NCBI RefSeq assembly: GCF_008728195.1
Contig: NZ_CP031600.1
Span: forward strand, 1 to 64,000
Source: Roseovarius indicus
GTDB lineage: Bacteria; Pseudomonadota; Alphaproteobacteria; Rhodobacterales; Rhodobacteraceae
Reading direction: 5' to 3'
Length of the DNA: 64,000 nucleotides
This document shows positions 1-64,000 of this stretch, in pieces. A program made the translations under genes and the position numbers. A model generated the notes under the pieces. That model made no database searches. It saw only the letters and a list, made by a program, of their open reading frames with translations, and had not been told where the DNA came from. How positions within the stretch are numbered: position 1 is the stretch's first letter; every line of letters begins with the position of its first letter.

Positions 1-1056
1 ATGGCATTTACAAAACTGTCGATCGATGCCGCAGGTGCTGATGCAACCCGCGGCTCATTTCCCCCATCCGAAACCGACGTCTGGACCATCTTCAGGGCTC
101 TGAGAGATGCCCGCAGCGTGTTTGGTCTACGTCCTGGCCACATACAGACACTTCAAGCCATGCTCAGTTTCCTGAAGCCTGGCCATGGCGAAACGGTTTT
201 TGCGTCGAACAATTCAATCTGCCGGCGCGTTGGCGGAATCGACGAACGGACACTCCGCAGGCACATCAACCGTTTCGTTGAACTCGGATTCATCAAGCGC
301 AATGACAGCTCAAACCGAAAGCGCTACCGCGTTCGCTCGTCCGGCGGGGAGTGCATCAGTTATGGATTGTCTCTCGCCCCCCTGCTCCAACGTGCAAGCG
401 AGCTTATCGCCATCGCGCAAGAGATGGAGAATAACCGGCGTGATCGGATATTTGTCCGCAAACAGATCCTTACAAAGCTCGCCCATTTGGAAGAGTACGA
501 TCCCAGCAACGCATTCATCAACTACGCACGGAGAGCTCTACGCAGGAAGCTAAGCCTCCCCGAATACCACGCTCTGCTCGCCAGTACAGATGCAGAATGC
601 CAGAGTTTATCTACCCCAGATGACCCACCAGAAACTATGGAATTGCCCGCCAATAACGGACAAACTGTCCGGCACCAATCTAAGTCTAAAAAAGAAAAAA
701 AAGATTTAGATAACGACGTAGCCGATGAAGAACTGAAGCCACACTTGCTGACCTCAGTCTGCGATCAGGCAACATCCTTCTCCACAGAGAAACTTAGAAA
801 CTGGTTGGACATTGAAAACCATGCTCGAACACTTGCACCCATGATGGGCATTCATCCAGAAACATTCGAGAAAGCCAAGAATGCTGTAGGAGTTCAGAAA
901 GCGTCATGCGCGATCTTCATCATGCTACAGCTTGGAAAACGCATCAGGGATTTCGGGGCGTATTTTCACAGTATCACCCTGGGTCAAAGGCAAAACCAAT
1001 TTGATCCACTAGCTTTGATCAAGCGACTGTCCGAAACCAATGAGCGAATTGTCTAA
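1..1056 (+). CDS. repC: Plasmid replication initiator RepC (repABC type)
   Basis: RepC proteins start replication of repABC plasmids by binding an origin that lies inside their own gene. The 351-residue product has the family's N-terminal winged-helix region (about residues 45-110, with NNSICRRVGGIDERTLRRHI around 70-90), a basic linker rich in Lys near residue 230, and a conserved C-terminal domain ending in a GKRIRDFGAYFHSI-like segment. It is a little shorter than many RepC proteins (about 400 residues). The ATG is the first base of the window, so repA and repB, which normally precede it, would lie outside; the record may also have been rotated to this gene. Base composition is more AT-rich than the following genes. 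Two perfect palindromes follow the stop codon directly. Family assignment is confident; compatibility group cannot be judged. Confidence 0.9.
   Translation: MAFTKLSIDAAGADATRGSFPPSETDVWTIFRALRDARSVFGLRPGHIQTLQAMLSFLKPGHGETVFASNNSICRRVGGIDERTLRRHINRFVELGFIKRNDSSNRKRYRVRSSGGECISYGLSLAPLLQRASELIAIAQEMENNRRDRIFVRKQILTKLAHLEEYDPSNAFINYARRALRRKLSLPEYHALLASTDAECQSLSTPDDPPETMELPANNGQTVRHQSKSKKEKKDLDNDVADEELKPHLLTSVCDQATSFSTEKLRNWLDIENHARTLAPMMGIHPETFEKAKNAVGVQKASCAIFIMLQLGKRIRDFGAYFHSITLGQRQNQFDPLALIKRLSETNERIV
678..714. other. AT-rich tract inside repC, possible replication origin
   Basis: A run of A and T with almost no C or G lies in the linker-coding part of repC (Lys-rich at protein level). In studied repABC plasmids the origin is inside repC in an AT-rich stretch. 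That makes this the best candidate for strand opening, but the assignment is by position and composition only. Confidence 0.4.
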
Positions 1057-1057
1057 T

Positions 1058-1073
1058 GTCCACCGCGGTGGAC
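1058..1073. repeat. 16-bp perfect palindrome, copy 1 (possible parS or incompatibility site)
   Basis: The sequence GTCCACCGCGGTGGAC begins two bases after the repC stop codon and equals its own reverse complement. The same 16 bases recur 109 bp further on. Perfect palindromes near repABC genes are often RepB (ParB-like) binding sites, so a centromere role is likely but not shown here. Confidence 0.6.
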
Positions 1074-1160
1074 TTCAAACGGGAAGCGGCGCTTATGGCA
1101 GCCACAACTGTCCAAACGCACCTAGCGGCGCGTGGTGGTTGTTCAGTTTACCTCAGACCA

Positions 1161-1188
1161 GCACTTGTCCACCGCGGTGGACAAGTGC
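1161..1188. repeat. 28-bp perfect palindrome, copy 2 (possible parS)
   Basis: The half-site GCACTTGTCCACCG is followed directly by its exact reverse complement, giving 28 palindromic bases centred between 1174 and 1175. Its core is the same 16-mer as at 1058-1073. It lies between repC and the convergent Fic gene, so it could also work as a bidirectional hairpin, although no T-run follows it. Confidence 0.6.
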
Positions 1189-1268
1189 CACACGAGCGAC
1201 CCTTGATGGAAATCTCGCCACCCATGAAAGAAATCGGCGGTCAGGCATTACACCCTAAATCCCTAGAG

Positions 1269-2471
1269 TTATTGTGGGAGGTCGCCATCTCCAAACAGGT
1301 TTGGAAAGAGCCGCTCTCGATAATCCAACGGAAACGCCAATCGAACAGGCGTTTTCGGCGAGGCGGAAGTCAGGTATCCAGCGGCGGTCAGTTTACTCAG
1401 CGTGTTGCGAGCCGTACGCTCGGACGTCTTGAGCACAATCTGCGCGTCGCCACGTTCCAGTGCGCCATGCCGAAGAACCGCCGAGATCAGTTCCGGTGCG
1501 CGCTTGTCATCGATGGTATCTGCAATAAGACGACGATACCGCTGGTCCAATCCGCCGAGATCGAACAATCTTGCTGAGAAAGTGATCTGGTCGAGCGTCA
1601 CCTTTAGGAACCATTCACTGAACGTCTTCAGTGCCGCTTCTGACAGGTTCCCACGTCCGTCGCGGTCTCCGCGGCGTGGGCTGTCAGCCAGATCCATCAT
1701 CCGTTTGTACTCGCCCCGATCGATTAGCCCGCGGGCCAGCCCACGTGATGCAGACCAGAGCCCTTGGCCACCAATGCCGGCTGTGAGGGCCATGGCATGA
1801 GACATCAGTCTGCTGACACGGCCGTTACCATCCGGGAAAGGGTGGATGTAGTTCAGCCGGTGATGCGCAGACGCGATTGCAATGATCCGTCCACTCGAAG
1901 ACCGCGCCGCAATCTGAAACCGTTTGTCAAAGTGATCCATGAATGCCGCGACCCGTGACGATGACGGAGGTAGGTGGCGCCCGACCGCAACTTCCCGATC
2001 GTCATCCTGACGCATGCGTCCTGGAACGAAGGGCTCTTGTGTTCCGTCGGGATGTTCGACGACCCGAAACTCATCAGGCATCTCGTCGTAGAAGCTTTTA
2101 TGGACCCAAGTCAGGAATTCCACAGATGTGGGGCGGGGCAGGGTGCCTATGCGATGCATCTCGTCGATGGCCCGTTGAACGATGACGTGCGCCCGGGCCT
2201 CAAGGGCGAGAGGGCGGGTTTCTTCCTCAAGCTCGGCGCCAGCCAGCGCCCTTTCGATGTCGCGGGGGCGTGTGTTGTGTCCTTCGATCAGGTTGGAGTA
2301 GTAGCAGTTCATCACGCGGACGAGATCGGCAAGCTCGGCGGCGCTGTCAGGATGCAGCCCCTGTCCGAGCCCGGTGGCTTCCCTCTGGATGTCGACCGAA
2401 AGGTCTGCCAATTCTGTGGGAATTTGCTCCGCGAAGAAGCAGGGTTCGATCCTGGCGGGTGTTTCCAGCAT
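1269..2471 (-). CDS. Fic-domain protein (AMPylase-like) with N-terminal inhibitory motif
   Basis: Fic enzymes transfer a nucleotide moiety, usually AMP, to a hydroxyl group on a target protein. The core motif HPFPDGNGRVSR is present at about residues 210-221 with the catalytic His, the acidic metal ligand and both Arg. An intact inhibitory motif of the form S-x-x-x-E-G is seen as SNLIEG (about 59-64), placing it among Fic proteins that carry their own autoinhibitory helix. The C-terminus (about 330-400) resembles a winged helix, as in many 350-400 residue Fic proteins. I chose the ATG at 2471, preceded by GGAAGAT, over an upstream GTG at 2516; this gives 400 residues. No separate antitoxin gene is next to it. 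It converges on repC, and a plasmid-maintenance role is possible. Confidence 0.85.
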   Translation of the reverse strand: MLETPARIEPCFFAEQIPTELADLSVDIQREATGLGQGLHPDSAAELADLVRVMNCYYSNLIEGHNTRPRDIERALAGAELEEETRPLALEARAHVIVQRAIDEMHRIGTLPRPTSVEFLTWVHKSFYDEMPDEFRVVEHPDGTQEPFVPGRMRQDDDREVAVGRHLPPSSSRVAAFMDHFDKRFQIAARSSSGRIIAIASAHHRLNYIHPFPDGNGRVSRLMSHAMALTAGIGGQGLWSASRGLARGLIDRGEYKRMMDLADSPRRGDRDGRGNLSEAALKTFSEWFLKVTLDQITFSARLFDLGGLDQRYRRLIADTIDDKRAPELISAVLRHGALERGDAQIVLKTSERTARNTLSKLTAAGYLTSASPKTPVRLAFPLDYRERLFPNLFGDGDLPQ

Positions 2472-2946
2472 TTTTGCCGATCTTCCATGTTTGCAAAGTA
2501 GTTGAAAAACATACACATTTTGGAGCCGAAGGCAAGGTTTTGCCGATGTGCGTTGCCGACCTTGTATGCCGATCTAAAATTGCTGCATGAAATCAATGGT
2601 TTCGGTAGATGCGCCAGAACAGAACCCTCTGTTGAGGACTCGTTGGTTTAAGAAAGTCAGAGCCTGTCTTGCCTGTTGAAGGGCATTCCCAAGGCTTCAG
2701 TCAGACCGAAGAACCTTGCCCGGTTGCCAGTTGACGCGGCCGGTGCGGGTGTCCGCGACGACAACCACTGGGCGCAGATCGCGACCACAGCGCTGGTTGT
2801 CACCTTACAAGCATTGCGCTGGCGAAGTGGCGTCTCCGGGTGGGAATCTGCGGGGAATGGTTGAGAAGGCCGGGGCGGGGGAGCTGCATCTGGAGCGCAG
2901 CTTCTATGGCAGGCTCAGCGGGCAGGCGGTATGATAGCGCGGGGGC
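2472..2946. other. Intergenic stretch with no recognised gene
   Basis: This interval between the Fic gene (promoter side) and the 3' end of the recombinase gene holds only short open frames with no recognisable domain. It presumably carries the Fic promoter, for which I see no clear consensus. Nothing else is supported. Confidence 0.5.
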
Positions 2947-4095
2947 TCAAAGACCGGCGGCCTTGGTTAGGTTCACCCGGAACCGGTCGCGTCGGCGCTG
3001 GTAGCGGCGGGTCATCTCGGCCGAGGCGTGACCAAGCTGCTTCTGGACGTAGCGTTCATCAACCTCTGCCGAACTGGCGAGGCCGGCGCGCAGCGAGTGA
3101 CCGGAGAACAGCGCCAGGCGGTCTTTCTCAGGCAGCTCGGACCGGATGCCTGCATCGAGGACCGTGCGCTTGATCAGGCGGGCGACATGCTTGTCCGAGA
3201 GCCGGGTTTCGAGGGCGCGTTTCCCGTCGCGCGACGTCCGCACAAAGACCGGCCCAAAATCGATCTTCGCGAAGTGGAGCCATTGCTCGAGCGCATTGAC
3301 CGGGCAGGTCTGGTCGCTGGACCCTCGGCCGATCTCGACCTCACGCCAGCCGGTCTTGGCGTTGAGCGTCAGCGCGGCGCCTTCGTCGAGGATCTCGATC
3401 CAGCCACCGCTGTCCGGGGTGTCGTCCTTGTGGACGTCAAGGCTGACGATCTCGGAGCGCCGGAGCCCGCCGGCGTAGCCGATCAGCAGGATCGCCCTGT
3501 CCCGGAGACCGCGGAGATCGACGGGCAGAGTGGCCACCATCGCGAGGATGTCCTCGGCCAGGATTGCCGCTTTCTGCACAGGCGGGCGCGCGTGCTTTCG
3601 CTTGATCCCGGCCAGCACCGTCGCGATGTGGCGGTTCTTGCGATCGAGGACGAAGCCCCGTTGCGCATAGTTCCAGGCGAGGCCCGACAGGCGACGCTCG
3701 ATCGTCGAGACCGACAGGGGTCGGGACGCCGACTGCGAAGGGGATCCACCTGTTGGTGCGGCCAGGTCGGTCAGATAAAGGCCGATCATCTCGGGAGAGG
3801 GGGGCAGGGGGTCCGTGCCTTTCAGCCTGCACCAGCGTGCGAAGTGCTTCCAGTCGGCGGCATAGGCCTTGTTGGTGTTCTCGGCCGTCGAGGCCTTGGC
3901 GTAGTCGCGGGCTGTATCGACCAGCCGATCGAGCGTGCCGGAGCCCGCGATATGGGCGGGCAGAGCGATCCCATCGCCACTTGCAGACTCTCTCTCGTCG
4001 CGCTCGTCACCGTGCGGCGCTTCATGGGGCGCTGAGCTCGAAATCCCAGCCTTAGAGGCTGATTTTGTACTGTTGTTTGTGAGACTGCGGGCCAT
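2947..4095 (-). CDS. Tyrosine recombinase / phage-type integrase
   Basis: A site-specific recombinase of the XerC/XerD and integrase superfamily, cutting DNA through a 3'-phosphotyrosine. The N-terminal SAM-like core-binding domain covers about residues 55-170 and the catalytic domain about 180-380. All catalytic positions are visible: Arg in GGLRRSEI (about 212), Lys in NAKTG (about 247), His and Arg in HSLRAG (about 333 and 336), His in LGHAS (about 356) and Tyr in RRYQRR (about 365). The first 50 residues are a polar, Ser- and charge-rich extension. A near-perfect 11-3-11 inverted repeat lies 22 bp upstream of the start codon and is a natural candidate for its site. It is divergent from the DUF1403-like/ScpB pair, so it could serve plasmid multimer resolution or integration. 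Confidence 0.9.
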   Translation of the reverse strand: MARSLTNNSTKSASKAGISSSAPHEAPHGDERDERESASGDGIALPAHIAGSGTLDRLVDTARDYAKASTAENTNKAYAADWKHFARWCRLKGTDPLPPSPEMIGLYLTDLAAPTGGSPSQSASRPLSVSTIERRLSGLAWNYAQRGFVLDRKNRHIATVLAGIKRKHARPPVQKAAILAEDILAMVATLPVDLRGLRDRAILLIGYAGGLRRSEIVSLDVHKDDTPDSGGWIEILDEGAALTLNAKTGWREVEIGRGSSDQTCPVNALEQWLHFAKIDFGPVFVRTSRDGKRALETRLSDKHVARLIKRTVLDAGIRSELPEKDRLALFSGHSLRAGLASSAEVDERYVQKQLGHASAEMTRRYQRRRDRFRVNLTKAAGL

Positions 4096-4116
4096 TTTCG
4101 CAGCCTACATTTTTAC

Positions 4117-4141
4117 GTCCGATAAGGCAACCTTATTGGAC
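4117..4141. repeat. 11-3-11 inverted repeat upstream of the recombinase gene
   Basis: The arms GTCCGATAAGG and CCTTATTGGAC are separated by CAA and are inverted copies with one mismatch. The repeat sits in the 124-bp divergent region between the recombinase and the DUF1403-like gene. The arm length equals that of tyrosine-recombinase sites, but the 3-bp spacer is shorter than the usual 6-8 bp, so an operator is equally possible. Confidence 0.55.
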
Positions 4142-4219
4142 ATGACTTGGACCGGTAAGGCGGGGCGGTTGTTGCGCTATTTTCTGGCGGAAAGCGCCGC
4201 GCCAATGTAGGCTTCGGGC

Positions 4220-5104
4220 ATGACATTTGCCCGGCCGGATCATATCAGCGACGTCGACACGTTACCCCGGATGCCCACCTGGGTCACCTTCGCACGTGTT
4301 GAAACCCCTGAAGATGTTGCGTTTTTGTCGGGCGCGGCGCTGAACCACCTGCATGTTGTGCTGGGGCACGAGGAGGTGCCCCAAGCCTTGTTGCGGGATC
4401 GGCTCGCGCTGCGTGCGGCCGAGGCCTGTATGGTGTTTTCGGGGCGCCCTGAGCGGGCAGGGGAGCTACGCGACGCGGTGCACCTGCTGCGTCCCGGCGA
4501 TCTACCGGGACCGGCCGGTGAAACCTGCCTCGCCTGGCGGCGTGCGGTGGAGCTGCCGGTGTCGATCAAGGCTTTGGGTCGAGCCTTGCCGGCCTCCAAG
4601 CTGGGCCAGATTGCCGCGTGGCTCGATGCGGGAAAGGGGGCACCGGTGACTCGTACCGCGATGGTGCTGGAGGCGGTGCTGACGGAGGCGCCGCGCGCTG
4701 ACGTAGCTTCGCTGGTCCTCGCGGATGCGGCTCTCGCCCAAACATTCGGTTGGGATCATCTCGTGCCGTTGTTGGCCGCGGGTCTGAAACATGCCGACCT
4801 GCGCAAGCAGGGCGACGATTTGCGTCTCGCCTGTCATCGGGCACTCATCTTATCGGCGGTCGAGGCTGTGCGTCTCTCCGCCGACCTCGCGCGTCGGGCG
4901 GCACACCTAAAGGCCGTTGCGCCAAAGCTTCGCGCCAAGGGAGCGGATGCCGCTGTCGAGATGTTCCTCACCTGCGATGCCGTGGCACCTTTGGCCTTGC
5001 CCTTGCCGGATCGCGCCGCGCGGCGGCTTTGCGACCGGTTGGTCGATCTCGGCGCGGTGCGCGAGCTAACCGGGCGAGACACTTTCCGGCTCTACGGGGT
5101 GTAG
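4220..5104 (+). CDS. DUF1403-family-like protein, function unknown
   Basis: The 294-residue protein resembles the DUF1403 family, found mainly in Rhodobacterales and often on plasmids. It is an all-alpha, Ala- and Leu-rich soluble protein with no signal peptide, no membrane segment and no catalytic motif that I can see. It starts with MTFARPDHISDVDTLPRMPTW and ends two codons' width before scpB, so the two genes are very probably co-transcribed and perhaps co-translated. The association with an ScpB homologue and a recombinase suggests a DNA maintenance role, which is inference from neighbours only. The family call is from memory of its sequence pattern and should be treated as moderately certain. 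Confidence 0.65.
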   Translation: MTFARPDHISDVDTLPRMPTWVTFARVETPEDVAFLSGAALNHLHVVLGHEEVPQALLRDRLALRAAEACMVFSGRPERAGELRDAVHLLRPGDLPGPAGETCLAWRRAVELPVSIKALGRALPASKLGQIAAWLDAGKGAPVTRTAMVLEAVLTEAPRADVASLVLADAALAQTFGWDHLVPLLAAGLKHADLRKQGDDLRLACHRALILSAVEAVRLSADLARRAAHLKAVAPKLRAKGADAAVEMFLTCDAVAPLALPLPDRAARRLCDRLVDLGAVRELTGRDTFRLYGV

Positions 5105-5106
5105 CG

Positions 5107-5703
5107 ATGGCGAAGGATCGTTCAGAGCCGGACCTGGACCGTGAGTTGGCCGACCTGCCGCCTGAGCTGCGCTGGCGGGAATGGATGCGCCGGATCGAGG
5201 CGGTGCTCTTTGCGTCGGCCTCGCCAGTGCCGCGCGAGGACCTGGTCCGCGTGGTGGGGCAGGGGGCCTCGGTCGATCTGCTGGTAGAGGACCTTGCCGC
5301 CGATCTGGAGGGGCGGGCTTTTGAAGTTGCGCAGGTCGCTGGCGGTTGGATGTTCCGGACCCGGGCGGCCTACGCCCCCGCAATCCGCGCGGCGGCAGAT
5401 GTCGGGGATCAACTGCTGGACCTGAGCGAATTCGACGTCGCGGTCCTAGCAGCCATCGCCTATCACCAGCCGATCACCCGCGACGGGTTGAAGGACATCT
5501 TCGGCAAGGAGATCAGCCGTGACCTGATCGGACGGCTGCATGCCCGCGACTTGATCGGGACCGGGCCAAGGTCGCCGCGCCGCGGTGCGCCCTACACCTT
5601 TGTGACGACCGAGCAGTTCCTTGTTGCATTTGATCTGGAGACTCTCGCGGATCTGCCAGAGCGGGAGCAGTTGGAGGACGCAGGTCTGGATGGCGGGTCA
5701 TAG
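5107..5703 (+). CDS. scpB: ScpB-family winged-helix protein (segregation and condensation)
   Basis: ScpB proteins are dimers of two winged-helix domains that, with ScpA, form the kleisin part of bacterial condensin (SMC-ScpAB). The 198-residue product shows the pattern: RRIEAVLFASASPVPREDL (first winged helix), GGWMFRTRAAYAP, then LDLSEFDVAVLAAIAYHQPITRDGL with EISRDLIGRLHARDLI (second winged helix) and a RRGAPYTFVTTEQFL segment. The ATG is 2 bp after the preceding stop codon. No scpA or smc is nearby, so this is a plasmid-borne orphan ScpB-like protein. It may work with the chromosomal condensin or have taken on another partner such as the DUF1403-like neighbour. Confidence 0.85.
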   Translation: MAKDRSEPDLDRELADLPPELRWREWMRRIEAVLFASASPVPREDLVRVVGQGASVDLLVEDLAADLEGRAFEVAQVAGGWMFRTRAAYAPAIRAAADVGDQLLDLSEFDVAVLAAIAYHQPITRDGLKDIFGKEISRDLIGRLHARDLIGTGPRSPRRGAPYTFVTTEQFLVAFDLETLADLPEREQLEDAGLDGGS

Positions 5704-5798
5704 GAATGGTTGCGGGCTGGCGATCCCCGTATTGGCCAAACGGTGAGGCATGTCGTGGACATTTCGTGACGCTCTCAGTCGTGACTTGTTGAGAGAAC

Positions 5799-6037
5799 TC
5801 AGGCTTCGATCCTGAGCCCTCTGAACAGAGTTTCCCAAGGGGCCCCATCCTCGGTCATCGCGCCCGGTTCCAGGTTTGCTATGTTCTCGTCGATGACTGC
5901 GTTGTGGTAGTTCTTGAGCCAGCTGTATTTGCGCCGCACCGTCGCGTTGGGACTGTCGGCGAGACCGCTCTCCACCAACGTTTTGTGCCTACCCAGAAAC
6001 TCGATCCAGCCGGCGTATTCGCCGTCGAGCTCGCTGA
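5799..6037 (-). pseudogene. 3' part of an unidentified gene split by an IS5-type element
   Basis: An open frame encodes a C-terminus beginning LSELDGEYAGWIEFLGRHKT and ending FRGLRIEA. Upstream it runs into the inserted element at 6038-6968. If the element and one copy of the 3-bp duplication TGA are removed, the frame continues without a break into 6972-7148 (reading LRASLSELDGEYAGW across the junction). I do not recognise the protein; it is polar, helical and has no visible motif. The 5' end is also lost, at the ISKra4-related stub at 7149. Confidence 0.7.
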
Positions 6038-6968
6038 GAGTCCGATTCAAAATGGAGTGAGGCTTTTCAAGCCCTTGCGAGTAGCCTTGTCATGCGCCTG
6101 ATATGCGCGATGATAATCCAGGCTTCGGCACTCTCGATGGTTTTCTCCCAATCCTTTGCCAGGCGGCGGCATTTGCCGAGCCAAGCGAAGGTGCGCTCGA
6201 CCACCCATCTTCGGGGCAAGACCTCGAACCCAACGGTCGTGTCCGAGCGTTTCACGATCTGAATGACCCAGCGGCCGATGCCGGTCAGAGCGTCGCGCAG
6301 CTTTGGACCGGCATATCCACCGTCCGCAAACACATGACGCAGTTTCGGAGCCTCCCGGGCCAGTTGACGGAACACTTCAGGCGCACCGTCACGATCCTGA
6401 ATGCTGGCGGCATGAACGCGCAGCGCGATCAGGTGGCCACAGGTGTCGGTCATGATGTGGCGCTTGCGGCCCTTGATCCGCTTACCGGCATCATAGCCGC
6501 TAACCCCGCCGTTTTCAGTGGTTTTCACGCTCTGGCTGTCGATCACACCGGCTGTAGGCGCGCTGGTCCGGCCTTCTGCCCGCCGCGCTGTCGCAACCAG
6601 CGTACGGTTGATTTCAGCAAGCAGACCGTTGTTACGCCAACCGTAGAAATAATAACGCACGGTCGAAACAGGCGGAAAATCCTTCGGTAAAAGCGACCAT
6701 GCGCACCCCGATGCAGCAACATATTGGATTGCGTCCCAGACAAGGCGAAGTTCGACCTCCCGTGGCCTGCCAAGCGGGTTAGCGCCGGGCAGGAGTGGTG
6801 CAACAATCTCCCATTCCTCATCTGTTACATCACTTGCATATCGTGGTGCGGTGCGTTCATATCGGTTGCGGGTGAGTTCAGTCCAGGCCATTTCGAGCTC
6901 CGTTCAGTTGTGCAACCGAACAGAATCATAACCTGCTGAATTCACCCAACTCATTTCCGATCAGGCTC
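6038..6968 (-). mobile_element. IS5-family element, IS1031-like group
   Basis: The element is 931 bp. Its ends are imperfect inverted repeats: GAGTCCGATTCAAAATGGAG at the left and GAGCCTGATCGGAAATGAGT as read inward from the right. It is flanked by the 3-bp direct repeat TGA (6035-6037 and 6969-6971), fitting the TNA target preference of the IS1031-like group. It carries one intact transposase gene. Confidence 0.85.
6067..6891 (-). CDS. IS5-family transposase
   Basis: A DDE transposase of 274 residues. An N-terminal helix-turn-helix-like part contains DVTDEEWEIVAPLLPG. The catalytic Asp of the first motif lies in GVIDSQSVKT, the second in VFADGGYAG, and the Glu in RWVVERTFAWLGKCRRLAKD, the signature of the IS1031-like branch. 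The frame is complete and the element has both ends, so it may still be active. It is the only gene of the element at 6038-6968. Confidence 0.9.
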   Translation of the reverse strand: MAWTELTRNRYERTAPRYASDVTDEEWEIVAPLLPGANPLGRPREVELRLVWDAIQYVAASGCAWSLLPKDFPPVSTVRYYFYGWRNNGLLAEINRTLVATARRAEGRTSAPTAGVIDSQSVKTTENGGVSGYDAGKRIKGRKRHIMTDTCGHLIALRVHAASIQDRDGAPEVFRQLAREAPKLRHVFADGGYAGPKLRDALTGIGRWVIQIVKRSDTTVGFEVLPRRWVVERTFAWLGKCRRLAKDWEKTIESAEAWIIIAHIRRMTRLLARA

Positions 6969-6971
6969 TGA

Positions 6972-7148
6972 GACTGGCCCGAAGATAATCGATGTAGTGG
7001 AGGCCTGACTCATCCTGGCGCAGGAGGTTGTTCAGGTGACGCTCTTCATCCTCATAGGAATGTCCTTCCCGCCAGAGCGTTTGGTCCTGCCGGTGGCGTT
7101 CGATGACATCTTCATGGATCGCAATGCGCGGGAAGATCACCTCGCCTT
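6972..7148 (-). pseudogene. Middle part of the unidentified gene split by the IS5-type element
   Basis: The frame encodes a segment including IAIHEDVIERHRQDQTLWRE and LNNLLRQDESGLHYIDYLRA and joins exactly to 5799-6037 once the inserted element is removed. It is cut at 7148 by the ISKra4-related stub, so the start of the gene is missing from the window. The segment is highly charged and predicted helical. No function can be given. Confidence 0.6.
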
Positions 7149-7450
7149 GGGAGTGGGCAAAACTTGGGGGTCAGGCTGCTGCTCTGCGGTATGCGCCAGT
7201 CAATTGCCCATCAAGAACGGCGGCCCGCACGATGGCAACGTGATGCGCGCCCTTGGGTGACCATCTCATGCGTCGGCGTTTTCCCATGCGTGTGTTGCCG
7301 ATGTCGTCCACGCAGCCTTCAGCACGGGACGAGGAGATCGGAAGATCATTGCGATATCGCCGCCCAAAGTTGGTGTCGCGTAGCCCTTTATTGTGAGATG
7401 AGAAATCCAACGAAATCAACGGCGGGAGTGGGCAAAACCTGGGGGTGTCT
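7149..7450 (-). mobile_element. Truncated unit: fragment A plus 27-bp end of IS-K
   Basis: 7149-7423 is an inverted copy of fragment A: the end GGGAGTGGGCAAAACTTGGG, the last codons of a second ISKra4-family transposase (7171-7373, minus strand) and a 50-bp transposon terminus. 7424-7450 is the first 27 bp of the 5' end of IS-K, ending in GTGTCT. The rest of that IS-K copy is missing, and a complete IS-K in the opposite orientation starts 2 bp later. It is a relic of an earlier unit. Confidence 0.8.
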
Positions 7451-7451
7451 G

Positions 7452-8891
7452 GGGAGTGGGCAAAACCTGGGGGTCACGCGGCTCTTTGGTACGCGCCGGT
7501 TAGCCGACCGTCGAGAACCGCGGCGCGGACAACGGCCACGCGGTGGGCTCCCTTGGGCGACCATCTCATGCGGCGGCGCTTGCCCATGCGGGTGTTCCCG
7601 ATGTCGTCCACGCAGCCCTCTGCCCGGGACGAAGAAATCGGAAGACCCGCGCGGTACCGCCGACCATAGTCGGTCAGGCTGTCCATGTTGTTTGCAAGGT
7701 ATGAGTACAGATCGCGGCACCGGGCTTGCACTCGCCGGGCCGCATCAGTCGCCACGCGGTCATCTGTAGCCAGCCGCGTGCAATCGACCATCAACCATTG
7801 GAGACTGGTCGTGGCCGTTAGAACTTTTCCATGCCAAAGGTACCATCGCAGCGTTTCGGCGGGACGTTTGAACAGCACTGGAATGCCGGAGAAGCCCCTG
7901 CTCTGCAGCAGGCCCTTTACGGCGTTCTCAACGTGCTGAATGCGCATCGAGATATGCCACCAGTCGAGAATGTGGCGAACCTTTCCACCGACGGCGACGC
8001 GCACGAGGTTCGGCAGGGCGGGTTCCCCGTCCGAAATCACCGTGACGGTTTGTTTGTGATCCCAACCGAGAGCCCTCAAGTCCTGGCGAAGCTGGCTGGC
8101 AGGTGACAGGACTGCCTGCTGAACAAGGCCGAAGCGGCGGCACTTGTCGTGGCTTTCGATCTTGCCAACCACAACATCGAGGTGTCGCTTCTGGTATTCC
8201 GGTCGGCATCGGATATGCGCACCGTCCAGGAAAACCGTCAACGCAGACGCCTCTTCGGCGGCCGAAGGAACTACAGGCTGAGTCTGCTCGCTGTCGCAGA
8301 TCTCCCGGGAGACTTTGCCCAGACGATTGCGCACCGATGTATTCACCTGCTTCGCGCAAGGCAGGAAGGTTTCCAGGATTCGTGCCGCTTCCCGGAAGGA
8401 ATGCCGTGCCCCAAGTTCGGCCTGAAGGCGTTGCAGTTCCGGAGTCGACCGGTCCGGAAAAAAATGAGCGAGTGGCGAAAGCGGTCCGCCCAGGACGTCG
8501 TCGGATTTTGTATCGCAGGCGCAGCGACGAATGCGCGGCGCCTTGACCTGGAACCTGCCGAAGAGGGTGTCGAGCACCCGAGGCCGATAATCATGTATGG
8601 CTCGGACCTCGTCGCAGTCAGGACATATTCTGCTGGCTTCGGAAACTTCCTCGATCTGGTCGAGCAGGATCGCATTCTGTAATTGCCCCAGGATCGTCTT
8701 CGCATCTTCGAGTAACAACCCGAACCCCTCAGGCTGCGTGCGTCGAAACGGGCGGGACAAACGGCCGAGAGGATGCCTCTTTGTGGTTCCGTTCTCAAAG
8801 GTCGTCTCGACTATAATCCGCACGTCCATGGCAGTTCCCCTCTCAATGAACCACCAACATACACAGACACCCCCAGGTTTTGCCCACTCCC
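7452..8891 (-). mobile_element. IS-K copy 1, ISKra4-family element
   Basis: A 1440-bp element bounded by GGGAGTGGGCAAAACCTGGG at both ends in inverted orientation, with one 451-codon transposase gene. Four other copies in the window have the same length (14404-15843, 17820-19259, 55658-57097, 60553-61992). The flank at 8892 is fragment A. No target duplication can be read because both sides are mobile-element sequence. Confidence 0.85.
7474..8829 (-). CDS. ISKra4-family transposase (IS-K copy 1)
   Basis: The 451-residue transposase has a zinc-ribbon-like pair of clusters (ICPDCDEV at about 68-75 and RRCACD at about 101-106), the first catalytic Asp in LTVFLDGAHIRCRPEYQ, a second in VISDGEPALPNL, the family signature HILDWWHISMRIQHVENAVKG, and a Glu in ISSSRAEGCVDDIGNTRMGK near the C-terminus. 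The start ATG is preceded by GAGAGGGGAACTGCC on the coding strand. The protein is identical in copies 2, 3 and 4, so recent transposition or duplication is likely. I am confident of the family; the exact catalytic residues are inferred from spacing. Confidence 0.88.
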   Translation of the reverse strand: MDVRIIVETTFENGTTKRHPLGRLSRPFRRTQPEGFGLLLEDAKTILGQLQNAILLDQIEEVSEASRICPDCDEVRAIHDYRPRVLDTLFGRFQVKAPRIRRCACDTKSDDVLGGPLSPLAHFFPDRSTPELQRLQAELGARHSFREAARILETFLPCAKQVNTSVRNRLGKVSREICDSEQTQPVVPSAAEEASALTVFLDGAHIRCRPEYQKRHLDVVVGKIESHDKCRRFGLVQQAVLSPASQLRQDLRALGWDHKQTVTVISDGEPALPNLVRVAVGGKVRHILDWWHISMRIQHVENAVKGLLQSRGFSGIPVLFKRPAETLRWYLWHGKVLTATTSLQWLMVDCTRLATDDRVATDAARRVQARCRDLYSYLANNMDSLTDYGRRYRAGLPISSSRAEGCVDDIGNTRMGKRRRMRWSPKGAHRVAVVRAAVLDGRLTGAYQRAA

Positions 8892-9166
8892 GCCGTTGAT
8901 TTCGTTGGATTTCTCATCTCACAATAAAGGGCTACGCGACACCAACTTTGGGCGGCGATATCGCAATGATCTTCCGATCTCCTCGTCCCGTGCTGAAGGC
9001 TGCGTGGACGACATCGGCAACACACGCATGGGAAAACGCCGACGCATGAGATGGTCACCCAAGGGCGCGCATCACGTTGCCATCGTGCGGGCCGCCGTTC
9101 TTGATGGGCAATTGACTGGCGCATACCGCAGAGCAGCAGCCTGACCCCCAAGTTTTGCCCACTCCC
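8892..9166 (+). mobile_element. Fragment A: end of a second ISKra4-family element plus a transposon terminus
   Basis: 8892-8941 reads, on the minus strand, TGTCGCGTAGCCCTTTATTG and so on, matching the terminus of the tniABQ transposon at 55628. 8942-9144 encodes the last 67 or so residues (FGRRYRNDLPISSSRAEGCV onward) of a transposase related to, but distinct from, that of IS-K. 9145-9166 is its terminal repeat. The fragment has no complete gene of its own. The same 275 bp flank IS-K at 14129, 19260 and 61993. Confidence 0.75.
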
Positions 9167-9316
9167 CCTTCTCGCAGTGCAATCGCCCGCGCAGCGCCGA
9201 GAATATTCGGGGATGCGTTTTTCGGTTGCTTTTTTAGTTGTGCAGTCATCCTGTACCGTCCGGCCGGTGAAGTCATTGGGAGGGCTAATGCGCTGCCCCG
9301 TATTTGGCAAGCGAGG

Positions 9317-9925
9317 TCAATCTGAAAAATTGTCTCTGTGGCCGCTACCGTAAAGTCGCAGGAATGCAGCGACCGCTTCGCCTGCATGTTTCTCGCGGTT
9401 GACTGCTCGTTTCACTGCGAGAAGGCGCGGCATAAGTAGCCCCGAAACGCAAAGGTGTATGAAGTAATCGGACGCGCGCCGGGTGTCATCGACATCAAGC
9501 GCGCCTTCGCGTGTAAGGCGCTCCAGAATCCGACCGACAAGTTCGCGCGCAGGTTTCGGGCCTGCGCGAAAATACACCTCACCTACTTCGGGCAGCGCCT
9601 CGCAGGCGCCAATGCACGTTCGCAGGAGACGGATGTAGGTGTCGTCCAAAACAAGATCGACCATGCGCAGGGCGAGTTCTTCCAACTGGGCGCGCGGCTC
9701 CAATGACGCGGTCAAGGGCCGGAGGATCTCCTCCGCAAGCCGACCGCATTCGGATTCCACCACGCCGAGGAACAGCTGCTCCTTGCTTGGGTAATACGAA
9801 TACATGGTCGCTTTTGACACTTTTCCTTCGGCGGCAATCGCATCGACCGTGGCTCCTTCGTAACCGCATCGGAAGAAAACCTCGCGCGCACCAATCATGA
9901 CGTCGGCCATTTTTCTCACGGGCAT
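9317..9925 (-). CDS. TetR/AcrR-family transcriptional regulator
   Basis: A 202-residue repressor-type regulator. The N-terminal helix-turn-helix (about residues 8-55) reads AREVFFRCGYEGATVDAIAA followed by VSKATMYSYYPSKEQLF, the usual TetR pattern, and the remaining helices (about 60-200) form a ligand pocket with no recognisable ligand signature. The start follows a GGGAGAACGAG ribosome site. Its own upstream region (about 9965-9990) contains TACTGTACCGTCTAGTTAGT, a plausible operator. A similar TGTACCGTC occurs at about 9251-9259 downstream, suggesting a lost target gene between it and the IS unit. No efflux gene remains beside it, so its target is unknown. Confidence 0.85.
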   Translation of the reverse strand: MPVRKMADVMIGAREVFFRCGYEGATVDAIAAEGKVSKATMYSYYPSKEQLFLGVVESECGRLAEEILRPLTASLEPRAQLEELALRMVDLVLDDTYIRLLRTCIGACEALPEVGEVYFRAGPKPARELVGRILERLTREGALDVDDTRRASDYFIHLCVSGLLMPRLLAVKRAVNREKHAGEAVAAFLRLYGSGHRDNFSD

Positions 9926-10044
9926 CTCGTTCTCCCTATCCCAGGCAGGACTAGGCGGTTACAAACTTTACTGTACCGTCTAGTTAGTATAGTGGATAGA
10001 AGTTGATTTAGCAGCAAGTCGTAAAGCTGTGCGGATTTACCCCA

Positions 10045-10066
10045 CCAAGCGCCGCTTGGCGGCTTT
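10045..10066 (+). terminator. Rho-independent terminator-like hairpin
   Basis: CCAAGCG-C-CGCTTGG forms a 7-bp stem with a 1-base centre and is followed by CGGCTTTTT on the plus strand. No plus-strand gene ends here. It could end a short transcript starting in the divergent region upstream of the TetR gene at about 9985. Confidence 0.45.
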
Positions 10067-10162
10067 TTCTAGCGCCGTTTTCAATTCGTCATGAGCTTCG
10101 GGTCGGAGTCCGCCTGAGTTGTTCTCGGGCGAGGGATTATCCCGCGAACAGGAGGGGCACCG

Positions 10163-10516
10163 TCATTCCGCCGCGCTTGCGGTCCCGACAAAGGCACCCT
10201 CGGCCTCCCAGCGGCGTGCGATCGAGCCAAGCGTGTCCAGCACGCCGCGCAGTTCCGCGCCGCGCTCAGTCAGCCCGTATGTGACAGCGGGTGGGATGGT
10301 CATGGCCTGCTCGCGCCATACAACGCCAGCATGTTCCAGCATTCTCAGCCTCTCGGTCAGGACCCGGGTGGAAATTCCGGGCACCAAACGCTTGAGCGCG
10401 CCGAAACGCTGCGGTCCCTGCTCGGACAGAACCCAGAGTATATAGATCGTCCAAGGGCCTGTGATGACACGCAGAAGCGCCTCCATCGGGCATGAGGGGG
10501 GCTGGACTCTTTTCAT
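10163..10516 (-). CDS. HxlR-family winged-helix regulator
   Basis: HxlR proteins are small dimeric winged-helix regulators, often answering to aldehydes, quinones or redox change. The 117-residue product has the family start CPMEALLRVITGPWTIYILW (about 8-27), the recognition region RFGALKRLVPGISTRVLTER and the wing VTYGLTERGAEL. A single Cys lies at the conserved N-terminal position. I use the ATG at 10516, preceded by GAGGATT, rather than a longer frame from 10588. It is divergent from the doxX operon with a perfect 6-5-6 palindrome between them, so it very likely controls that operon and itself. Confidence 0.9.
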   Translation of the reverse strand: MKRVQPPSCPMEALLRVITGPWTIYILWVLSEQGPQRFGALKRLVPGISTRVLTERLRMLEHAGVVWREQAMTIPPAVTYGLTERGAELRGVLDTLGSIARRWEAEGAFVGTASAAE

Positions 10517-10537
10517 CGTGGATAATCCTCGCGGCCC

Positions 10538-10554
10538 AAGTAAGCTAGTTACTT
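10538..10554. promoter_or_regulatory. Palindromic operator between hxlR-type gene and doxX operon
   Basis: AAGTAA-GCTAG-TTACTT is a perfect 6-5-6 inverted repeat 22 bp upstream of the regulator's ATG and about 95 bp upstream of doxX. Its size and place fit an HxlR-type dimer site. A second related ACTT-rich segment (TTTTAAGTGCCTACTTT) follows at 10553-10569. Confidence 0.55.
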
Positions 10555-10649
10555 TTAAGTGCCTACTTTCAAGAACGAAGCCAGACACCTAAAGATACTT
10601 AAAGCGGAAACTACGGCTGAACAAGCCCTTGCAAACAGGGGGTATGGTA

Positions 10650-11057
10650 ATGAGTGACAACGTGGCAAAGTATGTCTACTGGATCGCGACCGGCCTTGTG
10701 GCGCTGGTCTATATGGGTGCGGCGACTTTCTACATCTCATCCCACGACATGGTCGCGGGCATGTATCGCGAGGTGTTGGGCTATCCCACATACATCATCT
10801 GGCCGCTCGCGATTTTGAAGATCGTCGGCGCGGTGGTGATTCTTTGGCGCCCTTCGGCGATGCTGGCGGACTGGGCCTATGCGGCGATGTTCTGGCATCT
10901 GGTGCTGGCGTTCGGGGCGCATGTGGGCGCGGGCGATCCAGGCTGGCCACCGGCTCTTGCGACCTGGGTGCTCCTGATCGCCTCGTGGATGACAGCCAAT
11001 CGCGTGCGTGCGGTAAAGTCGGCATATGCGCCGACGTTTCCGACAGAGACGAATTAA
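10650..11057 (+). CDS. DoxX-like membrane protein
   Basis: DoxX-like proteins are small four-helix membrane proteins, some of which assist quinone or sulfur redox reactions and oxidative stress defence. This one has four hydrophobic segments: IATGLVALVYMGAATFYI, YIIWPLAILKIVGAVVIL, DWAYAAMFWHLVLAFGAH and ALATWVLLIASWMT. The conserved KIVGA and FWHLVLAFGAH elements match the DoxX_2 type. I use the ATG at 10650, eight bases after GGGGGT; an in-frame ATG at 10644 is possible. It is the first gene of a five-gene operon under the HxlR-type regulator. The substrate is unknown. Confidence 0.82.
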   Translation: MSDNVAKYVYWIATGLVALVYMGAATFYISSHDMVAGMYREVLGYPTYIIWPLAILKIVGAVVILWRPSAMLADWAYAAMFWHLVLAFGAHVGAGDPGWPPALATWVLLIASWMTANRVRAVKSAYAPTFPTETN

Positions 11058-11123
11058 TCCGATGCGGAGTTGCCACGGCGCTGGCCATCCACCCTCGGAC
11101 TTGGGGTTCAAAAGGACGACAGA

Positions 11124-11939
11124 ATGACCGAAAGGCAGCCGACAGTGTTTGTTCCCCATGGAGGCGGCCCTTGCTTCTTCATGGACTGGAACCCGCCTGA
11201 CACCTGGGACAGGCACCGCAGATTCCTTGAGGCTTTGCCTGCGAGCCTGCCGGCAAAACCCAAGGCGCTTCTCGTGATCTCAGGCCATTGGGAGGAACGG
11301 GTGTTTACCGTGCAGACCAACCCCGCGCCGCCGCTGCTGTTCGACTATCAGGGGTTTCCCCCCCATACTTATCAGCTGACCTGGCCCGCGCCAGGCGATC
11401 CTACGCTGGCGGCCCGTGCAAGCGAGCTATTGAACGGCGCGGGGTTTGAAACCCGGGCCGACGCTACGCGTGGCTTCGATCATGGGGTGTTCGTTCCGCT
11501 AAAGGTGGCTTTTCCTGAGGCCGACATCCCCACCGTCCAATTGAGCCTGCGCGACGATCTCGACGCTGAGGCGCATCTTGCTGCCGGTCGCGCGTTGGCG
11601 CCCTTGCGAGACGAAGGTGTGCTGATCATCGGGTCCGGCAACACCTATCACAACATGAGCAAGATGATGCGGGCGATGAGGGGCGGACCCGATGGCCCGG
11701 TGAACGGCGGCGACTTTGACCGATGGCTCACGGGTGCGGTGACCCATGAAGACCCCGGGGCGCGCCGCGCCATGCTGGCTGCTTGGGATCGGGCACCCGG
11801 CGCACGCGACGCCAATCCGCGCGAGGAACATCTAATTCCATTGCACGTCGTGGCCGGCGCCGCGCTTGCGGATCGGGGGGAAAAGACCCTCGAGGATCAC
11901 GTATTGGGCGCGGTCGAAAGCGCGTTCAGATTTGGATAG
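11124..11939 (+). CDS. Class III extradiol dioxygenase, DODA/LigB family
   Basis: These Fe(II) or Zn enzymes open catechol-type rings (LigB, DOPA 4,5-dioxygenase) and include the E. coli YgiD protein. The 271-residue product shows the N-terminal metal ligand region TVFVPHGGGPCFFM, the SGHWEE segment with the second His, FDHGVFVPLKVAFPEADIPT with the third His, the IIGSGNTYHNM segment and a C-terminal EEHLIPLHVVAGAA with the catalytic His. The ATG at 11124 follows AGGACGAC. It is the second gene of the HxlR-controlled operon. Together with a GST and an SDR next to it, degradation or detoxification of an aromatic or quinone compound is likely. Confidence 0.88.
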   Translation: MTERQPTVFVPHGGGPCFFMDWNPPDTWDRHRRFLEALPASLPAKPKALLVISGHWEERVFTVQTNPAPPLLFDYQGFPPHTYQLTWPAPGDPTLAARASELLNGAGFETRADATRGFDHGVFVPLKVAFPEADIPTVQLSLRDDLDAEAHLAAGRALAPLRDEGVLIIGSGNTYHNMSKMMRAMRGGPDGPVNGGDFDRWLTGAVTHEDPGARRAMLAAWDRAPGARDANPREEHLIPLHVVAGAALADRGEKTLEDHVLGAVESAFRFG

Positions 11940-11947
11940 GACCAGAT

Positions 11948-12445
11948 ATGTGCTTCGAACTTCCCTTGCGGCAGGGTCCGCGCCCCGAAACCACCGAGTG
12001 CGCCCCGCATGAGCAAGTGTCGCAGAACTCCTCGGCCGAGATTCACGCATTGTTCAAGCAGAAGGCCTTCGCCCTGCCCTTCGTCGAGCGTTGCCGATCG
12101 GGTATTTCGGTCCCCGGCGCCGAGGCATTAGTCCTGCCGCGGCCGCATGCCTGCGGCCCGCGCGAAGCCTTCATGATCGGACGCGAATTTGCACATGTGC
12201 ATCCCGCCTATGACGGTTCGTCGCACATGATGCTGCCGCTGCCGGCGATTGAGGAACTCATCGCGAAGGGATGGGGCGAACAGCACCCGATGGCCTCGGC
12301 CGGATACATCCCGGCTAATGCGGTCATGGCCTTTGCTCCACGCGATGAGGCAGAGGTCGATGTGATGATCAAAATCCTGACCACAAGCTGGGGTTTCGCG
12401 CGCGGCAAGTTGGCGAATCCCGCCCCCATCCAAATCCACGATTGA
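11948..12445 (+). CDS. Luciferase-domain / DUF5519-type protein
   Basis: The 165-residue soluble protein resembles the luciferase domain (DUF5519-type) family. Typical blocks are FMIGREFAHVHPAYDGSSHM (about residues 77-96), MLPLPAIEELIAKGWGEQHP and MAFAPRDEAEVDVMIKIL. The His pair in the first block may bind metal or ligand. The gene starts 8 bp after the dioxygenase stop codon. The N-terminal 60 residues are less conserved in appearance and contain several Cys. The biochemical role of the family is not known to me; the operon suggests xenobiotic or redox metabolism. Confidence 0.65.
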   Translation: MCFELPLRQGPRPETTECAPHEQVSQNSSAEIHALFKQKAFALPFVERCRSGISVPGAEALVLPRPHACGPREAFMIGREFAHVHPAYDGSSHMMLPLPAIEELIAKGWGEQHPMASAGYIPANAVMAFAPRDEAEVDVMIKILTTSWGFARGKLANPAPIQIHD

Positions 12446-12487
12446 TCGCAAGCGCGCTTGCAGAAACATCAAGATAGGAGAGATACC

Positions 12488-13390
12488 ATGTCCAACATCC
12501 AGAGCGGCCCCTTCATCGTGACCGGCGCGTCCGGACAACTTGGCCGGCAGGTGGTCGATCTGCTGGTTCAGGCAGGTGCCGGGCCGGTCATCGCGATCTC
12601 GCGCACTCCCGACAAGCTTGCCGATCTGGCGGGAAAAAGAGTCGAGGCGCGCGAGGGCGATTTCAACGACCCGGCTTCTCTTGAAGCAGCCTTCGCGGGC
12701 GGCAAGCGTCTCCTCATCATCTCCACCGACGATCTGGAGCCGGGCAAGCGGCTCGCAGCTCATTCCAATGCGATTGCTGCGGCCAAGACGGTAGGTATCG
12801 ACCACATAGTCTATACCTCCTTCGCAGGCCCGGTCGCGGAAAGTCCGATCGGATTCGCTCAAGACCACGAAGGGACCGAGAAGCTGATCACGGAAAGTGG
12901 GGCGGATCATACGATCCTGCGCAACAATATGTACACCGACTTTCTGTTGATGGGCGGCCAGCAGAGCGTCGCCATGGGCACGCATTTCTCCGCCGCAGCA
13001 GATGGCAAGACCGGATATGTGACACGCGCGGATTGCGCCCGTGCCGCAGCCGCGGCGCTAATGAAAGCTACGGGAAGGGAGACCCTCGATATCACCGGGC
13101 CGGAGACGGTCAGCCAGGCCGGGGTCGCGGCGATCTTGTCCGAAATTGCGGGTAAGGAAATCCCCTATGTCGCCCTGCCCGCCGAGGATCTGGTGCAGGC
13201 GATGATCGCAAATGGACTGCCGGAGTTCATGGCGAGGGTCTTTGCCTCCTTCGACGAAGCAATCGCGCAGGGCTATCTCGATGTGGCCAGCGGCGATCTC
13301 GAATCGCTCACCGGCAAGCCCGGACAGTCGGTGGCCGATTTCCTGGCCGCTAACCGCGCGGCGCTTCTTCAGGCGCCGCAGGAACAATAA
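12488..13390 (+). CDS. NmrA-like NAD(P)-binding oxidoreductase (atypical SDR)
   Basis: The N-terminal Rossmann motif VTGASGQLGRQVVDLLVQAG (about residues 11-30) marks the atypical short-chain dehydrogenase group that includes NmrA and E. coli QorB, which reduces quinones. There is no YxxxK pair of the classical kind; the IVYTSFAGPVAESPIGFAQD segment stands where QorB-type enzymes bind substrate. The protein has 300 residues, standard for the group. AGGAGA precedes the ATG. Its stop codon overlaps the ATG of the GST gene (TAATG), so the two are translationally coupled. Quinone reduction would fit the DoxX-like, dioxygenase and GST neighbours. Confidence 0.85.
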   Translation: MSNIQSGPFIVTGASGQLGRQVVDLLVQAGAGPVIAISRTPDKLADLAGKRVEAREGDFNDPASLEAAFAGGKRLLIISTDDLEPGKRLAAHSNAIAAAKTVGIDHIVYTSFAGPVAESPIGFAQDHEGTEKLITESGADHTILRNNMYTDFLLMGGQQSVAMGTHFSAAADGKTGYVTRADCARAAAAALMKATGRETLDITGPETVSQAGVAAILSEIAGKEIPYVALPAEDLVQAMIANGLPEFMARVFASFDEAIAQGYLDVASGDLESLTGKPGQSVADFLAANRAALLQAPQEQ

Positions 13391-14037
13391 TGCTGGAAAA
13401 TGTCATGAGGCTTTACAACGCGAACTTCTCACCGAATGCGCTGCGTGTACGGGCGGTGGCGCACGAACTGGGCGCGGAACTCGAAATCGTCGAGGTCGAC
13501 ATCCGTGCCGGGGACAACCGCGCGGCGGAATTTCTTGCCCGCAATTCAAATGCAAAGGTGCCTGTTTTGGAGGACGGGAATTTCGTGCTCTGGGAATCCC
13601 GGGCGATCTGTGCCTATCTGGCCGGGATCCGGCCCGAGGCGGGGCTCTATCCTAATGGCCTCAAGGCGCGGGCCCTCGTCGATCAGTGGGCCTGGTGGCA
13701 AGCCATCCACCTTGGCCCGGCGATGCAGAAGTTGTCCTTTGAGCTGTTCCTCAAAGAGAAGTTCGGCATGGGCGATCCTGATCCGACTGTGGTCGAAGCG
13801 GAACGGAAAGCGACCGACCAGTTCCTTGCCGTTTTGGAAACCGGACTCGACGGTAAGGATTGGATCGCAGGCGCACTCAGCCTTGCCGACTTCTATCTGG
13901 CAACCACATTCATGTATCGCGACCAAGCGGGGATTTCGCTGGACGAATTCCCCAGAATCGCGGGCTGGATCGGCCGGCTTGAAGCGCGTGACAGCTGGCA
14001 GAAGGCCGTAGCACCGCTTCTTGCGCTCTTCGCCTGA
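13390..14037 (+). CDS. Glutathione S-transferase family protein
   Basis: A 215-residue cytosolic GST. The N-terminal thioredoxin-like domain begins MRLYNANFSPNALRVRAVAH, with the Ser of the SPN motif as likely catalytic residue and NAKVPVLEDGNFVLWESRAI as the glutathione-binding cis-Pro and Glu-Ser part (about 60-80). The C-terminal helical domain carries the conserved ALSLADFYLATTFMY capping motif. ATG 13390 overlaps the upstream stop codon; an in-frame ATG at 13405 would fit the family start even better. It is the last gene of the HxlR-controlled operon. About 90 bp after its stop codon begins fragment A. Confidence 0.9.
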   Translation: MLENVMRLYNANFSPNALRVRAVAHELGAELEIVEVDIRAGDNRAAEFLARNSNAKVPVLEDGNFVLWESRAICAYLAGIRPEAGLYPNGLKARALVDQWAWWQAIHLGPAMQKLSFELFLKEKFGMGDPDPTVVEAERKATDQFLAVLETGLDGKDWIAGALSLADFYLATTFMYRDQAGISLDEFPRIAGWIGRLEARDSWQKAVAPLLALFA

Positions 14038-14128
14038 CATCGCGCTCGCCGCGATGATTGGTCGATCTGCATCACGTCCGGCGATCGGCGCGCTATCAGA
14101 TTTAGACATGAGCAGGAAGCGTCGCATG

Positions 14129-14403
14129 GGGAGTGGGCAAAACTTGGGGGTCAGGCTGCTGCTCTGCGGTATGCGCCAGTCAATTGCCCATCAAGAACGG
14201 CGGCCCGCACGATGGCAACGTGATGCGCGCCCTTGGGTGACCATCTCATGCGTCGGCGTTTTCCCATGCGTGTGTTGCCGATGTCGTCCACGCAGCCTTC
14301 AGCACGGGACGAGGAGATCGGAAGATCATTGCGATATCGCCGCCCAAAGTTGGTGTCGCGTAGCCCTTTATTGTGAGATGAGAAATCCAACGAAATCAAC
14401 GGC
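14129..14403 (-). mobile_element. Fragment A, copy joined to IS-K copy 2
   Basis: The same 275-bp segment as 8892-9166, here inverted: terminal repeat GGGAGTGGGCAAAACTTGGG at the left, the transposase C-terminus on the minus strand at 14151-14353, and the 50-bp transposon terminus at the right where it meets IS-K. Confidence 0.8.
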
Positions 14404-15843
14404 GGGAGTGGGCAAAACCTGGGGGTGTCTGTGTATGTTGGTGGTTCATTGAGAGGGGAACTGCCATGGACGTGCGGATTATAGTCGAGACGACCTTTGA
14501 GAACGGAACCACAAAGAGGCATCCTCTCGGCCGTTTGTCCCGCCCGTTTCGACGCACGCAGCCTGAGGGGTTCGGGTTGTTACTCGAAGATGCGAAGACG
14601 ATCCTGGGGCAATTACAGAATGCGATCCTGCTCGACCAGATCGAGGAAGTTTCCGAAGCCAGCAGAATATGTCCTGACTGCGACGAGGTCCGAGCCATAC
14701 ATGATTATCGGCCTCGGGTGCTCGACACCCTCTTCGGCAGGTTCCAGGTCAAGGCGCCGCGCATTCGTCGCTGCGCCTGCGATACAAAATCCGACGACGT
14801 CCTGGGCGGACCGCTTTCGCCACTCGCTCATTTTTTTCCGGACCGGTCGACTCCGGAACTGCAACGCCTTCAGGCCGAACTTGGGGCACGGCATTCCTTC
14901 CGGGAAGCGGCACGAATCCTGGAAACCTTCCTGCCTTGCGCGAAGCAGGTGAATACATCGGTGCGCAATCGTCTGGGCAAAGTCTCCCGGGAGATCTGCG
15001 ACAGCGAGCAGACTCAGCCTGTAGTTCCTTCGGCCGCCGAAGAGGCGTCTGCGTTGACGGTTTTCCTGGACGGTGCGCATATCCGATGCCGACCGGAATA
15101 CCAGAAGCGACACCTCGATGTTGTGGTTGGCAAGATCGAAAGCCACGACAAGTGCCGCCGCTTCGGCCTTGTTCAGCAGGCAGTCCTGTCACCTGCCAGC
15201 CAGCTTCGCCAGGACTTGAGGGCTCTCGGTTGGGATCACAAACAAACCGTCACGGTGATTTCGGACGGGGAACCCGCCCTGCCGAACCTCGTGCGCGTCG
15301 CCGTCGGTGGAAAGGTTCGCCACATTCTCGACTGGTGGCATATCTCGATGCGCATTCAGCACGTTGAGAACGCCGTAAAGGGCCTGCTGCAGAGCAGGGG
15401 CTTCTCCGGCATTCCAGTGCTGTTCAAACGTCCCGCCGAAACGCTGCGATGGTACCTTTGGCATGGAAAAGTTCTAACGGCCACGACCAGTCTCCAATGG
15501 TTGATGGTCGATTGCACGCGGCTGGCTACAGATGACCGCGTGGCGACTGATGCGGCCCGGCGAGTGCAAGCCCGGTGCCGCGATCTGTACTCATACCTTG
15601 CAAACAACATGGACAGCCTGACCGACTATGGTCGGCGGTACCGCGCGGGTCTTCCGATTTCTTCGTCCCGGGCAGAGGGCTGCGTGGACGACATCGGGAA
15701 CACCCGCATGGGCAAGCGCCGCCGCATGAGATGGTCGCCCAAGGGAGCCCACCGCGTGGCCGTTGTCCGCGCCGCGGTTCTCGACGGTCGGCTAACCGGC
15801 GCGTACCAAAGAGCCGCGTGACCCCCAGGTTTTGCCCACTCCC
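14404..15843 (+). mobile_element. IS-K copy 2, ISKra4-family element
   Basis: A complete 1440-bp IS-K copy, plus-strand orientation. Its right end abuts the middle of a tniA gene (15844 onward), whose upstream part is absent, so the copy marks a deletion or recombination boundary. Confidence 0.85.
14466..15821 (+). CDS. ISKra4-family transposase (IS-K copy 2)
   Basis: Identical over all 451 residues to the proteins of copies 1, 3 and 4, with the ICPDC zinc-ribbon cluster, FLDGAHIRC, ISDGEPALP, LDWWHISMRIQHVEN and ISSSRAEGC blocks. The frame is intact and both ends of the element are present, so it is potentially functional. It is the only plus-strand copy in the window. Confidence 0.88.
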   Translation: MDVRIIVETTFENGTTKRHPLGRLSRPFRRTQPEGFGLLLEDAKTILGQLQNAILLDQIEEVSEASRICPDCDEVRAIHDYRPRVLDTLFGRFQVKAPRIRRCACDTKSDDVLGGPLSPLAHFFPDRSTPELQRLQAELGARHSFREAARILETFLPCAKQVNTSVRNRLGKVSREICDSEQTQPVVPSAAEEASALTVFLDGAHIRCRPEYQKRHLDVVVGKIESHDKCRRFGLVQQAVLSPASQLRQDLRALGWDHKQTVTVISDGEPALPNLVRVAVGGKVRHILDWWHISMRIQHVENAVKGLLQSRGFSGIPVLFKRPAETLRWYLWHGKVLTATTSLQWLMVDCTRLATDDRVATDAARRVQARCRDLYSYLANNMDSLTDYGRRYRAGLPISSSRAEGCVDDIGNTRMGKRRRMRWSPKGAHRVAVVRAAVLDGRLTGAYQRAA

Positions 15844-16115
15844 CGCCCGTCTCGCTCTGGGAATATCGCGAAGCGATGAGGAAGGCCCGTGCCCTTGGCA
15901 AGTCCGGGTCTAATGAGCTGGTGCTGGCTGAGCTGATCCGACAGCAACGCCAGATCGAAGCTGAAAGCCGGGGCCTGACGAAGGCCGAACGCAGAACCCG
16001 TGAAAGAAAAGGGACATTGAAGGGCACGAACTCGGCCGTCTCGACAACCGAAGGGCTGCGCCCGATCGATACGGGTGATACATCGCGCCCATTGTTCAAG
16101 GTGGAGAGATGGTGA
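15844..16115 (+). pseudogene. 3' fragment of tniA-type transposase gene
   Basis: The frame encodes only the C-terminal tail (PVSLWEYREAMRKARALGKS onward, ending RPLFKVERW) and lacks the catalytic core, so it cannot be active. It matches the tail of the intact gene at 57215-58849 without any amino acid change that I can see. Confidence 0.85.
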
Positions 16116-16116
16116 A

Positions 16117-16998
16117 TTGAGGGCAGGGACAACTGAAGAAGACGGCCGGATCGCCCTCATTCAATCGGATATCTGGATCGGCTTTCCTCGGGCGGAACAG
16201 GTGTTGGACCGCTTGCAGGGCATGATCGAAGCGCCACGACAAACCCGTATGCCTGGGCTTCTTGTGCATGGCGCCTCCGGGATCGGAAAGACGATGATTG
16301 CCCGAAACCTGTCGCGCAAGTACGCACCAGAATACGATCCGGCGTCGGGCATCACCCGCACACCGCTTCTGCTGTTGCAAGCGCCGCCCGCACCTGATGA
16401 ACGGCGGTTTTACCTGCACATCCTGGCCGCCGTCGGCGCCCCGGCGACGGCTCTTAGCGCCCGCGCTCAAAATGTGGCTTCCCTCGAAGTCCGTGTCATC
16501 GCGCTCTTACGCGACCTTGGCCTGCGGATGATCATGATCGACGAGGTCCACAATCTCTTGGCCGGGACCCACCGCGAACAGCGCCGATTTCTCAATGTCC
16601 TGCGGTATCTCAGCAATGAACTCGAGGTGTCACTGGTCTGCCTTGGGGTCAGCGAGGCCGTCGATGCTATTCGCGGTGATATCCAGCTTGCCCGACGGCT
16701 GGACGAACATCATCTGCCAAACTGGCGCGACGATGCCGAGTTCTCGGACATGATCCAGACCCTTATTGCTGCCATGCCACTGGAAAAGAAGTCCAACCTG
16801 AAGGTCAAATCTCTCAAGCAGGTCTTGGCACTGACCGGTGGGGTGACCTCGCGCATCTTCGCTCTGGTCAAGGATCTTTCCATCGACGCCATTATCACAG
16901 GCGAGGAATGCATCACCGATGACGCAATCGCAAAATGGACGCCGGTTTGGTCGCGCCATGCGAACCCCCATCGGCGGCTCCAGAAGTCCCGGGTGTGA
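16117..16998 (+). CDS. tniB: TniB-like AAA+ ATPase (second copy)
   Basis: Same protein as that encoded at 58851-59732; see there for the motifs. Walker A is GASGIGKT and Walker B is MIMIDEVHN. The gene itself is complete, but its transposase partner here is only a fragment, so this copy can act only in trans. I use the TTG at 16117, just after the tniA stop codon; an in-frame GTG at 16075 would overlap tniA. Confidence 0.85.
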   Translation: MRAGTTEEDGRIALIQSDIWIGFPRAEQVLDRLQGMIEAPRQTRMPGLLVHGASGIGKTMIARNLSRKYAPEYDPASGITRTPLLLLQAPPAPDERRFYLHILAAVGAPATALSARAQNVASLEVRVIALLRDLGLRMIMIDEVHNLLAGTHREQRRFLNVLRYLSNELEVSLVCLGVSEAVDAIRGDIQLARRLDEHHLPNWRDDAEFSDMIQTLIAAMPLEKKSNLKVKSLKQVLALTGGVTSRIFALVKDLSIDAIITGEECITDDAIAKWTPVWSRHANPHRRLQKSRV

Positions 16999-17786
16999 AG
17001 CCGCACCCGCTGCCCAAGACTGTCGCGCCGCTGCCAGACGAGTTGTTGTCAGGTTGGTTGTCTCGGCTGGCGGCGGCCAACTACTGTGATGATGCGGAAC
17101 TACTGGCTCATCTCAGAATCGATACCGCGCATGGCACCGCCTTGGACTTCAACGTCGACGCGGCTGCGGCGGCGAAGATTGCCAACGCCGCACGGGTTAA
17201 CCCAGATGTTGTTCGATCTTTGACCTTTCCGGCAATGACGCCACGAGAAGCCTCGCTGACGGCTCAGATGCCATTCCAGCATTGCATGCAATGCGCCAGA
17301 GAGGGTCTTTCGCTCAGGCATTGGAGGCGGGCCTGGGCATTTGACTGCCAAGTTTGCGGGACGAGACTTGTGCAGACCCTTGGCAAACTCCGTGAGGAAC
17401 AAATATCTGGAAAACTGATATACCGAGCGCGCCGCGGGGCAGAGATGCTTGAGTGCGCCGCGCGCTCGCGCGGCCCCAAGCAACTTCGGCGCGCAATGCG
17501 CGCAGTCACCTTTGCCATGTCACTCAAAACCTTCCGCGGGGATCCGTCGTTCGCTGTCCAGAACCCCAGATCGGAAGTTAGGCTGTTCTGCCTCGCCGCA
17601 ATCGCCGCCGCTCGATCTCATCCCTTGGCTAAGGCAGCCATCGTCAGCAAAAGCATCGACGACTATGCAAGGGTTGCTCTCTTGCGCGCCTTCGAGAAGG
17701 AGCCTCGATTGCTTGCCGCGGTTGATCACATCGCGCAAAGGTGCGCGAGAAACAGGGGCCCCATGACAGCCGTATCTCACAATTAA
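16995..17786 (+). CDS. tniQ: TniQ-like target/transposition protein (second copy)
   Basis: Same protein as that encoded at 59729-60520, with the N-terminal LLSGWLSRLAAANY block and two CxxC pairs (CMQC and CQVC). The GTG at 16995 overlaps the tniB stop codon; an in-frame ATG at 16935 is an alternative. The gene is complete, and its stop codon overlaps the transposon's right-end binding repeat. Confidence 0.8.
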   Translation: MKPHPLPKTVAPLPDELLSGWLSRLAAANYCDDAELLAHLRIDTAHGTALDFNVDAAAAAKIANAARVNPDVVRSLTFPAMTPREASLTAQMPFQHCMQCAREGLSLRHWRRAWAFDCQVCGTRLVQTLGKLREEQISGKLIYRARRGAEMLECAARSRGPKQLRRAMRAVTFAMSLKTFRGDPSFAVQNPRSEVRLFCLAAIAAARSHPLAKAAIVSKSIDDYARVALLRAFEKEPRLLAAVDHIAQRCARNRGPMTAVSHN

Positions 17787-17819
17787 GGGCAAAAATTGTC
17801 GCCAAACGCGTCGCGTCTC

Positions 17820-19259
17820 GGGAGTGGGCAAAACCTGGGGGTCACGCGGCTCTTTGGTACGCGCCGGTTAGCCGACCGTCGAGAACCGCGGCGCGGACAA
17901 CGGCCACGCGGTGGGCTCCCTTGGGCGACCATCTCATGCGGCGGCGCTTGCCCATGCGGGTGTTCCCGATGTCGTCCACGCAGCCCTCTGCCCGGGACGA
18001 AGAAATCGGAAGACCCGCGCGGTACCGCCGACCATAGTCGGTCAGGCTGTCCATGTTGTTTGCAAGGTATGAGTACAGATCGCGGCACCGGGCTTGCACT
18101 CGCCGGGCCGCATCAGTCGCCACGCGGTCATCTGTAGCCAGCCGCGTGCAATCGACCATCAACCATTGGAGACTGGTCGTGGCCGTTAGAACTTTTCCAT
18201 GCCAAAGGTACCATCGCAGCGTTTCGGCGGGACGTTTGAACAGCACTGGAATGCCGGAGAAGCCCCTGCTCTGCAGCAGGCCCTTTACGGCGTTCTCAAC
18301 GTGCTGAATGCGCATCGAGATATGCCACCAGTCGAGAATGTGGCGAACCTTTCCACCGACGGCGACGCGCACGAGGTTCGGCAGGGCGGGTTCCCCGTCC
18401 GAAATCACCGTGACGGTTTGTTTGTGATCCCAACCGAGAGCCCTCAAGTCCTGGCGAAGCTGGCTGGCAGGTGACAGGACTGCCTGCTGAACAAGGCCGA
18501 AGCGGCGGCACTTGTCGTGGCTTTCGATCTTGCCAACCACAACATCGAGGTGTCGCTTCTGGTATTCCGGTCGGCATCGGATATGCGCACCGTCCAGGAA
18601 AACCGTCAACGCAGACGCCTCTTCGGCGGCCGAAGGAACTACAGGCTGAGTCTGCTCGCTGTCGCAGATCTCCCGGGAGACTTTGCCCAGACGATTGCGC
18701 ACCGATGTATTCACCTGCTTCGCGCAAGGCAGGAAGGTTTCCAGGATTCGTGCCGCTTCCCGGAAGGAATGCCGTGCCCCAAGTTCGGCCTGAAGGCGTT
18801 GCAGTTCCGGAGTCGACCGGTCCGGAAAAAAATGAGCGAGTGGCGAAAGCGGTCCGCCCAGGACGTCGTCGGATTTTGTATCGCAGGCGCAGCGACGAAT
18901 GCGCGGCGCCTTGACCTGGAACCTGCCGAAGAGGGTGTCGAGCACCCGAGGCCGATAATCATGTATGGCTCGGACCTCGTCGCAGTCAGGACATATTCTG
19001 CTGGCTTCGGAAACTTCCTCGATCTGGTCGAGCAGGATCGCATTCTGTAATTGCCCCAGGATCGTCTTCGCATCTTCGAGTAACAACCCGAACCCCTCAG
19101 GCTGCGTGCGTCGAAACGGGCGGGACAAACGGCCGAGAGGATGCCTCTTTGTGGTTCCGTTCTCAAAGGTCGTCTCGACTATAATCCGCACGTCCATGGC
19201 AGTTCCCCTCTCAATGAACCACCAACATACACAGACACCCCCAGGTTTTGCCCACTCCC
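17820..19259 (-). mobile_element. IS-K copy 3, ISKra4-family element
   Basis: A complete 1440-bp IS-K, minus-strand orientation, inserted in the right terminus of the truncated tniABQ transposon just after TCGCGTCTC. Fragment A follows it at 19260. Confidence 0.85.
17842..19197 (-). CDS. ISKra4-family transposase (IS-K copy 3)
   Basis: Identical 451-residue protein to copies 1, 2 and 4, intact from ATG to stop codon, with all the family blocks described for copy 1. This copy sits within the 3.69-kb segment repeated at 58578-62267, whose own transposase differs by one Val-to-Ile change. Confidence 0.88.
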   Translation of the reverse strand: MDVRIIVETTFENGTTKRHPLGRLSRPFRRTQPEGFGLLLEDAKTILGQLQNAILLDQIEEVSEASRICPDCDEVRAIHDYRPRVLDTLFGRFQVKAPRIRRCACDTKSDDVLGGPLSPLAHFFPDRSTPELQRLQAELGARHSFREAARILETFLPCAKQVNTSVRNRLGKVSREICDSEQTQPVVPSAAEEASALTVFLDGAHIRCRPEYQKRHLDVVVGKIESHDKCRRFGLVQQAVLSPASQLRQDLRALGWDHKQTVTVISDGEPALPNLVRVAVGGKVRHILDWWHISMRIQHVENAVKGLLQSRGFSGIPVLFKRPAETLRWYLWHGKVLTATTSLQWLMVDCTRLATDDRVATDAARRVQARCRDLYSYLANNMDSLTDYGRRYRAGLPISSSRAEGCVDDIGNTRMGKRRRMRWSPKGAHRVAVVRAAVLDGRLTGAYQRAA

Positions 19260-19534
19260 GCCGTTGATTTCGTTGGATTTCTCATCTCACAATAAAGGGC
19301 TACGCGACACCAACTTTGGGCGGCGATATCGCAATGATCTTCCGATCTCCTCGTCCCGTGCTGAAGGCTGCGTGGACGACATCGGCAACACACGCATGGG
19401 AAAACGCCGACGCATGAGATGGTCACCCAAGGGCGCGCATCACGTTGCCATCGTGCGGGCCGCCGTTCTTGATGGGCAATTGACTGGCGCATACCGCAGA
19501 GCAGCAGCCTGACCCCCAAGTTTTGCCCACTCCC
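19260..19534 (+). mobile_element. Fragment A, copy joined to IS-K copy 3
   Basis: The same 275-bp mosaic as 8892-9166, with the transposase C-terminus at 19310-19512 on the plus strand. Its outer end truncates an L,D-transpeptidase-like gene at 19535. Confidence 0.8.
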
Positions 19535-19859
19535 CCGGCGCAGGATCCTTGTAGACCACGCGAGTATATCCGCGGCGGGTGAGTTCTTCACTCATGGGCA
19601 CGCTCGTTGGGTACAGCTTGTAAATACGCTCGTCCTCGGACCAGAACTGCAATGCTCTGGAGACCGTGTCGCACAGGATGGCTCCGTTTTTCAAATTATC
19701 GAAATGGTCTTGCCAGTTGTCGACTGAAAATGACGAGATATTTCGCCTGACGATATCCGGCTCAGCGATATTCTGAGTCAAGCCGCGGCCAGCCACTGCT
19801 ACGAACCCTGCGCTCATGATTGACCGCAAAGCAGCTCTTCTATTAAAAATCCGTATCAT
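19535..19859 (-). pseudogene. 5' fragment of an L,D-transpeptidase-like gene
   Basis: About 108 codons remain. The product begins MIRIFNRRAALRSIMSAGFV, a twin-arginine-like export signal, and continues with ILCDTVSRALQFWSEDERIY and KLYPTSVPMSEELTRRGYTR, which resemble the N-terminal half of the exported L,D-transpeptidases common in Rhodobacterales. These enzymes cross-link peptidoglycan through a catalytic Cys in the C-terminal half. That half, with its HG and SxGC motifs, is cut away by fragment A. I use the ATG at 19859 inside a slightly longer frame. No activity is expected. Confidence 0.65.
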
Positions 19860-20104
19860 TTCTGATCGTTCCTTTGCCTCTTCCATAGACCGCTTTTGCA
19901 TGCTCCAGTTGCTTTAGGTTCAATTCACGTTAATGTGAATCTGAACCCGCGATCATGAAGAACTTCCAGTGATTGTGCCTGAGAAATGTAAGGGCACCGA
20001 CTAGAATCTGCGCACTTTCGCCGATCTTTGGCGGGAAGGCCACTGCCAAGGCCGCCAACGTTCTGACGCGTTCAGCGGAGCAGAAATTGACGTGCTGCAT
20101 CGGT

Positions 20105-20467
20105 TCACCTATCAACAGCCCAAGCGATTGCCGCATCCGCTTCCGAGGGGTCGAGTTGGGGAAGTTCGGCCTTGGTCAGCACATCGGCGAACCTGGTGCC
20201 CCACTCCATCAATGCCCCTTCGCCCACCACAGCAACGCGGCGGAAGTCATTCCTGTGGGCTGTGTCGATCTTCAGATCTTCGAGCAGAGCGGACGGCCCA
20301 TCGTAGCCTTCGAACCTCGTGAGATCGAGAACCAAGCCGGGCTTGCTAGGCTCTTGCAGGCGCTGATGAAGCAGGGCGTGCATCCGCTTCAGGTCACTTT
20401 CGCTCAGTTTGCCCTCGCAGGCGAGGCCAATATTGTCGTCATGATCTGTCAGTGTCTCGATGAACAT
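20105..20467 (-). CDS. SpoIIAA/STAS-like protein
   Basis: A 120-residue soluble protein resembling the SpoIIAA-like family, which shares the STAS fold of anti-sigma antagonists and is often found alone in proteobacteria, sometimes lipid-binding. The pattern GKLSESDLKRMHALLHQRLQ followed by PGLVLDLTRFEGYDGPSALL and DFRRVAVVGEGALMEWGTRF is typical. GGAGGAAAACC stands in front of the ATG, which lies inside the last codons of the CDF gene (29-bp overlap), so it is the third gene of the operon that starts at the MerR-type promoter near 22.2 kb. A role in metal or envelope stress is inference. Confidence 0.8.
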   Translation of the reverse strand: MFIETLTDHDDNIGLACEGKLSESDLKRMHALLHQRLQEPSKPGLVLDLTRFEGYDGPSALLEDLKIDTAHRNDFRRVAVVGEGALMEWGTRFADVLTKAELPQLDPSEADAAIAWAVDR

Positions 20468-21419
20468 GGTTTTCCTCCGCTTCTTCGGGCTTGCCGTGAC
20501 CGTAAAGGTCTGCGTTTTCGTGCGCGTGGTCTTCGTGCTCGAATTCCAGGCTGGAATGGTCGATGCTGAAATTTTCCTTCAGCCGGTCCTTGATCGCGGC
20601 TTTGATCTTTTCGATCCGGCCCCAGTCGTTTGCTGTCAGCACGACGTGGCAGTCCAGAGCCGCCTCGTGCTCCTGCATCTGCCACAGGTGCACGTGATGG
20701 ACGTCCGCGACACCATCCACGCCCCGCATTGCTTCAACGACAGCTTCATTGTCGATGTCCGGTGGACTGCCGAGCATCAGTGTTCGTATCGGACCGCCGA
20801 TCTCGGTAAAGGCGAGGTAGAGGATGTAGAGAGCGATACCGATGGTGATCGCCGGGTCGACCCACCGCATGTCGTAAAGGAGGATGAGCGAGCCGCCGAT
20901 GATGACCGCTACGGAGGCCAAAGCGTCCGACAGGTTGTGCAGGAAGAGCGCACGGATGTTCACGCTGCCTTTCTGCATTGAATAGGTGAGCAGTGCCGTC
21001 AACGTGTCGACGACCAGTGCCACACCGCCCAGGATCACCACCGTCCAGCCCTGTACTTCTGGTGGGTCGATCATGCGCATTCCACCCTCGTAGATCAGGT
21101 AGAAGCCGATCAGGATGAGGGTCGTGTAGTTGATGAGTGCTGCGACGATTTCGACTCGCCCATAGCCGAAGGTCATGCGCTCGTCCGCGGGCCGCCGAGA
21201 GATCTTGCGCGCTGCGAAGGCGATCACCAGCGACGTCATGTCCGAGAAATTATGCAAGGCATCCGCGATCAGCGCGAGGCTGCCGGAAAGAATGCCGCCG
21301 ACGATTTGCGCGACGGTCAGAAGGCCGTTGGCCCAGATGGCGATGGAGACGCGACGATCACCTGATTCAGGATCGATGTGAGCATGGTCGTGATCATGCG
21401 GCACTGTTCGTCTCCTCAT
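20439..21419 (-). CDS. Cation diffusion facilitator (CDF) transporter
   Basis: CDF proteins export divalent metals such as Zn, Co, Cd or Fe in exchange for protons. The 326-residue protein has six hydrophobic segments between about residues 20 and 210, the metal-site motif LIADALHNFSD in helix 2 and ALFLHNLSDALASV in helix 5, and a C-terminal cytoplasmic domain (about 215-300) with DVHHVHLWQMQEHEAALDCH. Both ends are rich in His (PHDHDHAHIDPE and EDHAHENADLYGHG), typical of metal-loaded CDFs. The ATG at 21419 overlaps the transglutaminase gene by 26 bp, suggesting translational coupling. The MerR-type promoter at 22194-22224 would drive it. Confidence 0.92.
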   Translation of the reverse strand: MRRRTVPHDHDHAHIDPESGDRRVSIAIWANGLLTVAQIVGGILSGSLALIADALHNFSDMTSLVIAFAARKISRRPADERMTFGYGRVEIVAALINYTTLILIGFYLIYEGGMRMIDPPEVQGWTVVILGGVALVVDTLTALLTYSMQKGSVNIRALFLHNLSDALASVAVIIGGSLILLYDMRWVDPAITIGIALYILYLAFTEIGGPIRTLMLGSPPDIDNEAVVEAMRGVDGVADVHHVHLWQMQEHEAALDCHVVLTANDWGRIEKIKAAIKDRLKENFSIDHSSLEFEHEDHAHENADLYGHGKPEEAEENHVHRDTDRS

Positions 21420-22164
21420 GGCTGTGGTTCGGCCGACCGAGCCTTGAGGCCCGCGGCAAGGTTCCACGGCGGATCGCGCGCACCCGGGCGTTCATCCAGT
21501 GCCGAACCACGTGGCGATAGAGCAAGTCGCGTACAAATCCGAAACTTTGGCAGTGCTCTGAGTAAAATTCATCTGGTGCTTCGAAGGTGCCGAAATCATG
21601 GACGATCCCATTATCTTGGATATAAGTGTCATGTCCGGTCCAAGCGACAGGCGGGGCGCTCAAGCATTCTGTTCCGACCCCGTAGCCGCACAGGCTGTCG
21701 GTGTAGCTGAATTCCTGCTGAAGCGTCTGTAGGAAAGACGTATCCAGGATGAAGCCTTCAAGATTGACCCACCCCTCATCCGTCTCAACCTCGACCCAAG
21801 AATGCAAGATTTCGGACGGCGCGAGAGGATAGACGAGTTCCGGAACGACGCCTCTCTGAAGCGCCTTGTGGATGGTGAAGCCGTGCAGCCGGTTACAAAT
21901 TCCGACGCCACGTAGCAGGGCCATGAGGAGCGTGCCCTTGGTGTTGCATTGCCCATAGCCATCTGCGAGCACCTCGGACGCCGGGATATCGTCGGCGCGG
22001 TTGTAACCGAAGACAATCTCGTTCCGGACGAAATCGTAGATGGCCCCAATTCGGGTGTAGCGGGGAAGATCTGCCCAGCCGCGCTCCTCTATCAGTTTTA
22101 CTATTGAAGGCGCGTCAAAATCCAGCAGCCGGGTTTTGGCCAAATGAGGGTCGGCGGGGTTCAC
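21394..22164 (-). CDS. Transglutaminase-like domain protein
   Basis: A 256-residue protein with the transglutaminase-like (cysteine peptidase fold) core: the catalytic Cys in DGYGQCNTKGTLLMALLRGV (about residues 69-88), the His in EILHSWVEVETDEGWVNLEG and the following acidic residue. There is no signal peptide or membrane helix that I can see, so it is likely cytoplasmic. It starts with GTG, preceded by AGGAGA, directly downstream of a MerR-type promoter, and overlaps the CDF gene. Its substrate is unknown. Association with a CDF exporter under a metal-type promoter is unusual and worth noting. Confidence 0.85.
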   Translation of the reverse strand: MNPADPHLAKTRLLDFDAPSIVKLIEERGWADLPRYTRIGAIYDFVRNEIVFGYNRADDIPASEVLADGYGQCNTKGTLLMALLRGVGICNRLHGFTIHKALQRGVVPELVYPLAPSEILHSWVEVETDEGWVNLEGFILDTSFLQTLQQEFSYTDSLCGYGVGTECLSAPPVAWTGHDTYIQDNGIVHDFGTFEAPDEFYSEHCQSFGFVRDLLYRHVVRHWMNARVRAIRRGTLPRASRLGRPNHSHEETNSAA

Positions 22165-22193
22165 GGGATATCTCCTCGAATCGTTCGCGAGAA

Positions 22194-22224
22194 AATGTAA
22201 TCGCTACAGTCACTGTAGCTTCAA
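22194..22224 (-). promoter_or_regulatory. MerR-type promoter of the transglutaminase-CDF-SpoIIAA operon
   Basis: Read on the minus strand: -35 TTGAAG (22224-22219), a 19-bp spacer and -10 TACATT (22199-22194). The spacer contains the 15-bp perfect palindrome CTACAGTGACTGTAG (22218-22204). The overlong spacer with a central dyad is the hallmark of promoters untwisted by MerR-family activators. Confidence 0.8.
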
Positions 22225-22233
22225 GTCCCGATT

Positions 22234-22796
22234 TCAGGCCGTGTCCTTGGTTACCTTATCGTCATCGTGCATCGCCTTGTGGTGTTCACCATGCGCGTCT
22301 TTCAGGATTCCGACGCCACCCCAAGCCGCGATGCCCGCGACAATCACGCCCACGACAAGGTCCGGCCAGCTCGTTCCGAGCCAAGCCACGAGTCCGCCTG
22401 CGACGACGTTTCCGAGATTGGCCGCGAAGTCGTTCCAGCTGAACGTATTCGCCGCTCGGATGTTCACGTCCGGATCGCGAAGCCGCGTCAGCAGCCAGAC
22501 GCAAAGTGCGTTGACGGCCGCCGCTACCAGCACCATAACAATCATGATCGTGCCAATAGGATCCGATCCGCCAACGTAGCGGCGCCAGGCGTCATAAAGG
22601 ATGCCAAGGGCGAAGAGAATCAGCAGGCCGCCCGAAACATTTGCCGCTCCGCGCTTCCACTTGGCGGAGCGGGGCAGCGCAAGGAGGCTGATTGCGTAGA
22701 CGAAACTGTCCGACAGATTGTCGAGGCCATTGGCGATAAGCGCGCTTGAATCGCCGAATGCGCCCGAGGCGAAGAAAGCGATTGCCAGCCCGATGT
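22234..22796 (-). pseudogene. CDF-type cation transporter, 5' end lost
   Basis: The remaining frame encodes helix 1 (partial) onward: IGLAIAFFASGAFGDSSALI, the metal motif IANGLDNLSDSFVYAISLLA, and a second site SWNDFAANLGNVVAGGLVAW, ending with a His-rich tail DAHGEHHKAMHDDD. This is the compact CDF type without a large C-terminal domain. An apparent ATG at 22812 belongs to the end of the IS427-like element, so the true N-terminus is missing. It stands directly downstream of the stack of insertion sequences at 22.8-27.5 kb. Expression and function are doubtful. Confidence 0.75.
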
Positions 22797-22808
22797 TAGG
22801 GTCAGGAT

Positions 22809-23554
22809 TCATAACCAGTAAATGACGATTGCAGCGAGGGCGATGACCGAGAGGAAGACCTTGGGGCAGCGGTCATAGCGCGTCGCCACGCACCTCGATC
22901 CTTGAGCCTTCCAAACATGATCTCGCTGCGGTTGCGCTGCTTGTATCGACGCTTGTCGTCTTGCGTCGCTTTCGGCCCAGGATACAGGCGCGTATGCCTC
23001 TGTCTTGCAACGCTTCTCGGAACCAATCGGCGTCGTATCCCCTGTCTCCAAGCAGCCATTTGGCGTTTGGCAAGCTGCTCAGCAGCGCCCGCTCGCCGAC
23101 GTAATCGCTGACCTGCCCAGCAGAGACGAAAGAGAGTTGATGGAGCGTCCCGAGCTGTCGCAGATGGCGTGCAGCTTGGAATTCATACCACCCTTGGTGT
23201 GACCGATCAGGCGGCCACGCCCCCTTATTTCGCGGCAATGCTGGTCGCGGTGCGGTGTGCCTTCAGGTAGGTCGAGTCGATGATTACGGTCTTTTCCTCA
23301 CCGTGTTCGGCAGCCAGGCCGACCATCATCCGCGCAAAGATACCTTTCTCGCTCTAGCGCTTCCACAGGCTGTAAAGCGTTTTGTGCGGACCGTAGGCTT
23401 CCGGGGCGTCGCGGCAGCGTAACCTATTGCGATTGATGAAAATAATCCCACTCAAAACCCGTCTATCATCGACACTTGGCGTACCGTGTGACTTCGAGAA
23501 GAAAGGGGAAAGCTTGGTCACCTGCTCGCCAATCAGTCAATACAGATCGCTCAT
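22809..23554 (-). pseudogene. IS427-like transposase remnant with stop codon and frameshifts
   Basis: Pieces of a two-domain IS5-family transposase can be read in order but in different frames: an ATG at 23554 with MSDLY then a TGA where Trp is expected, a segment equal to GIFARMMVGLAAEHGEEKTV and IIDSTYLKAHRTAT, then LLSSLPNAKWLLGDRGYDAD, NRSEIMFGRLKD and finally RYDRCPKVFLSVIALAAIVI. At least one nonsense codon and several frameshifts make it inactive. Confidence 0.8.
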
Positions 23555-23600
23555 GTCACCGCTCCGTTTTCCTGACCGTGAATCGCGCAGCGCAGCTACA

Positions 23601-24891
23601 GGGCACCTCGATTTTTGACCATTTTCGCGACCATGGAGCAGTTGGTGCGACCTGAAGCGCATGGAATGTCGTCGGCAGGCGGATTATTGCATCGGATCTG
23701 ATGATGCGCCGCCCATTTCCGGAGCGGCTTTCGAGATGCCCGGCATGAACTGCGTTCTTTGCTGCCCGATTTTCATACCGGACACGGGTTGATGCGGCGC
23801 AACTGGCAGAGGCGGCGCATGTTGTAGGCGAGATTTTTCAGCCCGATCCTGGCCGTGGCCCGCACCAGCCCGATGGTCCGCACCAGCGTCCCGCCCATGT
23901 CGTTGGTCTGCGCGCCGAAGACGTGTTCCACCCGGACCCGCACGCGGGATTTCGGCCGGTTGCTGCCCTTGGCCTGGTCGGTCAGTGGTTTGCCCCGCTT
24001 GCCCTTGCGGTGGATGTGACTTTTCAGCTCGAGCGCGCGCAGCTTTGCCTCCATTTCCTCGGACCGATAGGCCGCATCCGCCCACACGCCCGAGCCGGTA
24101 TTGCCCCGCGTCAGCAGGTGATCCACTGCCTGGCTATCGTGCAGGGCGGCATCGCTGACGTGGTAGCGCCGGACCAGCTTGTGTTTTCGGTCCACGTTGA
24201 CGTGGTTCTTATAACCATAATGGCTTTTGCCGTGCTTCTTGGTCCAGCGCGCGTCCACGTCTTTCTGGCTGCGCTTGGCGGGCTTGTCTTCCCAATCCTC
24301 GGGAACCTCGCCTGTCTTGATCGCCGCGTTCTCGTCGCGCGTGTTGTGGTTGCGCGGCACCGGCACGATGGACGCGTCCAGGATCTGCCCACCCCGCGCG
24401 ATATAGCCCTGCCGTTCAAGATGGCCGTCGAACAGCTTGAACAGCTCCTCCACCTTGCCCGCCTGCGCCAGTGCGTCTCGATAGAGCCACACCGTCTTGG
24501 CGTCCGGCACCCGGTCCCCGAGCCCCAGCCCAAGGAAGCGCATGAACGAGAGCCGGTCGCGGACCTGATATTCGATCTGGTCGTCGGACAGGTTGTAAAG
24601 CGCGCTCAGGACCAGCGTCTTGAACATCAGTACCGCGTCCATCGGCTTGCGCCCCGCGCGGGACTTGCGATCCGCATCCGGCTTGCGCCAGACCCGCTCA
24701 AGAGCCGGGCGAAACTCCTCCCACGGCACGGCGGCATCGACCTCAACCAGCGGATCCTTCTTGGCGTCACGGCTCGCGTAGCGGTCCGAAAGATCAAATA
24801 AACCCATCTGTGCCATCGTCGTGCCCCCGCTGCCAGTTCACCTCACGATTATACCGCAGCGGCGGGATCAGGGCAATTTTTAGAGGTGCCC
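23601..24891 (-). mobile_element. IS5-family element (IS5-like group), intact
   Basis: A 1291-bp element whose ends start GGGCACCTC and finish GAGGTGCCC, flanked by the 4-bp direct repeat TACA (23597-23600 and 24892-24895). It lies inside the decayed IS427-like element and carries one complete transposase gene. Confidence 0.85.
23773..24816 (-). CDS. IS5-family transposase
   Basis: A 347-residue DDE transposase. The N-terminal part includes FKTLVLSALYNLSDDQIEYQ and RFLGLGLGDRVPDAKTVWLY, common in the IS5-like group. The catalytic Asp lies in GQILDASIVPVPRNHNTRDE, the second in VWADAAYRSEEMEA, and the Glu in RVRVEHVFGAQTNDMGG. The frame is intact with both terminal repeats present, so activity is possible. 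Confidence 0.9.
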   Translation of the reverse strand: MAQMGLFDLSDRYASRDAKKDPLVEVDAAVPWEEFRPALERVWRKPDADRKSRAGRKPMDAVLMFKTLVLSALYNLSDDQIEYQVRDRLSFMRFLGLGLGDRVPDAKTVWLYRDALAQAGKVEELFKLFDGHLERQGYIARGGQILDASIVPVPRNHNTRDENAAIKTGEVPEDWEDKPAKRSQKDVDARWTKKHGKSHYGYKNHVNVDRKHKLVRRYHVSDAALHDSQAVDHLLTRGNTGSGVWADAAYRSEEMEAKLRALELKSHIHRKGKRGKPLTDQAKGSNRPKSRVRVRVEHVFGAQTNDMGGTLVRTIGLVRATARIGLKNLAYNMRRLCQLRRINPCPV

Positions 24892-24916
24892 TACAATCAA
24901 TGCATCTTGACCCTAG

Positions 24917-26361
24917 CACTACTTTGGCAGATTTTTTCTGATCCGATAATCTCCGGATTCACGGGAGGCGTTTTGGGTGATTTATAGGGAGCCAGCTTTG
25001 AGGGAGGCTGGCGGATTATGGGGAACTGGCGGAGCGATCTGGAGACCTGGCTGTCGCCGTTTGTTGCGGCGCTTGGGCACAAGACGCGGGGGCGGATGTG
25101 TCCGGCCTATGTTGCCGGGCTGATTGGCCCGGGCGATCGCAAGAGCGTGCAGCCGATGGCGGCGCGGGACGGGGCGGTCAGCTATGACCAACTGCATCAT
25201 TTCATCGCCGACGGGGTCTGGGACAGCGCGCCGCTGGAGGCGGCCTTGCTGGCCGAGGCCGACAGGCTGGTTGGCGGCGAGGAGGCCTTTCTGGTCATTG
25301 ATGATACCTGTCTGCCGAAGAAGGGCGAACGCTCGGTCGGGGTTGCGCCGCAATATGCCTCATCGCTGGGCAAGACCGCGAATTGTCAGTCGCTGGTCTC
25401 GGTAACACTGGCCTCGCGCGAGGTGCCGGTGGCAGTGGGGTTGCGGCTGTTTCTCCCAGAGGTCTGGATCAACGATCCCGACCGCATGGCCCGAGCCCGG
25501 GTGCCGGAAGATCGGCGAACGGCCCTGAGCAAACCTGAGATTGCCATCGAGGAGATCGACCGGGTGAGGGCTGCGGGTGTCCGCTTCGGCTGTGTGCTGG
25601 CCGATGCGGGTTACGGATCGAGCGGGCCTTTCCGCCAGGCTCTGAGCACGCGCGGCCTCACCTGGGCGGTCGGCCTGTCGCGACGCCAGAACGTCTATCC
25701 GGCGGATGTCGGGCTGGTCTTTCCCGAGGCCGGGCGCGGTCGGCGCCGCAAATATCACCTCCCCGACCGCGTTGCCGTTTCCGCCGAACAGATGCTGGGG
25801 GACGAGAAATGGCGGAAGGTCAGCTGGAGGCGTGGGACCAAAGGCAGGCTGAATTGCCAGTTCGCCGCAACCCGTGTCCGCATCGTCGATGGCCACCGGC
25901 ATCGCATGGCAGATGGCCGTGTGCAGGCCATGCCCGGTGACGAGGAGGTTTGGCTGATCGGCGAACGCCGTGCGACCGGCGAGCGGAAATACTACGCCTC
26001 GAACCTGCCAGCCGGCACCTGCCTCAAGACGCTCGCCGCCGCCGTCAAGGCCCGATGGATCTGCGAACAGGCGCATCAACAACTCAAGGAGGAACTTGGT
26101 CTCGATCATTTCGAGGGGCGGTCCTGGACGGGTCTTCACCGACACGCACTGATGACGATGATCGCCTACGCCTTCCTGCAATCCCGCCGCCTCAAGGCTG
26201 CGGGACGGGGAAAAAAGAGTCCCCGGACCACCCCCGCAACCAACCATGCCAGCCGTCAGGCAAGCCATCCTCGACATCCTGGCGCGTCCACCGCCTATTC
26301 GCTGCCCTCATTGTGAAAGGCTCATCGCAGAACGCCCAGAAAAAATTCTGCCAAAGTAGTG
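24917..26361 (+). mobile_element. IS701-family element, intact
   Basis: A 1445-bp element starting CACTACTTTGGCAG and ending in the inverted CTGCCAAAGTAGTG, flanked by CTAG on both sides (24913-24916 and 26362-26365). The CTAG target was formed by the end of the IS427-like element and its TA duplication, so this insertion is younger than that element. Confidence 0.85.
25018..26316 (+). CDS. IS701-family transposase
   Basis: A 432-residue DDE transposase of the IS701 type. Characteristic blocks are YDQLHHFIADGVWDSAPLEA near residue 55, the first catalytic Asp in AFLVIDDTCLPKKGERSVGV, FGCVLADAGYGSSGPFRQAL with the second, and the Glu in CEQAHQQLKEELGLDHFEGR. The C-terminus is a Pro/Ser/His-rich tail. 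It is the only gene of the element and appears complete. Confidence 0.9.
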   Translation: MGNWRSDLETWLSPFVAALGHKTRGRMCPAYVAGLIGPGDRKSVQPMAARDGAVSYDQLHHFIADGVWDSAPLEAALLAEADRLVGGEEAFLVIDDTCLPKKGERSVGVAPQYASSLGKTANCQSLVSVTLASREVPVAVGLRLFLPEVWINDPDRMARARVPEDRRTALSKPEIAIEEIDRVRAAGVRFGCVLADAGYGSSGPFRQALSTRGLTWAVGLSRRQNVYPADVGLVFPEAGRGRRRKYHLPDRVAVSAEQMLGDEKWRKVSWRRGTKGRLNCQFAATRVRIVDGHRHRMADGRVQAMPGDEEVWLIGERRATGERKYYASNLPAGTCLKTLAAAVKARWICEQAHQQLKEELGLDHFEGRSWTGLHRHALMTMIAYAFLQSRRLKAAGRGKKSPRTTPATNHASRQASHPRHPGASTAYSLPSL

Positions 26362-26364
26362 CTA

Positions 26365-27469
26365 GTCATCTGAATCTAAAGTTCGACGCATAGTGTCTGC
26401 TGCGTTCGCTGGCAGAACCGTTTGACGGATGCGAGGATATCATCGGCGGACTTGACCCATCTGTAGGGTTTGGGATTTTCACTATGGGTCTCGATAAAGG
26501 CGACGATGTCGGCCTCCAGTTCGGTGGTGGAGCGATGCACACTGCGTTGCAACTGCTTGCGGGTCAGTTCCGCGAACCAACGTTCCACTTGGTTTATCTA
26601 GCTGGCAGATGTCGGGGTGAAGTGGATGTGCCAGTGCGGACGGCGGGACAGCCAAGCCTTAATTTTCGGCGTCTTGTGCGTGGCGTAGTTGTTCATCACC
26701 AGATGCACGTCCGGCCCTTCCGGCACCGCTGCGTCGATTTTCTCAGAAAATCGAGGAAGTCAGTCGCCCGGTGGCGCTTGTCGCATTTCTCAATCACCGC
26801 GCCTGTTGCGATGTCGAGCGCAGCGAACAGCGAGGTTGTTCCGTGAAGGACATAGGTAAGGGTTCTCCGCTAGGCGGCACCGGACGCTCGCGGTCCAATG
26901 CCAGGATTTGGGATTTCGCCTCCACGCACAACACGATGGCTCGGTTCGGCGGCGACATGTAGAGACCGACGACGTCCTGCACCTTGTCGACGAACAACGG
27001 ATCAGTGGACAGCTTGAACGTCTCGCTCCGGTGGGGTTGCAGGCCGAAGGCGGTCCAGATCCTGCGGATCTTGGTGTGCGACCGGCCCGTCTCGGCCGCC
27101 ATGGTCCGGATCGACCAATGGGTGCCGTATTCAGCGTGCGCTCGATCACCTCGGCCACCTGCGCGACAGACACAGTGCGCGGCCGACCGGGGCGGTATTC
27201 ATCGGTGAGCCCTTCGATCCGATCCTTCACGAAACGCCGGCGCCATTTTCAGAAAGTGTGTTCATGGAATCCGAGCCGGGCACCGACTTCTTTGTTTTGC
27301 AACCCCTCCGAACAGAGCAGGATTATACGGCATCGGTCCGAAAGCAATTGCGCCGCCTTTTGCCGCCGAACCTGTGCCGCCAGAAAGGTTCGCTTCTCGT
27401 CGTTTAGAACCACCTCGTCCGCCACACGCCCCACAATCGCATCGTCTCCTCATATATTTCTGACAATGA
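26365..27469 (-). mobile_element. Decayed IS630-family element
   Basis: Remnant of an IS630-type element. Its ends are judged from TA dinucleotides at 26363-26364 and 27470-27471 with the inward sequences GTCATCTGAATC and TCATTGTCAG, which are only loosely similar. The transposase gene is broken. Confidence 0.6.
26376..27434 (-). pseudogene. IS630-family transposase remnant
   Basis: Family blocks can be read in order but in several frames: LNDEKRTFLAAQVRRQKAAQ and RIILLCSEGLQNKEVGARLG at the start, KDRIEGLTDEYRPGRPRTVS, then RRIWTAFGLQPHRSETFKLS, VDKVQDVVGLYMSPPNRAIV and, at the end, VERWFAELTRKQLQRSVHRS to the C-terminus. A TAG replaces Trp just before the last block, and there are frameshifts. 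Clearly inactive. Confidence 0.85.
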
Positions 27470-27841
27470 TACGAAATATGGTTCCGGGTAACCAGCTGCT
27501 ATAGGTTCAAGCGAATTCGACACCCGGCAGAGCGGCGCAATACGATAAAGCACAAATACGAACCCAACCGGCAACCTCTTCAATGATCCCGACACCGGAG
27601 ATTTCGAATATTCAATACGTCCCTTGTCTGCGCCAATGTTTGTCGCGCGTCGTATCGCCCTGGGGCCAGTCGCGACAAGTCAGCTTCTAGCGTTCAGCAA
27701 CGGAGATCGGAACCTGCGGCGATTTTCCGGGACTGGAAGATGGGATCCCAGTCTGCACGAAGATGACTTCGTCGCCAAAGATGCGCGCGAACTCAGAGCC
27801 GTGCCCAGACCGACCAGGCACGGCTGCCCGATTCTTTTCAG
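27470..27841. other. Intergenic stretch with a degenerate MerR-type box
   Basis: Only one notable sequence is seen here: on the minus strand TTGAAC (27510-27505) followed by CTATAGCAGCTGG, which resembles the start of the four MerR-type promoters of this window but lacks a matching -10. It would once have faced the truncated CDF gene across the insertion-sequence stack. No gene is supported between it and the 3' end of the hydroxylase gene. Confidence 0.35.
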
Positions 27842-28501
27842 TCAGTCCGCGTACCACATGCGCGACAGGTTGGCCTTGGCCTTGAACACGCGGTCGAAGG
27901 CCGGGGTCTTGCCCTCTGCATCATGAAGAGCGCGCGCAGCGACATCGAGATCATGCAAGATTTCTCGGCGGGCCGGGTCGCGAACCCAGCTTGTGATCCA
28001 GCCGACCACCGCCACGCGCTCGCCCTCGGTGACCGGCTCCACGCGATGCAGCGTTGATGTCGGGTAGAGCACCATCTCTCCGGCAGACAGCTTGATGGCA
28101 CGGTCTTCCATCGCGTCTTCCATGACCAATTCCCCGCCGGTATAGACGTCGGCCGCGGTCAGGCTGAGCGTAAAGGAAAGATCCGTGCGGTTCCCGTTCA
28201 TGGTCGGGTCGTCAACATGGGTGCCGTAAGTCATGCCTCCGCGATATCGCGACAAGAGCATACGCGCATATTTACGCGGACGCGCCACCGATTTGACGAT
28301 TTCGTTCGCGTTCAGGGCCTTGCGCACCTTTTCGAAAATCGCATCAAGTTGTGGCGATTTCTTGGCCTGCAGGTTGGACTTGACGTCTCGCGCATAGCGC
28401 CCTGCGGTTGCGCGGCCGTCTTCGTAGTCAAGAGAATTGGCGGCCCCTTGCAGGGCCGCCAAATCCTGTGCGTTCAGCACATCGGTGATAACGATAGTCA
28501 T
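27842..28501 (-). CDS. piuC: PKHD-type Fe(II)/2-oxoglutarate hydroxylase, PiuC/YbiX family
   Basis: YbiX/PiuC proteins are Fe(II)- and 2-oxoglutarate-dependent dioxygenases usually linked to iron or siderophore uptake. The 219-residue protein has the metal triad in GTHVDDP (His about 95, Asp about 97) and LHRVEPVTEGERVAVVGWIT (His about 152, with Arg about 162 for 2-oxoglutarate), and the family features RYRGGMTYGTHVDDPTMN and GEMVLYPTSTLH. It starts 3 bp after the stop codon of the upstream acidic exported protein gene, so both are in one operon. No TonB-dependent receptor is adjacent, which is unusual for this family. Confidence 0.9.
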   Translation of the reverse strand: MTIVITDVLNAQDLAALQGAANSLDYEDGRATAGRYARDVKSNLQAKKSPQLDAIFEKVRKALNANEIVKSVARPRKYARMLLSRYRGGMTYGTHVDDPTMNGNRTDLSFTLSLTAADVYTGGELVMEDAMEDRAIKLSAGEMVLYPTSTLHRVEPVTEGERVAVVGWITSWVRDPARREILHDLDVAARALHDAEGKTPAFDRVFKAKANLSRMWYAD

Positions 28502-28504
28502 GGT

Positions 28505-29431
28505 CTACTGGCTCTCGCCTTCGCCACCGACGCTGGCTTTGCCTTCACCTTCGCTACCGGCGCTGGCTTCACCTTCACCTTCGCCAGCGTCCAGTTCAAG
28601 CGCGGCAAGCTCCATGCGCGCGGCTGCACCGTAAATGATCGAGGGATCCATCTCAAAGTCGCCCTCTCCCTGGATGTCGCCATAGGCAGCCTCGGTGGCG
28701 GCGACCTGTTCAAGAAGGGCCGCAGCGACGTCCGCAACAGCCGGATCGTCGCTGTCGGTCATCTGCCCGGCCTCGGTCTCGACGACCCGGAGGAAGCCCC
28801 AGCTATCCTGGTACTCGTGCAGGTTCGATACCTCGCCGCCCTTGACGGCCACGGTGTATTCATCGCCTGCAGTGCGGGTCAGTGCGACCAGTCCGGCGAC
28901 CTGCTGGGCTGGGGTATAATTGGCGCGGGCTTCTTCATGCGTCGCGCGCACCTTGGCGAACAGGGCTTCGAGTTCGGCGTAATCAGCCCTGGCTTCGGCG
29001 GCGGCGGCCAGCGCCTCGATCTCTCCACGCAGGCGGCTCAGGCCCTGCTCTTCCAACTCTTCGGCCACGGCATCATATTTTTCCTCGATCGGGTGACCGA
29101 CATGAGTGCGCGCGGCCTCCAGATCGCCTGCCTCGTAGAGTGCCAGACCGGCGCAGATATGGCCTTCAATGAAGGACAGCCCGCTCAGGAACGCGATGTC
29201 GGGATCGAGGCTGGACGCGCCTTCACCTTCACCTTCGCCACCAGCGCTGGCTTCGCCCTCGCCTTCTCCTTCGGCTTGGGCCAGCAGGTAGGTCCCGTCA
29301 TTTCGCAGGTCCCCTGCCGCCGCCAGATCGGGCGCGATTGCACCTGCTGCACTCAATGCGGCGAGACCGCCGAGGGTTGATATGCGCCGTGCGACAACGC
29401 GGCGTGGCTGTACCGATTTGTTCTGAGCCAT
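28505..29431 (-). CDS. Exported acidic protein with Gly-Glu repeats, function unknown
   Basis: The 308-residue product begins MAQNKSVQPRRVVARRISTL, a twin-arginine-type signal, with a cleavage region near LAAAG. A mature low-complexity segment AEGEGEGEASAGGEGEGEGA follows at about residues 50-75, and a second Gly-Glu-Ala-Ser block forms the C-terminus. Between them is a helical domain with EGHICAGLALYEAGDLEAAR and THVGHPIEEKYDAVAEELEE, whose His and Glu residues could bind a metal or haem. I do not recognise a named family. The ATG follows GGAGAAAGTA. Being upstream of, and coupled to, piuC suggests a periplasmic part in iron or haem handling, by inference only. Confidence 0.7.
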   Translation of the reverse strand: MAQNKSVQPRRVVARRISTLGGLAALSAAGAIAPDLAAAGDLRNDGTYLLAQAEGEGEGEASAGGEGEGEGASSLDPDIAFLSGLSFIEGHICAGLALYEAGDLEAARTHVGHPIEEKYDAVAEELEEQGLSRLRGEIEALAAAAEARADYAELEALFAKVRATHEEARANYTPAQQVAGLVALTRTAGDEYTVAVKGGEVSNLHEYQDSWGFLRVVETEAGQMTDSDDPAVADVAAALLEQVAATEAAYGDIQGEGDFEMDPSIIYGAAARMELAALELDAGEGEGEASAGSEGEGKASVGGEGESQ

Positions 29432-29561
29432 TACTTTCTCCATGCTAGATAAGCTTTAGGTGACTAAAATACTCGGATTTGCCAATCCTCAAAAATTGCC
29501 TTGCATGTTCCAGCCGGTAGCCGTTGAACAACAGCGTCTGTCTCTTTGACGCGAAGAGCGG

Positions 29562-29888
29562 TCACACCCCACGCGGGGCGGCAAGAATGACTGTCGCCCC
29601 CAGCAAACAAACGGCTGTGCCAAGAAGATCCCACCTATCAGGCCTATGTCCTTCGGCCAACCACATCCACAGAACCGAGGACGCTATATAGACGCCACCA
29701 TAGGCTGCGAATGCGCGGCCTGCGGCGACAGTCTCTACCTGCGCCAGGAGCCATCCGAACACCACGAGTGCGGCAATGCCAGGCACAATCCAAAGTGCTG
29801 AGGCACCGAGACGCCACCAGGCCCAGATGGCGAAACACCCTGCAATTTCGGCAAGTGCCGCGAGCGGAAAGGCAAGCGCAGCGGGCAT
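29562..29888 (-). CDS. YnfA/UPF0060-family small membrane protein
   Basis: A 108-residue integral membrane protein with four hydrophobic helices, related to small multidrug-resistance-like transporters. Family landmarks are [40 protein letters not shown] and [21 protein letters not shown] use the ATG at 29888, giving the usual family length; an upstream in-frame ATG at 29909 would overlap the merR-type gene. It lies immediately downstream of that gene and is probably co-transcribed with it. Substrate unknown. Confidence 0.88.
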
Positions 29889-29889
29889 C

Positions 29890-30318
29890 TCAGGCGCCGA
29901 TCTCTTCATGGTCGGTCAGGCATTCGGAATGGTCGCGCAGTACCTCGAGCACACGGCAGTCTGAAGTTTGCCCGCCGCTGCACTCATGCACCATCCGCTT
30001 CAATTCCGTCCGCAGCGCCTCGAGCCGCGCCAATCGTTGCTCGACCTGTTTGAGTTGCCGACGGGCTATAGCATCCGCCTCCGCGCAGGACTTTCCCGGA
30101 TGATCGCTGAGATCGAGGAGCTCACGGATCGCGTCCAACGCGAATCCCAATTGCCGTGCGTGCCGGACGAATGACAAGCGGTCGAGTTCGGCGTCGCCAT
30201 AGCGTCGTTGGCCCCCCTCGGTCCTGCCGGGCTCAGGCATAAGTCCGATCTGCTCGTAATACCGGATGGTCTGCACTTTTGTTCCGGTCTTCTTCGCCAG
30301 CGTCCCAATCGTCAGCAT
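29890..30318 (-). CDS. MerR-family metal regulator, PbrR/ZntR/CadR-like
   Basis: MerR regulators bind promoters with overlong spacers and activate them when loaded with metal. The 142-residue protein has the N-terminal winged helix ([20 protein letters not shown] and [20 protein letters not shown]), a dimerisation helix (about 80-112), and Cys at about 78, 113 and 121 within [14 protein letters not shown] and SDCRVLEV. This three-Cys pattern is that of Pb, Zn and Cd sensors rather than Cu or Hg sensors. The ATG at 30318 is preceded by GGGGAGCGG. A CTACAG dyad lies just upstream (30337-30351). It is the only MerR gene in the window and the natural candidate for all four MerR-type promoters. 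Confidence 0.88.
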
Positions 30319-30336
30319 TTCCGCTCCCCACATTAC

Positions 30337-30351
30337 CTACAGTGGGTGTAG
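30337..30351. promoter_or_regulatory. MerR-type dyad upstream of the merR-like gene
   Basis: CTACA-GTGGG-TGTAG is an inverted repeat 19 bp upstream of the start codon, similar to the dyads of the other MerR-type promoters. It probably mediates autoregulation. The flanking -35 and -10 elements are weak in either direction. Confidence 0.6.
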
Positions 30352-30428
30352 CTTTATGCGGTGCGCATCACAAGCTTCACCTTAGTTTCACAGGTCGGTG
30401 ATTGTTGGCCGATCGATGACAATCGCGC

Positions 30429-30459
30429 TTGAACCTACAGTAGCTAGAGGATGTAAACG
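30429..30459 (+). promoter_or_regulatory. MerR-type promoter in front of the SCO-like leader ORF
   Basis: -35 TTGAAC (30429-30434), a 19-bp spacer with CTACAGTAGCTAGAGG, and -10 TAAACG (30454-30459). The sequence from -35 through the spacer is identical to the promoter at 37793-37823, showing duplication of a promoter block. Confidence 0.8.
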
Positions 30460-30495
30460 CACACACAATAGAGAATCACGTTCGGGCGGAGCGGC

Positions 30496-30654
30496 GTGAG
30501 GCTTTCAGGTCTTCAAAAGGTGTTGTGGGTGCTTGCGGGCGTGACCGCGTTCGTTTTCATCTGGCTGTTCCTGTGGTTTGACTATTTTGTCGCCCAGCTT
30601 CGAGACTCGACGGGCGAACTACGGAGGTACCGTGAAAAGTTAGTTGAGGACTAA
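30496..30654 (+). CDS. 52-residue membrane ORF, duplicated N-terminus of a SCO-family gene
   Basis: The GTG-started frame encodes MRLSGLQKVLWVLAGVTAFV, continues through a single hydrophobic segment and ends ELRRYREKLVED. The first 30 residues closely match the N-terminus of the SCO protein at 37860 (MRLSGLQNVLWMFAGVAAFV), and the promoter and leader DNA are shared too, so this is a duplicated 5' end lacking the SCO domain. It may be a relic or a small expressed membrane peptide. The DsbD-like gene starts about 236 bp downstream. Confidence 0.55.
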   Translation: MRLSGLQKVLWVLAGVTAFVFIWLFLWFDYFVAQLRDSTGELRRYREKLVED

Positions 30655-30890
30655 CCTTTAAACGGCGCTAGCCTATAAGCGCGGCACCATGGAGAGCGGG
30701 TCAAATTTGTGTTTGACGCAGATAAAGAGACTGTTTTGCAGGAAGCTTAAATGAGCATCGCTGTTGCCTCGTAATTCGGACCCTTAGCTGTGCCCACTGT
30801 TTGAGGGGTCGACGGCACCGCAACGCGTTCGGGAACAGCACGTTGCAGCAACTTCCCGAGACTGAGCGCGAAGAAAAAAGAGGTCAGAAT

Positions 30891-32993
30891 ATGCGTATAA
30901 CTTTGGCAGGGTATCAGGGATTGCTTGTCGGTCTCGCACTCTTTCTTGTTTTAGTGGCAAGCCCTGTTCGCGCCTTGGAATCCAATGCGTATCGTTCCGA
31001 AGTACTGACGGCACGTTTGATCGTCGCGGAAGCAGGAATCGCCCCAGGATCGCAGTTCCTTTCGGCGGGTTTGAAGATTGAACTGGAGGAAGGATGGAAA
31101 GCGTACTGGCGGTCGCCAGGCGAGGTTGGCCTGCCGCCGGAGATCGATTGGGAGGGGTCCACAAACCTTGAATCCGTCGACATGCTTTGGCCCGCACCCA
31201 CGCGTTTCCGCGCCTTCGGAATTGAAAATTTCGGCTATGCCAAACAAGTAATATTTCCATTGCAGTTGCGGCTTGCGAACTCTGATAGAGCGGCCGAGCT
31301 GAAGGGACTCGTCGATCTGCTGATCTGCTCCAATGTGTGCATTCCGGAAAGGTTTGAATTGACACTCCCTGTGCCATTGGGAACGGGCGTCGATGCGAAA
31401 GCCGCGACCGATATCGCGACATGGGCCGCTCGCGTACCTGTTGCAGGGCCAGAAAGTGCAATAGCGGTCTCGGGCGCATCGCTGAAGCAGGATCAGGCAT
31501 TGGTTGTTCAAATGACGCGGCCTTCTGGCTGGAACAATCCCGATCTTTTTCCAGAGTTTGGTGCAGGCTCTGCATTCGGCGCACCCGACATCCGCCTTAC
31601 AAGTGATCGCACCGGTCTCTGGGCAAGTATCCCGATTCTCGCGTTAAGCGAGGAACAAACCTCCCTTCGAATTACGGTCGTAGACGAGGATGTCGCGGTT
31701 ACATTCGATGATGTGAACACTACCGACGTTGTACCTGCGCCACCTTACGCATCCGAGACCAGCCAAGATAGGGGTCAGTTTTTCCCGATTCTCTTGCTGT
31801 CCTTCCTGGGAGGGTTGATACTGAACTTAATGCCATGCGTCTTGCCCGTTCTATCGATCAAATTCGGATCGGCGCTCCGAATGAAGAATCGCTCCGTTTC
31901 ACAATTGCGCGCGGGGTTTATCGCTACGGCTGGGGGAACTGTTGCTTTCATGTGGGTGCTGGCCTTGGCGGTCATAGCGCTGCAGACGCTCGGATATGCC
32001 GTTGGGTGGGGCGTGCAGTTTCAGAATGCATATTTCCTGATTGCACTCATTCTCGTTGTCGGACTCTTTGCGGCAAATTTGTTTGGAGTTTTTGAAATTT
32101 CTTTGCCCAGCAGCTGGATGGCTAGGCTATCTGGCCGCTTTGGGCGGGGGTATGCCGAAGACTTCTCCACTGGCGCTCTGGCTGCGATACTTGCAACGCC
32201 TTGTTCCGCCCCGTTGCTGGGGACAGCCATTGCCTTCGCCCTTTCTGGCACGACAGGCGATATACTTGCGGTTTTCACAGCGATGGGGATTGGGCTTGCA
32301 CTGCCATATATTCTGGTTGCCGCTTGGCCTGGTTTCCTGTCCCGACTGCCCAAACCGGGACCCTGGATGATAAGCTTGAAAATTGTTCTCGGATTGCTGC
32401 TTGCCGGAACCGTTGCATGGCTATGCTGGGTCTTGATTGGTGTGACGTCGCCAACCCTCACAGGCCTCGTGCTGCTGGGTCTTGGGCTCATCGTACTGGC
32501 TGCGAGAGCCTATCAGGTTCAGCCCAGTAACGGTTTGCTGTGGGGAATGACTGCGGTTTTGGGCATGACATTGGCGGCCCCCGCACTGCTGCCAAATAGG
32601 CCCGCTGATGTAACAAACTCGATCGCTTCTTACTGGGTCGAGTTCGACCGGTCCCGGATCGCGCGTGAAGTGTCGCAGGGCAAAACTGTATTCGTGGACG
32701 TTACTGCGGATTGGTGCATCACTTGCAAAGCAAACAAAACCCTGGTCCTAGATCGTGAACCAGTTTTTGGAGCACTTGGCGGGGAAGGCGTGATTGCAAT
32801 GCGCGCGGATTGGACGCGACCGGACGCGACAATCCAATCCTATCTCGAGGCACACGGCAGATACGCAATTCCGTTCAACATCGTCTACGGTCCAGATGCG
32901 CCTGAAGGCATCATTTTATCTGAATTGCTATCCGTGGATGCGGTTCTCGAAGCGCTGTCGGCTGCCAATCTCAGCGCTGTCCGAAAACGATGA
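30891..32993 (+). CDS. DsbD/ScsB-like thiol-disulfide transmembrane protein
   Basis: DsbD/ScsB proteins carry reducing power across the inner membrane to periplasmic thiol proteins. The 700-residue protein has a signal peptide (residues 1-28), a periplasmic N-terminal domain with a CSNVC pair in LLICSNVCIPE, a central eight-helix membrane domain with the paired Cys in NLMPCVLPVLSIK and ATPCSAPLLGTA, and a C-terminal thioredoxin domain with CITC in VTADWCITCKANKT. All three Cys pairs are intact. The ATG at 30891 follows AGAGG. It stands between the SCO-like leader ORF and the convergent ccm operon, and would supply reductant for cytochrome c and copper-site maturation. Confidence 0.9.
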   Translation: MRITLAGYQGLLVGLALFLVLVASPVRALESNAYRSEVLTARLIVAEAGIAPGSQFLSAGLKIELEEGWKAYWRSPGEVGLPPEIDWEGSTNLESVDMLWPAPTRFRAFGIENFGYAKQVIFPLQLRLANSDRAAELKGLVDLLICSNVCIPERFELTLPVPLGTGVDAKAATDIATWAARVPVAGPESAIAVSGASLKQDQALVVQMTRPSGWNNPDLFPEFGAGSAFGAPDIRLTSDRTGLWASIPILALSEEQTSLRITVVDEDVAVTFDDVNTTDVVPAPPYASETSQDRGQFFPILLLSFLGGLILNLMPCVLPVLSIKFGSALRMKNRSVSQLRAGFIATAGGTVAFMWVLALAVIALQTLGYAVGWGVQFQNAYFLIALILVVGLFAANLFGVFEISLPSSWMARLSGRFGRGYAEDFSTGALAAILATPCSAPLLGTAIAFALSGTTGDILAVFTAMGIGLALPYILVAAWPGFLSRLPKPGPWMISLKIVLGLLLAGTVAWLCWVLIGVTSPTLTGLVLLGLGLIVLAARAYQVQPSNGLLWGMTAVLGMTLAAPALLPNRPADVTNSIASYWVEFDRSRIAREVSQGKTVFVDVTADWCITCKANKTLVLDREPVFGALGGEGVIAMRADWTRPDATIQSYLEAHGRYAIPFNIVYGPDAPEGIILSELLSVDAVLEALSAANLSAVRKR

Positions 32994-33092
32994 AACAGTG
33001 CCGTTGCATTGCTCAAGAGAGGCAGAACCTGCAATCGTTCAGTTTCAGGTGAAGGGAAAGCTGTTATGTATCTGAGACCTCGCGGCCCCAAT

Positions 33093-34244
33093 TTATTCTT
33101 TGATCCGATCCAATCGGGCCGTGGCGGCGGCACGCGTCGGGTCGGTTTCCGGAAGGCTTTCGGCCAAGCTGCGCGCTTTGCCGGCGGCGTTCTGGGCAGC
33201 ATCAAAGTCACCCAACACACTGTACGCCTCCGCGAGCCGAAGCCATCCTTCAAGATTGTCTGGGTCATCCAACAATCGCGCCGCCAAGCGGTCAACCATG
33301 GAGCGGACAAAAGCGCTGCGCTCCTCGACTGACATATCCTGTGCGGCCTCGATATCGACCGCACGGGGGCCACGTGCGTCCCGTGAGTCCGGAATGAAAT
33401 CAGCTTGGGTGACAGGGTTCTCTCCGACCTGTTCCCCCAATCGGTTGGCGACAGACAGGAAAAGCTCCATCCACGGATAGGCGCGATCCGCTCTCTTGAG
33501 ACGCTCGATCAAAAGCGCCCTCGCTTCATCTGGAACCCCTTCCTGTTCGAGGATCCGGGCCCTATAGAAAATTGGGCCTGGATCATCAGGGTCCATCTCT
33601 GATGCACGTTCGATCACGCTTTCCGCTTGCGGCGTCACGACCCCATTCTCGGCTGCGATCAAGGCCTCGGCAAATTGTAATAGAGTAGCGATACCTGCAT
33701 CATCGCGAACAGCGACGTGTTCGAATGCATCGACAGCAGCGTCGTAGCGACCCATGCGCATGTAAGTCTGACCGAGCAGACGCCAACCTTCGCTTGGACC
33801 ACCCGACTCGTCTGCTTGAAGACGGGCTTTTAATTTCTGGGTCAGCTCCGCGAGGTTTGCGGCTTCCTCGGTTTCATATGCGCGAGACGCCAGAGGCTGG
33901 CTTTCGATCTGTGGCGAGCCGATTTGAGAATACAGAGCGAAGGCTACCAATGGCGTGGCAATGGCGGACGCGAAGATGGTGCTTCGCCCACTTGCGCGCG
34001 ACGACTCACGTGTCGCAAGCCGACCGGCAGCCAGAATGCGGCGTTTGATTTCAACCCTGGCCGCGTCGGCCTCGGTAACGGATATCAGATTCCGCTCCTG
34101 ATCAGTATCAATTTCGGAAAGCTGATCCTTGAGGATAACCAACGCTCCATCCTTTCTGTTCAGGACTTCACCCGTTCGATAGAGACCGGACAAGAACAGA
34201 AGGACAGTGATGGATGCCATAGCGCCTAACACCAACCAAATCAT
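33093..34244 (-). CDS. ccmI: Cytochrome c maturation protein CcmI
   Basis: CcmI helps bring apocytochrome c to the haem ligation complex. The 383-residue protein starts with a membrane helix (MIWLVLGAMASITVLLFLSG), a cytoplasmic leucine-zipper-like segment (DGALVILKDQLSEIDTDQER), a second membrane helix (FASAIATPLVAFALYS) and a periplasmic TPR region (about 125-300: GWRLLGQTYMRMGRYDAAVD). A further repeat-like segment at the C-terminus reads GWLRLAEAYSVLGDFDAAQN. Its ATG overlaps the ccmH stop codon by four bases. It is the last gene of the ccmFGHI operon on the minus strand. Confidence 0.92.
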   Translation of the reverse strand: MIWLVLGAMASITVLLFLSGLYRTGEVLNRKDGALVILKDQLSEIDTDQERNLISVTEADAARVEIKRRILAAGRLATRESSRASGRSTIFASAIATPLVAFALYSQIGSPQIESQPLASRAYETEEAANLAELTQKLKARLQADESGGPSEGWRLLGQTYMRMGRYDAAVDAFEHVAVRDDAGIATLLQFAEALIAAENGVVTPQAESVIERASEMDPDDPGPIFYRARILEQEGVPDEARALLIERLKRADRAYPWMELFLSVANRLGEQVGENPVTQADFIPDSRDARGPRAVDIEAAQDMSVEERSAFVRSMVDRLAARLLDDPDNLEGWLRLAEAYSVLGDFDAAQNAAGKARSLAESLPETDPTRAAATARLDRIKE

Positions 34245-34726
34245 GGGTTTCTCCGTCCTTCATTTTCATTAAAAATGGCCTCGAACTCACGCTCTTCATC
34301 GGGGCTCAGTGGATCAGCAGTGCCATCAAGAACCGCCCTGCTTCGGCGCCTGATTGTGACAAAGACAACGCCAATCCCAACGGCAAAAAGAACCGCAGGG
34401 CCGAACCACAACAGATACGTGGCGGGTTTCAGTCGCGGCCTGAAAAGGACGAAGTCACCGTAGCGATCTACGAAAAACGCAATGATCTCGTCATCTGTTT
34501 CACCTGCAATCAGACGTTCGCGCAGCAAGGTGCGCATCGTTCGGGCAACACCCGCATTCGAGCTATCGATGTCCTGATTTTGGCAGACAACGCAGCGTAA
34601 CTGCTTTGAGAGCTCCCGGGCGCGCGACTCAAGCACCGGATCATCCAGCAACTCATCTGGCTCCACAGCCCATGCCGCGGTTGTCGCGGCAAGCACCAGC
34701 ACCAGTGAATAGAGCCAACCCTTCAT
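34241..34726 (-). CDS. ccmH: Cytochrome c maturation protein CcmH
   Basis: CcmH is a membrane-anchored periplasmic thiol protein that prepares apocytochrome Cys residues for haem attachment. The 161-residue protein has a signal peptide (to about residue 20), the redox motif RCVVCQNQ in LSKQLRCVVCQNQDIDSSNA (about 40-59), a conserved FVDRYGDFVLFRPRLKPATY, and a C-terminal membrane helix (LLWFGPAVLFAVGIGVVFVT). Length is standard. It overlaps both neighbours by four bases (ATGA), showing tight coupling within ccmFGHI. Confidence 0.93.
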   Translation of the reverse strand: MKGWLYSLVLVLAATTAAWAVEPDELLDDPVLESRARELSKQLRCVVCQNQDIDSSNAGVARTMRTLLRERLIAGETDDEIIAFFVDRYGDFVLFRPRLKPATYLLWFGPAVLFAVGIGVVFVTIRRRSRAVLDGTADPLSPDEEREFEAIFNENEGRRNP

Positions 34727-35277
34727 GATTGACCACCTGCTGCGGCCAACGCAGCACGAATTTCATCCTGTGCCTCTGGCGTCACAATGGGACCAACATA
34801 GCGATAGACTACGATCCCCGTTCCATCGATCACGAAAGTCTCCGGTACGCCGGAGATACCCCACTCAATCCCGACGCGGCCTTCGCTGTCTGATCCGATC
34901 CTCTCATAGGGGTTGCCAAGCTCCTCCAGCCAATTGGCTGCATCTGCTGATTTGTCCATGTAGTTGATCCCCATCAGCCGAACACCGTCCTGTTCGACAA
35001 ACTTGGTGAGCACCGCATGCTCAGCACGACAGGGCACGCACCATGAAGCGAATACATTGACCAAAACCGGCTCGCCAATGCTACGAAGGGCTGCGGTCGA
35101 CAGTCCGGGTGTCTGCGTGCCCTCTACCGGTGGGAGTTCAAAATCCGGAACTGGTTCGGAGACCAAAGCGGAAGGGATTGCGTTAGGATCACGGTCTGGG
35201 TTGAGCCCCCAGAACAAGAAACCACCCAAGACCACTGCGACCAGCGCTGGCATCGCGAGAAGGATTTTCTTCATCAT
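34723..35277 (-). CDS. ccmG: Thiol-disulfide oxidoreductase CcmG/DsbE
   Basis: CcmG is a membrane-tethered thioredoxin-like protein that reduces apocytochrome c or CcmH. The 184-residue product begins MMKKILLAMPALVAVVLGGF (membrane anchor), continues with FELPPVEG, and has the active site VNVFASWCVPCRAEHAVL (Cys about 80 and 83), the ccmG-type acidic GINYMDKSADAANWLEELGN segment and the cis-Pro in GISGVPETFVIDGTG. I chose the ATG at 35277, which is two bases after the ccmF stop codon. The upstream frame is overlap with ccmF. Confidence 0.93.
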   Translation of the reverse strand: MMKKILLAMPALVAVVLGGFLFWGLNPDRDPNAIPSALVSEPVPDFELPPVEGTQTPGLSTAALRSIGEPVLVNVFASWCVPCRAEHAVLTKFVEQDGVRLMGINYMDKSADAANWLEELGNPYERIGSDSEGRVGIEWGISGVPETFVIDGTGIVVYRYVGPIVTPEAQDEIRAALAAAGGQS

Positions 35278-35278
35278 A

Positions 35279-37270
35279 TCATTCCGCCGGTTGAAGCGCT
35301 GACGACCGGCTCTTTGGCGACGGCGCACCCACCCGCAATCTCCGGTCCGATAGCGAAAGGGACCCGCCAAGCACCAGCATCGTCGCTCCGATCCATATCC
35401 AATTAACCAGTGGTTCGTAGAGAATGCGCAAATTCCACTGGCCCGACGCCGTTTTGGCCGCAGGCTCACTGATGGTGACGTAGAGATCACCTCTGAGCGT
35501 TGATCGGATTGCAGATTCGGTTGTGGACGTCCCCGCAACTGGATAATTTCTGCGCTCCGGACGAAGAAGCGTAATCTCCCGTCCATCTTTCAAGACGCGA
35601 AGCTGGCCTTGTTGTGCGATGTAGTTTGGACCACGCAACCATTCGACGCCGTCAAATATTACGTCAAAACCGGCGATTTCTACGGTCGTCCCCGGTTCTG
35701 CGAAAAGAACACGTTCTTCCTTCCAAGCAGTTGAACCTACGAACCCAAGCACAAGCATTGCAACGCCAAGATGCGCGAGCGTCATACCGTGCGCAGCGCG
35801 CGGCAGGTTCCGCGCGCGACGCAGCGACTGAGAAAGCGGTAGATCAAAGAGCTTGATGCGCATTGCCCATTCGCGCAACGTCGCAAAAAAAACCCAGGCT
35901 GCAATCCCTATTGAGACCACTGCAAGCAGGGGCCCGTCTGTCTGAAGGTACCAAACGATCCCCGCAACACCAATCGCGATACCAAAAACCAAACGCAGCC
36001 GCTGCCAGATACCGGGAAGATCGGCCCGTTTCCAAGACAGGAATGGGCCAACTCCCATTATAATGACGAGCGGCAGCATGAAAGGGATAAACGTCGCGTT
36101 GAAATACGGTGGTCCGACAGAGATCTTTTCTTCAGTCACCGCTTCCACAAACAATGGATAGAGTGTTCCAAAAAGGACGGTCGCCGTTGCGGTCGCGAGC
36201 AGAAGGTTGTTGAGCAAAAGCCCAGCCTCGCGGCTGATTGGCCGAAAGATGCCACCCGATCCAAGCTGAGGCGCGCGCCATGCGTAGAGCGTCAGAGATC
36301 CCACAATTGTCAAACCAAGAAGGCCTAGAATGTACACACCGCGCGCAGGGTCAACCGCAAACGCGTGAACAGATGTCAAAATGCCGGACCGGACGATAAA
36401 TGTCCCCAGAAGTGACAGTGAAAAGGTCAGGATGGCTAAAAGAATGGTCCAGCTTTTGAACGTATCCCGCTTTTCCGTGACAATAGCCGAGTGCAGGAGT
36501 GCCGTGCCCAGAAGCCATGGCATGAAGGATGCGTTTTCAACCGGGTCCCAAAACCACCAGCCACCCCAGCCAAGTTCGTAATAGGCCCACCAAGAGCCGA
36601 GTGCGATCCCTGCAGTGAGGCTGATCCAGGCCGTCAGAGTCCATGGCCGCACCCAACGCGCCCATGCGGGATCCACCCGGCCCTCTATCAGAGCCGCGAC
36701 CGCGAAGGAGAAGACGATCGAGAAGCCGACATACCCAAAATACAAGAGCGGGGGATGCATCGCCAACCCGATGTCCTGCAGAAGCGGGTTAAGATCCGTG
36801 CCATCCAGAGGCGGCGGGAAAACTCGCTCGAACGGATTGGACGTGAAAAGCATGAAGCTCAGGAAACCGACGCTGATCCAGGCTTGAACGGACAACGTTC
36901 GTGCCTTGAGACCCGCCGGAATGTTTCTGCCCAGCAGCGCGACCCCAGCCCCGAAAATAACGAGAATAAGGGTCCAGAGAAGTAGGGACCCTTCGTGACT
37001 GCCCCAGGTGCCCGCAAACTTGAAGATCATCGGCTTCAGCGAGTGGGAATTCTCCACCACGTTTCGAACCGTGAAGTCACTGACAACAAATGATCGCATG
37101 AGTGCCCCGAATGCCATGGCAACCAACACCAGCTGCAGCGCGGCTGTCGTCTTGGCACTTTCCATCCAAAGCACGCGCCCCGTGCTTGCCCCGACAATTG
37201 GCAGGATGCTTTGAACAATCGCGACGGCAAGCGCCAGGATAAGTGCGAATTGTCCGATCTCAGGTGTCAT
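35279..37270 (-). CDS. ccmF: Haem lyase CcmF
   Basis: CcmF attaches haem to apocytochrome c at the periplasmic face. The 663-residue polytopic protein has the WWD-type signature in the segment GWGGWWFWDPVENASFMPWL (about residues 235-255) and the family blocks GTWGSHEGSLLLWTLILVIF and MHPPLLYFGYVGFSI near 120-180, with later conserved His in the membrane part. About 14 hydrophobic segments are visible. The start ATG at 37270 is preceded by AGGAGA; the longer frame adds 18 unlikely residues. It is the first gene of ccmFGHI, about 240 bp downstream of a MerR-type promoter, with no ccmABCDE in the window. Confidence 0.93.
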   Translation of the reverse strand: MTPEIGQFALILALAVAIVQSILPIVGASTGRVLWMESAKTTAALQLVLVAMAFGALMRSFVVSDFTVRNVVENSHSLKPMIFKFAGTWGSHEGSLLLWTLILVIFGAGVALLGRNIPAGLKARTLSVQAWISVGFLSFMLFTSNPFERVFPPPLDGTDLNPLLQDIGLAMHPPLLYFGYVGFSIVFSFAVAALIEGRVDPAWARWVRPWTLTAWISLTAGIALGSWWAYYELGWGGWWFWDPVENASFMPWLLGTALLHSAIVTEKRDTFKSWTILLAILTFSLSLLGTFIVRSGILTSVHAFAVDPARGVYILGLLGLTIVGSLTLYAWRAPQLGSGGIFRPISREAGLLLNNLLLATATATVLFGTLYPLFVEAVTEEKISVGPPYFNATFIPFMLPLVIIMGVGPFLSWKRADLPGIWQRLRLVFGIAIGVAGIVWYLQTDGPLLAVVSIGIAAWVFFATLREWAMRIKLFDLPLSQSLRRARNLPRAAHGMTLAHLGVAMLVLGFVGSTAWKEERVLFAEPGTTVEIAGFDVIFDGVEWLRGPNYIAQQGQLRVLKDGREITLLRPERRNYPVAGTSTTESAIRSTLRGDLYVTISEPAAKTASGQWNLRILYEPLVNWIWIGATMLVLGGSLSLSDRRLRVGAPSPKSRSSALQPAE

Positions 37271-37511
37271 TTTGCGTTCTCCTGAGTAGCGCTTCTGCAT
37301 CCGAGCCGGACGAGGTTTCCGCATTGGGGGAATTCAGCATGATCATCGTTCATCGTTCATTCTAGTGAGATCATATCGCGACATTCTCCACTTTCCGCCT
37401 GTGTTCGCTTCTGTGAATCGCAAACGGGATGGGGGTGGGCGGAAAACCGAGTGGGATGAAGTTCTTTGTGCGTGCATGCCGTGAGCAGAATCCGACAGTT
37501 GATTCGCGTTG

Positions 37512-37542
37512 TTTGTAGTTCCTGCAGTCGCTGTAGGTTCAA
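37512..37542 (-). promoter_or_regulatory. MerR-type promoter facing ccmFGHI
   Basis: On the minus strand: -35 TTGAAC (37542-37537), a 19-bp spacer starting CTACAGCGACTGCAGG, and -10 TACAAA (37517-37512). The 19-bp spacing and CTACAG dyad match the other MerR-type promoters of this window. Metal control of a cytochrome c maturation operon would be unusual. Confidence 0.75.
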
Positions 37543-37792
37543 GCGTTATTCTAGACTGATACCTTAAAAAATGACTCATGCTTGCAGTGCATCTGCGTAG
37601 CAGCTTTATATCTGCAGGTCCGTTTTCCGCAGGCGTCGGATTTAGCGGAACTTGCCGTTGCCTTCCCTCGATGGCCACCCGTAGGGTCAGACGAAGCAGC
37701 GAAACATTGAGTGACGGCAGGTTTTGAAGCGCTGAAAAGAGAGCATTGACTTCACAGGTGCGTGACGTGCTGCCGCAGGTCAGGAATCACGC

Positions 37793-37823
37793 TTGAACCT
37801 ACAGTAGCTAGAGGATGTAAACT
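37793..37823 (+). promoter_or_regulatory. MerR-type promoter of the SCO-to-CtaG operon
   Basis: -35 TTGAAC (37793-37798), a 19-bp spacer with CTACAGTAGCTAGAGG, and -10 TAAACT (37818-37823), 36 bp upstream of the GTG start of the first SCO gene. It would drive the long plus-strand series from 37860 to 49375. Confidence 0.8.
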
Positions 37824-37859
37824 CACACGAAATACAGAGATTACTTCGGGCGGAGCGGC

Positions 37860-38462
37860 GTGAGACTTTCAGGTCTTCAGAATGTATTGTGGATGTTTGC
37901 GGGCGTGGCGGCGTTCGTTTTCATCTGGCTGTTGCTATGGTCCGACTACCGTGCCGACCTTGCCCGAGCCGAGAATGAACCGCCGTTTCTTGCTGATTTC
38001 GAACTGACCGATCATCGGGGCATGGTCCAAACCGACGAAGATTTCGCAGGGCGCTGGATGCTGGTTTTCTTTGGCTTCACCAATTGCCCTGACGTCTGTC
38101 CGACCACACTGTCCGAAGTCGCGGCCGTGATGGAGGGCTTGGGCGATGAGGCGGCAATGGTTCAGCCGATTTTCATAACGATCGATCCCGAACGGGATAC
38201 CCCAATGGCTCTTGCCGACTTCGTGCCGCGTTTTGACGCGGGCATAATCGGTCTAACCGGCACATCCGATCAGATCGCCGCGACATCTGAAACCTTTCCG
38301 ATTTACTTCGAACGAATCGAAGAGGACAGCGCGCCGGATGGCTATACAATGGGGCACACATCTCACCTGTTCCTTTTCGACACGCAAGCAGGCTTCGCGG
38401 ATTCCTGGCCCTATGGAACGCCCGCCGAAGAGATCCTCGCCGATCTGAGAGAGAGGATCTGA
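37860..38462 (+). CDS. SCO1/SenC-family copper chaperone (SCO-1)
   Basis: SCO proteins deliver copper to, or reduce, the CuA site of cytochrome c oxidase. The 200-residue protein has one N-terminal membrane anchor (LWMFAGVAAFVFIWLLLW), then a thioredoxin-like fold with the copper ligands in FFGFTNCPDVCPTTLSEV (CxxxC, about residues 75-80) and the His in YTMGHTSHLFLFDTQ (about 165). ITIDPERDTP is also typical. It starts with GTG, preceded by GGAG, 36 bp after a MerR-type promoter, and is the first gene of the operon. The same N-terminus and promoter are duplicated at 30.4-30.65 kb. Confidence 0.92.
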   Translation: MRLSGLQNVLWMFAGVAAFVFIWLLLWSDYRADLARAENEPPFLADFELTDHRGMVQTDEDFAGRWMLVFFGFTNCPDVCPTTLSEVAAVMEGLGDEAAMVQPIFITIDPERDTPMALADFVPRFDAGIIGLTGTSDQIAATSETFPIYFERIEEDSAPDGYTMGHTSHLFLFDTQAGFADSWPYGTPAEEILADLRERI

Positions 38463-38467
38463 TCGTC

Positions 38468-38890
38468 ATGACCCGACTTTCCGGAGAGACGGCCCTCGGG
38501 CTGGCCTGGATTATCGCGCTCACCGCGTCGCTTGCCGTGGTTTTCATCGGTGAGGTTCTGGGGCAGACACCTTGCGTGCTTTGCTGGTTTCAGCGCGCTT
38601 TTATGTTCCCCTTAGCCATCATCCTCGGGCTCGGGCTCTGGTGGCAGGACCGGCGTGTGGGTCGCTATGGGGTCGCGCTGGCCTTGGGCGGTGCCGCCGT
38701 CGCGTTTTGGCATATGGGCCTCTATGTTGGGCTGGTCCCCGAACGCATCCAGCCCTGCACGGCGACCGGCCCGTCCTGTACGGACGACAATCAACTGGTC
38801 TTCGGCATTCCGATTCCTTTAATGGCGTTCGTCGCCTTCGCGATGATCGGTCTGCTGTCGGCTCTCTCACTGAAGGAAACACAAGAATGA
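38468..38890 (+). CDS. dsbB: Disulfide bond formation protein B-like
   Basis: DsbB re-oxidises DsbA and passes electrons to quinone. The 140-residue protein has four hydrophobic helices; the first periplasmic loop carries CVLC (GQTPCVLCWFQRAFMFPLAI, about residues 36-40) and the second carries a Cys pair in QPCTATGPSCTDDNQ (about 98-106). Both redox pairs are intact. It ends four bases inside the DsbA-like gene (ATGA), so the pair is coupled. In this cluster it would keep thiol proteins or SCO and PCuAC partners in the right redox state. Confidence 0.9.
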   Translation: MTRLSGETALGLAWIIALTASLAVVFIGEVLGQTPCVLCWFQRAFMFPLAIILGLGLWWQDRRVGRYGVALALGGAAVAFWHMGLYVGLVPERIQPCTATGPSCTDDNQLVFGIPIPLMAFVAFAMIGLLSALSLKETQE

Positions 38891-39545
38891 AACGACGTGG
38901 CCTCATCCTGTCCGTTCTCGCGCTCGGTGCCGCCGGTTTCGGCGGTGCCGCATGGTACGCAACCCGCCCCGAGCCGATTGCCGAGGCCGCCCCCGTCGAC
39001 CCGGAATTGGCCGATGGGCTGATCCGGCCCTATTCCCCGATCCTCGGCCCCGAGACGGCGCCTGTCACGATTGTCGAGTTTTTCGATCCAGCTTGCGAGG
39101 CGTGCCGCGCATTCTATCCCGTGGTCAAGGATATCATGGCTGAGCACGGTAATGCGGTCCGTGTCGTAATTCGATACACTGCCTTTCACGGGGACGCTTC
39201 GGTGGAAGCGATCCGTGTTCTTGAAGCTGCGCGGATGCAGGGCGTGTTCGAACCGGTGCTCGAAGCGGTCTTGCAAGAGCAGCCTCGATGGGCGTCCCAT
39301 GGTGCGCCGGAGCCGGGTTTGCTCCTTGAGATTGCCGCAAGCGGAGGTCTGGATGTCGAAGCTGCCCAGACGCAGATGCTGGCCCCCGATGTTGTAGCGG
39401 TGCTGAACCAAGACCGTGCCGATGTCGAAACGGTTGGCGTGCGACAAACGCCCACGTTTTACGTAAATGCCAAACCGCAGACCCGTTCGGTGAGGCCGAA
39501 CTACGGCGGCTGGTGGCGGCGGAAGTTGCTGCCAGCCAAAGTTGA
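38887..39545 (+). pseudogene. DsbA-like thioredoxin protein, single-base frameshift near the 3' end
   Basis: The product starts MKRRGLILSVLALGAAGFGG (signal or anchor) and has the DsbA-type active site VEFFDPACEACRAFYPVVKD (CEAC) and the cis-Pro in VRQTPTFYVNAKP. After KPQT the frame fails: adding one C to the CCC run at 39482-39484 would give KPQTPFGEAELRRLVAAEVA and so on, ending at the TGA at 39543-39545, as expected for the family. Without it translation runs on into the PCuAC gene. The lesion is in a homopolymer and only about 20 C-terminal residues are affected, so it may be a sequencing error or a mild mutation. It overlaps dsbB by four bases. Confidence 0.8.
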
Positions 39546-39573
39546 TACGCGGTCAGAGATAGGAGAAATTGTC

Positions 39574-40040
39574 GTGAAAAAACTACCACACATCAAGGGA
39601 TTGGCCTTTCTCTTACTACTCACGGGCCTGTCGGCGCCTGCACTGGCCGGTTCGGAGGATGTCGTGGTCGAGAGCGCGTGGTCCGCGCCTCGATCGGCAC
39701 GAGCCGTCCGGGGGCTGCCTACATGACCGTGCGCAACAGGGGTGAAGACGCCGTTACGCTGACCAAAATTGCGACACCGCTGGCAATGATGCACGAGATC
39801 CATGAGACGAAAACCAACTCCGATGGCGTCAGTTCCATGGCGCCTGCAGGCGAGATCACGATTGAGCCCGGCCAAAGCGTGGCATTGGAGCCGGGCGGGC
39901 TGCACGCCATGCTCATGAAGCTGCAAGAGCCGATGACCGAAGGCGAGACTTTCCCGCTGACACTGACCTTCTCGGATGGCGGCAAGGTGACGGTCGAGGT
40001 CCCAATCCTCGGGATCGCCGCGCGTGGACCGGAGGGCTGA
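39574..40040 (+). pseudogene. PCuAC-type copper chaperone with a single-base frameshift
   Basis: PCuAC proteins bind periplasmic Cu(I) and pass it to oxidase CuA sites with SCO proteins. The GTG start at 39574 (after AGGAGAAATT) gives KKLPHIKGLAFLLLLTGLSA, a signal peptide, then DVVVESAWS. The frame then breaks at the CC at 39683-39684; one more C would give SAWSRASIGTSRPGAAYMTV and the rest of the domain (39678-40040). Copper ligands MMHEIHET and GGLHAMLMKLQEP are in the downstream part. As with the DsbA-like gene, the defect is one missing C in a C-run, so sequencing error is likely. The stop codon overlaps the next SCO ATG (TGATG). Confidence 0.8.
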
Positions 40041-40666
40041 TGCAACGTCGACAGCTCCTTCTATACGGCGCAGCCGGTGCCGGCGTTCTTGGCATGACTC
40101 TCTTCGTGGGCTGGTGGCGGGTGGACGGGCCCGGTGCGCCTGAACCAAAAGGGCAGCGGCCCCTGCCCCTATCGGCGATGGAATTCCGGCTGACCGACCA
40201 CCAGGGAAATGAGGTAGGGCCTGGCAACCTGATCGGTCGTCCGACAATGGTGTTTTTCGGGTTCACCTACTGCCCGGACGTCTGCCCGACGACCCTATCG
40301 GATATTTCCGGCTGGCTTGAGGAACTGGGCGACGAAGCATCAGAGATGAACGTGGTCTTCATCACGGTCGACTCGGAGCGGGACACGGTCGAGGCCATGG
40401 CCGAATATGTCGGCTATTTTCATCCGGTCATTCGTGGCTGGACGGGGCCGGAAGACCAGATTGCCCGCGCTGCAGAAGGGTTTCGTGCCTCATTTGAGCG
40501 CGTCCCGACTGAGGGCGGCGGCTATACGATGAACCATACGGCAAGCGTATTCCTGTTCGATGCCGAGGGTGAGCCCGTCACGATGATCGACTATCACGAA
40601 CCAAGAGAATTCGCGGTGCCAAAGATCCGGCGCGCACTGACAGAAGACGTAGAGGGGGCAACATGA
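40040..40666 (+). CDS. SCO1/SenC-family copper chaperone (SCO-2)
   Basis: The second SCO protein, 208 residues. An N-terminal anchor (LLLYGAAGAGVLGMTLFVGW) is followed by the copper motif VFFGFTYCPDVCPTTLSDIS (about residues 70-90) and the distal His in YTMNHTASVFLFDAEG (about 165). FITVDSERDTVEAMAEYVGY matches the family. Its ATG overlaps the PCuAC stop codon and its own stop codon overlaps the peptidase start, so translation is coupled. Adjacent PCuAC and SCO genes are a known pair for CuA assembly. Confidence 0.92.
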   Translation: MQRRQLLLYGAAGAGVLGMTLFVGWWRVDGPGAPEPKGQRPLPLSAMEFRLTDHQGNEVGPGNLIGRPTMVFFGFTYCPDVCPTTLSDISGWLEELGDEASEMNVVFITVDSERDTVEAMAEYVGYFHPVIRGWTGPEDQIARAAEGFRASFERVPTEGGGYTMNHTASVFLFDAEGEPVTMIDYHEPREFAVPKIRRALTEDVEGAT

Positions 40667-42036
40667 AGATAAGAACTGTCTTGGCGGCCGTGGCGGTCGC
40701 AGGCGCGATTTCGGTTGCCGCCATCGCCATCTCTGGCGTTCTGTCCAAAGAACCGGTGCCCCCTTCGATTGCTGAAGCGACCCTCTGGACTCCCGATCCG
40801 CTCGCGCCGCCCCGGATTGCCGAAATCAATTCGGTCCGCCCTACACTCGCCCAGACAGATATCGCATTCGAGTTCAGACCCGTGCCCCTCCTGACCGTTT
40901 CCCCCGCTGATACCTCCTTGCCATCTATCGAGCCCCCGCTGGTCACCTGGTCGCGCGAGATTGCGTCGGGCGAGACGCTTGATGCGGTCCTCTCCGATGC
41001 GGGGTTGGATGCTTCGGATCGCGCCGAAATCGCCTTGGCGATTGGCGCGGAATACGATCTGCGCCGTCTGCGTCCGGGTCACATCATTACCGTGGTTTCC
41101 ACAACGGACGACAACCCGCGCCGTGTAGAACTCGCCGTCGAAGACGGTGTCCGGATAGAGGCGGTCTTCGGCGAACAGCTTGCCGCTCGCGTGCTGGAGC
41201 CGGACTCCGAATTGGTGACTTTCGCCGGCGAGGCGGTGATCGAGAGCTCGATTTTTGCCGCCCTAGACACGGCAGACATCCCCGCCCGTTTTGCGGTGGA
41301 CCTGGCGCAGATGCTGGGCGGCACCGTGGATTTCCGTCGTGATCTTGCGGGTGGCGAGACGATGCGCCTCCTTTGGCGCGAGGCCCGCGCCGAGAACAAG
41401 AGGATTGGTCAGCCCGAGCTTGCCTTCGCTGAGCTGGATCTTGGTGGGTCGGTCTACGAGATCGTCTGGCCGCACGACGGCAGCGGTCAAGCGACGATCT
41501 ATGTCGATGGAGAAGTCTTGCGTGTCTTTGCCCAACCTGTGGAAGGGGCGCGGTTGAGTTCAGTCTTCGGCCGTCGCACACACCCGGTCTATGGCAATGT
41601 GCGGATGCATACCGGCGTCGATTTTGCTGCGGCGCGCGGCACGCCGGTAAAGGCGACGGCGCCCGGACGCGTGAGCTTCATCGGACGTCGTGGTGGATAT
41701 GGCCGGGTGGTGGAGATAGCGCATGGATCCGACACCCTGACACGATACGCACATCTCAGCGAGGTGCCGGACACACTCGAACAAGGGCAGCGCGTGATGG
41801 CCGGAGATTTGATCGGCCGCGTCGGTGCAACTGGCACCGCGACCGGCCCAAATCTGCATTATGAGGTTCTGGTCGATGGTCGCCCGACCGATCCTCTCTC
41901 TGACGACCGACTGGCAGAGGCGGCCGAGCGGGACGCGGACGACACGGCTGCGCTTAAGCGACTGGCTGAGGCACGCTCGCTACTGGCTGAGAGGCTCGCC
42001 AGCGAATTCGTGCAAACAACAACCGAAAGGCTTTGA
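40663..42036 (+). CDS. M23-family metallopeptidase, exported
   Basis: M23 (LytM-like) zinc endopeptidases cut peptidoglycan cross-bridges or regulate amidases. The 457-residue protein has an N-terminal signal or anchor (VLAAVAVAGAISVAAIAISG), an OapA/LysM-like middle part with SGETLDAVLSDAGLDASDRA, and the peptidase domain at about 300-410 with RTHPVYGNVRMHTGVDFAAA (HxxxD zinc ligands) and GPNLHYEVLVDGRPTDP (HxH-type ligand region). GRRGGYGRVVEIAHG is also typical. All active-site motifs are present. The gene overlaps SCO-2 by four bases. Its presence in a copper and metal operon recalls metal-resistance islands where a peptidase accompanies LspA and transporters. Confidence 0.9.
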   Translation: MKIRTVLAAVAVAGAISVAAIAISGVLSKEPVPPSIAEATLWTPDPLAPPRIAEINSVRPTLAQTDIAFEFRPVPLLTVSPADTSLPSIEPPLVTWSREIASGETLDAVLSDAGLDASDRAEIALAIGAEYDLRRLRPGHIITVVSTTDDNPRRVELAVEDGVRIEAVFGEQLAARVLEPDSELVTFAGEAVIESSIFAALDTADIPARFAVDLAQMLGGTVDFRRDLAGGETMRLLWREARAENKRIGQPELAFAELDLGGSVYEIVWPHDGSGQATIYVDGEVLRVFAQPVEGARLSSVFGRRTHPVYGNVRMHTGVDFAAARGTPVKATAPGRVSFIGRRGGYGRVVEIAHGSDTLTRYAHLSEVPDTLEQGQRVMAGDLIGRVGATGTATGPNLHYEVLVDGRPTDPLSDDRLAEAAERDADDTAALKRLAEARSLLAERLASEFVQTTTERL

Positions 42037-42039
42037 TCC

Positions 42040-42498
42040 ATGAAAAAATATGCTCCCGCCCTTGCCATCGCATTGGCGTTGCTTCCCGCGGCGCGAGCCG
42101 TCGCAGAGGCGATCCCGATCAATGTCCGGAAGACAAACGGCTGCGGCTGTTGCCTGTCCTGGATGAAGCACCTCGAGGGGAATGGCTTCGCGCCGACAGG
42201 CGAGGACATGTTCGGAGGATCTCTTGTGCGCTTCAAGCTCGACAATGGCGTGCCGCAGCGCATGGTGTCCTGCCATACGGCTCTGGTCGACGGCTATGTG
42301 ATCGAGGGCCACGTACCGGCAGCTGACATCCAACGCCTGCTGGAGGACCGGCCAGACGCGGTAGGCCTGGCGGTGCCGGGAATGCCCTACGGGTCGCCCG
42401 GCATGGGACCGGAGGACGACCGGGAGGCTTACGATGTCTTCCTGATCCACGAAGACGGATCGACCGAGGTCTACACCAGCTACTCGGCTCCTGACTGA
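42040..42498 (+). CDS. DUF411 periplasmic metal-binding protein
   Basis: DUF411 proteins are small exported proteins often found beside copper-resistance genes and thought to bind copper. The 152-residue product has a signal peptide (to about AVAEA, residue 23), the Cys cluster KTNGCGCCLSWMKHLEGNGF, MVSCHTALVDGYVIEGHVPA and the C-terminal MPYGSPGMG block, all standard. It begins 3 bp after the peptidase stop codon and is part of the SCO-to-CtaG operon. Together with SCO and PCuAC genes, a periplasmic copper-handling role is likely. Confidence 0.88.
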   Translation: MKKYAPALAIALALLPAARAVAEAIPINVRKTNGCGCCLSWMKHLEGNGFAPTGEDMFGGSLVRFKLDNGVPQRMVSCHTALVDGYVIEGHVPAADIQRLLEDRPDAVGLAVPGMPYGSPGMGPEDDREAYDVFLIHEDGSTEVYTSYSAPD

Positions 42499-42520
42499 GC
42501 TCCCGCCAAGACCTTAAAAA

Positions 42521-43303
42521 TTGGAACCCCTCTCCCCCATAGCGCTTGGCTTTCTTGGAAGCCTGGCCGCCGGATCGCTGACCGCGGTCGGGGCGGTCCC
42601 CGTTCTCTTCGGGCGCATCCCGTCCCGAGCCACGCGCGATCTGCTGCTTGGCTTCGCGGCGGGTGTCATGCTCGCGGCCTCGTTCTTCTCGCTGATCATC
42701 CCGGCTCTCGACGCAGCTGAAGGACAGTTCGACAACGGTGCTCTCCCGGCGGCCATCGTATGTGTTGCGATCCTACTTGGCATGGGCGCGGTCGCTCTGA
42801 TGAACGAACGGCTGCCGCATGAACATTTCAAGACGGGGCGGGAAGGTCCCGACGCCGCATCGCTGCGGCGCGTCTGGCTTTTCATCATCGCGATCACGAT
42901 CCACAATTTTCCCGAAGGGCTTGCCGTCGGCGTCGGGTTCGGGGCTGACGGTTTGTCGGGCGGGTTGCCACTTGCGATCGGCATCGGCCTCCAGAATGCG
43001 CCCGAAGGTCTGGCGGTGGCGGTTTCGTTGCTCGGCGAGGGCTATTCCAGGTTTCGCGCCTGGGGCATCGCCGCCCTGACCGGTCTCGTCGAGCCTGTCG
43101 GTGGACTTCTCGGCGCGGGCATTATCAGTCTTTCGCAACCGCTGCTGCCTTGGGGTCTCGCCTTCGCAGCAGGTGCGATGCTCTACGTCATCAGCCACGA
43201 GATTATTCCGGAAACCCACCGGTCCGGCCATCAGAACAGGGCGACGCTCGGCCTCGCGGTCGGTCTTGTGATCATGTTGTTCCTCGACGTCTGGCTGGGA
43301 TAA
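42521..43303 (+). CDS. ZIP-family divalent metal transporter
   Basis: ZIP proteins move Zn, Fe, Mn or Cd, usually into the cytoplasm. The 260-residue protein has eight hydrophobic segments with the binuclear-site motifs IAITIHNFPEGLAVGVGFGA (helix 4) and IGIGLQNAPEGLAVAVSLLG (helix 5), placing it in the GufA-like branch. A variable loop near residue 105 contains LPHEHFKTGREG. The most likely start is TTG at 42521; no ATG is available near the right position. It lies between DUF411 and lspA in the same operon. Direction and substrate cannot be told from sequence. Confidence 0.9.
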   Translation: MEPLSPIALGFLGSLAAGSLTAVGAVPVLFGRIPSRATRDLLLGFAAGVMLAASFFSLIIPALDAAEGQFDNGALPAAIVCVAILLGMGAVALMNERLPHEHFKTGREGPDAASLRRVWLFIIAITIHNFPEGLAVGVGFGADGLSGGLPLAIGIGLQNAPEGLAVAVSLLGEGYSRFRAWGIAALTGLVEPVGGLLGAGIISLSQPLLPWGLAFAAGAMLYVISHEIIPETHRSGHQNRATLGLAVGLVIMLFLDVWLG

Positions 43304-43307
43304 GCGG

Positions 43308-43781
43308 ATGAGAACTTGCCTCTTCGTCGGTCTGCTTGCTGCTCTGATCGCCTTTCTTGTCGATCAGGCAACGAAGGCAATCGTTGTGTCCAATGCGACT
43401 ATTCTTAGTTCCGGCGTATCGGTCTTTCCCGGCTTCAATCTCATCTACCTGCGCAATGACGGGGTGACCTTCGGGCTTCTCGGCGGTGCGCCGTGGTGGA
43501 GCCTTGTCGTATTGGCGCTTGGCATCTGCGTCTGGTTGGCGGCTATGCTGATCCGTTCCAGCAGTCGGGTCGAGGCCATTGCCTATGGTGCGATCATCGG
43601 CGGTGCTCTCGGCAATATTCTGGACCGCCTGCGCTATCGTGCGGTGACGGATTTCCTTGATTTCTACATCGGGTCGGCGCACTGGCCTGCCTTCAACTTA
43701 GCCGATGTTTTTGTGGTTGGCGGCGTGGTGCTGCTGCTCGTTGCGCCCTGGGTTGGCGCTCGACTTCAGATCGATTCATGA
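43308..43781 (+). CDS. lspA: Signal peptidase II (lipoprotein signal peptidase)
   Basis: LspA cuts prolipoprotein signal peptides before the lipid-modified Cys. The 157-residue protein has four membrane helices and both catalytic Asp: one in GGALGNILDRLRYRAVTDFL (about residue 105) and one in PAFNLADVFVVGGVV (about 127). The conserved NDGVTFGLLGG block is present. It starts 5 bp after the ZIP gene and overlaps lnt by four bases. LspA homologues recur in heavy-metal operons (PbrC in lead resistance), and this context is similar, so it is probably an accessory copy rather than the housekeeping enzyme. Confidence 0.92.
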   Translation: MRTCLFVGLLAALIAFLVDQATKAIVVSNATILSSGVSVFPGFNLIYLRNDGVTFGLLGGAPWWSLVVLALGICVWLAAMLIRSSSRVEAIAYGAIIGGALGNILDRLRYRAVTDFLDFYIGSAHWPAFNLADVFVVGGVVLLLVAPWVGARLQIDS

Positions 43782-45349
43782 AGCCGGGTTTGTCGCAGTT
43801 CGTTAGTGAGGACCCGAACCTGTTCCAGTGCATGGGTCTTGCCCTTGCTGCCGGCGGATTGACGGTTTTGACCCTTCCGCCGTTTTCTTGGCTCATCGCG
43901 GTCCCTGTCGCCTTCTCCGTGCTCTTTATCGTTCTCCGGAACATCTCAACCTCGCGCGCTTTCCTTGTCGGTTGGGCTTTCGGACTGGGCCAATTCGGGA
44001 TTGGAATTTCCTGGATCGCCGAGAGCTTCTATGTCGATGCCGAACGTTTCGGCGCACTGGCGATTCCGGCGGTCGCGGGTCTGTCCGCCGGACTTGCCAT
44101 CTTCCCGGGCATGGCGGCGTTGCTTTTTGCCGCCATCATGCAGCGCCGAGCTTTCGGCGGCATTGCGGCGGGCCTTCTGTTTGCAAGCTGCTGGGTGGCC
44201 ACGGAATGGCTGCGGGGTCATGTCCTGACGGGGTTTCCCTGGAACCTTGCCGCTTATGCCCTTGTCGACTATGCCGCCCTGCGCCAACCCGCCGCTTGGG
44301 TCGGAAGCTACGGTTTGGGCTTTCTCACGGTCTTCATCGGCATATTGCCAGGTGTGTTGACTGTGGCGGCGCCAAAGAGACGCGCGCCTGTTCTCGTGCT
44401 CTTCGCCGTTGCTGTGACGGGTCTCTGGGTTGGCGGTGCGCTTCGGTCAGGGCAGGACGTGCCGCCGACAGACGTTGCTTTGCGCATCGTCCAAGGCAAT
44501 GTGCCACAAGTCGAGAAGTGGGCACTGGGCAGCCGCGAGCGAACCTTGGAAAAATACCTGGGCTTGTCCGCGCAACCCGGACGTTTCGATGTGCTGCTTT
44601 GGCCGGAAACGGCCTTTCCCGGTTTTCTGGACGAAGATGCTGCGGCACGCACGCGGATATCTGCAGCTTTGCCAGACGACAGGGTCCTTTTGACAGGTGT
44701 GCCTGACCGAGTGGAGGGCGATGGGGGAACCAGATATTTCAACACGGTTAAGGTCTATGACGGCAGAGGAGAGGTTCTGACGGGATATGCAAAACATCAT
44801 CTCGTCCCGTTTGGCGAATATGTGCCCCTGAAAGGCTGGCTGCCCATCGAACGACTGACCGTAGGGTTAGGCGATTTCACGCCTGGACCGGGGCCACGCA
44901 CGCTGGCGGTTCCGGGTGCTCCTCTGGTCGCGGCGGCGATCTGTTACGAGATTATTTTTCCGGGCCACGTGGTCGATGATCTTTTCCGCCCCGACTGGAT
45001 ATTCAACGCCACGAATGATGCCTGGTTCGGAACCAGCATTGGACCCGAGCAGCACCTCGCCTCGGCGCGGATGCGCGCGGTCGAGGAAGGGCTTCCCGTG
45101 GTCCGGGCGGCCAACACGGGGATATCCGCGATCATCGACGCCAAGGGAGAGATCATCGCGCGCCTCGAGACCGGACAAACTGGAGTCATAGATGCCAGCC
45201 TGCCGACAGCGCTTGCGCCCACACCTTACGCACGTTTCGGTGATTGGACATCGCTGGCGCTCATCTGTGCGGTCTGGGCCCTGGCCTTTATCGTCGGATT
45301 GGCCAGACGACGTTTCAATTCAGAAAATTCAAAATCGGAGGAATCGTGA
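43778..45349 (+). CDS. lnt: Apolipoprotein N-acyltransferase
   Basis: Lnt adds the third acyl chain to lipoproteins. The 523-residue protein has an N-terminal membrane part (six or so helices to about residue 220) and a nitrilase-like domain with the catalytic triad in DVLLWPETAFPGFL (Glu), GYAKHHLVPFGEYVPLKGWL (Lys) and VAAAICYEIIFPG (Cys), then a final C-terminal helix (LALICAVWALAFIVGLA). Length and motifs are complete. Its start overlaps lspA by four bases and its stop codon overlaps the next small ORF. Together with lspA it gives this island its own late lipoprotein-maturation pair; lgt is absent. Confidence 0.93.
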   Translation: MKPGLSQFVSEDPNLFQCMGLALAAGGLTVLTLPPFSWLIAVPVAFSVLFIVLRNISTSRAFLVGWAFGLGQFGIGISWIAESFYVDAERFGALAIPAVAGLSAGLAIFPGMAALLFAAIMQRRAFGGIAAGLLFASCWVATEWLRGHVLTGFPWNLAAYALVDYAALRQPAAWVGSYGLGFLTVFIGILPGVLTVAAPKRRAPVLVLFAVAVTGLWVGGALRSGQDVPPTDVALRIVQGNVPQVEKWALGSRERTLEKYLGLSAQPGRFDVLLWPETAFPGFLDEDAAARTRISAALPDDRVLLTGVPDRVEGDGGTRYFNTVKVYDGRGEVLTGYAKHHLVPFGEYVPLKGWLPIERLTVGLGDFTPGPGPRTLAVPGAPLVAAAICYEIIFPGHVVDDLFRPDWIFNATNDAWFGTSIGPEQHLASARMRAVEEGLPVVRAANTGISAIIDAKGEIIARLETGQTGVIDASLPTALAPTPYARFGDWTSLALICAVWALAFIVGLARRRFNSENSKSEES

Positions 45350-45516
45350 TGCTGGTGCTCGCAGGCTTTGTCGGAGGGGCGCTCTGGGGTGGCTATCTGG
45401 CGCAACGGCGGAAAGGGAACCGCCTGGATATACTTCAATACGCGACAAGCTTCGGTATTGCTTTTGGCCTACTCGCTTTTTTCGCCTCGGTGATCCTCTT
45501 GCGCATCACGTCTTGA
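45349..45516 (+). CDS. 55-residue small membrane protein
   Basis: The frame starts at an ATG overlapping the lnt stop codon (TGATG) and preceded by CGGAGG, a strong ribosome site. The product has two hydrophobic segments (MLVLAGFVGGALWGGYLA and FGIAFGLLAFFASVILLRI) joined by a basic loop AQRRKGNRLD. I do not recognise a family. Tight coupling to lnt and the good ribosome site support it as a real gene. Confidence 0.6.
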   Translation: MLVLAGFVGGALWGGYLAQRRKGNRLDILQYATSFGIAFGLLAFFASVILLRITS

Positions 45517-45540
45517 GATTACTTTGGCACCGGCAACGAA

Positions 45541-47478
45541 TTGAGACGACTGTTCAACATATTACTGTATTTGCTCCTGGCGGTTTTTGCATCAGGACTG
45601 GCCGTATCCGGTGTCGTCTACTTTCTTTTGCGCGCCTCCGTCCCCGACTATGACGAGGACTTCAGAGTTGCGGGTATCGAAGGCCCAGTCGATATTCTGC
45701 GAGATGCTGCGGCCATACCGCACATTTCTGCAGACTCCGCTGCGGACGCCTATTTCGCGCTTGGTTTCGTTCACGCTCAGGACAGGCTTGGCCAGTTATT
45801 GAGGGCAAGGCGGGCAGCGCAAGCCTTGTTGCCACTTGACCAGACGATCGAAGTTGAGCCTTCGACAGCCCAAGCGCTCGACGCATATGCTGCAGGTGTC
45901 AACGCGTGGCTTGGTCTGGTGTCCGAAGGCGGGCGCGGCAGAGGCTCACCCGATCTGTTGATCGCGGATGAGAGAATGATCGCAGCCTGGACACCCGTCG
46001 ATAGTCTCAGACTTGCCCAAGCGTTTCTGAAAGATCTTCAACCCGAGAGACGGCAGAGTGACCTGTCCGGCTTGTCAGATCTACCGATCCCGTCGGATCG
46101 GCCTCTTTTGCCCGAGCTGTTTGTGACCTCGCCCGAGGTCAGCCTCGATGCTTGGGCGTTGCCTGGAGACAGAACAGCTACCGGAGCACCAATTCTCGCC
46201 GCCGATATACGTGGCCCCTTATCGCTGCCTTCTGAATGGTACCTGGCGGATATTCAACTCCCGACCGGAGCCGCGATTGGGGCTACAATGCCGGGTGTGC
46301 CCTTCATTGTCGTCGGTCGCAGCGAACGCATCGCTTGGGCGTTCCGATCTGTGTCACTGAAAGCCCTTAAAGAGCCAGTGAGTCCCACCGCTGCGAAGGC
46401 CGGCAATTTTCTGATGATGCTTGACCGTCTGGCGCGGTCCGCCGATGTGAACGATGCTATGGACGCAAGCATGAACCTAGCACCAGCCGGATTGGAGATT
46501 CTTGCGATCGACCGAGAAACCCTTGCTCGCTGGCCTAACAGGGAGGTCGAAACTCCTTTATCGTTTCGAGACGCCCGTCTGGCTGCTCTTGATGAGCGGC
46601 AGCCGATATTCTCGGTCGAGGGCGCGATTGCAGTGCAGCGCGACACGGTCAGCGCTGCCGCGCGGGCGCTTCTTCCTATAGTGGCAAAAGAGCTTTGGTT
46701 CGTGGGTTCCACAGGCGCTCTCGAAGAGAACCGCGCAGGTGAGCTTCGCGGCGATATTCTGGATCAACTTGCCCAATGGAATGGCGACATGGATCGCTTT
46801 TCACCGGAGCCGCTCGTGTTCTGGGCCTGGGCGCGCGCATTGCAAAAACGCATACTTCGGGATGAATTTCCATCCGCGACGAATGTCTGGGCCAGGCCAA
46901 ATCCCGATGTCCTATTTGCGGTGCTTTCAGATCGCGGAGGGAGCGCAATCTGGTGCGACATCCGCCCGTCTACCCGCATCGAGACCTGCCAGGATCAGGT
47001 TCGTGCGGCCCTGGATGATGCCATCGGCTGGCTTGTCGATCGCTACGGACCCGATCCGTCCGCTTGGACCTGGGGCGAAGCACACGCCTTGAATATGGGG
47101 TGGGCGCCAATCCGATCGACCGGGATCATCAGCGATCTGCTGTCTCTCGAAGCCCCATCTTCAGGCGATCCCGACACACTGATTGCAACACTGTTCACTT
47201 CTGACAATGACCGCCCGTTCGCGACCAGCGCGGGCACCAATTTTCAGGCGGTCATGTCAATTTCGGAGGAAAGCGGTTCCTATTTCATCGCGCCCGCCGG
47301 TCAGTCTGGCCATCCGCTATCACGCTTCTACGAAAACCTGTTTCCCATGTGGATGCAGGACAAATACCTCGCGATGTCCACAGATCTGTCTTTGGCACAG
47401 GGTGGCGCAGCCGGAACATCCCGACTTTCAACGGTGTCTGTCGATGGGCCGGCAATACAACATGACAGGAGCCGATGA
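45541..47478 (+). CDS. Penicillin acylase-family (Ntn hydrolase) protein, probably catalytically altered
   Basis: Penicillin acylases are periplasmic Ntn hydrolases that mature by cleavage before a catalytic Ser. The 645-residue protein has an N-terminal membrane anchor (ILLYLLLAVFASGLAVSGVV), the family start VDILRDAAAIPHISADSAAD with YFALGFVHAQDRLGQLLRAR, and the later GTNFQAVMSISEESGSYFIA and PAGQSGHPLSRFYENLFPMW blocks. At the maturation site it reads SLDAWALPGDRTATGAPILA where SN-W-SG-type residues and ANDPHL are expected, so the nucleophile Ser/Asn and the DPH part are changed or shifted. It is also shorter than usual (700-800 residues). A TTG start is used. It overlaps the CtaG gene by four bases. 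Confidence 0.8.
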   Translation: MRRLFNILLYLLLAVFASGLAVSGVVYFLLRASVPDYDEDFRVAGIEGPVDILRDAAAIPHISADSAADAYFALGFVHAQDRLGQLLRARRAAQALLPLDQTIEVEPSTAQALDAYAAGVNAWLGLVSEGGRGRGSPDLLIADERMIAAWTPVDSLRLAQAFLKDLQPERRQSDLSGLSDLPIPSDRPLLPELFVTSPEVSLDAWALPGDRTATGAPILAADIRGPLSLPSEWYLADIQLPTGAAIGATMPGVPFIVVGRSERIAWAFRSVSLKALKEPVSPTAAKAGNFLMMLDRLARSADVNDAMDASMNLAPAGLEILAIDRETLARWPNREVETPLSFRDARLAALDERQPIFSVEGAIAVQRDTVSAAARALLPIVAKELWFVGSTGALEENRAGELRGDILDQLAQWNGDMDRFSPEPLVFWAWARALQKRILRDEFPSATNVWARPNPDVLFAVLSDRGGSAIWCDIRPSTRIETCQDQVRAALDDAIGWLVDRYGPDPSAWTWGEAHALNMGWAPIRSTGIISDLLSLEAPSSGDPDTLIATLFTSDNDRPFATSAGTNFQAVMSISEESGSYFIAPAGQSGHPLSRFYENLFPMWMQDKYLAMSTDLSLAQGGAAGTSRLSTVSVDGPAIQHDRSR

Positions 47479-48467
47479 TTACTTACTTCCTCCATTTCGA
47501 CCCGTTTGGATATGCGATTTCGCCAGTGTCCCTTGTTTCCGTCAGCTTGGCCGCATGGTGCTACATGCGCGGCCTCGCGCGATCCGCTCGTATTCGCGGG
47601 ACGGTTTCTCTTTGGCGGCAGGCCCTGTTCTTCGCTGGCTTGACCTGCATTTTCGTGGCCACGAATGCGTCTCTGGCTTCATTGGGGCACAGCCTCTTTT
47701 CGGTGCACCAGGTGGAACATCTTCTCCTTCGCCTTGCAGGACCACTGCTCATCGCTGTTTCGCAGCCGTGGCGCATCCTGCAAGCCGGTTTGGAAAGACG
47801 GTGGCGTCGATACCTCGGCGCGCTGGCGAACGCCTGGTTCGTGCGGTTCATGGCGCATCCGGCAACCGCCACTGCCTTGCTCATCGCTTCGCTCTTCGTC
47901 TGGCAGATACCGGTCCTTTACGGACTTGCGCAGCGCATCGCGGCGGTCGAGCTGCTCGCACATCTGGCGATGGTGCTGGCAGGGATCTGGTATTTCGGCA
48001 TGCTTTTCGACTGGAGGGATCCCCCTGCCGGTGCGCGACGCGGAGCGAGGCTGATCTCCGGTTTTGTGGTGATTGTTTCAAACATTTTTCTGGGTTCCCT
48101 TACGACACTTAAGGAGGTGGCCCTTTATGCCTCCTACCAAACGACAGGCACCGGGTTATCTGCAACTTTATCCGACGAAACGATTGGTGGCTACGTGATC
48201 TGGGTCCCATCCTCGATGGTGATGATCGCCGCGATCATTCTGGTCATGAACGGCTGGAACGCTGCGGAAGTGCGTCGCTGGGATGCGCGATACGAACTGA
48301 CGCGCGCCTCGAACTCGGCCGCGCTCGAATTTCCGGAAACGGCCGAAGAGTTGCGTCTGAAGGTTGCAAAGCCAAATCGTGACATGGGCCGGACGCTCGC
48401 CCTGGGCGCGTTGGTCATGTTCTTGATCGTCATGATAACGGTGGTGACGATTGTGTATGCACTGTGA
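47475..48467 (+). CDS. CtaG-type cytochrome c oxidase assembly protein (first)
   Basis: This is the B. subtilis-type CtaG (caa3_CtaG family), a polytopic protein needed for caa3 oxidase copper-site formation, unrelated to the Cox11 type. The 330-residue product has about seven hydrophobic segments and the family features LGHSLFSVHQVEHLLLRLAG with GPLLIAVSQP, VLYGLAQRIAAVELLAHLAM and a C-terminal GGYVIWVPSSMVMIAAIILV. A C-terminal extension of about 60 residues with another helix is present. Its ATG overlaps the acylase-like gene by four bases. A second homologue follows at 49379 on the opposite strand. Confidence 0.85.
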   Translation: MITYFLHFDPFGYAISPVSLVSVSLAAWCYMRGLARSARIRGTVSLWRQALFFAGLTCIFVATNASLASLGHSLFSVHQVEHLLLRLAGPLLIAVSQPWRILQAGLERRWRRYLGALANAWFVRFMAHPATATALLIASLFVWQIPVLYGLAQRIAAVELLAHLAMVLAGIWYFGMLFDWRDPPAGARRGARLISGFVVIVSNIFLGSLTTLKEVALYASYQTTGTGLSATLSDETIGGYVIWVPSSMVMIAAIILVMNGWNAAEVRRWDARYELTRASNSAALEFPETAEELRLKVAKPNRDMGRTLALGALVMFLIVMITVVTIVYAL

Positions 48468-48591
48468 CCGTTGCCATCCCGCCAGTACGCAATGCGCAGG
48501 CATGACGAGAACTGTTCACGAGGCACCTTGTCGCATCCCGCTTGCGGCTTGGCACGTTGTGATACGCGCCGAAATGATATAGCAAACCGGT

Positions 48592-48762
48592 ATGTATGAG
48601 GGGACCGAAGCAACCGAGACGTCGGACCCTACGGCGAGCGATCTCAAGCGAACGACCAGATCGAGCAATCGAATGGTGCTCTGGATTTTGCTGTGCGTTG
48701 CCGGTCTATTTTTCGCAACGGCCTTTGGCGTGGCGATATTGGTGATATATGGCCCGTACTGA
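48592..48762 (+). CDS. 56-residue single-pass membrane protein
   Basis: The frame MYEGTEATETSDPTASDLKR leads into one hydrophobic helix (MVLWILLCVAGLFFATAFGV) and ends VIYGPY. Its 3' end overlaps the start of SCO-3 by 14 bp, a usual arrangement for coupled genes. Small single-helix proteins are common in cytochrome oxidase assembly clusters, so a role there is possible. I do not recognise a family. Confidence 0.55.
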   Translation: MYEGTEATETSDPTASDLKRTTRSSNRMVLWILLCVAGLFFATAFGVAILVIYGPY

Positions 48763-49375
48763 CGCGACGATGACCCGCCGAGCGCTGCTCCGGCGCATGG
48801 GGTCCGCAGGACTGGTCGTGCCGCTGGCCGCCTGTAACGAGGCTGGATGGTATGGCGAGAATGTAAGCGGGCTTTTACCCGACCTGTCTTTCACCATGAC
48901 CCGGGCTCAGAACGGGACGAACGTGACACAGGCCGATTACGAAGGACAGGTCGTCGCGCTGTTCTTTGGCTTTACCTTCTGCCCCGATATCTGCCCTATG
49001 ACACTCTCCAACCTGTCCGCTGTGGTCGATCAGCTGGGCGAGGACGCCGCGAAACTGTCGATACTCTTCGTTACAGTGGACCCCGAGCGCGATACGCCCG
49101 AGGTGATGACGAAATACGCCGCCGCCTTCACGCCGTGCGTTGACGGGCTGATCGGCACGCCCAACCAACTGGCCCGTCTTGCCCGGCGCCTCAAAGTCAC
49201 CTACAAGATCGAACCACATCAGCCGGACGACTTGACCTATGATGTATCGCACGGCAAGTCGGTCTATGTTTTCGATGCGCAAGGCGACGCGCGCGTCATA
49301 TGGCCCGGTTTCGATACGCTACAGGCCGACATCGCTGGGGCCACCGGCGACATCCGCCGCGTGATGAGCGCCTGA
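48749..49375 (+). CDS. SCO1/SenC-family protein (SCO-3), putative lipoprotein
   Basis: The third SCO protein, 208 residues. The N-terminus reads MTRRALLRRMGSAGLVVPLA followed by AC, giving a lipobox LAAC with a twin-arginine-like start, so it is probably a lipoprotein rather than helix-anchored as the other two. The copper motif is FFGFTFCPDICPMTLSNL and the distal His lies in DVSHGKSVYVFDAQG; FVTVDPERDTPEVMTKYA is typical. It would be a direct client of LspA and Lnt encoded upstream. Its stop codon is 3 bp from the convergent second CtaG gene. Confidence 0.9.
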   Translation: MARTDATMTRRALLRRMGSAGLVVPLAACNEAGWYGENVSGLLPDLSFTMTRAQNGTNVTQADYEGQVVALFFGFTFCPDICPMTLSNLSAVVDQLGEDAAKLSILFVTVDPERDTPEVMTKYAAAFTPCVDGLIGTPNQLARLARRLKVTYKIEPHQPDDLTYDVSHGKSVYVFDAQGDARVIWPGFDTLQADIAGATGDIRRVMSA

Positions 49376-49378
49376 AGG

Positions 49379-50287
49379 CTAAAGGTCTGCGTCGGCGGCG
49401 CGCATGTTGCGCACCACCACCAAGAGGCCCAGAACGCTCATCATCGCGGGAGGAATCCAGATGACGATGCCGCCGATCTGCTGATCCGTTACCGCAGAGA
49501 TCGAAGGGAAATACCGCCCGCAGAATGCGTAATAGGGAAACAAGTCCACCGTGGCGAAGGAGATGAGCGCGCCTAGAACAATCTGCGGAAACATGACGCC
49601 CACGGCCAGCGCAGCGCGCCAGCCGAAACGCAACCGCGCGGGCGGCGCGGGCCGAGTGTCCAGTACCAGCGCCCAGAACAAGATGCCGTCCACCGCCATC
49701 GACCAGTTCATCACCTGGTAGAGCACCGGGTCAAGCATGGCGGCGAAATGCACCGGCGGGATCAGCCAGAACCAGAACAGTCCGACGAAGAGTATCACCG
49801 CTATGACGGGCTGCTGGATCGTGCGATAGACAAGCATCACCAAGCGGCTGGCACAGAGCGCGCGCAACCATTCCGGCGCTCCCGCCAGCAGCACCGGGCC
49901 ACCCGCGCTGAGCGCCAGCAGGACCGGGCCTACATGATGCATGGCGACGTGCTGCAACCGATTAGTGAAGAACATGCGCTGTGCGAGATATTCGAACCCG
50001 GTCTGCGTAACGCCCCACAGCAACACCAACCCCGTCCAGAAAGCCGCCTGCCGCAATCGGCTCGCGCGGTCTCCCGGCGCGGTCCGCCGGAGCCCGCGCG
50101 CGAACCAGAGCCCCGACAGCGTCACCGCGAGATAGATCAGCCACGAGAATTCATAGGGCAGGATCGCAGGTATCTGCGCCGGAATGTAGGTGGTTAGCGC
50201 CCAGAGGACCGCGCCAAGCAGAGCGATACCGCCATAGGCCAAGGTGTCGCTTGGCAAGGAGTTGGCTTCGAGTTTCTGAATGGTCAT
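49379..50287 (-). CDS. CtaG-type cytochrome c oxidase assembly protein (second)
   Basis: A second caa3_CtaG-family polytopic protein, 302 residues from the ATG at 50287 (a longer frame starts at 50335). It has seven hydrophobic segments and the family segments FFTNRLQHVAMHHVGPVLLA, YRTIQQPVIAVILFVGLFWF and a C-terminal TDQQIGGIVIWIPPAMMSVL. It is only distantly like the first CtaG in the window. It is convergent with SCO-3 and has no partner on its own strand. No oxidase subunit genes are near, so both CtaG proteins must serve an oxidase encoded elsewhere. Confidence 0.83.
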   Translation of the reverse strand: MTIQKLEANSLPSDTLAYGGIALLGAVLWALTTYIPAQIPAILPYEFSWLIYLAVTLSGLWFARGLRRTAPGDRASRLRQAAFWTGLVLLWGVTQTGFEYLAQRMFFTNRLQHVAMHHVGPVLLALSAGGPVLLAGAPEWLRALCASRLVMLVYRTIQQPVIAVILFVGLFWFWLIPPVHFAAMLDPVLYQVMNWSMAVDGILFWALVLDTRPAPPARLRFGWRAALAVGVMFPQIVLGALISFATVDLFPYYAFCGRYFPSISAVTDQQIGGIVIWIPPAMMSVLGLLVVVRNMRAADADL

Positions 50288-50563
50288 GGTCGCGACGGTC
50301 TTTTGATTGATCGGGGGACGCAACGCAAGAAACAAGTATGTGGCAATTTGTGCGCCCGCCCTGTCACAGCCTGAGGTGATGATCGGCCAATGATCAGCCG
50401 CGGGCCAAGCCCCCGCATGGCTCGGTCGCTATCGCACCGTCCCAGTTGCAGATCACTGCAATATGAGTTGGTCGTACGTTTTCGCTTGCAGTGTCATTGC
50501 TCGATCTTTGGTGTAGTATTTTAGCGATGGTTGTTTCATTTTCGCGCAGAACCTGTTGCGGCG

Positions 50564-51034
50564 TTAAGTATCACTCCGGGAAGGCACGAGCGCTTGTTCG
50601 AACGCCTCCAACGTGGTCCCGCTGACGTGATGCTCGATCCCTTCCGCATCGCGTTCCGCGGTCTCTTCGTCGATCCCGAGGCTCAGGAGAAACGCGACTA
50701 CGATCCTATGGCGTCGACGGCAGGCCTCGGCCAACTCCCGCCCGGCATCGGTGAGGAATATCGCGCGGTAAGGTTCCCGCCGAACCAAACCAGCAGCCTT
50801 GAGCCGCGAGATGTTCTTTGTCACGGTCGGCGGCTTCACGCCAAGCCGCTCGGCGATCTCGACCGGTCTGGCCTCCCCGCGCGTCTCGATCAGTTCCGCG
50901 ATCAGTTCGACGTAATCCTCCGCCATCTCGCTTTCATGTGCCTGACGCACGGTCGCAAAGCCTTCGGCCTGCGCCTCGGGAGCCCTGTCGACAGCCTCGA
51001 ATGGCTCACGCCCATGTGATTGCAGCTTTGTCAT
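50564..51034 (-). CDS. mntR: MntR-like DtxR-family metalloregulator
   Basis: DtxR/MntR proteins bind DNA when loaded with Mn or Fe and repress metal uptake. The 156-residue product has the MntR-type N-terminus (ESEMAEDYVELIAELIETRG, then ARPVEIAERLGVKPPTVTKN as the helix-turn-helix), YRAIFLTDAGRELAEACRRR, and the dimer and metal domain LLSLGIDEETAERDAEGIEH followed by HVS, with Glu and His ligands as in MntR. It lacks the SH3-like third domain. I use the ATG at 51034 in a longer frame. It is divergent from the dihaem peroxidase and PhnD/C/E-like operon, with a TTAG-N6-CTAA box between, so that operon is its likely target. Confidence 0.87.
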   Translation of the reverse strand: MTKLQSHGREPFEAVDRAPEAQAEGFATVRQAHESEMAEDYVELIAELIETRGEARPVEIAERLGVKPPTVTKNISRLKAAGLVRREPYRAIFLTDAGRELAEACRRRHRIVVAFLLSLGIDEETAERDAEGIEHHVSGTTLEAFEQALVPSRSDT

Positions 51035-51063
51035 ACTTGGGACTTTGCAGCGAAACAGCGGGA

Positions 51064-51107
51064 TTGACAACTTGTTTGCTTCGGGTAGATAAATTAGCCA
51101 TGTCTAA
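51064..51107 (+). promoter_or_regulatory. Promoter with DtxR/MntR-type operator before the dihaem peroxidase operon
   Basis: A -35 TTGACA (51064-51069) and an AT-rich -10 region (about 51086-51094, TAGATAAAT) are followed at 51094-51107 by TTAGCCATGTCTAA, a 14-bp near-palindrome resembling DtxR-family boxes. Its place just downstream of the -10 fits metal-dependent repression. Confidence 0.6.
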
Positions 51108-51131
51108 CTTTTTGCCTTGGAGGCCGTGGTG

Positions 51132-53009
51132 ATGCGAAATACTATGAGAGTGCTGCTCGCCACACTCGCAAGTGCGCTCCTCCTGTCCGGACCTGTCGCC
51201 GCGACGCCGGCCAAGGAGGCGCCTTGGCTTCCCGAGGCGGCGGCCTACCGTCTGACGCTCTTTCTTGGAAATCTCGAGCCTCTGCCCTGGGACGACATCG
51301 AAACCGCCTGGTCCGAACCCTATCGGGGCTCGGAATTCTCGACCGGTGCGGTGGAGTGGCTGGACCGCGAAAGCGATATCAAGCCTGACGGTCTTCTGAA
51401 CGCGATGATGCGCGAAGACCGGCAGGCGGTATTCGCCGAGGCGACGCGGCTCATCGCGCTCAGGATCGAAGAGGAACTGGACCGGGCTCTCGCGACCGAA
51501 GACCCTGCGACGGCACAGCAGGCCTTGCGAACCGCACGCGAACTCTACCGTGCGTTCGAGGACGGCGTCGCGGCCGCCGATTCGGAGGCTGCGAGACGGA
51601 TCGGCCTGGCTTGGCTGGAGCTCAATAGCAGCACCGGGTTCTCTGGCGTACTTGGCGCAGGCTCGACATCTGCGGATCGCGAAACCATGGAATCCGCGCG
51701 CGCTGTCATCTCCGGCTATCTCGCCGAGAATTACCTCGTTGACGACTTTGCTACGCGTCGGGCGTTAAGCGCCCTGCCGGAAACCGCCGTGCTCAGCGGT
51801 CGCGCCATCGAGGTGCCGCCAAGCCTGCCACCGGGCTCCGACATTTTCGATCAGGACCCGTTACCACTGCTCGTCCTCAACTTCGAGGAGCAGGGCATCG
51901 ACGAGACCGATCTGCCGCTTGTTGCCTACGGCGACATGCTGTTCGACAGTGCGCAAATCTTCGGCAGCCCCGCGCGCGATCTCGGGATCACCTGCTCCAC
52001 CTGTCACAACCGCTCGGACATCAACCAGCGGCTTTTCGTTCCGGGCGCAAGCCACCAGCCAGGCGCGATCGACGTCGACGGCGCCTTTTTCAACCCGATC
52101 TTCAACGACCGGCGCGACGACCCGCTCGACATTCCGAGCCTGCGCGGCTTGCGTTTTACAGGTCCCTACGGCCGCGATGGCCGTTTCGCCTCCCTGCGCG
52201 ATTTCACCCGCAACGTGATCGTCAACGAGTTCGGCGGGGATGAACCGACGCCCTTCATGATGGACGCTCTCGTCGCCTACATGCTCGAATTCGACTTCCT
52301 GCCGAATTCCATACTGACGACCGATGGCCGCCTGACCGACGCGGCCCCGGAAGTCGCCCGGCGTGGCGAGGAGATCTTCAACCAGCCCTTTGCCGGGCTC
52401 GGCGATCGCTCCTGCGCCAGCTGCCATGTGCCAGATGCGAACTTCCTCGACCGGCAGGCCCACGACATAGGCTCCGTTGCGCCAGCCTATGAAGGTGCCC
52501 GTGCCGGTGCGCTGGACACGCCCACGCTGCTCGGCACGGCCTATACCGCGCCCTACTTCCATGACGGATCTCTGCCGACGCTGGCCGCTGTCGTGGACTG
52601 GTTCGACGAAACGAAAGCGCTCGGGCTGACCGAGGAAGACCGCGCGTCCCTGACCGCCTATCTCGAGACCGTGGGTGCGGCGGACGAACCCTACGAGGCG
52701 TTCGACACCGAGAACACCGCTTTCCGGCTGGCATTCGCCGAACTGACGACCTTCGCCTCGACACTCGACACGCTACTGCCGCGGCGGGACGCAGAGCACA
52801 TCCTGCTGCTGACTGACACCGTGGCCGCGGACCTCTCGGCGGACGCCAGCACCATGTCGAACCTTGCTGCGCGGCCCGAGGTCTACGCGTTGGCTGAGCG
52901 GCTGGCCGCGGTCGGCGCCGCCGTCCGTGCCGATGACTGGGCGGCCGCCGAAGCAAGCTGGACCGCGTTCAAGTCCGAAGCCGTCGCAATCGAAGAGAGG
53001 GCATTCTGA
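51132..53009 (+). CDS. Dihaem cytochrome c peroxidase/MauG-like exported protein
   Basis: The 625-residue protein has a signal peptide (VLLATLASALLLSGPVAATP), an N-terminal helical region of about 230 residues not found in ordinary cytochrome c peroxidases, and a C-terminal domain with two c-type haem sites: CSTCHN in LGITCSTCHNRSDINQRL and CASCHV in GDRSCASCHVPDANFLDR. LDIPSLRGLRFTGPYGRDGR and LDTPTLLGTAYTAPYFHDGS are typical of the MauG/peroxidase family. The ATG follows GGAGGCCGTGGTG. It is translationally coupled to the PhnD-like gene. The enzyme needs the Ccm system. Its substrate is unknown; the setting suggests metal oxidation or uptake. Confidence 0.85.
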   Translation: MRNTMRVLLATLASALLLSGPVAATPAKEAPWLPEAAAYRLTLFLGNLEPLPWDDIETAWSEPYRGSEFSTGAVEWLDRESDIKPDGLLNAMMREDRQAVFAEATRLIALRIEEELDRALATEDPATAQQALRTARELYRAFEDGVAAADSEAARRIGLAWLELNSSTGFSGVLGAGSTSADRETMESARAVISGYLAENYLVDDFATRRALSALPETAVLSGRAIEVPPSLPPGSDIFDQDPLPLLVLNFEEQGIDETDLPLVAYGDMLFDSAQIFGSPARDLGITCSTCHNRSDINQRLFVPGASHQPGAIDVDGAFFNPIFNDRRDDPLDIPSLRGLRFTGPYGRDGRFASLRDFTRNVIVNEFGGDEPTPFMMDALVAYMLEFDFLPNSILTTDGRLTDAAPEVARRGEEIFNQPFAGLGDRSCASCHVPDANFLDRQAHDIGSVAPAYEGARAGALDTPTLLGTAYTAPYFHDGSLPTLAAVVDWFDETKALGLTEEDRASLTAYLETVGAADEPYEAFDTENTAFRLAFAELTTFASTLDTLLPRRDAEHILLLTDTVAADLSADASTMSNLAARPEVYALAERLAAVGAAVRADDWAAAEASWTAFKSEAVAIEERAF

Positions 53010-53884
53010 TGCCAGTTCAACTGACCCGTAGAACGATACTGACCTTGGTCGGCGCGGGCGCGGTGTCGTTGGCGACACCTCTCGCCGCGCAGGACACTGC
53101 GTTGCGGCTGGCTTTCATCCCGCAGGAGAACCCGGAGAAGCTGCTTGGCGATATCGAGGCCATCACCGCCTGGCTGGCCAGTGAGATCGGCGTCCCTGTC
53201 GAAGGGTTCGTTACCATCGACCATGCAGCGGCGGTCGAGGCGCTGCGAAACGGCGACGCGGATATCTCCTTCATGGGCGCCCTGCCCTTCGTTCTGGCCG
53301 AGGCCGAGATCGGTGCCGTGCCGCTCCTGTCCGAGGTCTACCGCGACGCGCCGAATTATACGGGCCGCATTTTCGTGCGGCGCGACAGCGGTATCGGCGC
53401 GCTCGTAGACCTGCGCGGACGCGACATCGCCTTTGCCGATCCGATCTCGGAATCGGGCTATCTCTATCCGCTCGCCGAATTCGTAGAGGCCGGGCTGGTT
53501 AAAGGTCCCGGCGCAGCGGAGGAATTTTTCGGCCGCGTCTTTTTCGCGGGGGGCTACCAACAAGCCATGCAGGCAATGGCCGAAGGCCTGGTCGATGCCG
53601 CGGGCGCCAGCCAGTATGCCGACCTGCTTCTGACACCGCAGCAACAGGCGGAGGTAACCTGGATCGCGGAAAGCGCACCGATCCCGAGCCATTTGGTGAT
53701 CGCTCGCCCTGGGCTCGATGCCGCTCTGCGGGACCGTTTTGTCGACGCAATGCTGCGGCTCAATGAGCCGGAGCACCGCAACAAGCTGCGCTATCTTTAT
53801 GGACCGGACGGCTATGTCAGGGCCGACGGCGCCGCCTATGACGGCGTGCGCGACATGGCGCGGCGATACGGGCTGTTGGAATGA
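53009..53884 (+). CDS. PhnD-like ABC transporter substrate-binding protein
   Basis: A periplasmic binding protein of the phosphate/phosphonate (PhnD) type. The 291-residue product starts MPVQLTRRTILTLVGAGAVS, a twin-arginine-like signal with cleavage near PLAAQ, followed by LRLAFIPQENPEKLLGDIEA, GDADISFMGALPFVLAEAEI, DLRGRDIAFADPISESGYLY and GGYQQAMQAMAEGLVDAAGA, all characteristic. It overlaps the dihaem protein gene by one base and the ATPase gene by four. True phosphonate operons would have phnFGHIJKLM; none is here, and MntR-type control suggests another ligand, perhaps a metal complex. That is inference. Confidence 0.85.
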   Translation: MPVQLTRRTILTLVGAGAVSLATPLAAQDTALRLAFIPQENPEKLLGDIEAITAWLASEIGVPVEGFVTIDHAAAVEALRNGDADISFMGALPFVLAEAEIGAVPLLSEVYRDAPNYTGRIFVRRDSGIGALVDLRGRDIAFADPISESGYLYPLAEFVEAGLVKGPGAAEEFFGRVFFAGGYQQAMQAMAEGLVDAAGASQYADLLLTPQQQAEVTWIAESAPIPSHLVIARPGLDAALRDRFVDAMLRLNEPEHRNKLRYLYGPDGYVRADGAAYDGVRDMARRYGLLE

Positions 53885-54663
53885 GCACTGCTATCCAAAT
53901 CGACGACCTGAGTTTTGCCCATACGGGCGCGGACGTCCCGGCGCTGGAGCGGGTTTCGCTTAATATTCCGACGGGCGAAAGCGTGGCTCTGCTCGGCCCG
54001 TCCGGGGCGGGCAAGACGACCCTGCTGGCACTGCTTGATGGCAGGCTGTTTGGCTGGCGCGGGCAGGTTTCGATCTTGGGCGCACCGCTCGATCCCGATC
54101 ATCCGCCAATGCGCGCGCGCCGCCCGGATACCGGTTTCGTTTTTCAAGAGTTCGCGTTGGTCGAACGCTCCACTGTTCTGCGTAACGTCCTGAATGGCCG
54201 CCTGGGGCGCATGTCGCCGCTGCGGGCCCTGATGGGATCACCGACCAAGCACGATCTGGAGATTGCGCGCACGGCACTTGCCGATTGCGGCATTTTCGAT
54301 CTTGCCGAACGCAGAGTCGACAGCCTCAGCGGCGGGCAGCGGCAGCGCGTCGCCATCGCGCGGGGTCTGGCGCAAGAACCACGGCTTATTCTGGCCGATG
54401 AACCGGTGAGCAACCTCGACCCCGCGCGTGCAGGTGAGATCCTGGCGCTGCTGACCGGGGCGGCGCAAGCGCGCGGCGCGACGGCGCTGTTTTCGTCGCA
54501 CCAACCCGACCTGGCGCGGCGTTTTGCGCAGCGTATCATTGGCATTCGTGGCGGGCGGATCGCCTTTGATGTGCCTACCTCCGAGTTGAACGAGGATGCG
54601 ACAGCGGAGCTCTATCGGGAGGTTGAGCCAATCCCCGGAATCGGCCTCAGGGCGGTGTCCTGA
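53881..54663 (+). CDS. PhnC-like ABC transporter ATPase
   Basis: The cytoplasmic energy-coupling subunit, 260 residues. Walker A is GPSGAGKTT (about residues 40-48), the Q-loop region reads TGFVFQEFALVERSTVLRNV, the signature is LSGGQRQRVAIARGLAQEPR and Walker B is LILADEPVSNLDPA, with the switch His in ALFSSHQPDLA. The VERSTVLRNVLNGRLGRMSP segment is typical of PhnC-like ATPases. It overlaps the upstream gene by four bases and the downstream gene by one, so the transporter genes are tightly coupled. Confidence 0.92.
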   Translation: MSTAIQIDDLSFAHTGADVPALERVSLNIPTGESVALLGPSGAGKTTLLALLDGRLFGWRGQVSILGAPLDPDHPPMRARRPDTGFVFQEFALVERSTVLRNVLNGRLGRMSPLRALMGSPTKHDLEIARTALADCGIFDLAERRVDSLSGGQRQRVAIARGLAQEPRLILADEPVSNLDPARAGEILALLTGAAQARGATALFSSHQPDLARRFAQRIIGIRGGRIAFDVPTSELNEDATAELYREVEPIPGIGLRAVS

Positions 54664-55421
54664 TGGCGTTCCGCGGGTTTGGCGGCTTTGCGACGAGTGG
54701 TCTGATCGCCGCCGCGATCCTGTGGTCCTTCGCGACGACCGATGTCGAGTTGTCGCGTCTCATGTCGGCCGGCCCGCGCATTGCCGATTTCCTCGGTCGG
54801 ATGTTTCCGCCTGACCCGACGGTGATGGCCGAGATCAAGAAGGGCAGCGCGGAAACGCTGAGAATAGCGATCCTCGGCTCCCTCGGTGCTGTGATCCTGT
54901 CCGTTCCCTTCGGCATTCTCGCGTCTGAGACGATGGTATCGCCCGCGGTGTTCCGGTCGATCCGAACGCTGCTTGCCCTCATACGGGCGATTCCGCTGAT
55001 TCTCGTGGCCATGCTCATGGTGGGCGCTGTCGGGCTCGGGCCGCTGCCCGGCATCATCGCGGTCGCCTTTCATGCAACGGGGATGCTCGCCAAGTTCTAT
55101 GCCGAGGCGATCGACGGCGTGTCCCGCGCGCCGATCGCCGCGCTGGAAAGCGCGGGCGCCGGGCCGCTCGTGCGGCTCAGATACGCGATCTGGCCGCAGA
55201 TGGCGCCGGTCGTCGCCCGCGACACGATTTTCCGGTTCGAGTTGAACCTGCGCGAGTCGCTGATCCTCGGCATTGTCGGCGCGGGCGGGATCGGCTTTTA
55301 CATCCAGACCTACGTGCGCTCTTTCCAGTATGACAAGGCTGCCAGCGTCACGATTGCCGTCGTCGTCATGGTCATCGCCATCGAAGCTATTAACGTCGCG
55401 CTGCGCCGTCGTTTTGCCTGA
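54663..55421 (+). CDS. PhnE-like ABC transporter permease
   Basis: The membrane subunit of the same transporter, 252 residues with about six hydrophobic segments. The EAA-type loop that contacts the ATPase is seen as AIDGVSRAPIAALESAGAGP, followed by RLRYAIWPQMAPVVARDTIF. FRFELNLRESLILGIVGAGG and IGFYIQTYVRSFQYDKAASV match the PhnE family end. It completes a binding protein-ATPase-permease set and is the last gene of the operon. The following sequence is a broken L,D-transpeptidase gene on the other strand. Confidence 0.9.
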   Translation: MAFRGFGGFATSGLIAAAILWSFATTDVELSRLMSAGPRIADFLGRMFPPDPTVMAEIKKGSAETLRIAILGSLGAVILSVPFGILASETMVSPAVFRSIRTLLALIRAIPLILVAMLMVGAVGLGPLPGIIAVAFHATGMLAKFYAEAIDGVSRAPIAALESAGAGPLVRLRYAIWPQMAPVVARDTIFRFELNLRESLILGIVGAGGIGFYIQTYVRSFQYDKAASVTIAVVVMVIAIEAINVALRRRFA

Positions 55422-55424
55422 CCA

Positions 55425-55627
55425 TCAGGCATAGATGTCGATCGGTGTCCCGTCCCTGACCATGGCGTAGATATCCTCGATCTGCCGGTCCGTGACGGAG
55501 ATGCAGCCTGCGGTCCAGTCGCGTTTGTTCATCGGGTCGATCCCCTTGCGGGGCCCACCGTGGATGAAGATGTCGCCACCCGGCGATTTTCCTTGCGCCT
55601 CCGCAAACGCGATGTCGGCTTCATTGG
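55425..55627 (-). pseudogene. 3' fragment of an L,D-transpeptidase gene cut by the tniABQ transposon
   Basis: The frame encodes the catalytic end of a YkuD-type L,D-transpeptidase: GDIFIHGGPRKGIDPMNKRD followed by WTAGCISVTDRQIEDIYAMV and ending TPIDIYA. The HG and AGCIS motifs include the catalytic Cys. The rest of the gene is lost at the transposon end (TGTCGCG, 55628). It differs from the fragment at 19.5 kb, which is the front half of another enzyme of this class. Confidence 0.8.
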
Positions 55628-55657
55628 TGTCGCGTTGCCCTTTAATCTGAGACGCGA

Positions 55658-57097
55658 GGGAGTGGGCAAAACCTGGGGGTCACGCGGCTCTTTGGTACGC
55701 GCCGGTTAGCCGACCGTCGAGAACCGCGGCGCGGACAACGGCCACGCGGTGGGCTCCCTTGGGCGACCATCTCATGCGGCGGCGCTTGCCCATGCGGGTG
55801 TTCCCGATGTCGTCCACGCAGCCCTCTGCCCGGGACGAAGAAATCGGAAGACCCGCGCGGTACCGCCGACCATAGTCGGTCAGGCTGTCCATGTTGTTTG
55901 CAAGGTATGAGTACAGATCGCGGCACCGGGCTTGCACTCGCCGGGCCGCATCAGTCGCCACGCGGTCATCTGTAGCCAGCCGCGTGCAATCGACCATCAA
56001 CCATTGGAGACTGGTCGTGGCCGTTAGAACTTTTCCATGCCAAAGGTACCATCGCAGCGTTTCGGCGGGACGTTTGAACAGCACTGGAATGCCGGAGAAG
56101 CCCCTGCTCTGCAGCAGGCCCTTTACGGCGTTCTCAACGTGCTGAATGCGCATCGAGATATGCCACCAGTCGAGAATGTGGCGAACCTTTCCACCGACGG
56201 CGACGCGCACGAGGTTCGGCAGGGCGGGTTCCCCGTCCGAAATCACCGTGACGGTTTGTTTGTGATCCCAACCGAGAGCCCTCAAGTCCTGGCGAAGCTG
56301 GCTGGCAGGTGACAGGACTGCCTGCTGAACAAGGCCGAAGCGGCGGCACTTGTCGTGGCTTTCGATCTTGCCAACCACAACATCGAGGTGTCGCTTCTGG
56401 TATTCCGGTCGGCATCGGATATGCGCACCGTCCAGGAAAACCGTCAACGCAGACGCCTCTTCGGCGGCCGAAGGAACTACAGGCTGAGTCTGCTCGCTGT
56501 CGCAGATCTCCCGGGAGACTTTGCCCAGACGATTGCGCACCGATGTATTCACCTGCTTCGCGCAAGGCAGGAAGGTTTCCAGGATTCGTGCCGCTTCCCG
56601 GAAGGAATGCCGTGCCCCAAGTTCGGCCTGAAGGCGTTGCAGTTCCGGAGTCGACCGGTCCGGAAAAAAATGAGCGAGTGGCGAAAGCGGTCCGCCCAGG
56701 ACGTCGTCGGATTTTGTATCGCAGGCGCAGCGACGAATGCGCGGCGCCTTGACCTGGAACCTGCCGAAGAGGGTGTCGAGCACCCGAGGCCGATAATCAT
56801 GTATGGCTCGGACCTCGTCGCAGTCAGGACATATTCTGCTGGCTTCGGAAACTTCCTCGATCTGGTCGAGCAGGATCGCATTCTGTAATTGCCCCAGGAT
56901 CGTCTTCGCATCTTCGAGTAACAACCCGAACCCCTCAGGCTGCGTGCGTCGAAACGGGCGGGACAAACGGCCGAGAGGATGCCTCTTTGTGGTTCCGTTC
57001 TCAAAGGTCGTCTCGACTATAATCCGCACGTCCATGGCAGTTCCCCTCTCAATGAACCACCAACATACACAGACACCCCCAGGTTTTGCCCACTCCC
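55658..57097 (-). mobile_element. IS-K copy 4, ISKra4-family element without fragment A
   Basis: A 1440-bp copy inserted in the left terminus of the tniABQ transposon after GAGACGCGA. This is the only complete copy without an adjoining fragment A, showing that IS-K alone is a full element. The related uninterrupted terminus inside fragment A suggests that the insertion duplicated one base at most. Confidence 0.85.
55680..57035 (-). CDS. ISKra4-family transposase (IS-K copy 4)
   Basis: Identical 451-residue protein to copies 1-3, intact, with the family blocks described for copy 1. Because this copy is bounded on both sides by recognisable transposon DNA, it gives the clearest view of the element's two ends. 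Confidence 0.88.
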   Translation of the reverse strand: MDVRIIVETTFENGTTKRHPLGRLSRPFRRTQPEGFGLLLEDAKTILGQLQNAILLDQIEEVSEASRICPDCDEVRAIHDYRPRVLDTLFGRFQVKAPRIRRCACDTKSDDVLGGPLSPLAHFFPDRSTPELQRLQAELGARHSFREAARILETFLPCAKQVNTSVRNRLGKVSREICDSEQTQPVVPSAAEEASALTVFLDGAHIRCRPEYQKRHLDVVVGKIESHDKCRRFGLVQQAVLSPASQLRQDLRALGWDHKQTVTVISDGEPALPNLVRVAVGGKVRHILDWWHISMRIQHVENAVKGLLQSRGFSGIPVLFKRPAETLRWYLWHGKVLTATTSLQWLMVDCTRLATDDRVATDAARRVQARCRDLYSYLANNMDSLTDYGRRYRAGLPISSSRAEGCVDDIGNTRMGKRRRMRWSPKGAHRVAVVRAAVLDGRLTGAYQRAA

Positions 57098-57122
57098 AAA
57101 TCCAACGAAATCAACGGCTGAG

Positions 57123-57183
57123 TTTTGCCCTTAAATATGAGATTTTGCCTTTAATTCTGATATTTTTGCCCTTAAACCTGAGA
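57123..57183. repeat. Three tandem 20-bp repeats at the left end of the tniABQ transposon
   Basis: TTTTGCCCTTAAATATGAGA (57123-57142), TTTTGCCTTTAATTCTGATA (57143-57162) and TTTTGCCCTTAAACCTGAGA (57164-57183) are near-perfect direct repeats, 20-21 bp apart. They resemble the repeated transposase-binding sites of Tn7-like and Tn402-like ends and lie just upstream of tniA, so they may also control it. Confidence 0.75.
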
Positions 57184-57214
57184 CAGGGTTCACAGACATT
57201 TGCGGCAAATATCG

Positions 57215-58849
57215 ATGAATGATGATGGCGAAGACTGCGTTGCTGTTGGTGCTGAAGAGGCGCGCAGGGCCGCGGTGCTGCGCCCTCTTGTTCAGGCATA
57301 TCTCAATGGGACTGGCAGCCTGGAACGTGGCATCAATGACGCCGTTTGGGAGCTTGGTGTCAGCAGGGCGACGGTCTGGCGTTGGATAAAACGGTTGGCG
57401 GAAGAGGGTGGGCGCACCAGCGCTCTGGCTCCGCGGAAACGGGGCCGCCCGACCGGGACGATGTTAATATCCAGCAAAGTCGAAGCGGTAATCGAGGAGC
57501 ACCTTCGCCGCTATTTCTTGCGCCGGGAGCGTTCGAGCTTGTCGCGCGTCGTGACAGAAATCCGCAGCGCTTGCTGGCAGGAGGGCTTGCAACCGCCGAC
57601 ACGGCGAACGGTTCAGCGTCGTCTGGATGCGATGGATGCCCGCGAAGTTGCGAAGGCACGAGAGGGCGCAAAGGCGGCCCGCCAGAAATTTGCGCCGGTC
57701 ACAGGTGAGAACAAGGCCAGTATGCCACTGGAGATCGTCCAAATTGATCATACACCGGCGGACATCATTCTTGTCGACGGCTTTGAACGCAAACCAATTG
57801 GGCGGCCTTGGGTCACGCTGGCGATCGACGTCGCAACGCGGATGGTGACCGGATATTACACCTCTCTCGAGGCACCTTCGCGTCTGTCAGTGGCGCTTTG
57901 CCTGACACAGGCGGTGGCCCTCAAGGAGGAACTTCTTGCGGAATTGGCGTGCGATGTTCCTTGGCCGGCACAGGGCAAACCGCACAGCATCCACGTCGAT
58001 AACGGTCGCGATTTCCGGTCGCGCGCCTTTCGGTCGGCCTGTGCGGATTGGGGGATCGATCTGGTCTATCGACCGCCAGCAAGTCCTCACTTCGGTGGTC
58101 ACATCGAACGGTTGATCGGCACCATGATGGGGGCCGTTCACCTGTTGCCGGGAACAACGCAATCCTCGATCGCGGCAAAGGGCGACTATGACGCCGAAAG
58201 CAAGGCCACGATGACGTTGAGCGAATTCGATCGCTGGTTTGCTCTGGAAATCTGCCGTTACAACAACAGCATTCATTCAAGTCTTGGCTGCACGCCCGTT
58301 GCCAAATGGGAGGCGCTCTCAGAGCAAATGACAGGCGACATCCCCTTCGAGATGGAAGCCTTTCAGGTGAGCTTCCTGCCGAGTGAACTGCGCAAGATCA
58401 GGCGTGACGGCATCCATCTGTTCCAGATAAGGTACTGGTCCGATGCCCTTGCAGGCCACATTGGGCGCGGGGATGGAAAGGTGGTCGTTCGCTACGATCC
58501 TCGCGATATCTCAATGATCTGGGTCGAACTGGACGATGGCCGGTATGTTGAGGCGCGGTACAGAAACCTGGAAATTCCGCCCGTCTCGCTCTGGGAATAT
58601 CGCGAAGCGATGAGGAAGGCCCGTGCCCTTGGCAAGTCCGGGTCTAATGAGCTGGTGCTGGCTGAGCTGATCCGACAGCAACGCCAGATCGAAGCTGAAA
58701 GCCGGGGCCTGACGAAGGCCGAACGCAGAACCCGTGAAAGAAAAGGGACATTGAAGGGCACGAACTCGGCCGTCTCGACAACCGAAGGGCTGCGCCCGAT
58801 CGATACGGGTGATACATCGCGCCCATTGTTCAAGGTGGAGAGATGGTGA
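57215..58849 (+). CDS. tniA: TniA-like DDE transposase (retroviral integrase fold)
   Basis: TniA/TnsB-type transposases cut and join transposon ends. The 544-residue protein has N-terminal helix-turn-helix domains (GVSRATVWRWIKRLAEEGGR, and RVVTEIRSACWQEGLQPPTR further on), then an integrase core with Asp in LEIVQIDHTPADIILVDGFE, Asp in HSIHVDNGRDFRSRAFRSAC and Glu in SPHFGGHIERLIGTMMGAVH, and a Mu-type C-terminal beta domain (about 370-460) with a basic tail. The ATG at 57215 is preferred over TTG at 57200. It is followed directly by tniB. Only its last 90 or so codons remain in the copy at 15844. Confidence 0.9.
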   Translation: MNDDGEDCVAVGAEEARRAAVLRPLVQAYLNGTGSLERGINDAVWELGVSRATVWRWIKRLAEEGGRTSALAPRKRGRPTGTMLISSKVEAVIEEHLRRYFLRRERSSLSRVVTEIRSACWQEGLQPPTRRTVQRRLDAMDAREVAKAREGAKAARQKFAPVTGENKASMPLEIVQIDHTPADIILVDGFERKPIGRPWVTLAIDVATRMVTGYYTSLEAPSRLSVALCLTQAVALKEELLAELACDVPWPAQGKPHSIHVDNGRDFRSRAFRSACADWGIDLVYRPPASPHFGGHIERLIGTMMGAVHLLPGTTQSSIAAKGDYDAESKATMTLSEFDRWFALEICRYNNSIHSSLGCTPVAKWEALSEQMTGDIPFEMEAFQVSFLPSELRKIRRDGIHLFQIRYWSDALAGHIGRGDGKVVVRYDPRDISMIWVELDDGRYVEARYRNLEIPPVSLWEYREAMRKARALGKSGSNELVLAELIRQQRQIEAESRGLTKAERRTRERKGTLKGTNSAVSTTEGLRPIDTGDTSRPLFKVERW

Positions 58850-58850
58850 A

Positions 58851-59732
58851 TTGAGGGCAGGGACAACTGAAGAAGACGGCCGGATCGCCCTCATTCAATC
58901 GGATATCTGGATCGGCTTTCCTCGGGCGGAACAGGTGTTGGACCGCTTGCAGGGCATGATCGAAGCGCCACGACAAACCCGTATGCCTGGGCTTCTTGTG
59001 CATGGCGCCTCCGGGATCGGAAAGACGATGATTGCCCGAAACCTGTCGCGCAAGTACGCACCAGAATACGATCCGGCGTCGGGCATCACCCGCACACCGC
59101 TTCTGCTGTTGCAAGCGCCGCCCGCACCTGATGAACGGCGGTTTTACCTGCACATCCTGGCCGCCGTCGGCGCCCCGGCGACGGCTCTTAGCGCCCGCGC
59201 TCAAAATGTGGCTTCCCTCGAAGTCCGTGTCATCGCGCTCTTACGCGACCTTGGCCTGCGGATGATCATGATCGACGAGGTCCACAATCTCTTGGCCGGG
59301 ACCCACCGCGAACAGCGCCGATTTCTCAATGTCCTGCGGTATCTCAGCAATGAACTCGAGGTGTCACTGGTCTGCCTTGGGGTCAGCGAGGCCGTCGATG
59401 CTATTCGCGGTGATATCCAGCTTGCCCGACGGCTGGACGAACATCATCTGCCAAACTGGCGCGACGATGCCGAGTTCTCGGACATGATCCAGACCCTTAT
59501 TGCTGCCATGCCACTGGAAAAGAAGTCCAACCTGAAGGTCAAATCTCTCAAGCAGGTCTTGGCACTGACCGGTGGGGTGACCTCGCGCATCTTCGCTCTG
59601 GTCAAGGATCTTTCCATCGACGCCATTATCACAGGCGAGGAATGCATCACCGATGACGCAATCGCAAAATGGACGCCGGTTTGGTCGCGCCATGCGAACC
59701 CCCATCGGCGGCTCCAGAAGTCCCGGGTGTGA
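58851..59732 (+). CDS. tniB: TniB-like AAA+ ATPase (TnsC-type)
   Basis: TniB works as an ATP-dependent activator and target selector for TniA. The protein shows the usual start GRIALIQSDIWIGFPRAEQV, Walker A in LVHGASGIGKTMIARNLSRK, Walker B in LRMIMIDEVHNLLAGTHREQ, sensor region VSLVCLGVSEAVDAIRGDIQ and a C-terminal helical lid. From the TTG at 58851, one base after the tniA stop codon, it has 293 residues; an overlapping GTG at 58809 would add 14. It overlaps tniQ by four bases. Confidence 0.9.
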   Translation: MRAGTTEEDGRIALIQSDIWIGFPRAEQVLDRLQGMIEAPRQTRMPGLLVHGASGIGKTMIARNLSRKYAPEYDPASGITRTPLLLLQAPPAPDERRFYLHILAAVGAPATALSARAQNVASLEVRVIALLRDLGLRMIMIDEVHNLLAGTHREQRRFLNVLRYLSNELEVSLVCLGVSEAVDAIRGDIQLARRLDEHHLPNWRDDAEFSDMIQTLIAAMPLEKKSNLKVKSLKQVLALTGGVTSRIFALVKDLSIDAIITGEECITDDAIAKWTPVWSRHANPHRRLQKSRV

Positions 59733-60520
59733 AGCCGCACCCGCTGCCCAAGACTGTCGCGCCGCTGCCAGACGAGTTGTTGTCAGGTTGGTTGTCTCGG
59801 CTGGCGGCGGCCAACTACTGTGATGATGCGGAACTACTGGCTCATCTCAGAATCGATACCGCGCATGGCACCGCCTTGGACTTCAACGTCGACGCGGCTG
59901 CGGCGGCGAAGATTGCCAACGCCGCACGGGTTAACCCAGATGTTGTTCGATCTTTGACCTTTCCGGCAATGACGCCACGAGAAGCCTCGCTGACGGCTCA
60001 GATGCCATTCCAGCATTGCATGCAATGCGCCAGAGAGGGTCTTTCGCTCAGGCATTGGAGGCGGGCCTGGGCATTTGACTGCCAAGTTTGCGGGACGAGA
60101 CTTGTGCAGACCCTTGGCAAACTCCGTGAGGAACAAATATCTGGAAAACTGATATACCGAGCGCGCCGCGGGGCAGAGATGCTTGAGTGCGCCGCGCGCT
60201 CGCGCGGCCCCAAGCAACTTCGGCGCGCAATGCGCGCAGTCACCTTTGCCATGTCACTCAAAACCTTCCGCGGGGATCCGTCGTTCGCTGTCCAGAACCC
60301 CAGATCGGAAGTTAGGCTGTTCTGCCTCGCCGCAATCGCCGCCGCTCGATCTCATCCCTTGGCTAAGGCAGCCATCGTCAGCAAAAGCATCGACGACTAT
60401 GCAAGGGTTGCTCTCTTGCGCGCCTTCGAGAAGGAGCCTCGATTGCTTGCCGCGGTTGATCACATCGCGCAAAGGTGCGCGAGAAACAGGGGCCCCATGA
60501 CAGCCGTATCTCACAATTAA
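59729..60520 (+). CDS. tniQ: TniQ-like protein (TnsD/TniQ family)
   Basis: TniQ proteins help choose the target and assemble the transposition complex. The N-terminal TniQ block reads LPDELLSGWLSRLAAANYCD, and a zinc-binding region has two CxxC pairs in FQHCMQCAREGLSLRHWRRA and WAFDCQVCGTRLVQTLGKLR. The rest is helical. The GTG at 59729, overlapping the tniB stop codon (GTGTGA), gives 263 residues; an in-frame ATG at 59669 would give 283. Its stop codon lies within the right-end repeat at 60509-60528. Confidence 0.85.
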   Translation: MKPHPLPKTVAPLPDELLSGWLSRLAAANYCDDAELLAHLRIDTAHGTALDFNVDAAAAAKIANAARVNPDVVRSLTFPAMTPREASLTAQMPFQHCMQCAREGLSLRHWRRAWAFDCQVCGTRLVQTLGKLREEQISGKLIYRARRGAEMLECAARSRGPKQLRRAMRAVTFAMSLKTFRGDPSFAVQNPRSEVRLFCLAAIAAARSHPLAKAAIVSKSIDDYARVALLRAFEKEPRLLAAVDHIAQRCARNRGPMTAVSHN

Positions 60521-60528
60521 GGGCAAAA
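60509..60528. repeat. Inverted copy of the 20-bp transposon repeat, right end
   Basis: On the minus strand it reads TTTTGCCCTTAATTGTGAGA, matching the left-end repeats. It overlaps the tniQ stop codon. Only this one right-end copy is clear; the outermost right terminus is lost to IS-K. Confidence 0.75.
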
Positions 60529-60552
60529 ATTGTCGCCAAACGCGTCGCGTCT

Positions 60553-61992
60553 GGGAGTGGGCAAAACCTGGGGGTCACGCGGCTCTTTGGTACGCGCCGG
60601 TTAGCCGACCGTCGAGAACCGCGGCGCGGACAACGGCCACGCGGTGGGCTCCCTTGGGCGACCATCTCATGCGGCGGCGCTTGCCCATGCGGGTGTTCCC
60701 GATGTCGTCCACGCAGCCCTCTGCCCGGGACGAAGAAATCGGAAGACCCGCGCGGTACCGCCGACCATAGTCGGTCAGGCTGTCCATGTTGTTTGCAAGG
60801 TATGAGTACAGATCGCGGCACCGGGCTTGCACTCGCCGGGCCGCATCAGTCGCCACGCGGTCATCTGTAGCCAGCCGCGTGCAATCGACCATCAACCATT
60901 GGAGACTGGTCGTGGCCGTTAGAACTTTTCCATGCCAAAGGTACCATCGCAGCGTTTCGGCGGGACGTTTGAACAGCACTGGAATGCCGGAGAAGCCCCT
61001 GCTCTGCAGCAGGCCCTTTACGGCGTTCTCAACGTGCTGAATGCGCATCGAGATATGCCACCAGTCGAGAATGTGGCGAACCTTTCCACCGACGGCGACG
61101 CGCACGAGGTTCGGCAGGGCGGGTTCCCCGTCCGAAATCACCGTGACGGTTTGTTTGTGATCCCAACCGAGAGCCCTCAAGTCCTGGCGAAGCTGGCTGG
61201 CAGGTGACAGGACTGCCTGCTGAACAAGGCCGAAGCGGCGGCACTTGTCGTGGCTTTCGATCTTGCCAACCACAACATCGAGGTGTCGCTTCTGGTATTC
61301 CGGTCGGCATCGGATATGCGCACCGTCCAGGAAAACCGTCAACGCAGACGCCTCTTCGGCGGCCGAAGGAATTACAGGCTGAGTCTGCTCGCTGTCGCAG
61401 ATCTCCCGGGAGACTTTGCCCAGACGATTGCGCACCGATGTATTCACCTGCTTCGCGCAAGGCAGGAAGGTTTCCAGGATTCGTGCCGCTTCCCGGAAGG
61501 AATGCCGTGCCCCAAGTTCGGCCTGAAGGCGTTGCAGTTCCGGAGTCGACCGGTCCGGAAAAAAATGAGCGAGTGGCGAAAGCGGTCCGCCCAGGACGTC
61601 GTCGGATTTTGTATCGCAGGCGCAGCGACGAATGCGCGGCGCCTTGACCTGGAACCTGCCGAAGAGGGTGTCGAGCACCCGAGGCCGATAATCATGTATG
61701 GCTCGGACCTCGTCGCAGTCAGGACATATTCTGCTGGCTTCGGAAACTTCCTCGATCTGGTCGAGCAGGATCGCATTCTGTAATTGCCCCAGGATCGTCT
61801 TCGCATCTTCGAGTAACAACCCGAACCCCTCAGGCTGCGTGCGTCGAAACGGGCGGGACAAACGGCCGAGAGGATGCCTCTTTGTGGTTCCGTTCTCAAA
61901 GGTCGTCTCGACTATAATCCGCACGTCCATGGCAGTTCCCCTCTCAATGAACCACCAACATACACAGACACCCCCAGGTTTTGCCCACTCCC
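60553..61992 (-). mobile_element. IS-K copy 5, ISKra4-family element
   Basis: A complete 1440-bp copy inserted in the right terminus of the tniABQ transposon after TCGCGTCT, one base off the position seen for copy 3. Fragment A follows at 61993. Confidence 0.85.
60575..61930 (-). CDS. ISKra4-family transposase (IS-K copy 5)
   Basis: Same 451-residue protein as the other copies except for one Val-to-Ile change in the SEQTQPVIPSAAEEAS segment (C to T at about 61372 on the plus strand). All motif blocks are intact. The difference allows this copy to be told apart from copy 3 in the otherwise duplicated 3.69-kb segment. Confidence 0.88.
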   Translation of the reverse strand: MDVRIIVETTFENGTTKRHPLGRLSRPFRRTQPEGFGLLLEDAKTILGQLQNAILLDQIEEVSEASRICPDCDEVRAIHDYRPRVLDTLFGRFQVKAPRIRRCACDTKSDDVLGGPLSPLAHFFPDRSTPELQRLQAELGARHSFREAARILETFLPCAKQVNTSVRNRLGKVSREICDSEQTQPVIPSAAEEASALTVFLDGAHIRCRPEYQKRHLDVVVGKIESHDKCRRFGLVQQAVLSPASQLRQDLRALGWDHKQTVTVISDGEPALPNLVRVAVGGKVRHILDWWHISMRIQHVENAVKGLLQSRGFSGIPVLFKRPAETLRWYLWHGKVLTATTSLQWLMVDCTRLATDDRVATDAARRVQARCRDLYSYLANNMDSLTDYGRRYRAGLPISSSRAEGCVDDIGNTRMGKRRRMRWSPKGAHRVAVVRAAVLDGRLTGAYQRAA

Positions 61993-62267
61993 GCCGTTGA
62001 TTTCGTTGGATTTCTCATCTCACAATAAAGGGCTACGCGACACCAACTTTGGGCGGCGATATCGCAATGATCTTCCGATCTCCTCGTCCCGTGCTGAAGG
62101 CTGCGTGGACGACATCGGCAACACACGCATGGGAAAACGCCGACGCATGAGATGGTCACCCAAGGGCGCGCATCACGTTGCCATCGTGCGGGCCGCCGTT
62201 CTTGATGGGCAATTGACTGGCGCATACCGCAGAGCAGCAGCCTGACCCCCAAGTTTTGCCCACTCCC
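61993..62267 (+). mobile_element. Fragment A, copy joined to IS-K copy 5
   Basis: The same 275-bp mosaic as at 8892-9166: transposon terminus at the left, transposase C-terminus at 62043-62245 on the plus strand, terminal repeat at the right. It ends 3 bp before a truncated open frame. Confidence 0.8.
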
Positions 62268-62270
62268 CTT

Positions 62271-62435
62271 GTGATCCAGCCTGAATTCGGACAGTCGATC
62301 GGCACACTTGAATTCAGTCTAAAGCGTCATTGTATCGCCGCAGGCGCCGTGGCCACCCGCCGCGCTTATGGTGATATCGAGACGCTGCTTAATCCCGGAA
62401 ATGCGGAGCGAATGGCCGAGCCGCTGGCAGGCTAG
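62271..62435 (+). pseudogene. Short 3' fragment of an unidentified gene
   Basis: An open frame of 54 codons runs from the fragment A boundary to a TAG at 62433-62435, reading VIQPEFGQSIGTLEFSLKRH and ending AERMAEPLAG. It has no start signal of its own and is most likely the tail of a gene cut by the IS unit. I do not recognise it. Confidence 0.35.
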
Positions 62436-62484
62436 GATAGCAAGATCACCACTTTGACCGACTGGCACAAAACCGCGCCTTAAG

Positions 62485-63843
62485 TCACCCGGGAAATACC
62501 CCCGCGAACAACCCCATCAGCGCCGTCACCAGCGCGGTCGCACACAGCACGACCAACAGCGGCGCGGCCATTTCCGCCCGGCCCACTTCGCCATCGCGCG
62601 CCTGATACATGGGCACCACGATGCGCAGATAGACCGCCAGCGCCAGCACACTGTTGAGGATACCGATCACCGCCAGCCACAAATAGCCCGCCTCGATCGC
62701 GGCACCGAACAGCAGAACCTTGCCGACAAAGCCGAAGAGCGGAGGAATGCCGGTGAGCGACAGCAGGAACACGACCATCGCCACGCCGACCACCGGGCGG
62801 GCGCGACCGAAGCCCTTGAAATTGTCCAGATTGCGCCCCGCGATCATGATGACGGCAAAGGCCCCAAGGTTCATCGCCACATAGGCCGCGCCGAACACGA
62901 TCACCGAAGGCAGGGCCAACGGGCTGGTGCCAAGCGCCACAATCCCCAGCATGAAATAGCCCGCCTGCGCCACCGAGGAGTAGGCAAGCAGCCGCACGAC
63001 ATTGCTCTGCACCAGGGCCGCCAGATAGCCGAATGTCATCGTCACCGCCGCGATCAGCGCGACGACGATGGGCCAGCCGGTAGCGACAGGCAGATCGCGC
63101 AGCACCTGCGCAAAGGCAAAAACCGCCGCCACCTTGGTGATCACCGACAGAAAAGCCGCGACCGATACCGGCGCGCCATCATAGGCGTCGGGTGCCCAGA
63201 ACTGGAATGGCACCAGCGCCGCCTTGTAGCCCAACCCGATCATCACCGCGACCAGCCCAGCCAGCGCGATCAGCGGCTTGCTTTGAAGCGCACCAAGCTC
63301 GGAAAAAAGCGTCGATCCGGCACCACCGAACCAGAAGGTCAGCCCGTAGATCATCACCGATCCGGTGACGGCGCCGAACACTAGATATTTCATCGCCGCC
63401 TCGGTCGCCGCATCGTCGCGCGGCCAGGCCACCATTGCGAATGATCCCAGCCCGGTCAGCACCACGCCAAGGACCAGCAGCATCATGTCGCCACCGCCCG
63501 CCAGCATCAGCGCCCCCAGGGTCACAAGGCAAAGCAGCGTGTAAATGCTGCCCTCGCGGTCCTGCCCGGCAATCTCGGCCCGTGTCATCAGCAGCGCTAG
63601 CGCGGTGCCCGGCAGCAGGATCAGCTTGGCCCAGCCCGAAAGCAGATCGACGCGGTAGGTGCCGCCAAAGACGCTTGTATCGGCCTCCAGCAGCGGCCAC
63701 GTCAGCGCGGTGGACAGGCCCAGCCCGATCAACCCGAATGTCAGTGCCAGACGCGGCGCGCGCAGCATCTCGACCCCCAGCATCAGCACGACCGTCGAGG
63801 CCAGCATCAGTTCGGGAAACAGAAAGGACAGGTCGCGCGCCAT
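62485..63843 (-). CDS. nuoN: NADH-quinone oxidoreductase subunit N
   Basis: NuoN is an antiporter-like membrane subunit of respiratory complex I. The 452-residue product has about 14 hydrophobic helices with the family's Lys and Glu positions in LLSGWAKLILLPGTALALLM, AATEAAMKYLVFGAVTGSVM, GYKAALVPFQFWAPDAYDGA and SVITKVAAVFAFAQ, and LLAYSSVAQAGYFMLGIVAL. Late blocks LSLTGIPPLFGFVGKVLLFG confirm NuoN. The ATG at 63843 overlaps the nuoM stop codon (TGATG); a longer frame from 63981 is overlap with nuoM. It is slightly shorter than many NuoN proteins. Downstream lies the IS-K/transposon cluster. Confidence 0.9.
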   Translation of the reverse strand: MARDLSFLFPELMLASTVVLMLGVEMLRAPRLALTFGLIGLGLSTALTWPLLEADTSVFGGTYRVDLLSGWAKLILLPGTALALLMTRAEIAGQDREGSIYTLLCLVTLGALMLAGGGDMMLLVLGVVLTGLGSFAMVAWPRDDAATEAAMKYLVFGAVTGSVMIYGLTFWFGGAGSTLFSELGALQSKPLIALAGLVAVMIGLGYKAALVPFQFWAPDAYDGAPVSVAAFLSVITKVAAVFAFAQVLRDLPVATGWPIVVALIAAVTMTFGYLAALVQSNVVRLLAYSSVAQAGYFMLGIVALGTSPLALPSVIVFGAAYVAMNLGAFAVIMIAGRNLDNFKGFGRARPVVGVAMVVFLLSLTGIPPLFGFVGKVLLFGAAIEAGYLWLAVIGILNSVLALAVYLRIVVPMYQARDGEVGRAEMAAPLLVVLCATALVTALMGLFAGVFPG

Positions 63844-64000
63844 CAGAATTGCAGCGCCCGCATCGTCGCGTCGATCATGTTCAGCAACCACGATGGCGCG
63901 ACCCCGATCACGATGATAAGGATGAGCAGCGGCACGATGGCCAGCATCTCGCCCCGGTCGAGATCGGGCATCGCCGCCCATCTTTCGTTCAGCTCGCCCA
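63843..64000 (-). CDS. nuoM: NADH-quinone oxidoreductase subunit M, C-terminal part
   Basis: The minus-strand frame entering from the window end encodes the last 51 residues of NuoM: GELNERWAAMPDLDRGEMLA, a final membrane helix (IVPLLILIIVIGVAPSWLLN) and MIDATMRALQF. The gene continues beyond the window. The one-base stop/start overlap with nuoN is as usual in nuo operons. The upstream nuo genes would lie beyond 64000. Confidence 0.85.
   Translation of the reverse strand, partial: GELNERWAAMPDLDRGEMLAIVPLLILIIVIGVAPSWLLNMIDATMRALQF

Follow-up and report, generated by a model that had tools for sequence, protein, structure and literature searches.

Predicted MerR-type promoters place cytochrome c maturation and oxidase-assembly genes in a candidate metal regulon of Roseovarius indicus

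The locus described here raises the question of whether a metal-sensing MerR protein may control genes for cytochrome c maturation and oxidase assembly together with metal exporters. Such a candidate regulon, covering ccmFGHI, had been proposed in an earlier note from four promoters in a 64,000-nucleotide stretch of R. indicus (contig NZ_CP031600.1, positions 1 to 64,000; hereafter the window). We consider it probable that this plasmid-sized replicon carries a Zn/Cd/Pb-type MerR regulon that would also induce the thiol-handling half of cytochrome c maturation. The reading rests on observed sites, gene order, conservation and genome-wide specificity, from which we infer binding, induction, metal identity and purpose. 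Site conservation and specificity strengthen the proposal, which has to be trimmed in several respects; among them, the four sites are not all independent, and the sensor reaches no family-model cut-off.

All four promoters are as claimed, with TTGAAC or TTGAAG, a spacer of exactly 19 bp starting with CTACAG, and a -10-like hexamer (Table 1); the spacer contains a dyad, as is typical of MerR-type promoters, in which -35 and -10 are 19 or 20 bp apart. The core pattern matches five times in the window, against 0.05 expected per 64 kb from 20 order-1 Markov shuffles. The fifth match, outside the original finding, is the CTAAAG variant at 19923 on the minus strand. Profile searches and translations likewise agree with the earlier description of merR and the listed neighbouring genes. 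What had been taken for an SCO-like leader gene is in fact a 52-codon remnant of the 5' end of SCO that ends at a stop, and it lies within the DsbD leader of about 430 bp. The sites at 30429 and 37793 go back to a single SCO promoter that was duplicated when the DsbD-ccmIHGF block entered, so that the four sites, although all real, represent only three independent ones.

Table 1. Features of the window discussed in the text, in order of position.
Feature	Position	Strand	Remark
Weaker MerR-type site, CTAAAG variant, before short L,D-transpeptidase-like ORF	19893..19923	-	8/9 regions with at most 2 mismatches
SpoIIAA-like protein	20105..20467	-	profile search
CDF cation exporter (predicted)	20439..21467	-	longest ORF; true start probably internal
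Transglutaminase-like protein (TGase)	21394..22164	-	profile search
MerR-type promoter (predicted) of TGase-CDF-SpoIIAA operon	22194..22224	-	TTGAAG/TTGAAC, 19-bp spacer, -10-like hexamer
Second CDF-family cation transporter (predicted)	22234..22812	-	profile search
YnfA/UPF0060 membrane protein	29562..29909	-	overlaps merR stop; profile search
merR, metal-sensing MerR-family protein (predicted)	29890..30321	-	three CadR-like cysteines; alternative upstream ATG at 30333
Dyad directly upstream of merR, possibly autoregulatory	30336..30351	-	exact in 50/81 regions upstream of merR (window counted)
Duplicated SCO1 promoter and 5' end	30387..30584	+	copy of 37751-37948; 198-bp stretch shared
MerR-type promoter (predicted) facing DsbD	30429..30459	+	duplicated copy of SCO1 promoter
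DsbD-like reductase	30891..32993	+	DsbD_N, DsbD_TM, thioredoxin-like domain
CcmI	33093..34244	-	above curated cut-off (TIGR03142)
CcmH-like protein, LRCxxC	34241..34726	-	best NCBIfam match NrfF, below cut-off
CcmG/DsbE	34723..35289	-	above curated cut-off (TIGR00385)
CcmF, second copy in genome	35279..37270	-	above cut-off TIGR00353 (CcmF/NrfE heme lyase); chromosomal CcmF 51% identical
MerR-type promoter (predicted) facing ccmFGHI	37512..37542	-	present in 13/13 block carriers examined, six sequence forms
MerR-type promoter (predicted) of long SCO1-to-CtaG operon	37793..37823	+	conserved upstream of SCO1
SCO1-like copper protein	37860..38462	+	profile search
DsbB and DsbA-like proteins	38468..39573	+	profile search
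PCu(A)C copper chaperone	39678..40040	+	ORF shorter than annotation in relatives
Second SCO, M23 peptidase, DUF411, ZIP transporter	40040..43303	+	profile search
LspA, Lnt, small protein, penicillin acylase family, CtaG-like	43308..48467	+	LspA and acylase by profile search; Lnt and CtaG assigned by comparison with relatives (order, annotation); CtaG scores far under its model's cut-off

The whole-genome search that the earlier note had called for was run as a pattern. The 12-base start of the site, TTGAASYTACAG, gave five matches on its own and was rejected as too loose, since its reversed control already gave two. A longer strict pattern found five sites (reversed control 0), namely the window's four and one lying between a ZntA-like ATPase gene and a merR gene whose product is 74% identical. 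A relaxed pattern found eight sites across the 6.17-Mb genome, against none for its reversed form, and each of them lies before a metal exporter gene, an L,D-transpeptidase-like (LDT-like) gene or one of the SCO, DsbD and ccmF genes. As the patterns were built from the window's four sites, only the other four count as independent, and these face two ATPase genes, one on C1 and one at C2:61191-63545, as well as a CDF-like gene on C1 and the LDT-like gene at C2:64020-64700.

Across the family, 51 of 394 genomes match, R. indicus included, with a reversed-pattern control of 0 in every row. The 34 sites in 30 loci among the matches listed face ZntA (11), TGase-CDF (9), CDF-type (6, three of them only 30-34% matches), SCO1 (4), LDT-like (2) and permease-like (2) genes. 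In another count, of 139 sites, two lacked a mapped gene and were dropped. The base module, without the ccm block, recurs in many Rhodobacteraceae. Because many of the 80 loci compared are near-identical copies, the conservation counts, which include the window and omit upstream stretches below 200 bp and, in the gene maps, matches below 30% of the query, are not independent: a site with at most two mismatches of 14 positions precedes SCO1 in 72 of 73 regions (49 exact, 21 with one mismatch, 2 with two, many reading CTCTAG), and the site is found upstream of TGase in 62/63, of DsbD in 9/9 and of CcmF in 9/10. The TGase miss (L046) runs into masked N, and the SCO1 miss (L049, seven mismatches) was set aside as a distant SCO match. 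A separate site for CDF was rejected: only 2 of the 70 stretches before this gene contain an exact match, which fits transcription of CDF from the TGase promoter.

Three cysteines of the window's MerR, one of them in the dimerisation helix, align with metal-binding cysteines in the structures 6jgv (CadR) and 5gpe. The protein scored 107.5 bits against CadR/PbrR (TIGR02047, cut-off 151.45), 108.4 against ZntR (TIGR02043, 167.95) and 120.2 against CueR (TIGR02044, 147.4), and reached none of the NCBIfam equivalog cut-offs for CueR, ZntR, CadR-PbrR or MerR; CueR and a ZntR model tie for its highest score. Naming the sensor by family model was thereby ruled out, and the previously proposed 'PbrR/ZntR-type' label rests on the three CadR-aligned cysteines and the exporter targets. 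The regulator need not even be the plasmid-encoded one: both chromosomal paralogues (C1:331339 and C1:1782705) adjoin sites of the same pattern, merR2 being 74% identical to the window's merR, so that the latter is only one candidate binder. That the paralogues mainly run the window's promoters nevertheless appears unlikely to us, since in the recurrent module the plasmid merR is retained beside the sites, and it is preceded by a dyad of its own. Control by the paralogues is compatible with the main regulon reading.

The ccm block is uncommon (8 of 80 loci) and probably entered once; Roseovarius sp. AK1035, of marine environmental origin, is one of its carriers. CcmE and CcmB, searched across the genome, were found on chromosome C1 only; judged from these two, a complete cytochrome c maturation system I with CcmABCDE is not present on this replicon. 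The DsbD-like protein exceeds the Pfam cut-offs of DsbD_N, DsbD_TM and Thioredoxin_7, and scores 118.6 bits against the NCBIfam DsbD subfamily NF001419, below its cut-off of 330. It is at least 97% identical in 2 of 394 family genomes, including its own, and seven plasmids carry a DsbD with more than 80% identity, three of which were examined. The start of ccmF common to relatives is 37270, which gives a leader of about 240 bp. CcmF in L057 (71% identical) is not the copy belonging to the block and has no site upstream.

The block could be a passenger that entered beside merR: DsbD would have ended up downstream of a copied SCO promoter, and ccmF would lack real metal control. The DsbD site does duplicate the SCO1 promoter, the leaders before CcmF and DsbD are long, and CcmF of 11 other carriers is 95.8-97.3% identical to that of the window, as a single insertion would give. 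The ccmF site, however, lies outside the duplicated SCO1 stretch, its second arm differs from that of the SCO1 site, and it was kept in all 13 carriers examined while its flanks diverged: between the window and L061 the site is identical at 24 of 27 positions, as against 37 of 87 aligned positions in one flank and 48 of 95 in the other. Only the right arm of this dyad varies; it is imperfect in most of the 13 carriers, three of which read CTTCAG, a poor mirror of the left arm. In addition, CcdA on two related plasmids (L156 and L161, encoding one same protein) has its own exact site. A mere passenger seems quite improbable. Another use of the same proteins, which we hold to be rather doubtful, would be periplasmic thiol chemistry against the metal, with DsbD, CcmG and the Dsb proteins keeping metal-binding thiols reduced and metal being precipitated, instead of cytochrome assembly. 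DsbD, CcdA, DsbA, DsbB and CcmG recur in the regulon; CcmF, CcmH and CcmI, on the other hand, form the haem lyase, we know of no role for them in sulfide chemistry, and SCO and CtaG suggest oxidase assembly. Metal binding or sulfide formation was speculated on by the authors of a Mesorhizobium study in which CcdA, CycY and signal peptidase II genes were induced by Zn and/or Cd, and those authors leave the precise role of the induced homologue still to be addressed (PMC3668242).

Copper as the main signal, with a CueR-like sensor driving copper-centre assembly genes and ccm, would suit the SCO, PCuAC, DUF411 and CtaG cargo and a CueR score among the highest obtained; a related DsbD-CcmIHGF block also lies in a CueR/CopA/multicopper-oxidase cluster on pDSHI03, and targets common to CadR and CopR are described for Rubrivivax (PMC11591864). 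Against this, the three cysteines align as in CadR, ZntA, TGase-CDF or CDF-type targets account for 26 of the 34 family sites listed, and the window's site pattern is absent from the pDSHI03 stretch with up to one mismatch allowed. The reports on the module, as far as their excerpts go, name zinc rather than copper. In Epibacterium mobile BBCC367, the single condition for which CzcD PEPIB2_31 is reported is 1 mM Zn (PMC6308992); on that same plasmid, the CDF of the module stands 32nd in the gene list. Roseobacter litoralis has the module, with five sites, on its pRLO149_83 and is described as having higher zinc and lower copper tolerance than R. denitrificans (PMC3141670), a zinc phenotype that its ATPase or other plasmid genes could also cause. 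The module is present in the examined stretches of both plasmids, and the ccm block was not found there. We found no published metal-response data for ccmF; those for the core module point to zinc. A copper signal thus appears distinctly improbable, and zinc is most likely the metal of the regulon.

In the preferred reading, that of a Zn/Cd/Pb-type regulon extending to maturation genes, a MerR dimer would occupy the dyad within the 19-bp spacer. Metal binding by MerR proteins realigns -35 and -10 and switches the promoter on, and these promoters would be expected to respond likewise. One output would be export and uptake control through the CDF transporters and ZIP, joined on other replicons by ZntA-like ATPases; a second would supply SCO, DsbB, DsbA, PCuAC, the second SCO and CtaG for assembly of the oxidase copper centre, plus lipoprotein and wall enzymes. 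The added block would provide DsbD and CcmFGHI, the electron-donating and haem-ligating half of maturation, with CcmB and CcmE remaining single and chromosomal. Cytochrome and oxidase assembly may in this way be maintained while the paired cysteines of the usual factors are taken up by thiol-seeking metals. More tentatively, and with somewhat less than even confidence, we propose a mobile regulon that answers Zn/Cd both by export and by overproducing the poisoned assembly steps, with a spare, metal-induced, cysteine-dependent half of maturation (DsbD to CcmG to CcmH, with CcmF and CcmI) and copper delivery to the oxidase; recruitment of thiol reductases would then have been repeated, as DsbD-CcmFGHI here, as CcdA elsewhere and as a cousin block in copper clusters.

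If correct, this would tie a classic type of metal sensor to assembly of the respiratory chain through conserved DNA sites, beyond gene neighbourhood. Spare cytochrome and oxidase assembly genes behind switches of the zinc/cadmium-pump type suggest that respiratory assembly is reinforced under toxic metal, and the repeated presence of cytochrome c biogenesis genes in metal-resistance regions becomes a testable question. Should ccmFGHI and SCO prove to be induced by zinc or cadmium, the assembly of cytochromes and oxidase would be a target of these metals that the cell defends.

The earlier note knew of no case of ccm and oxidase-assembly genes under a PbrR/ZntR-type regulator; partial precedents do exist. 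Roseobacter plasmids are reported to carry genes for cytochrome c synthesis and metal detoxification together (PMC5513947, in excerpt). In Mesorhizobium, the cytochrome c biogenesis gene ccdA lies 3' of the metal ATPase gene cadA and is induced more than 4-fold by Zn and Cd, but the excerpted text concerns CcdA only, without naming ccmF or describing the promoter type (PMC3668242). On pDSHI03 of Dinoroseobacter shibae, the same block occurs in the same order, also with an L,D-transpeptidase (CcmF 73% and DsbD 48% identical to those of the window), whereas its setting is that of copper (CueR, CopA, multicopper oxidase) and a two-component system adjoins ccmF; the latter could not be named CopRS, the best 25 models per protein all being below cut-off. 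A generic dyad scan of the pDSHI03 stretch gave no output, not even for the CueR/CopA pair, and is weak because perfect 7-bp arms were demanded. With ZntR-zntA the window shares its motif, found before the ZntA-like ATPase on C1 and at 11 of the 34 family sites listed, whereas the ZntR consensus is given as a 22-bp palindrome (ACTCTGGAGT and its mirror; PMC1526738, in excerpt) and the window's MerR stays below the ZntR cut-off. With CadR/PbrR of Pseudomonas and Cupriavidus metallidurans the window shares a dyad in a 19-bp spacer, a cysteine-bearing MerR and exporter targets; PbrC, encoded at pbr, is predicted to be a signal peptidase, and the window's operon has LspA, while the excerpted account of that locus describes no ccm or SCO targets (PMC1526738). 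CadR/PbrR usually control one divergon, whereas several predicted promoters here also reach SCO, DsbD, ccmFGHI and CtaG.

The four MerR-type promoters described in the earlier note are all present exactly in the window, where the core pattern was matched five times as against 0.05 in 20 order-1 Markov shuffles. Across the whole genome, the first 12 bases of the site alone are without specificity (five matches, two for the reversed control), and the strict pattern gave five sites with a control of 0. A genome-wide search with the relaxed pattern TTGAANCTNNAGNNNCTNNAGNNNNTA, in which 15 bases are fixed (chance expectation about 0.01 by a uniform-base estimate), gave eight sites, including the four from which the pattern was derived, and none for the reversed control. 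The further four lie on contig C1, the chromosome, and contig C2. The window makes up the initial 64 kb of contig C3, which, judged by its size (125,285 bp of a 6.17 Mb genome in five contigs) and its relatives, is probably a plasmid.

Candidate sites and other features of the window and of contigs C1 and C2
Feature	Position	Remarks
TGase-CDF promoter	22224-22194 (-)	
DsbD promoter	30429-30459 (+)	
ccmF promoter	37542-37512 (-)	
SCO1 promoter	37793-37823 (+)	
Further site	C1:1782615	faces ZntA-like ATPase; adjoining MerR 74% identical
Further site	C1:331321	faces 211-aa CDF-like gene (label from translation), divergent from third MerR
Further site	C2:63608	faces 784-aa ATPase-like gene (label from translation)
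Further site	C2:64841	faces L,D-transpeptidase-like gene (label from translation)
merR	29890-30321 (-)	
YnfA/UPF0060	29562-29909	overlaps merR end; also follows chromosomal MerR2
Duplicated stretch	30387-30584	copy of 37751-37948; SCO1 promoter and 5' end
DsbD-CcmIHGF block	~30891-37270	
Three 451-aa ORFs	14466-15821, 17842-19197, 55680-57035	around island; identical translation; transposase-like; similar ORFs on C2
L,D-transpeptidase-like ORF	19440-19901	behind conserved MerR-type site; looks truncated near transposase-like ORFs; no Pfam domain found
2OG-Fe(II) oxygenase-like gene, EGEGE-repeat protein	27842-29443	near merR; the repeat protein matches nothing in Pfam
DsbA and PCu(A)C start	38887-40040	continuous in one open frame, separate genes in annotated relatives; PCu(A)C core ORF shorter
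Third SCO-like gene, second CtaG-like gene	48749-50335	directly downstream of long operon; SCO label confirmed, CtaG label from weak self-match and translation
MntR-like regulator, cytochrome c peroxidase-like protein, phosphonate-type ABC genes	50564-55421	order as annotated in relatives L156, L157 and L161, the source of the labels

The merR product carries the Pfam domains MerR and MerR-DNA-bind, and in alignments with CadR 6jgv and with 5gpe three of its cysteines are matched by cysteines. Its scores against NCBIfam equivalogs all fall below cut-off (PRK09514 (ZntR) 120.3, CueR 120.2, MerR 109.7, ZntR 108.4 and CadR-PbrR 107.5 bits). The proposed Pb/Zn/Cd sensor identity is backed by the targets and by the cysteines, the first of which is present in divalent-metal sensors and absent from CueR, and is not borne out by the equivalog cut-offs. 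Directly before merR lies a dyad that 50 of the 81 upstream regions carry in exact form. YnfA/UPF0060 and MerR form a recurrent pairing.

Close relatives of the module (merR, TGase-CDF and the SCO1-to-CtaG operon) are mostly Rhodobacteraceae/Roseobacteraceae records, part of them on plasmids. A site within two mismatches of 14 fixed positions was found, the window included, upstream of SCO1 in 72/73 regions, TGase in 62/63 (the sole miss reads into masked N), DsbD in 9/9, CcmF in 9/10 (the miss, L057, is other than the block copy) and the L,D-transpeptidase-like gene in 8/9, counts that are not independent because the 80 loci were picked for having a similar MerR and include many near-identical copies. 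When 440-bp stretches were drawn at random from the window (2000 in all), the best match had six mismatches in 994 and 0-1 in 37, the latter presumably covering real sites. The pattern is matched in 51 of 394 family genomes, our own included, and its reverse in none. Among the matches listed, 30 loci contain 34 sites, and the facing genes were ZntA (11), TGase-CDF (9), CDF-type (6, of which three reach no more than 30-34% identity), SCO1 (4), L,D-transpeptidase-like by resemblance (2) and permease-like (2), the last being genes of two family genomes (L102 and L114) that we take to encode membrane permeases. CcdA has its own exact site on plasmids L156 and L161, and the two CcdA copies share one protein accession.

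Although all four promoters exist, they are not four independent ones, as those of DsbD and SCO1 are one duplicated SCO1 promoter. The block lies between merR and SCO1, arranged as in the window, in 8 of the 80 loci, and in the majority of the others SCO1 faces merR directly. Since the same stretch occurs twice, block entry was most likely accompanied by duplication, after which DsbD stood downstream of a copy of the SCO1 promoter and a remnant of SCO 52 codons long. Few records carry the block: DsbD at at least 97% identity occurs only in our genome and G341 among the 394 (next best 54%), and at >80% in seven plasmid records.

The ccmF site lies outside the duplicated stretch and is present in 13/13 block carriers fetched (the window, eight loci, three plasmids and one genome region), in six sequence forms. 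Its left arm CTACAG is invariant; the forms of the right arm are CTGCAG, CTACAG, CTTCAG and CTGTAG, the last of which mirrors the left arm perfectly. Carrier L061 shares 24/27 site positions with the window, compared with 37/87 aligned positions in the 81 bp upstream and 48/95 in the 90 bp downstream. None of the eight genome-wide matches to the relaxed pattern belongs to the chromosomal ccmF (51% identical).

Because the targets are ZntA, CDF and ZIP, they point to Zn/Cd/Pb as the metal. In Epibacterium mobile BBCC367, whose deposit (LR027553-LR027556) includes a plasmid with the module, 1 mM Zn was the sole condition for which the plasmid-borne CzcD PEPIB2_31 was reported (PMC6308992); the module CDF, the 32nd listed gene, is probably this protein by position. 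Roseobacter litoralis, with the module and five sites on pRLO149_83, grew at 0.08 mM Zn, whereas R. denitrificans failed at 0.02 mM, and their copper tolerance differed in the opposite direction (PMC3141670). In Mesorhizobium, Zn and Cd raised a CcdA beside CadA, one strain showed higher CycY, and Zn increased a signal peptidase II resembling PbrC (PMC3668242). A metal-regulated ccmF does not appear in these data. CadR in Rubrivivax shows cross-talk with copper (PMC11591864), so the metal may still be copper.

The sites, gene order, conservation and specificity are observed directly. MerR proteins activate by distorting a long promoter spacer, and the merR product would activate the window promoters in this manner. 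Under a Zn/Cd/Pb-type regulator, metal would switch on exporters and copper-centre assembly genes and, in block carriers, also DsbD and CcmFGHI. As CcmE and CcmB were found only on the chromosome, one copy each, the plasmid provides only part of the system, its cysteine-using and haem-ligating half, which could serve as spare capacity for assembly steps that thiol-seeking metals would poison. Partial support comes from a Rubrivivax cadA mutant, in which cadmium lowers cytochromes c and b, an effect attributed there to haem synthesis (PMC7283390).

On pDSHI03, a cousin block (CcmF 73%, DsbD 48%) sits inside a copper cluster, so such blocks are found in two metal settings. In listings and selected passages of open-licence papers on ccm, SCO and MerR-type metal regulators, neither ccm nor SCO was described as controlled by a regulator of this type. 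A MerR-family regulon comparison covers CadR, PbrR, ZntR and CueR targets; its selected passages name neither ccm nor SCO among them, and in Vibrio they propose cytochrome c genes as possible targets of CueR (PMC1526738); beside these known regulons, we predict a conserved Zn/Cd-type regulon extending into cytochrome and oxidase assembly.
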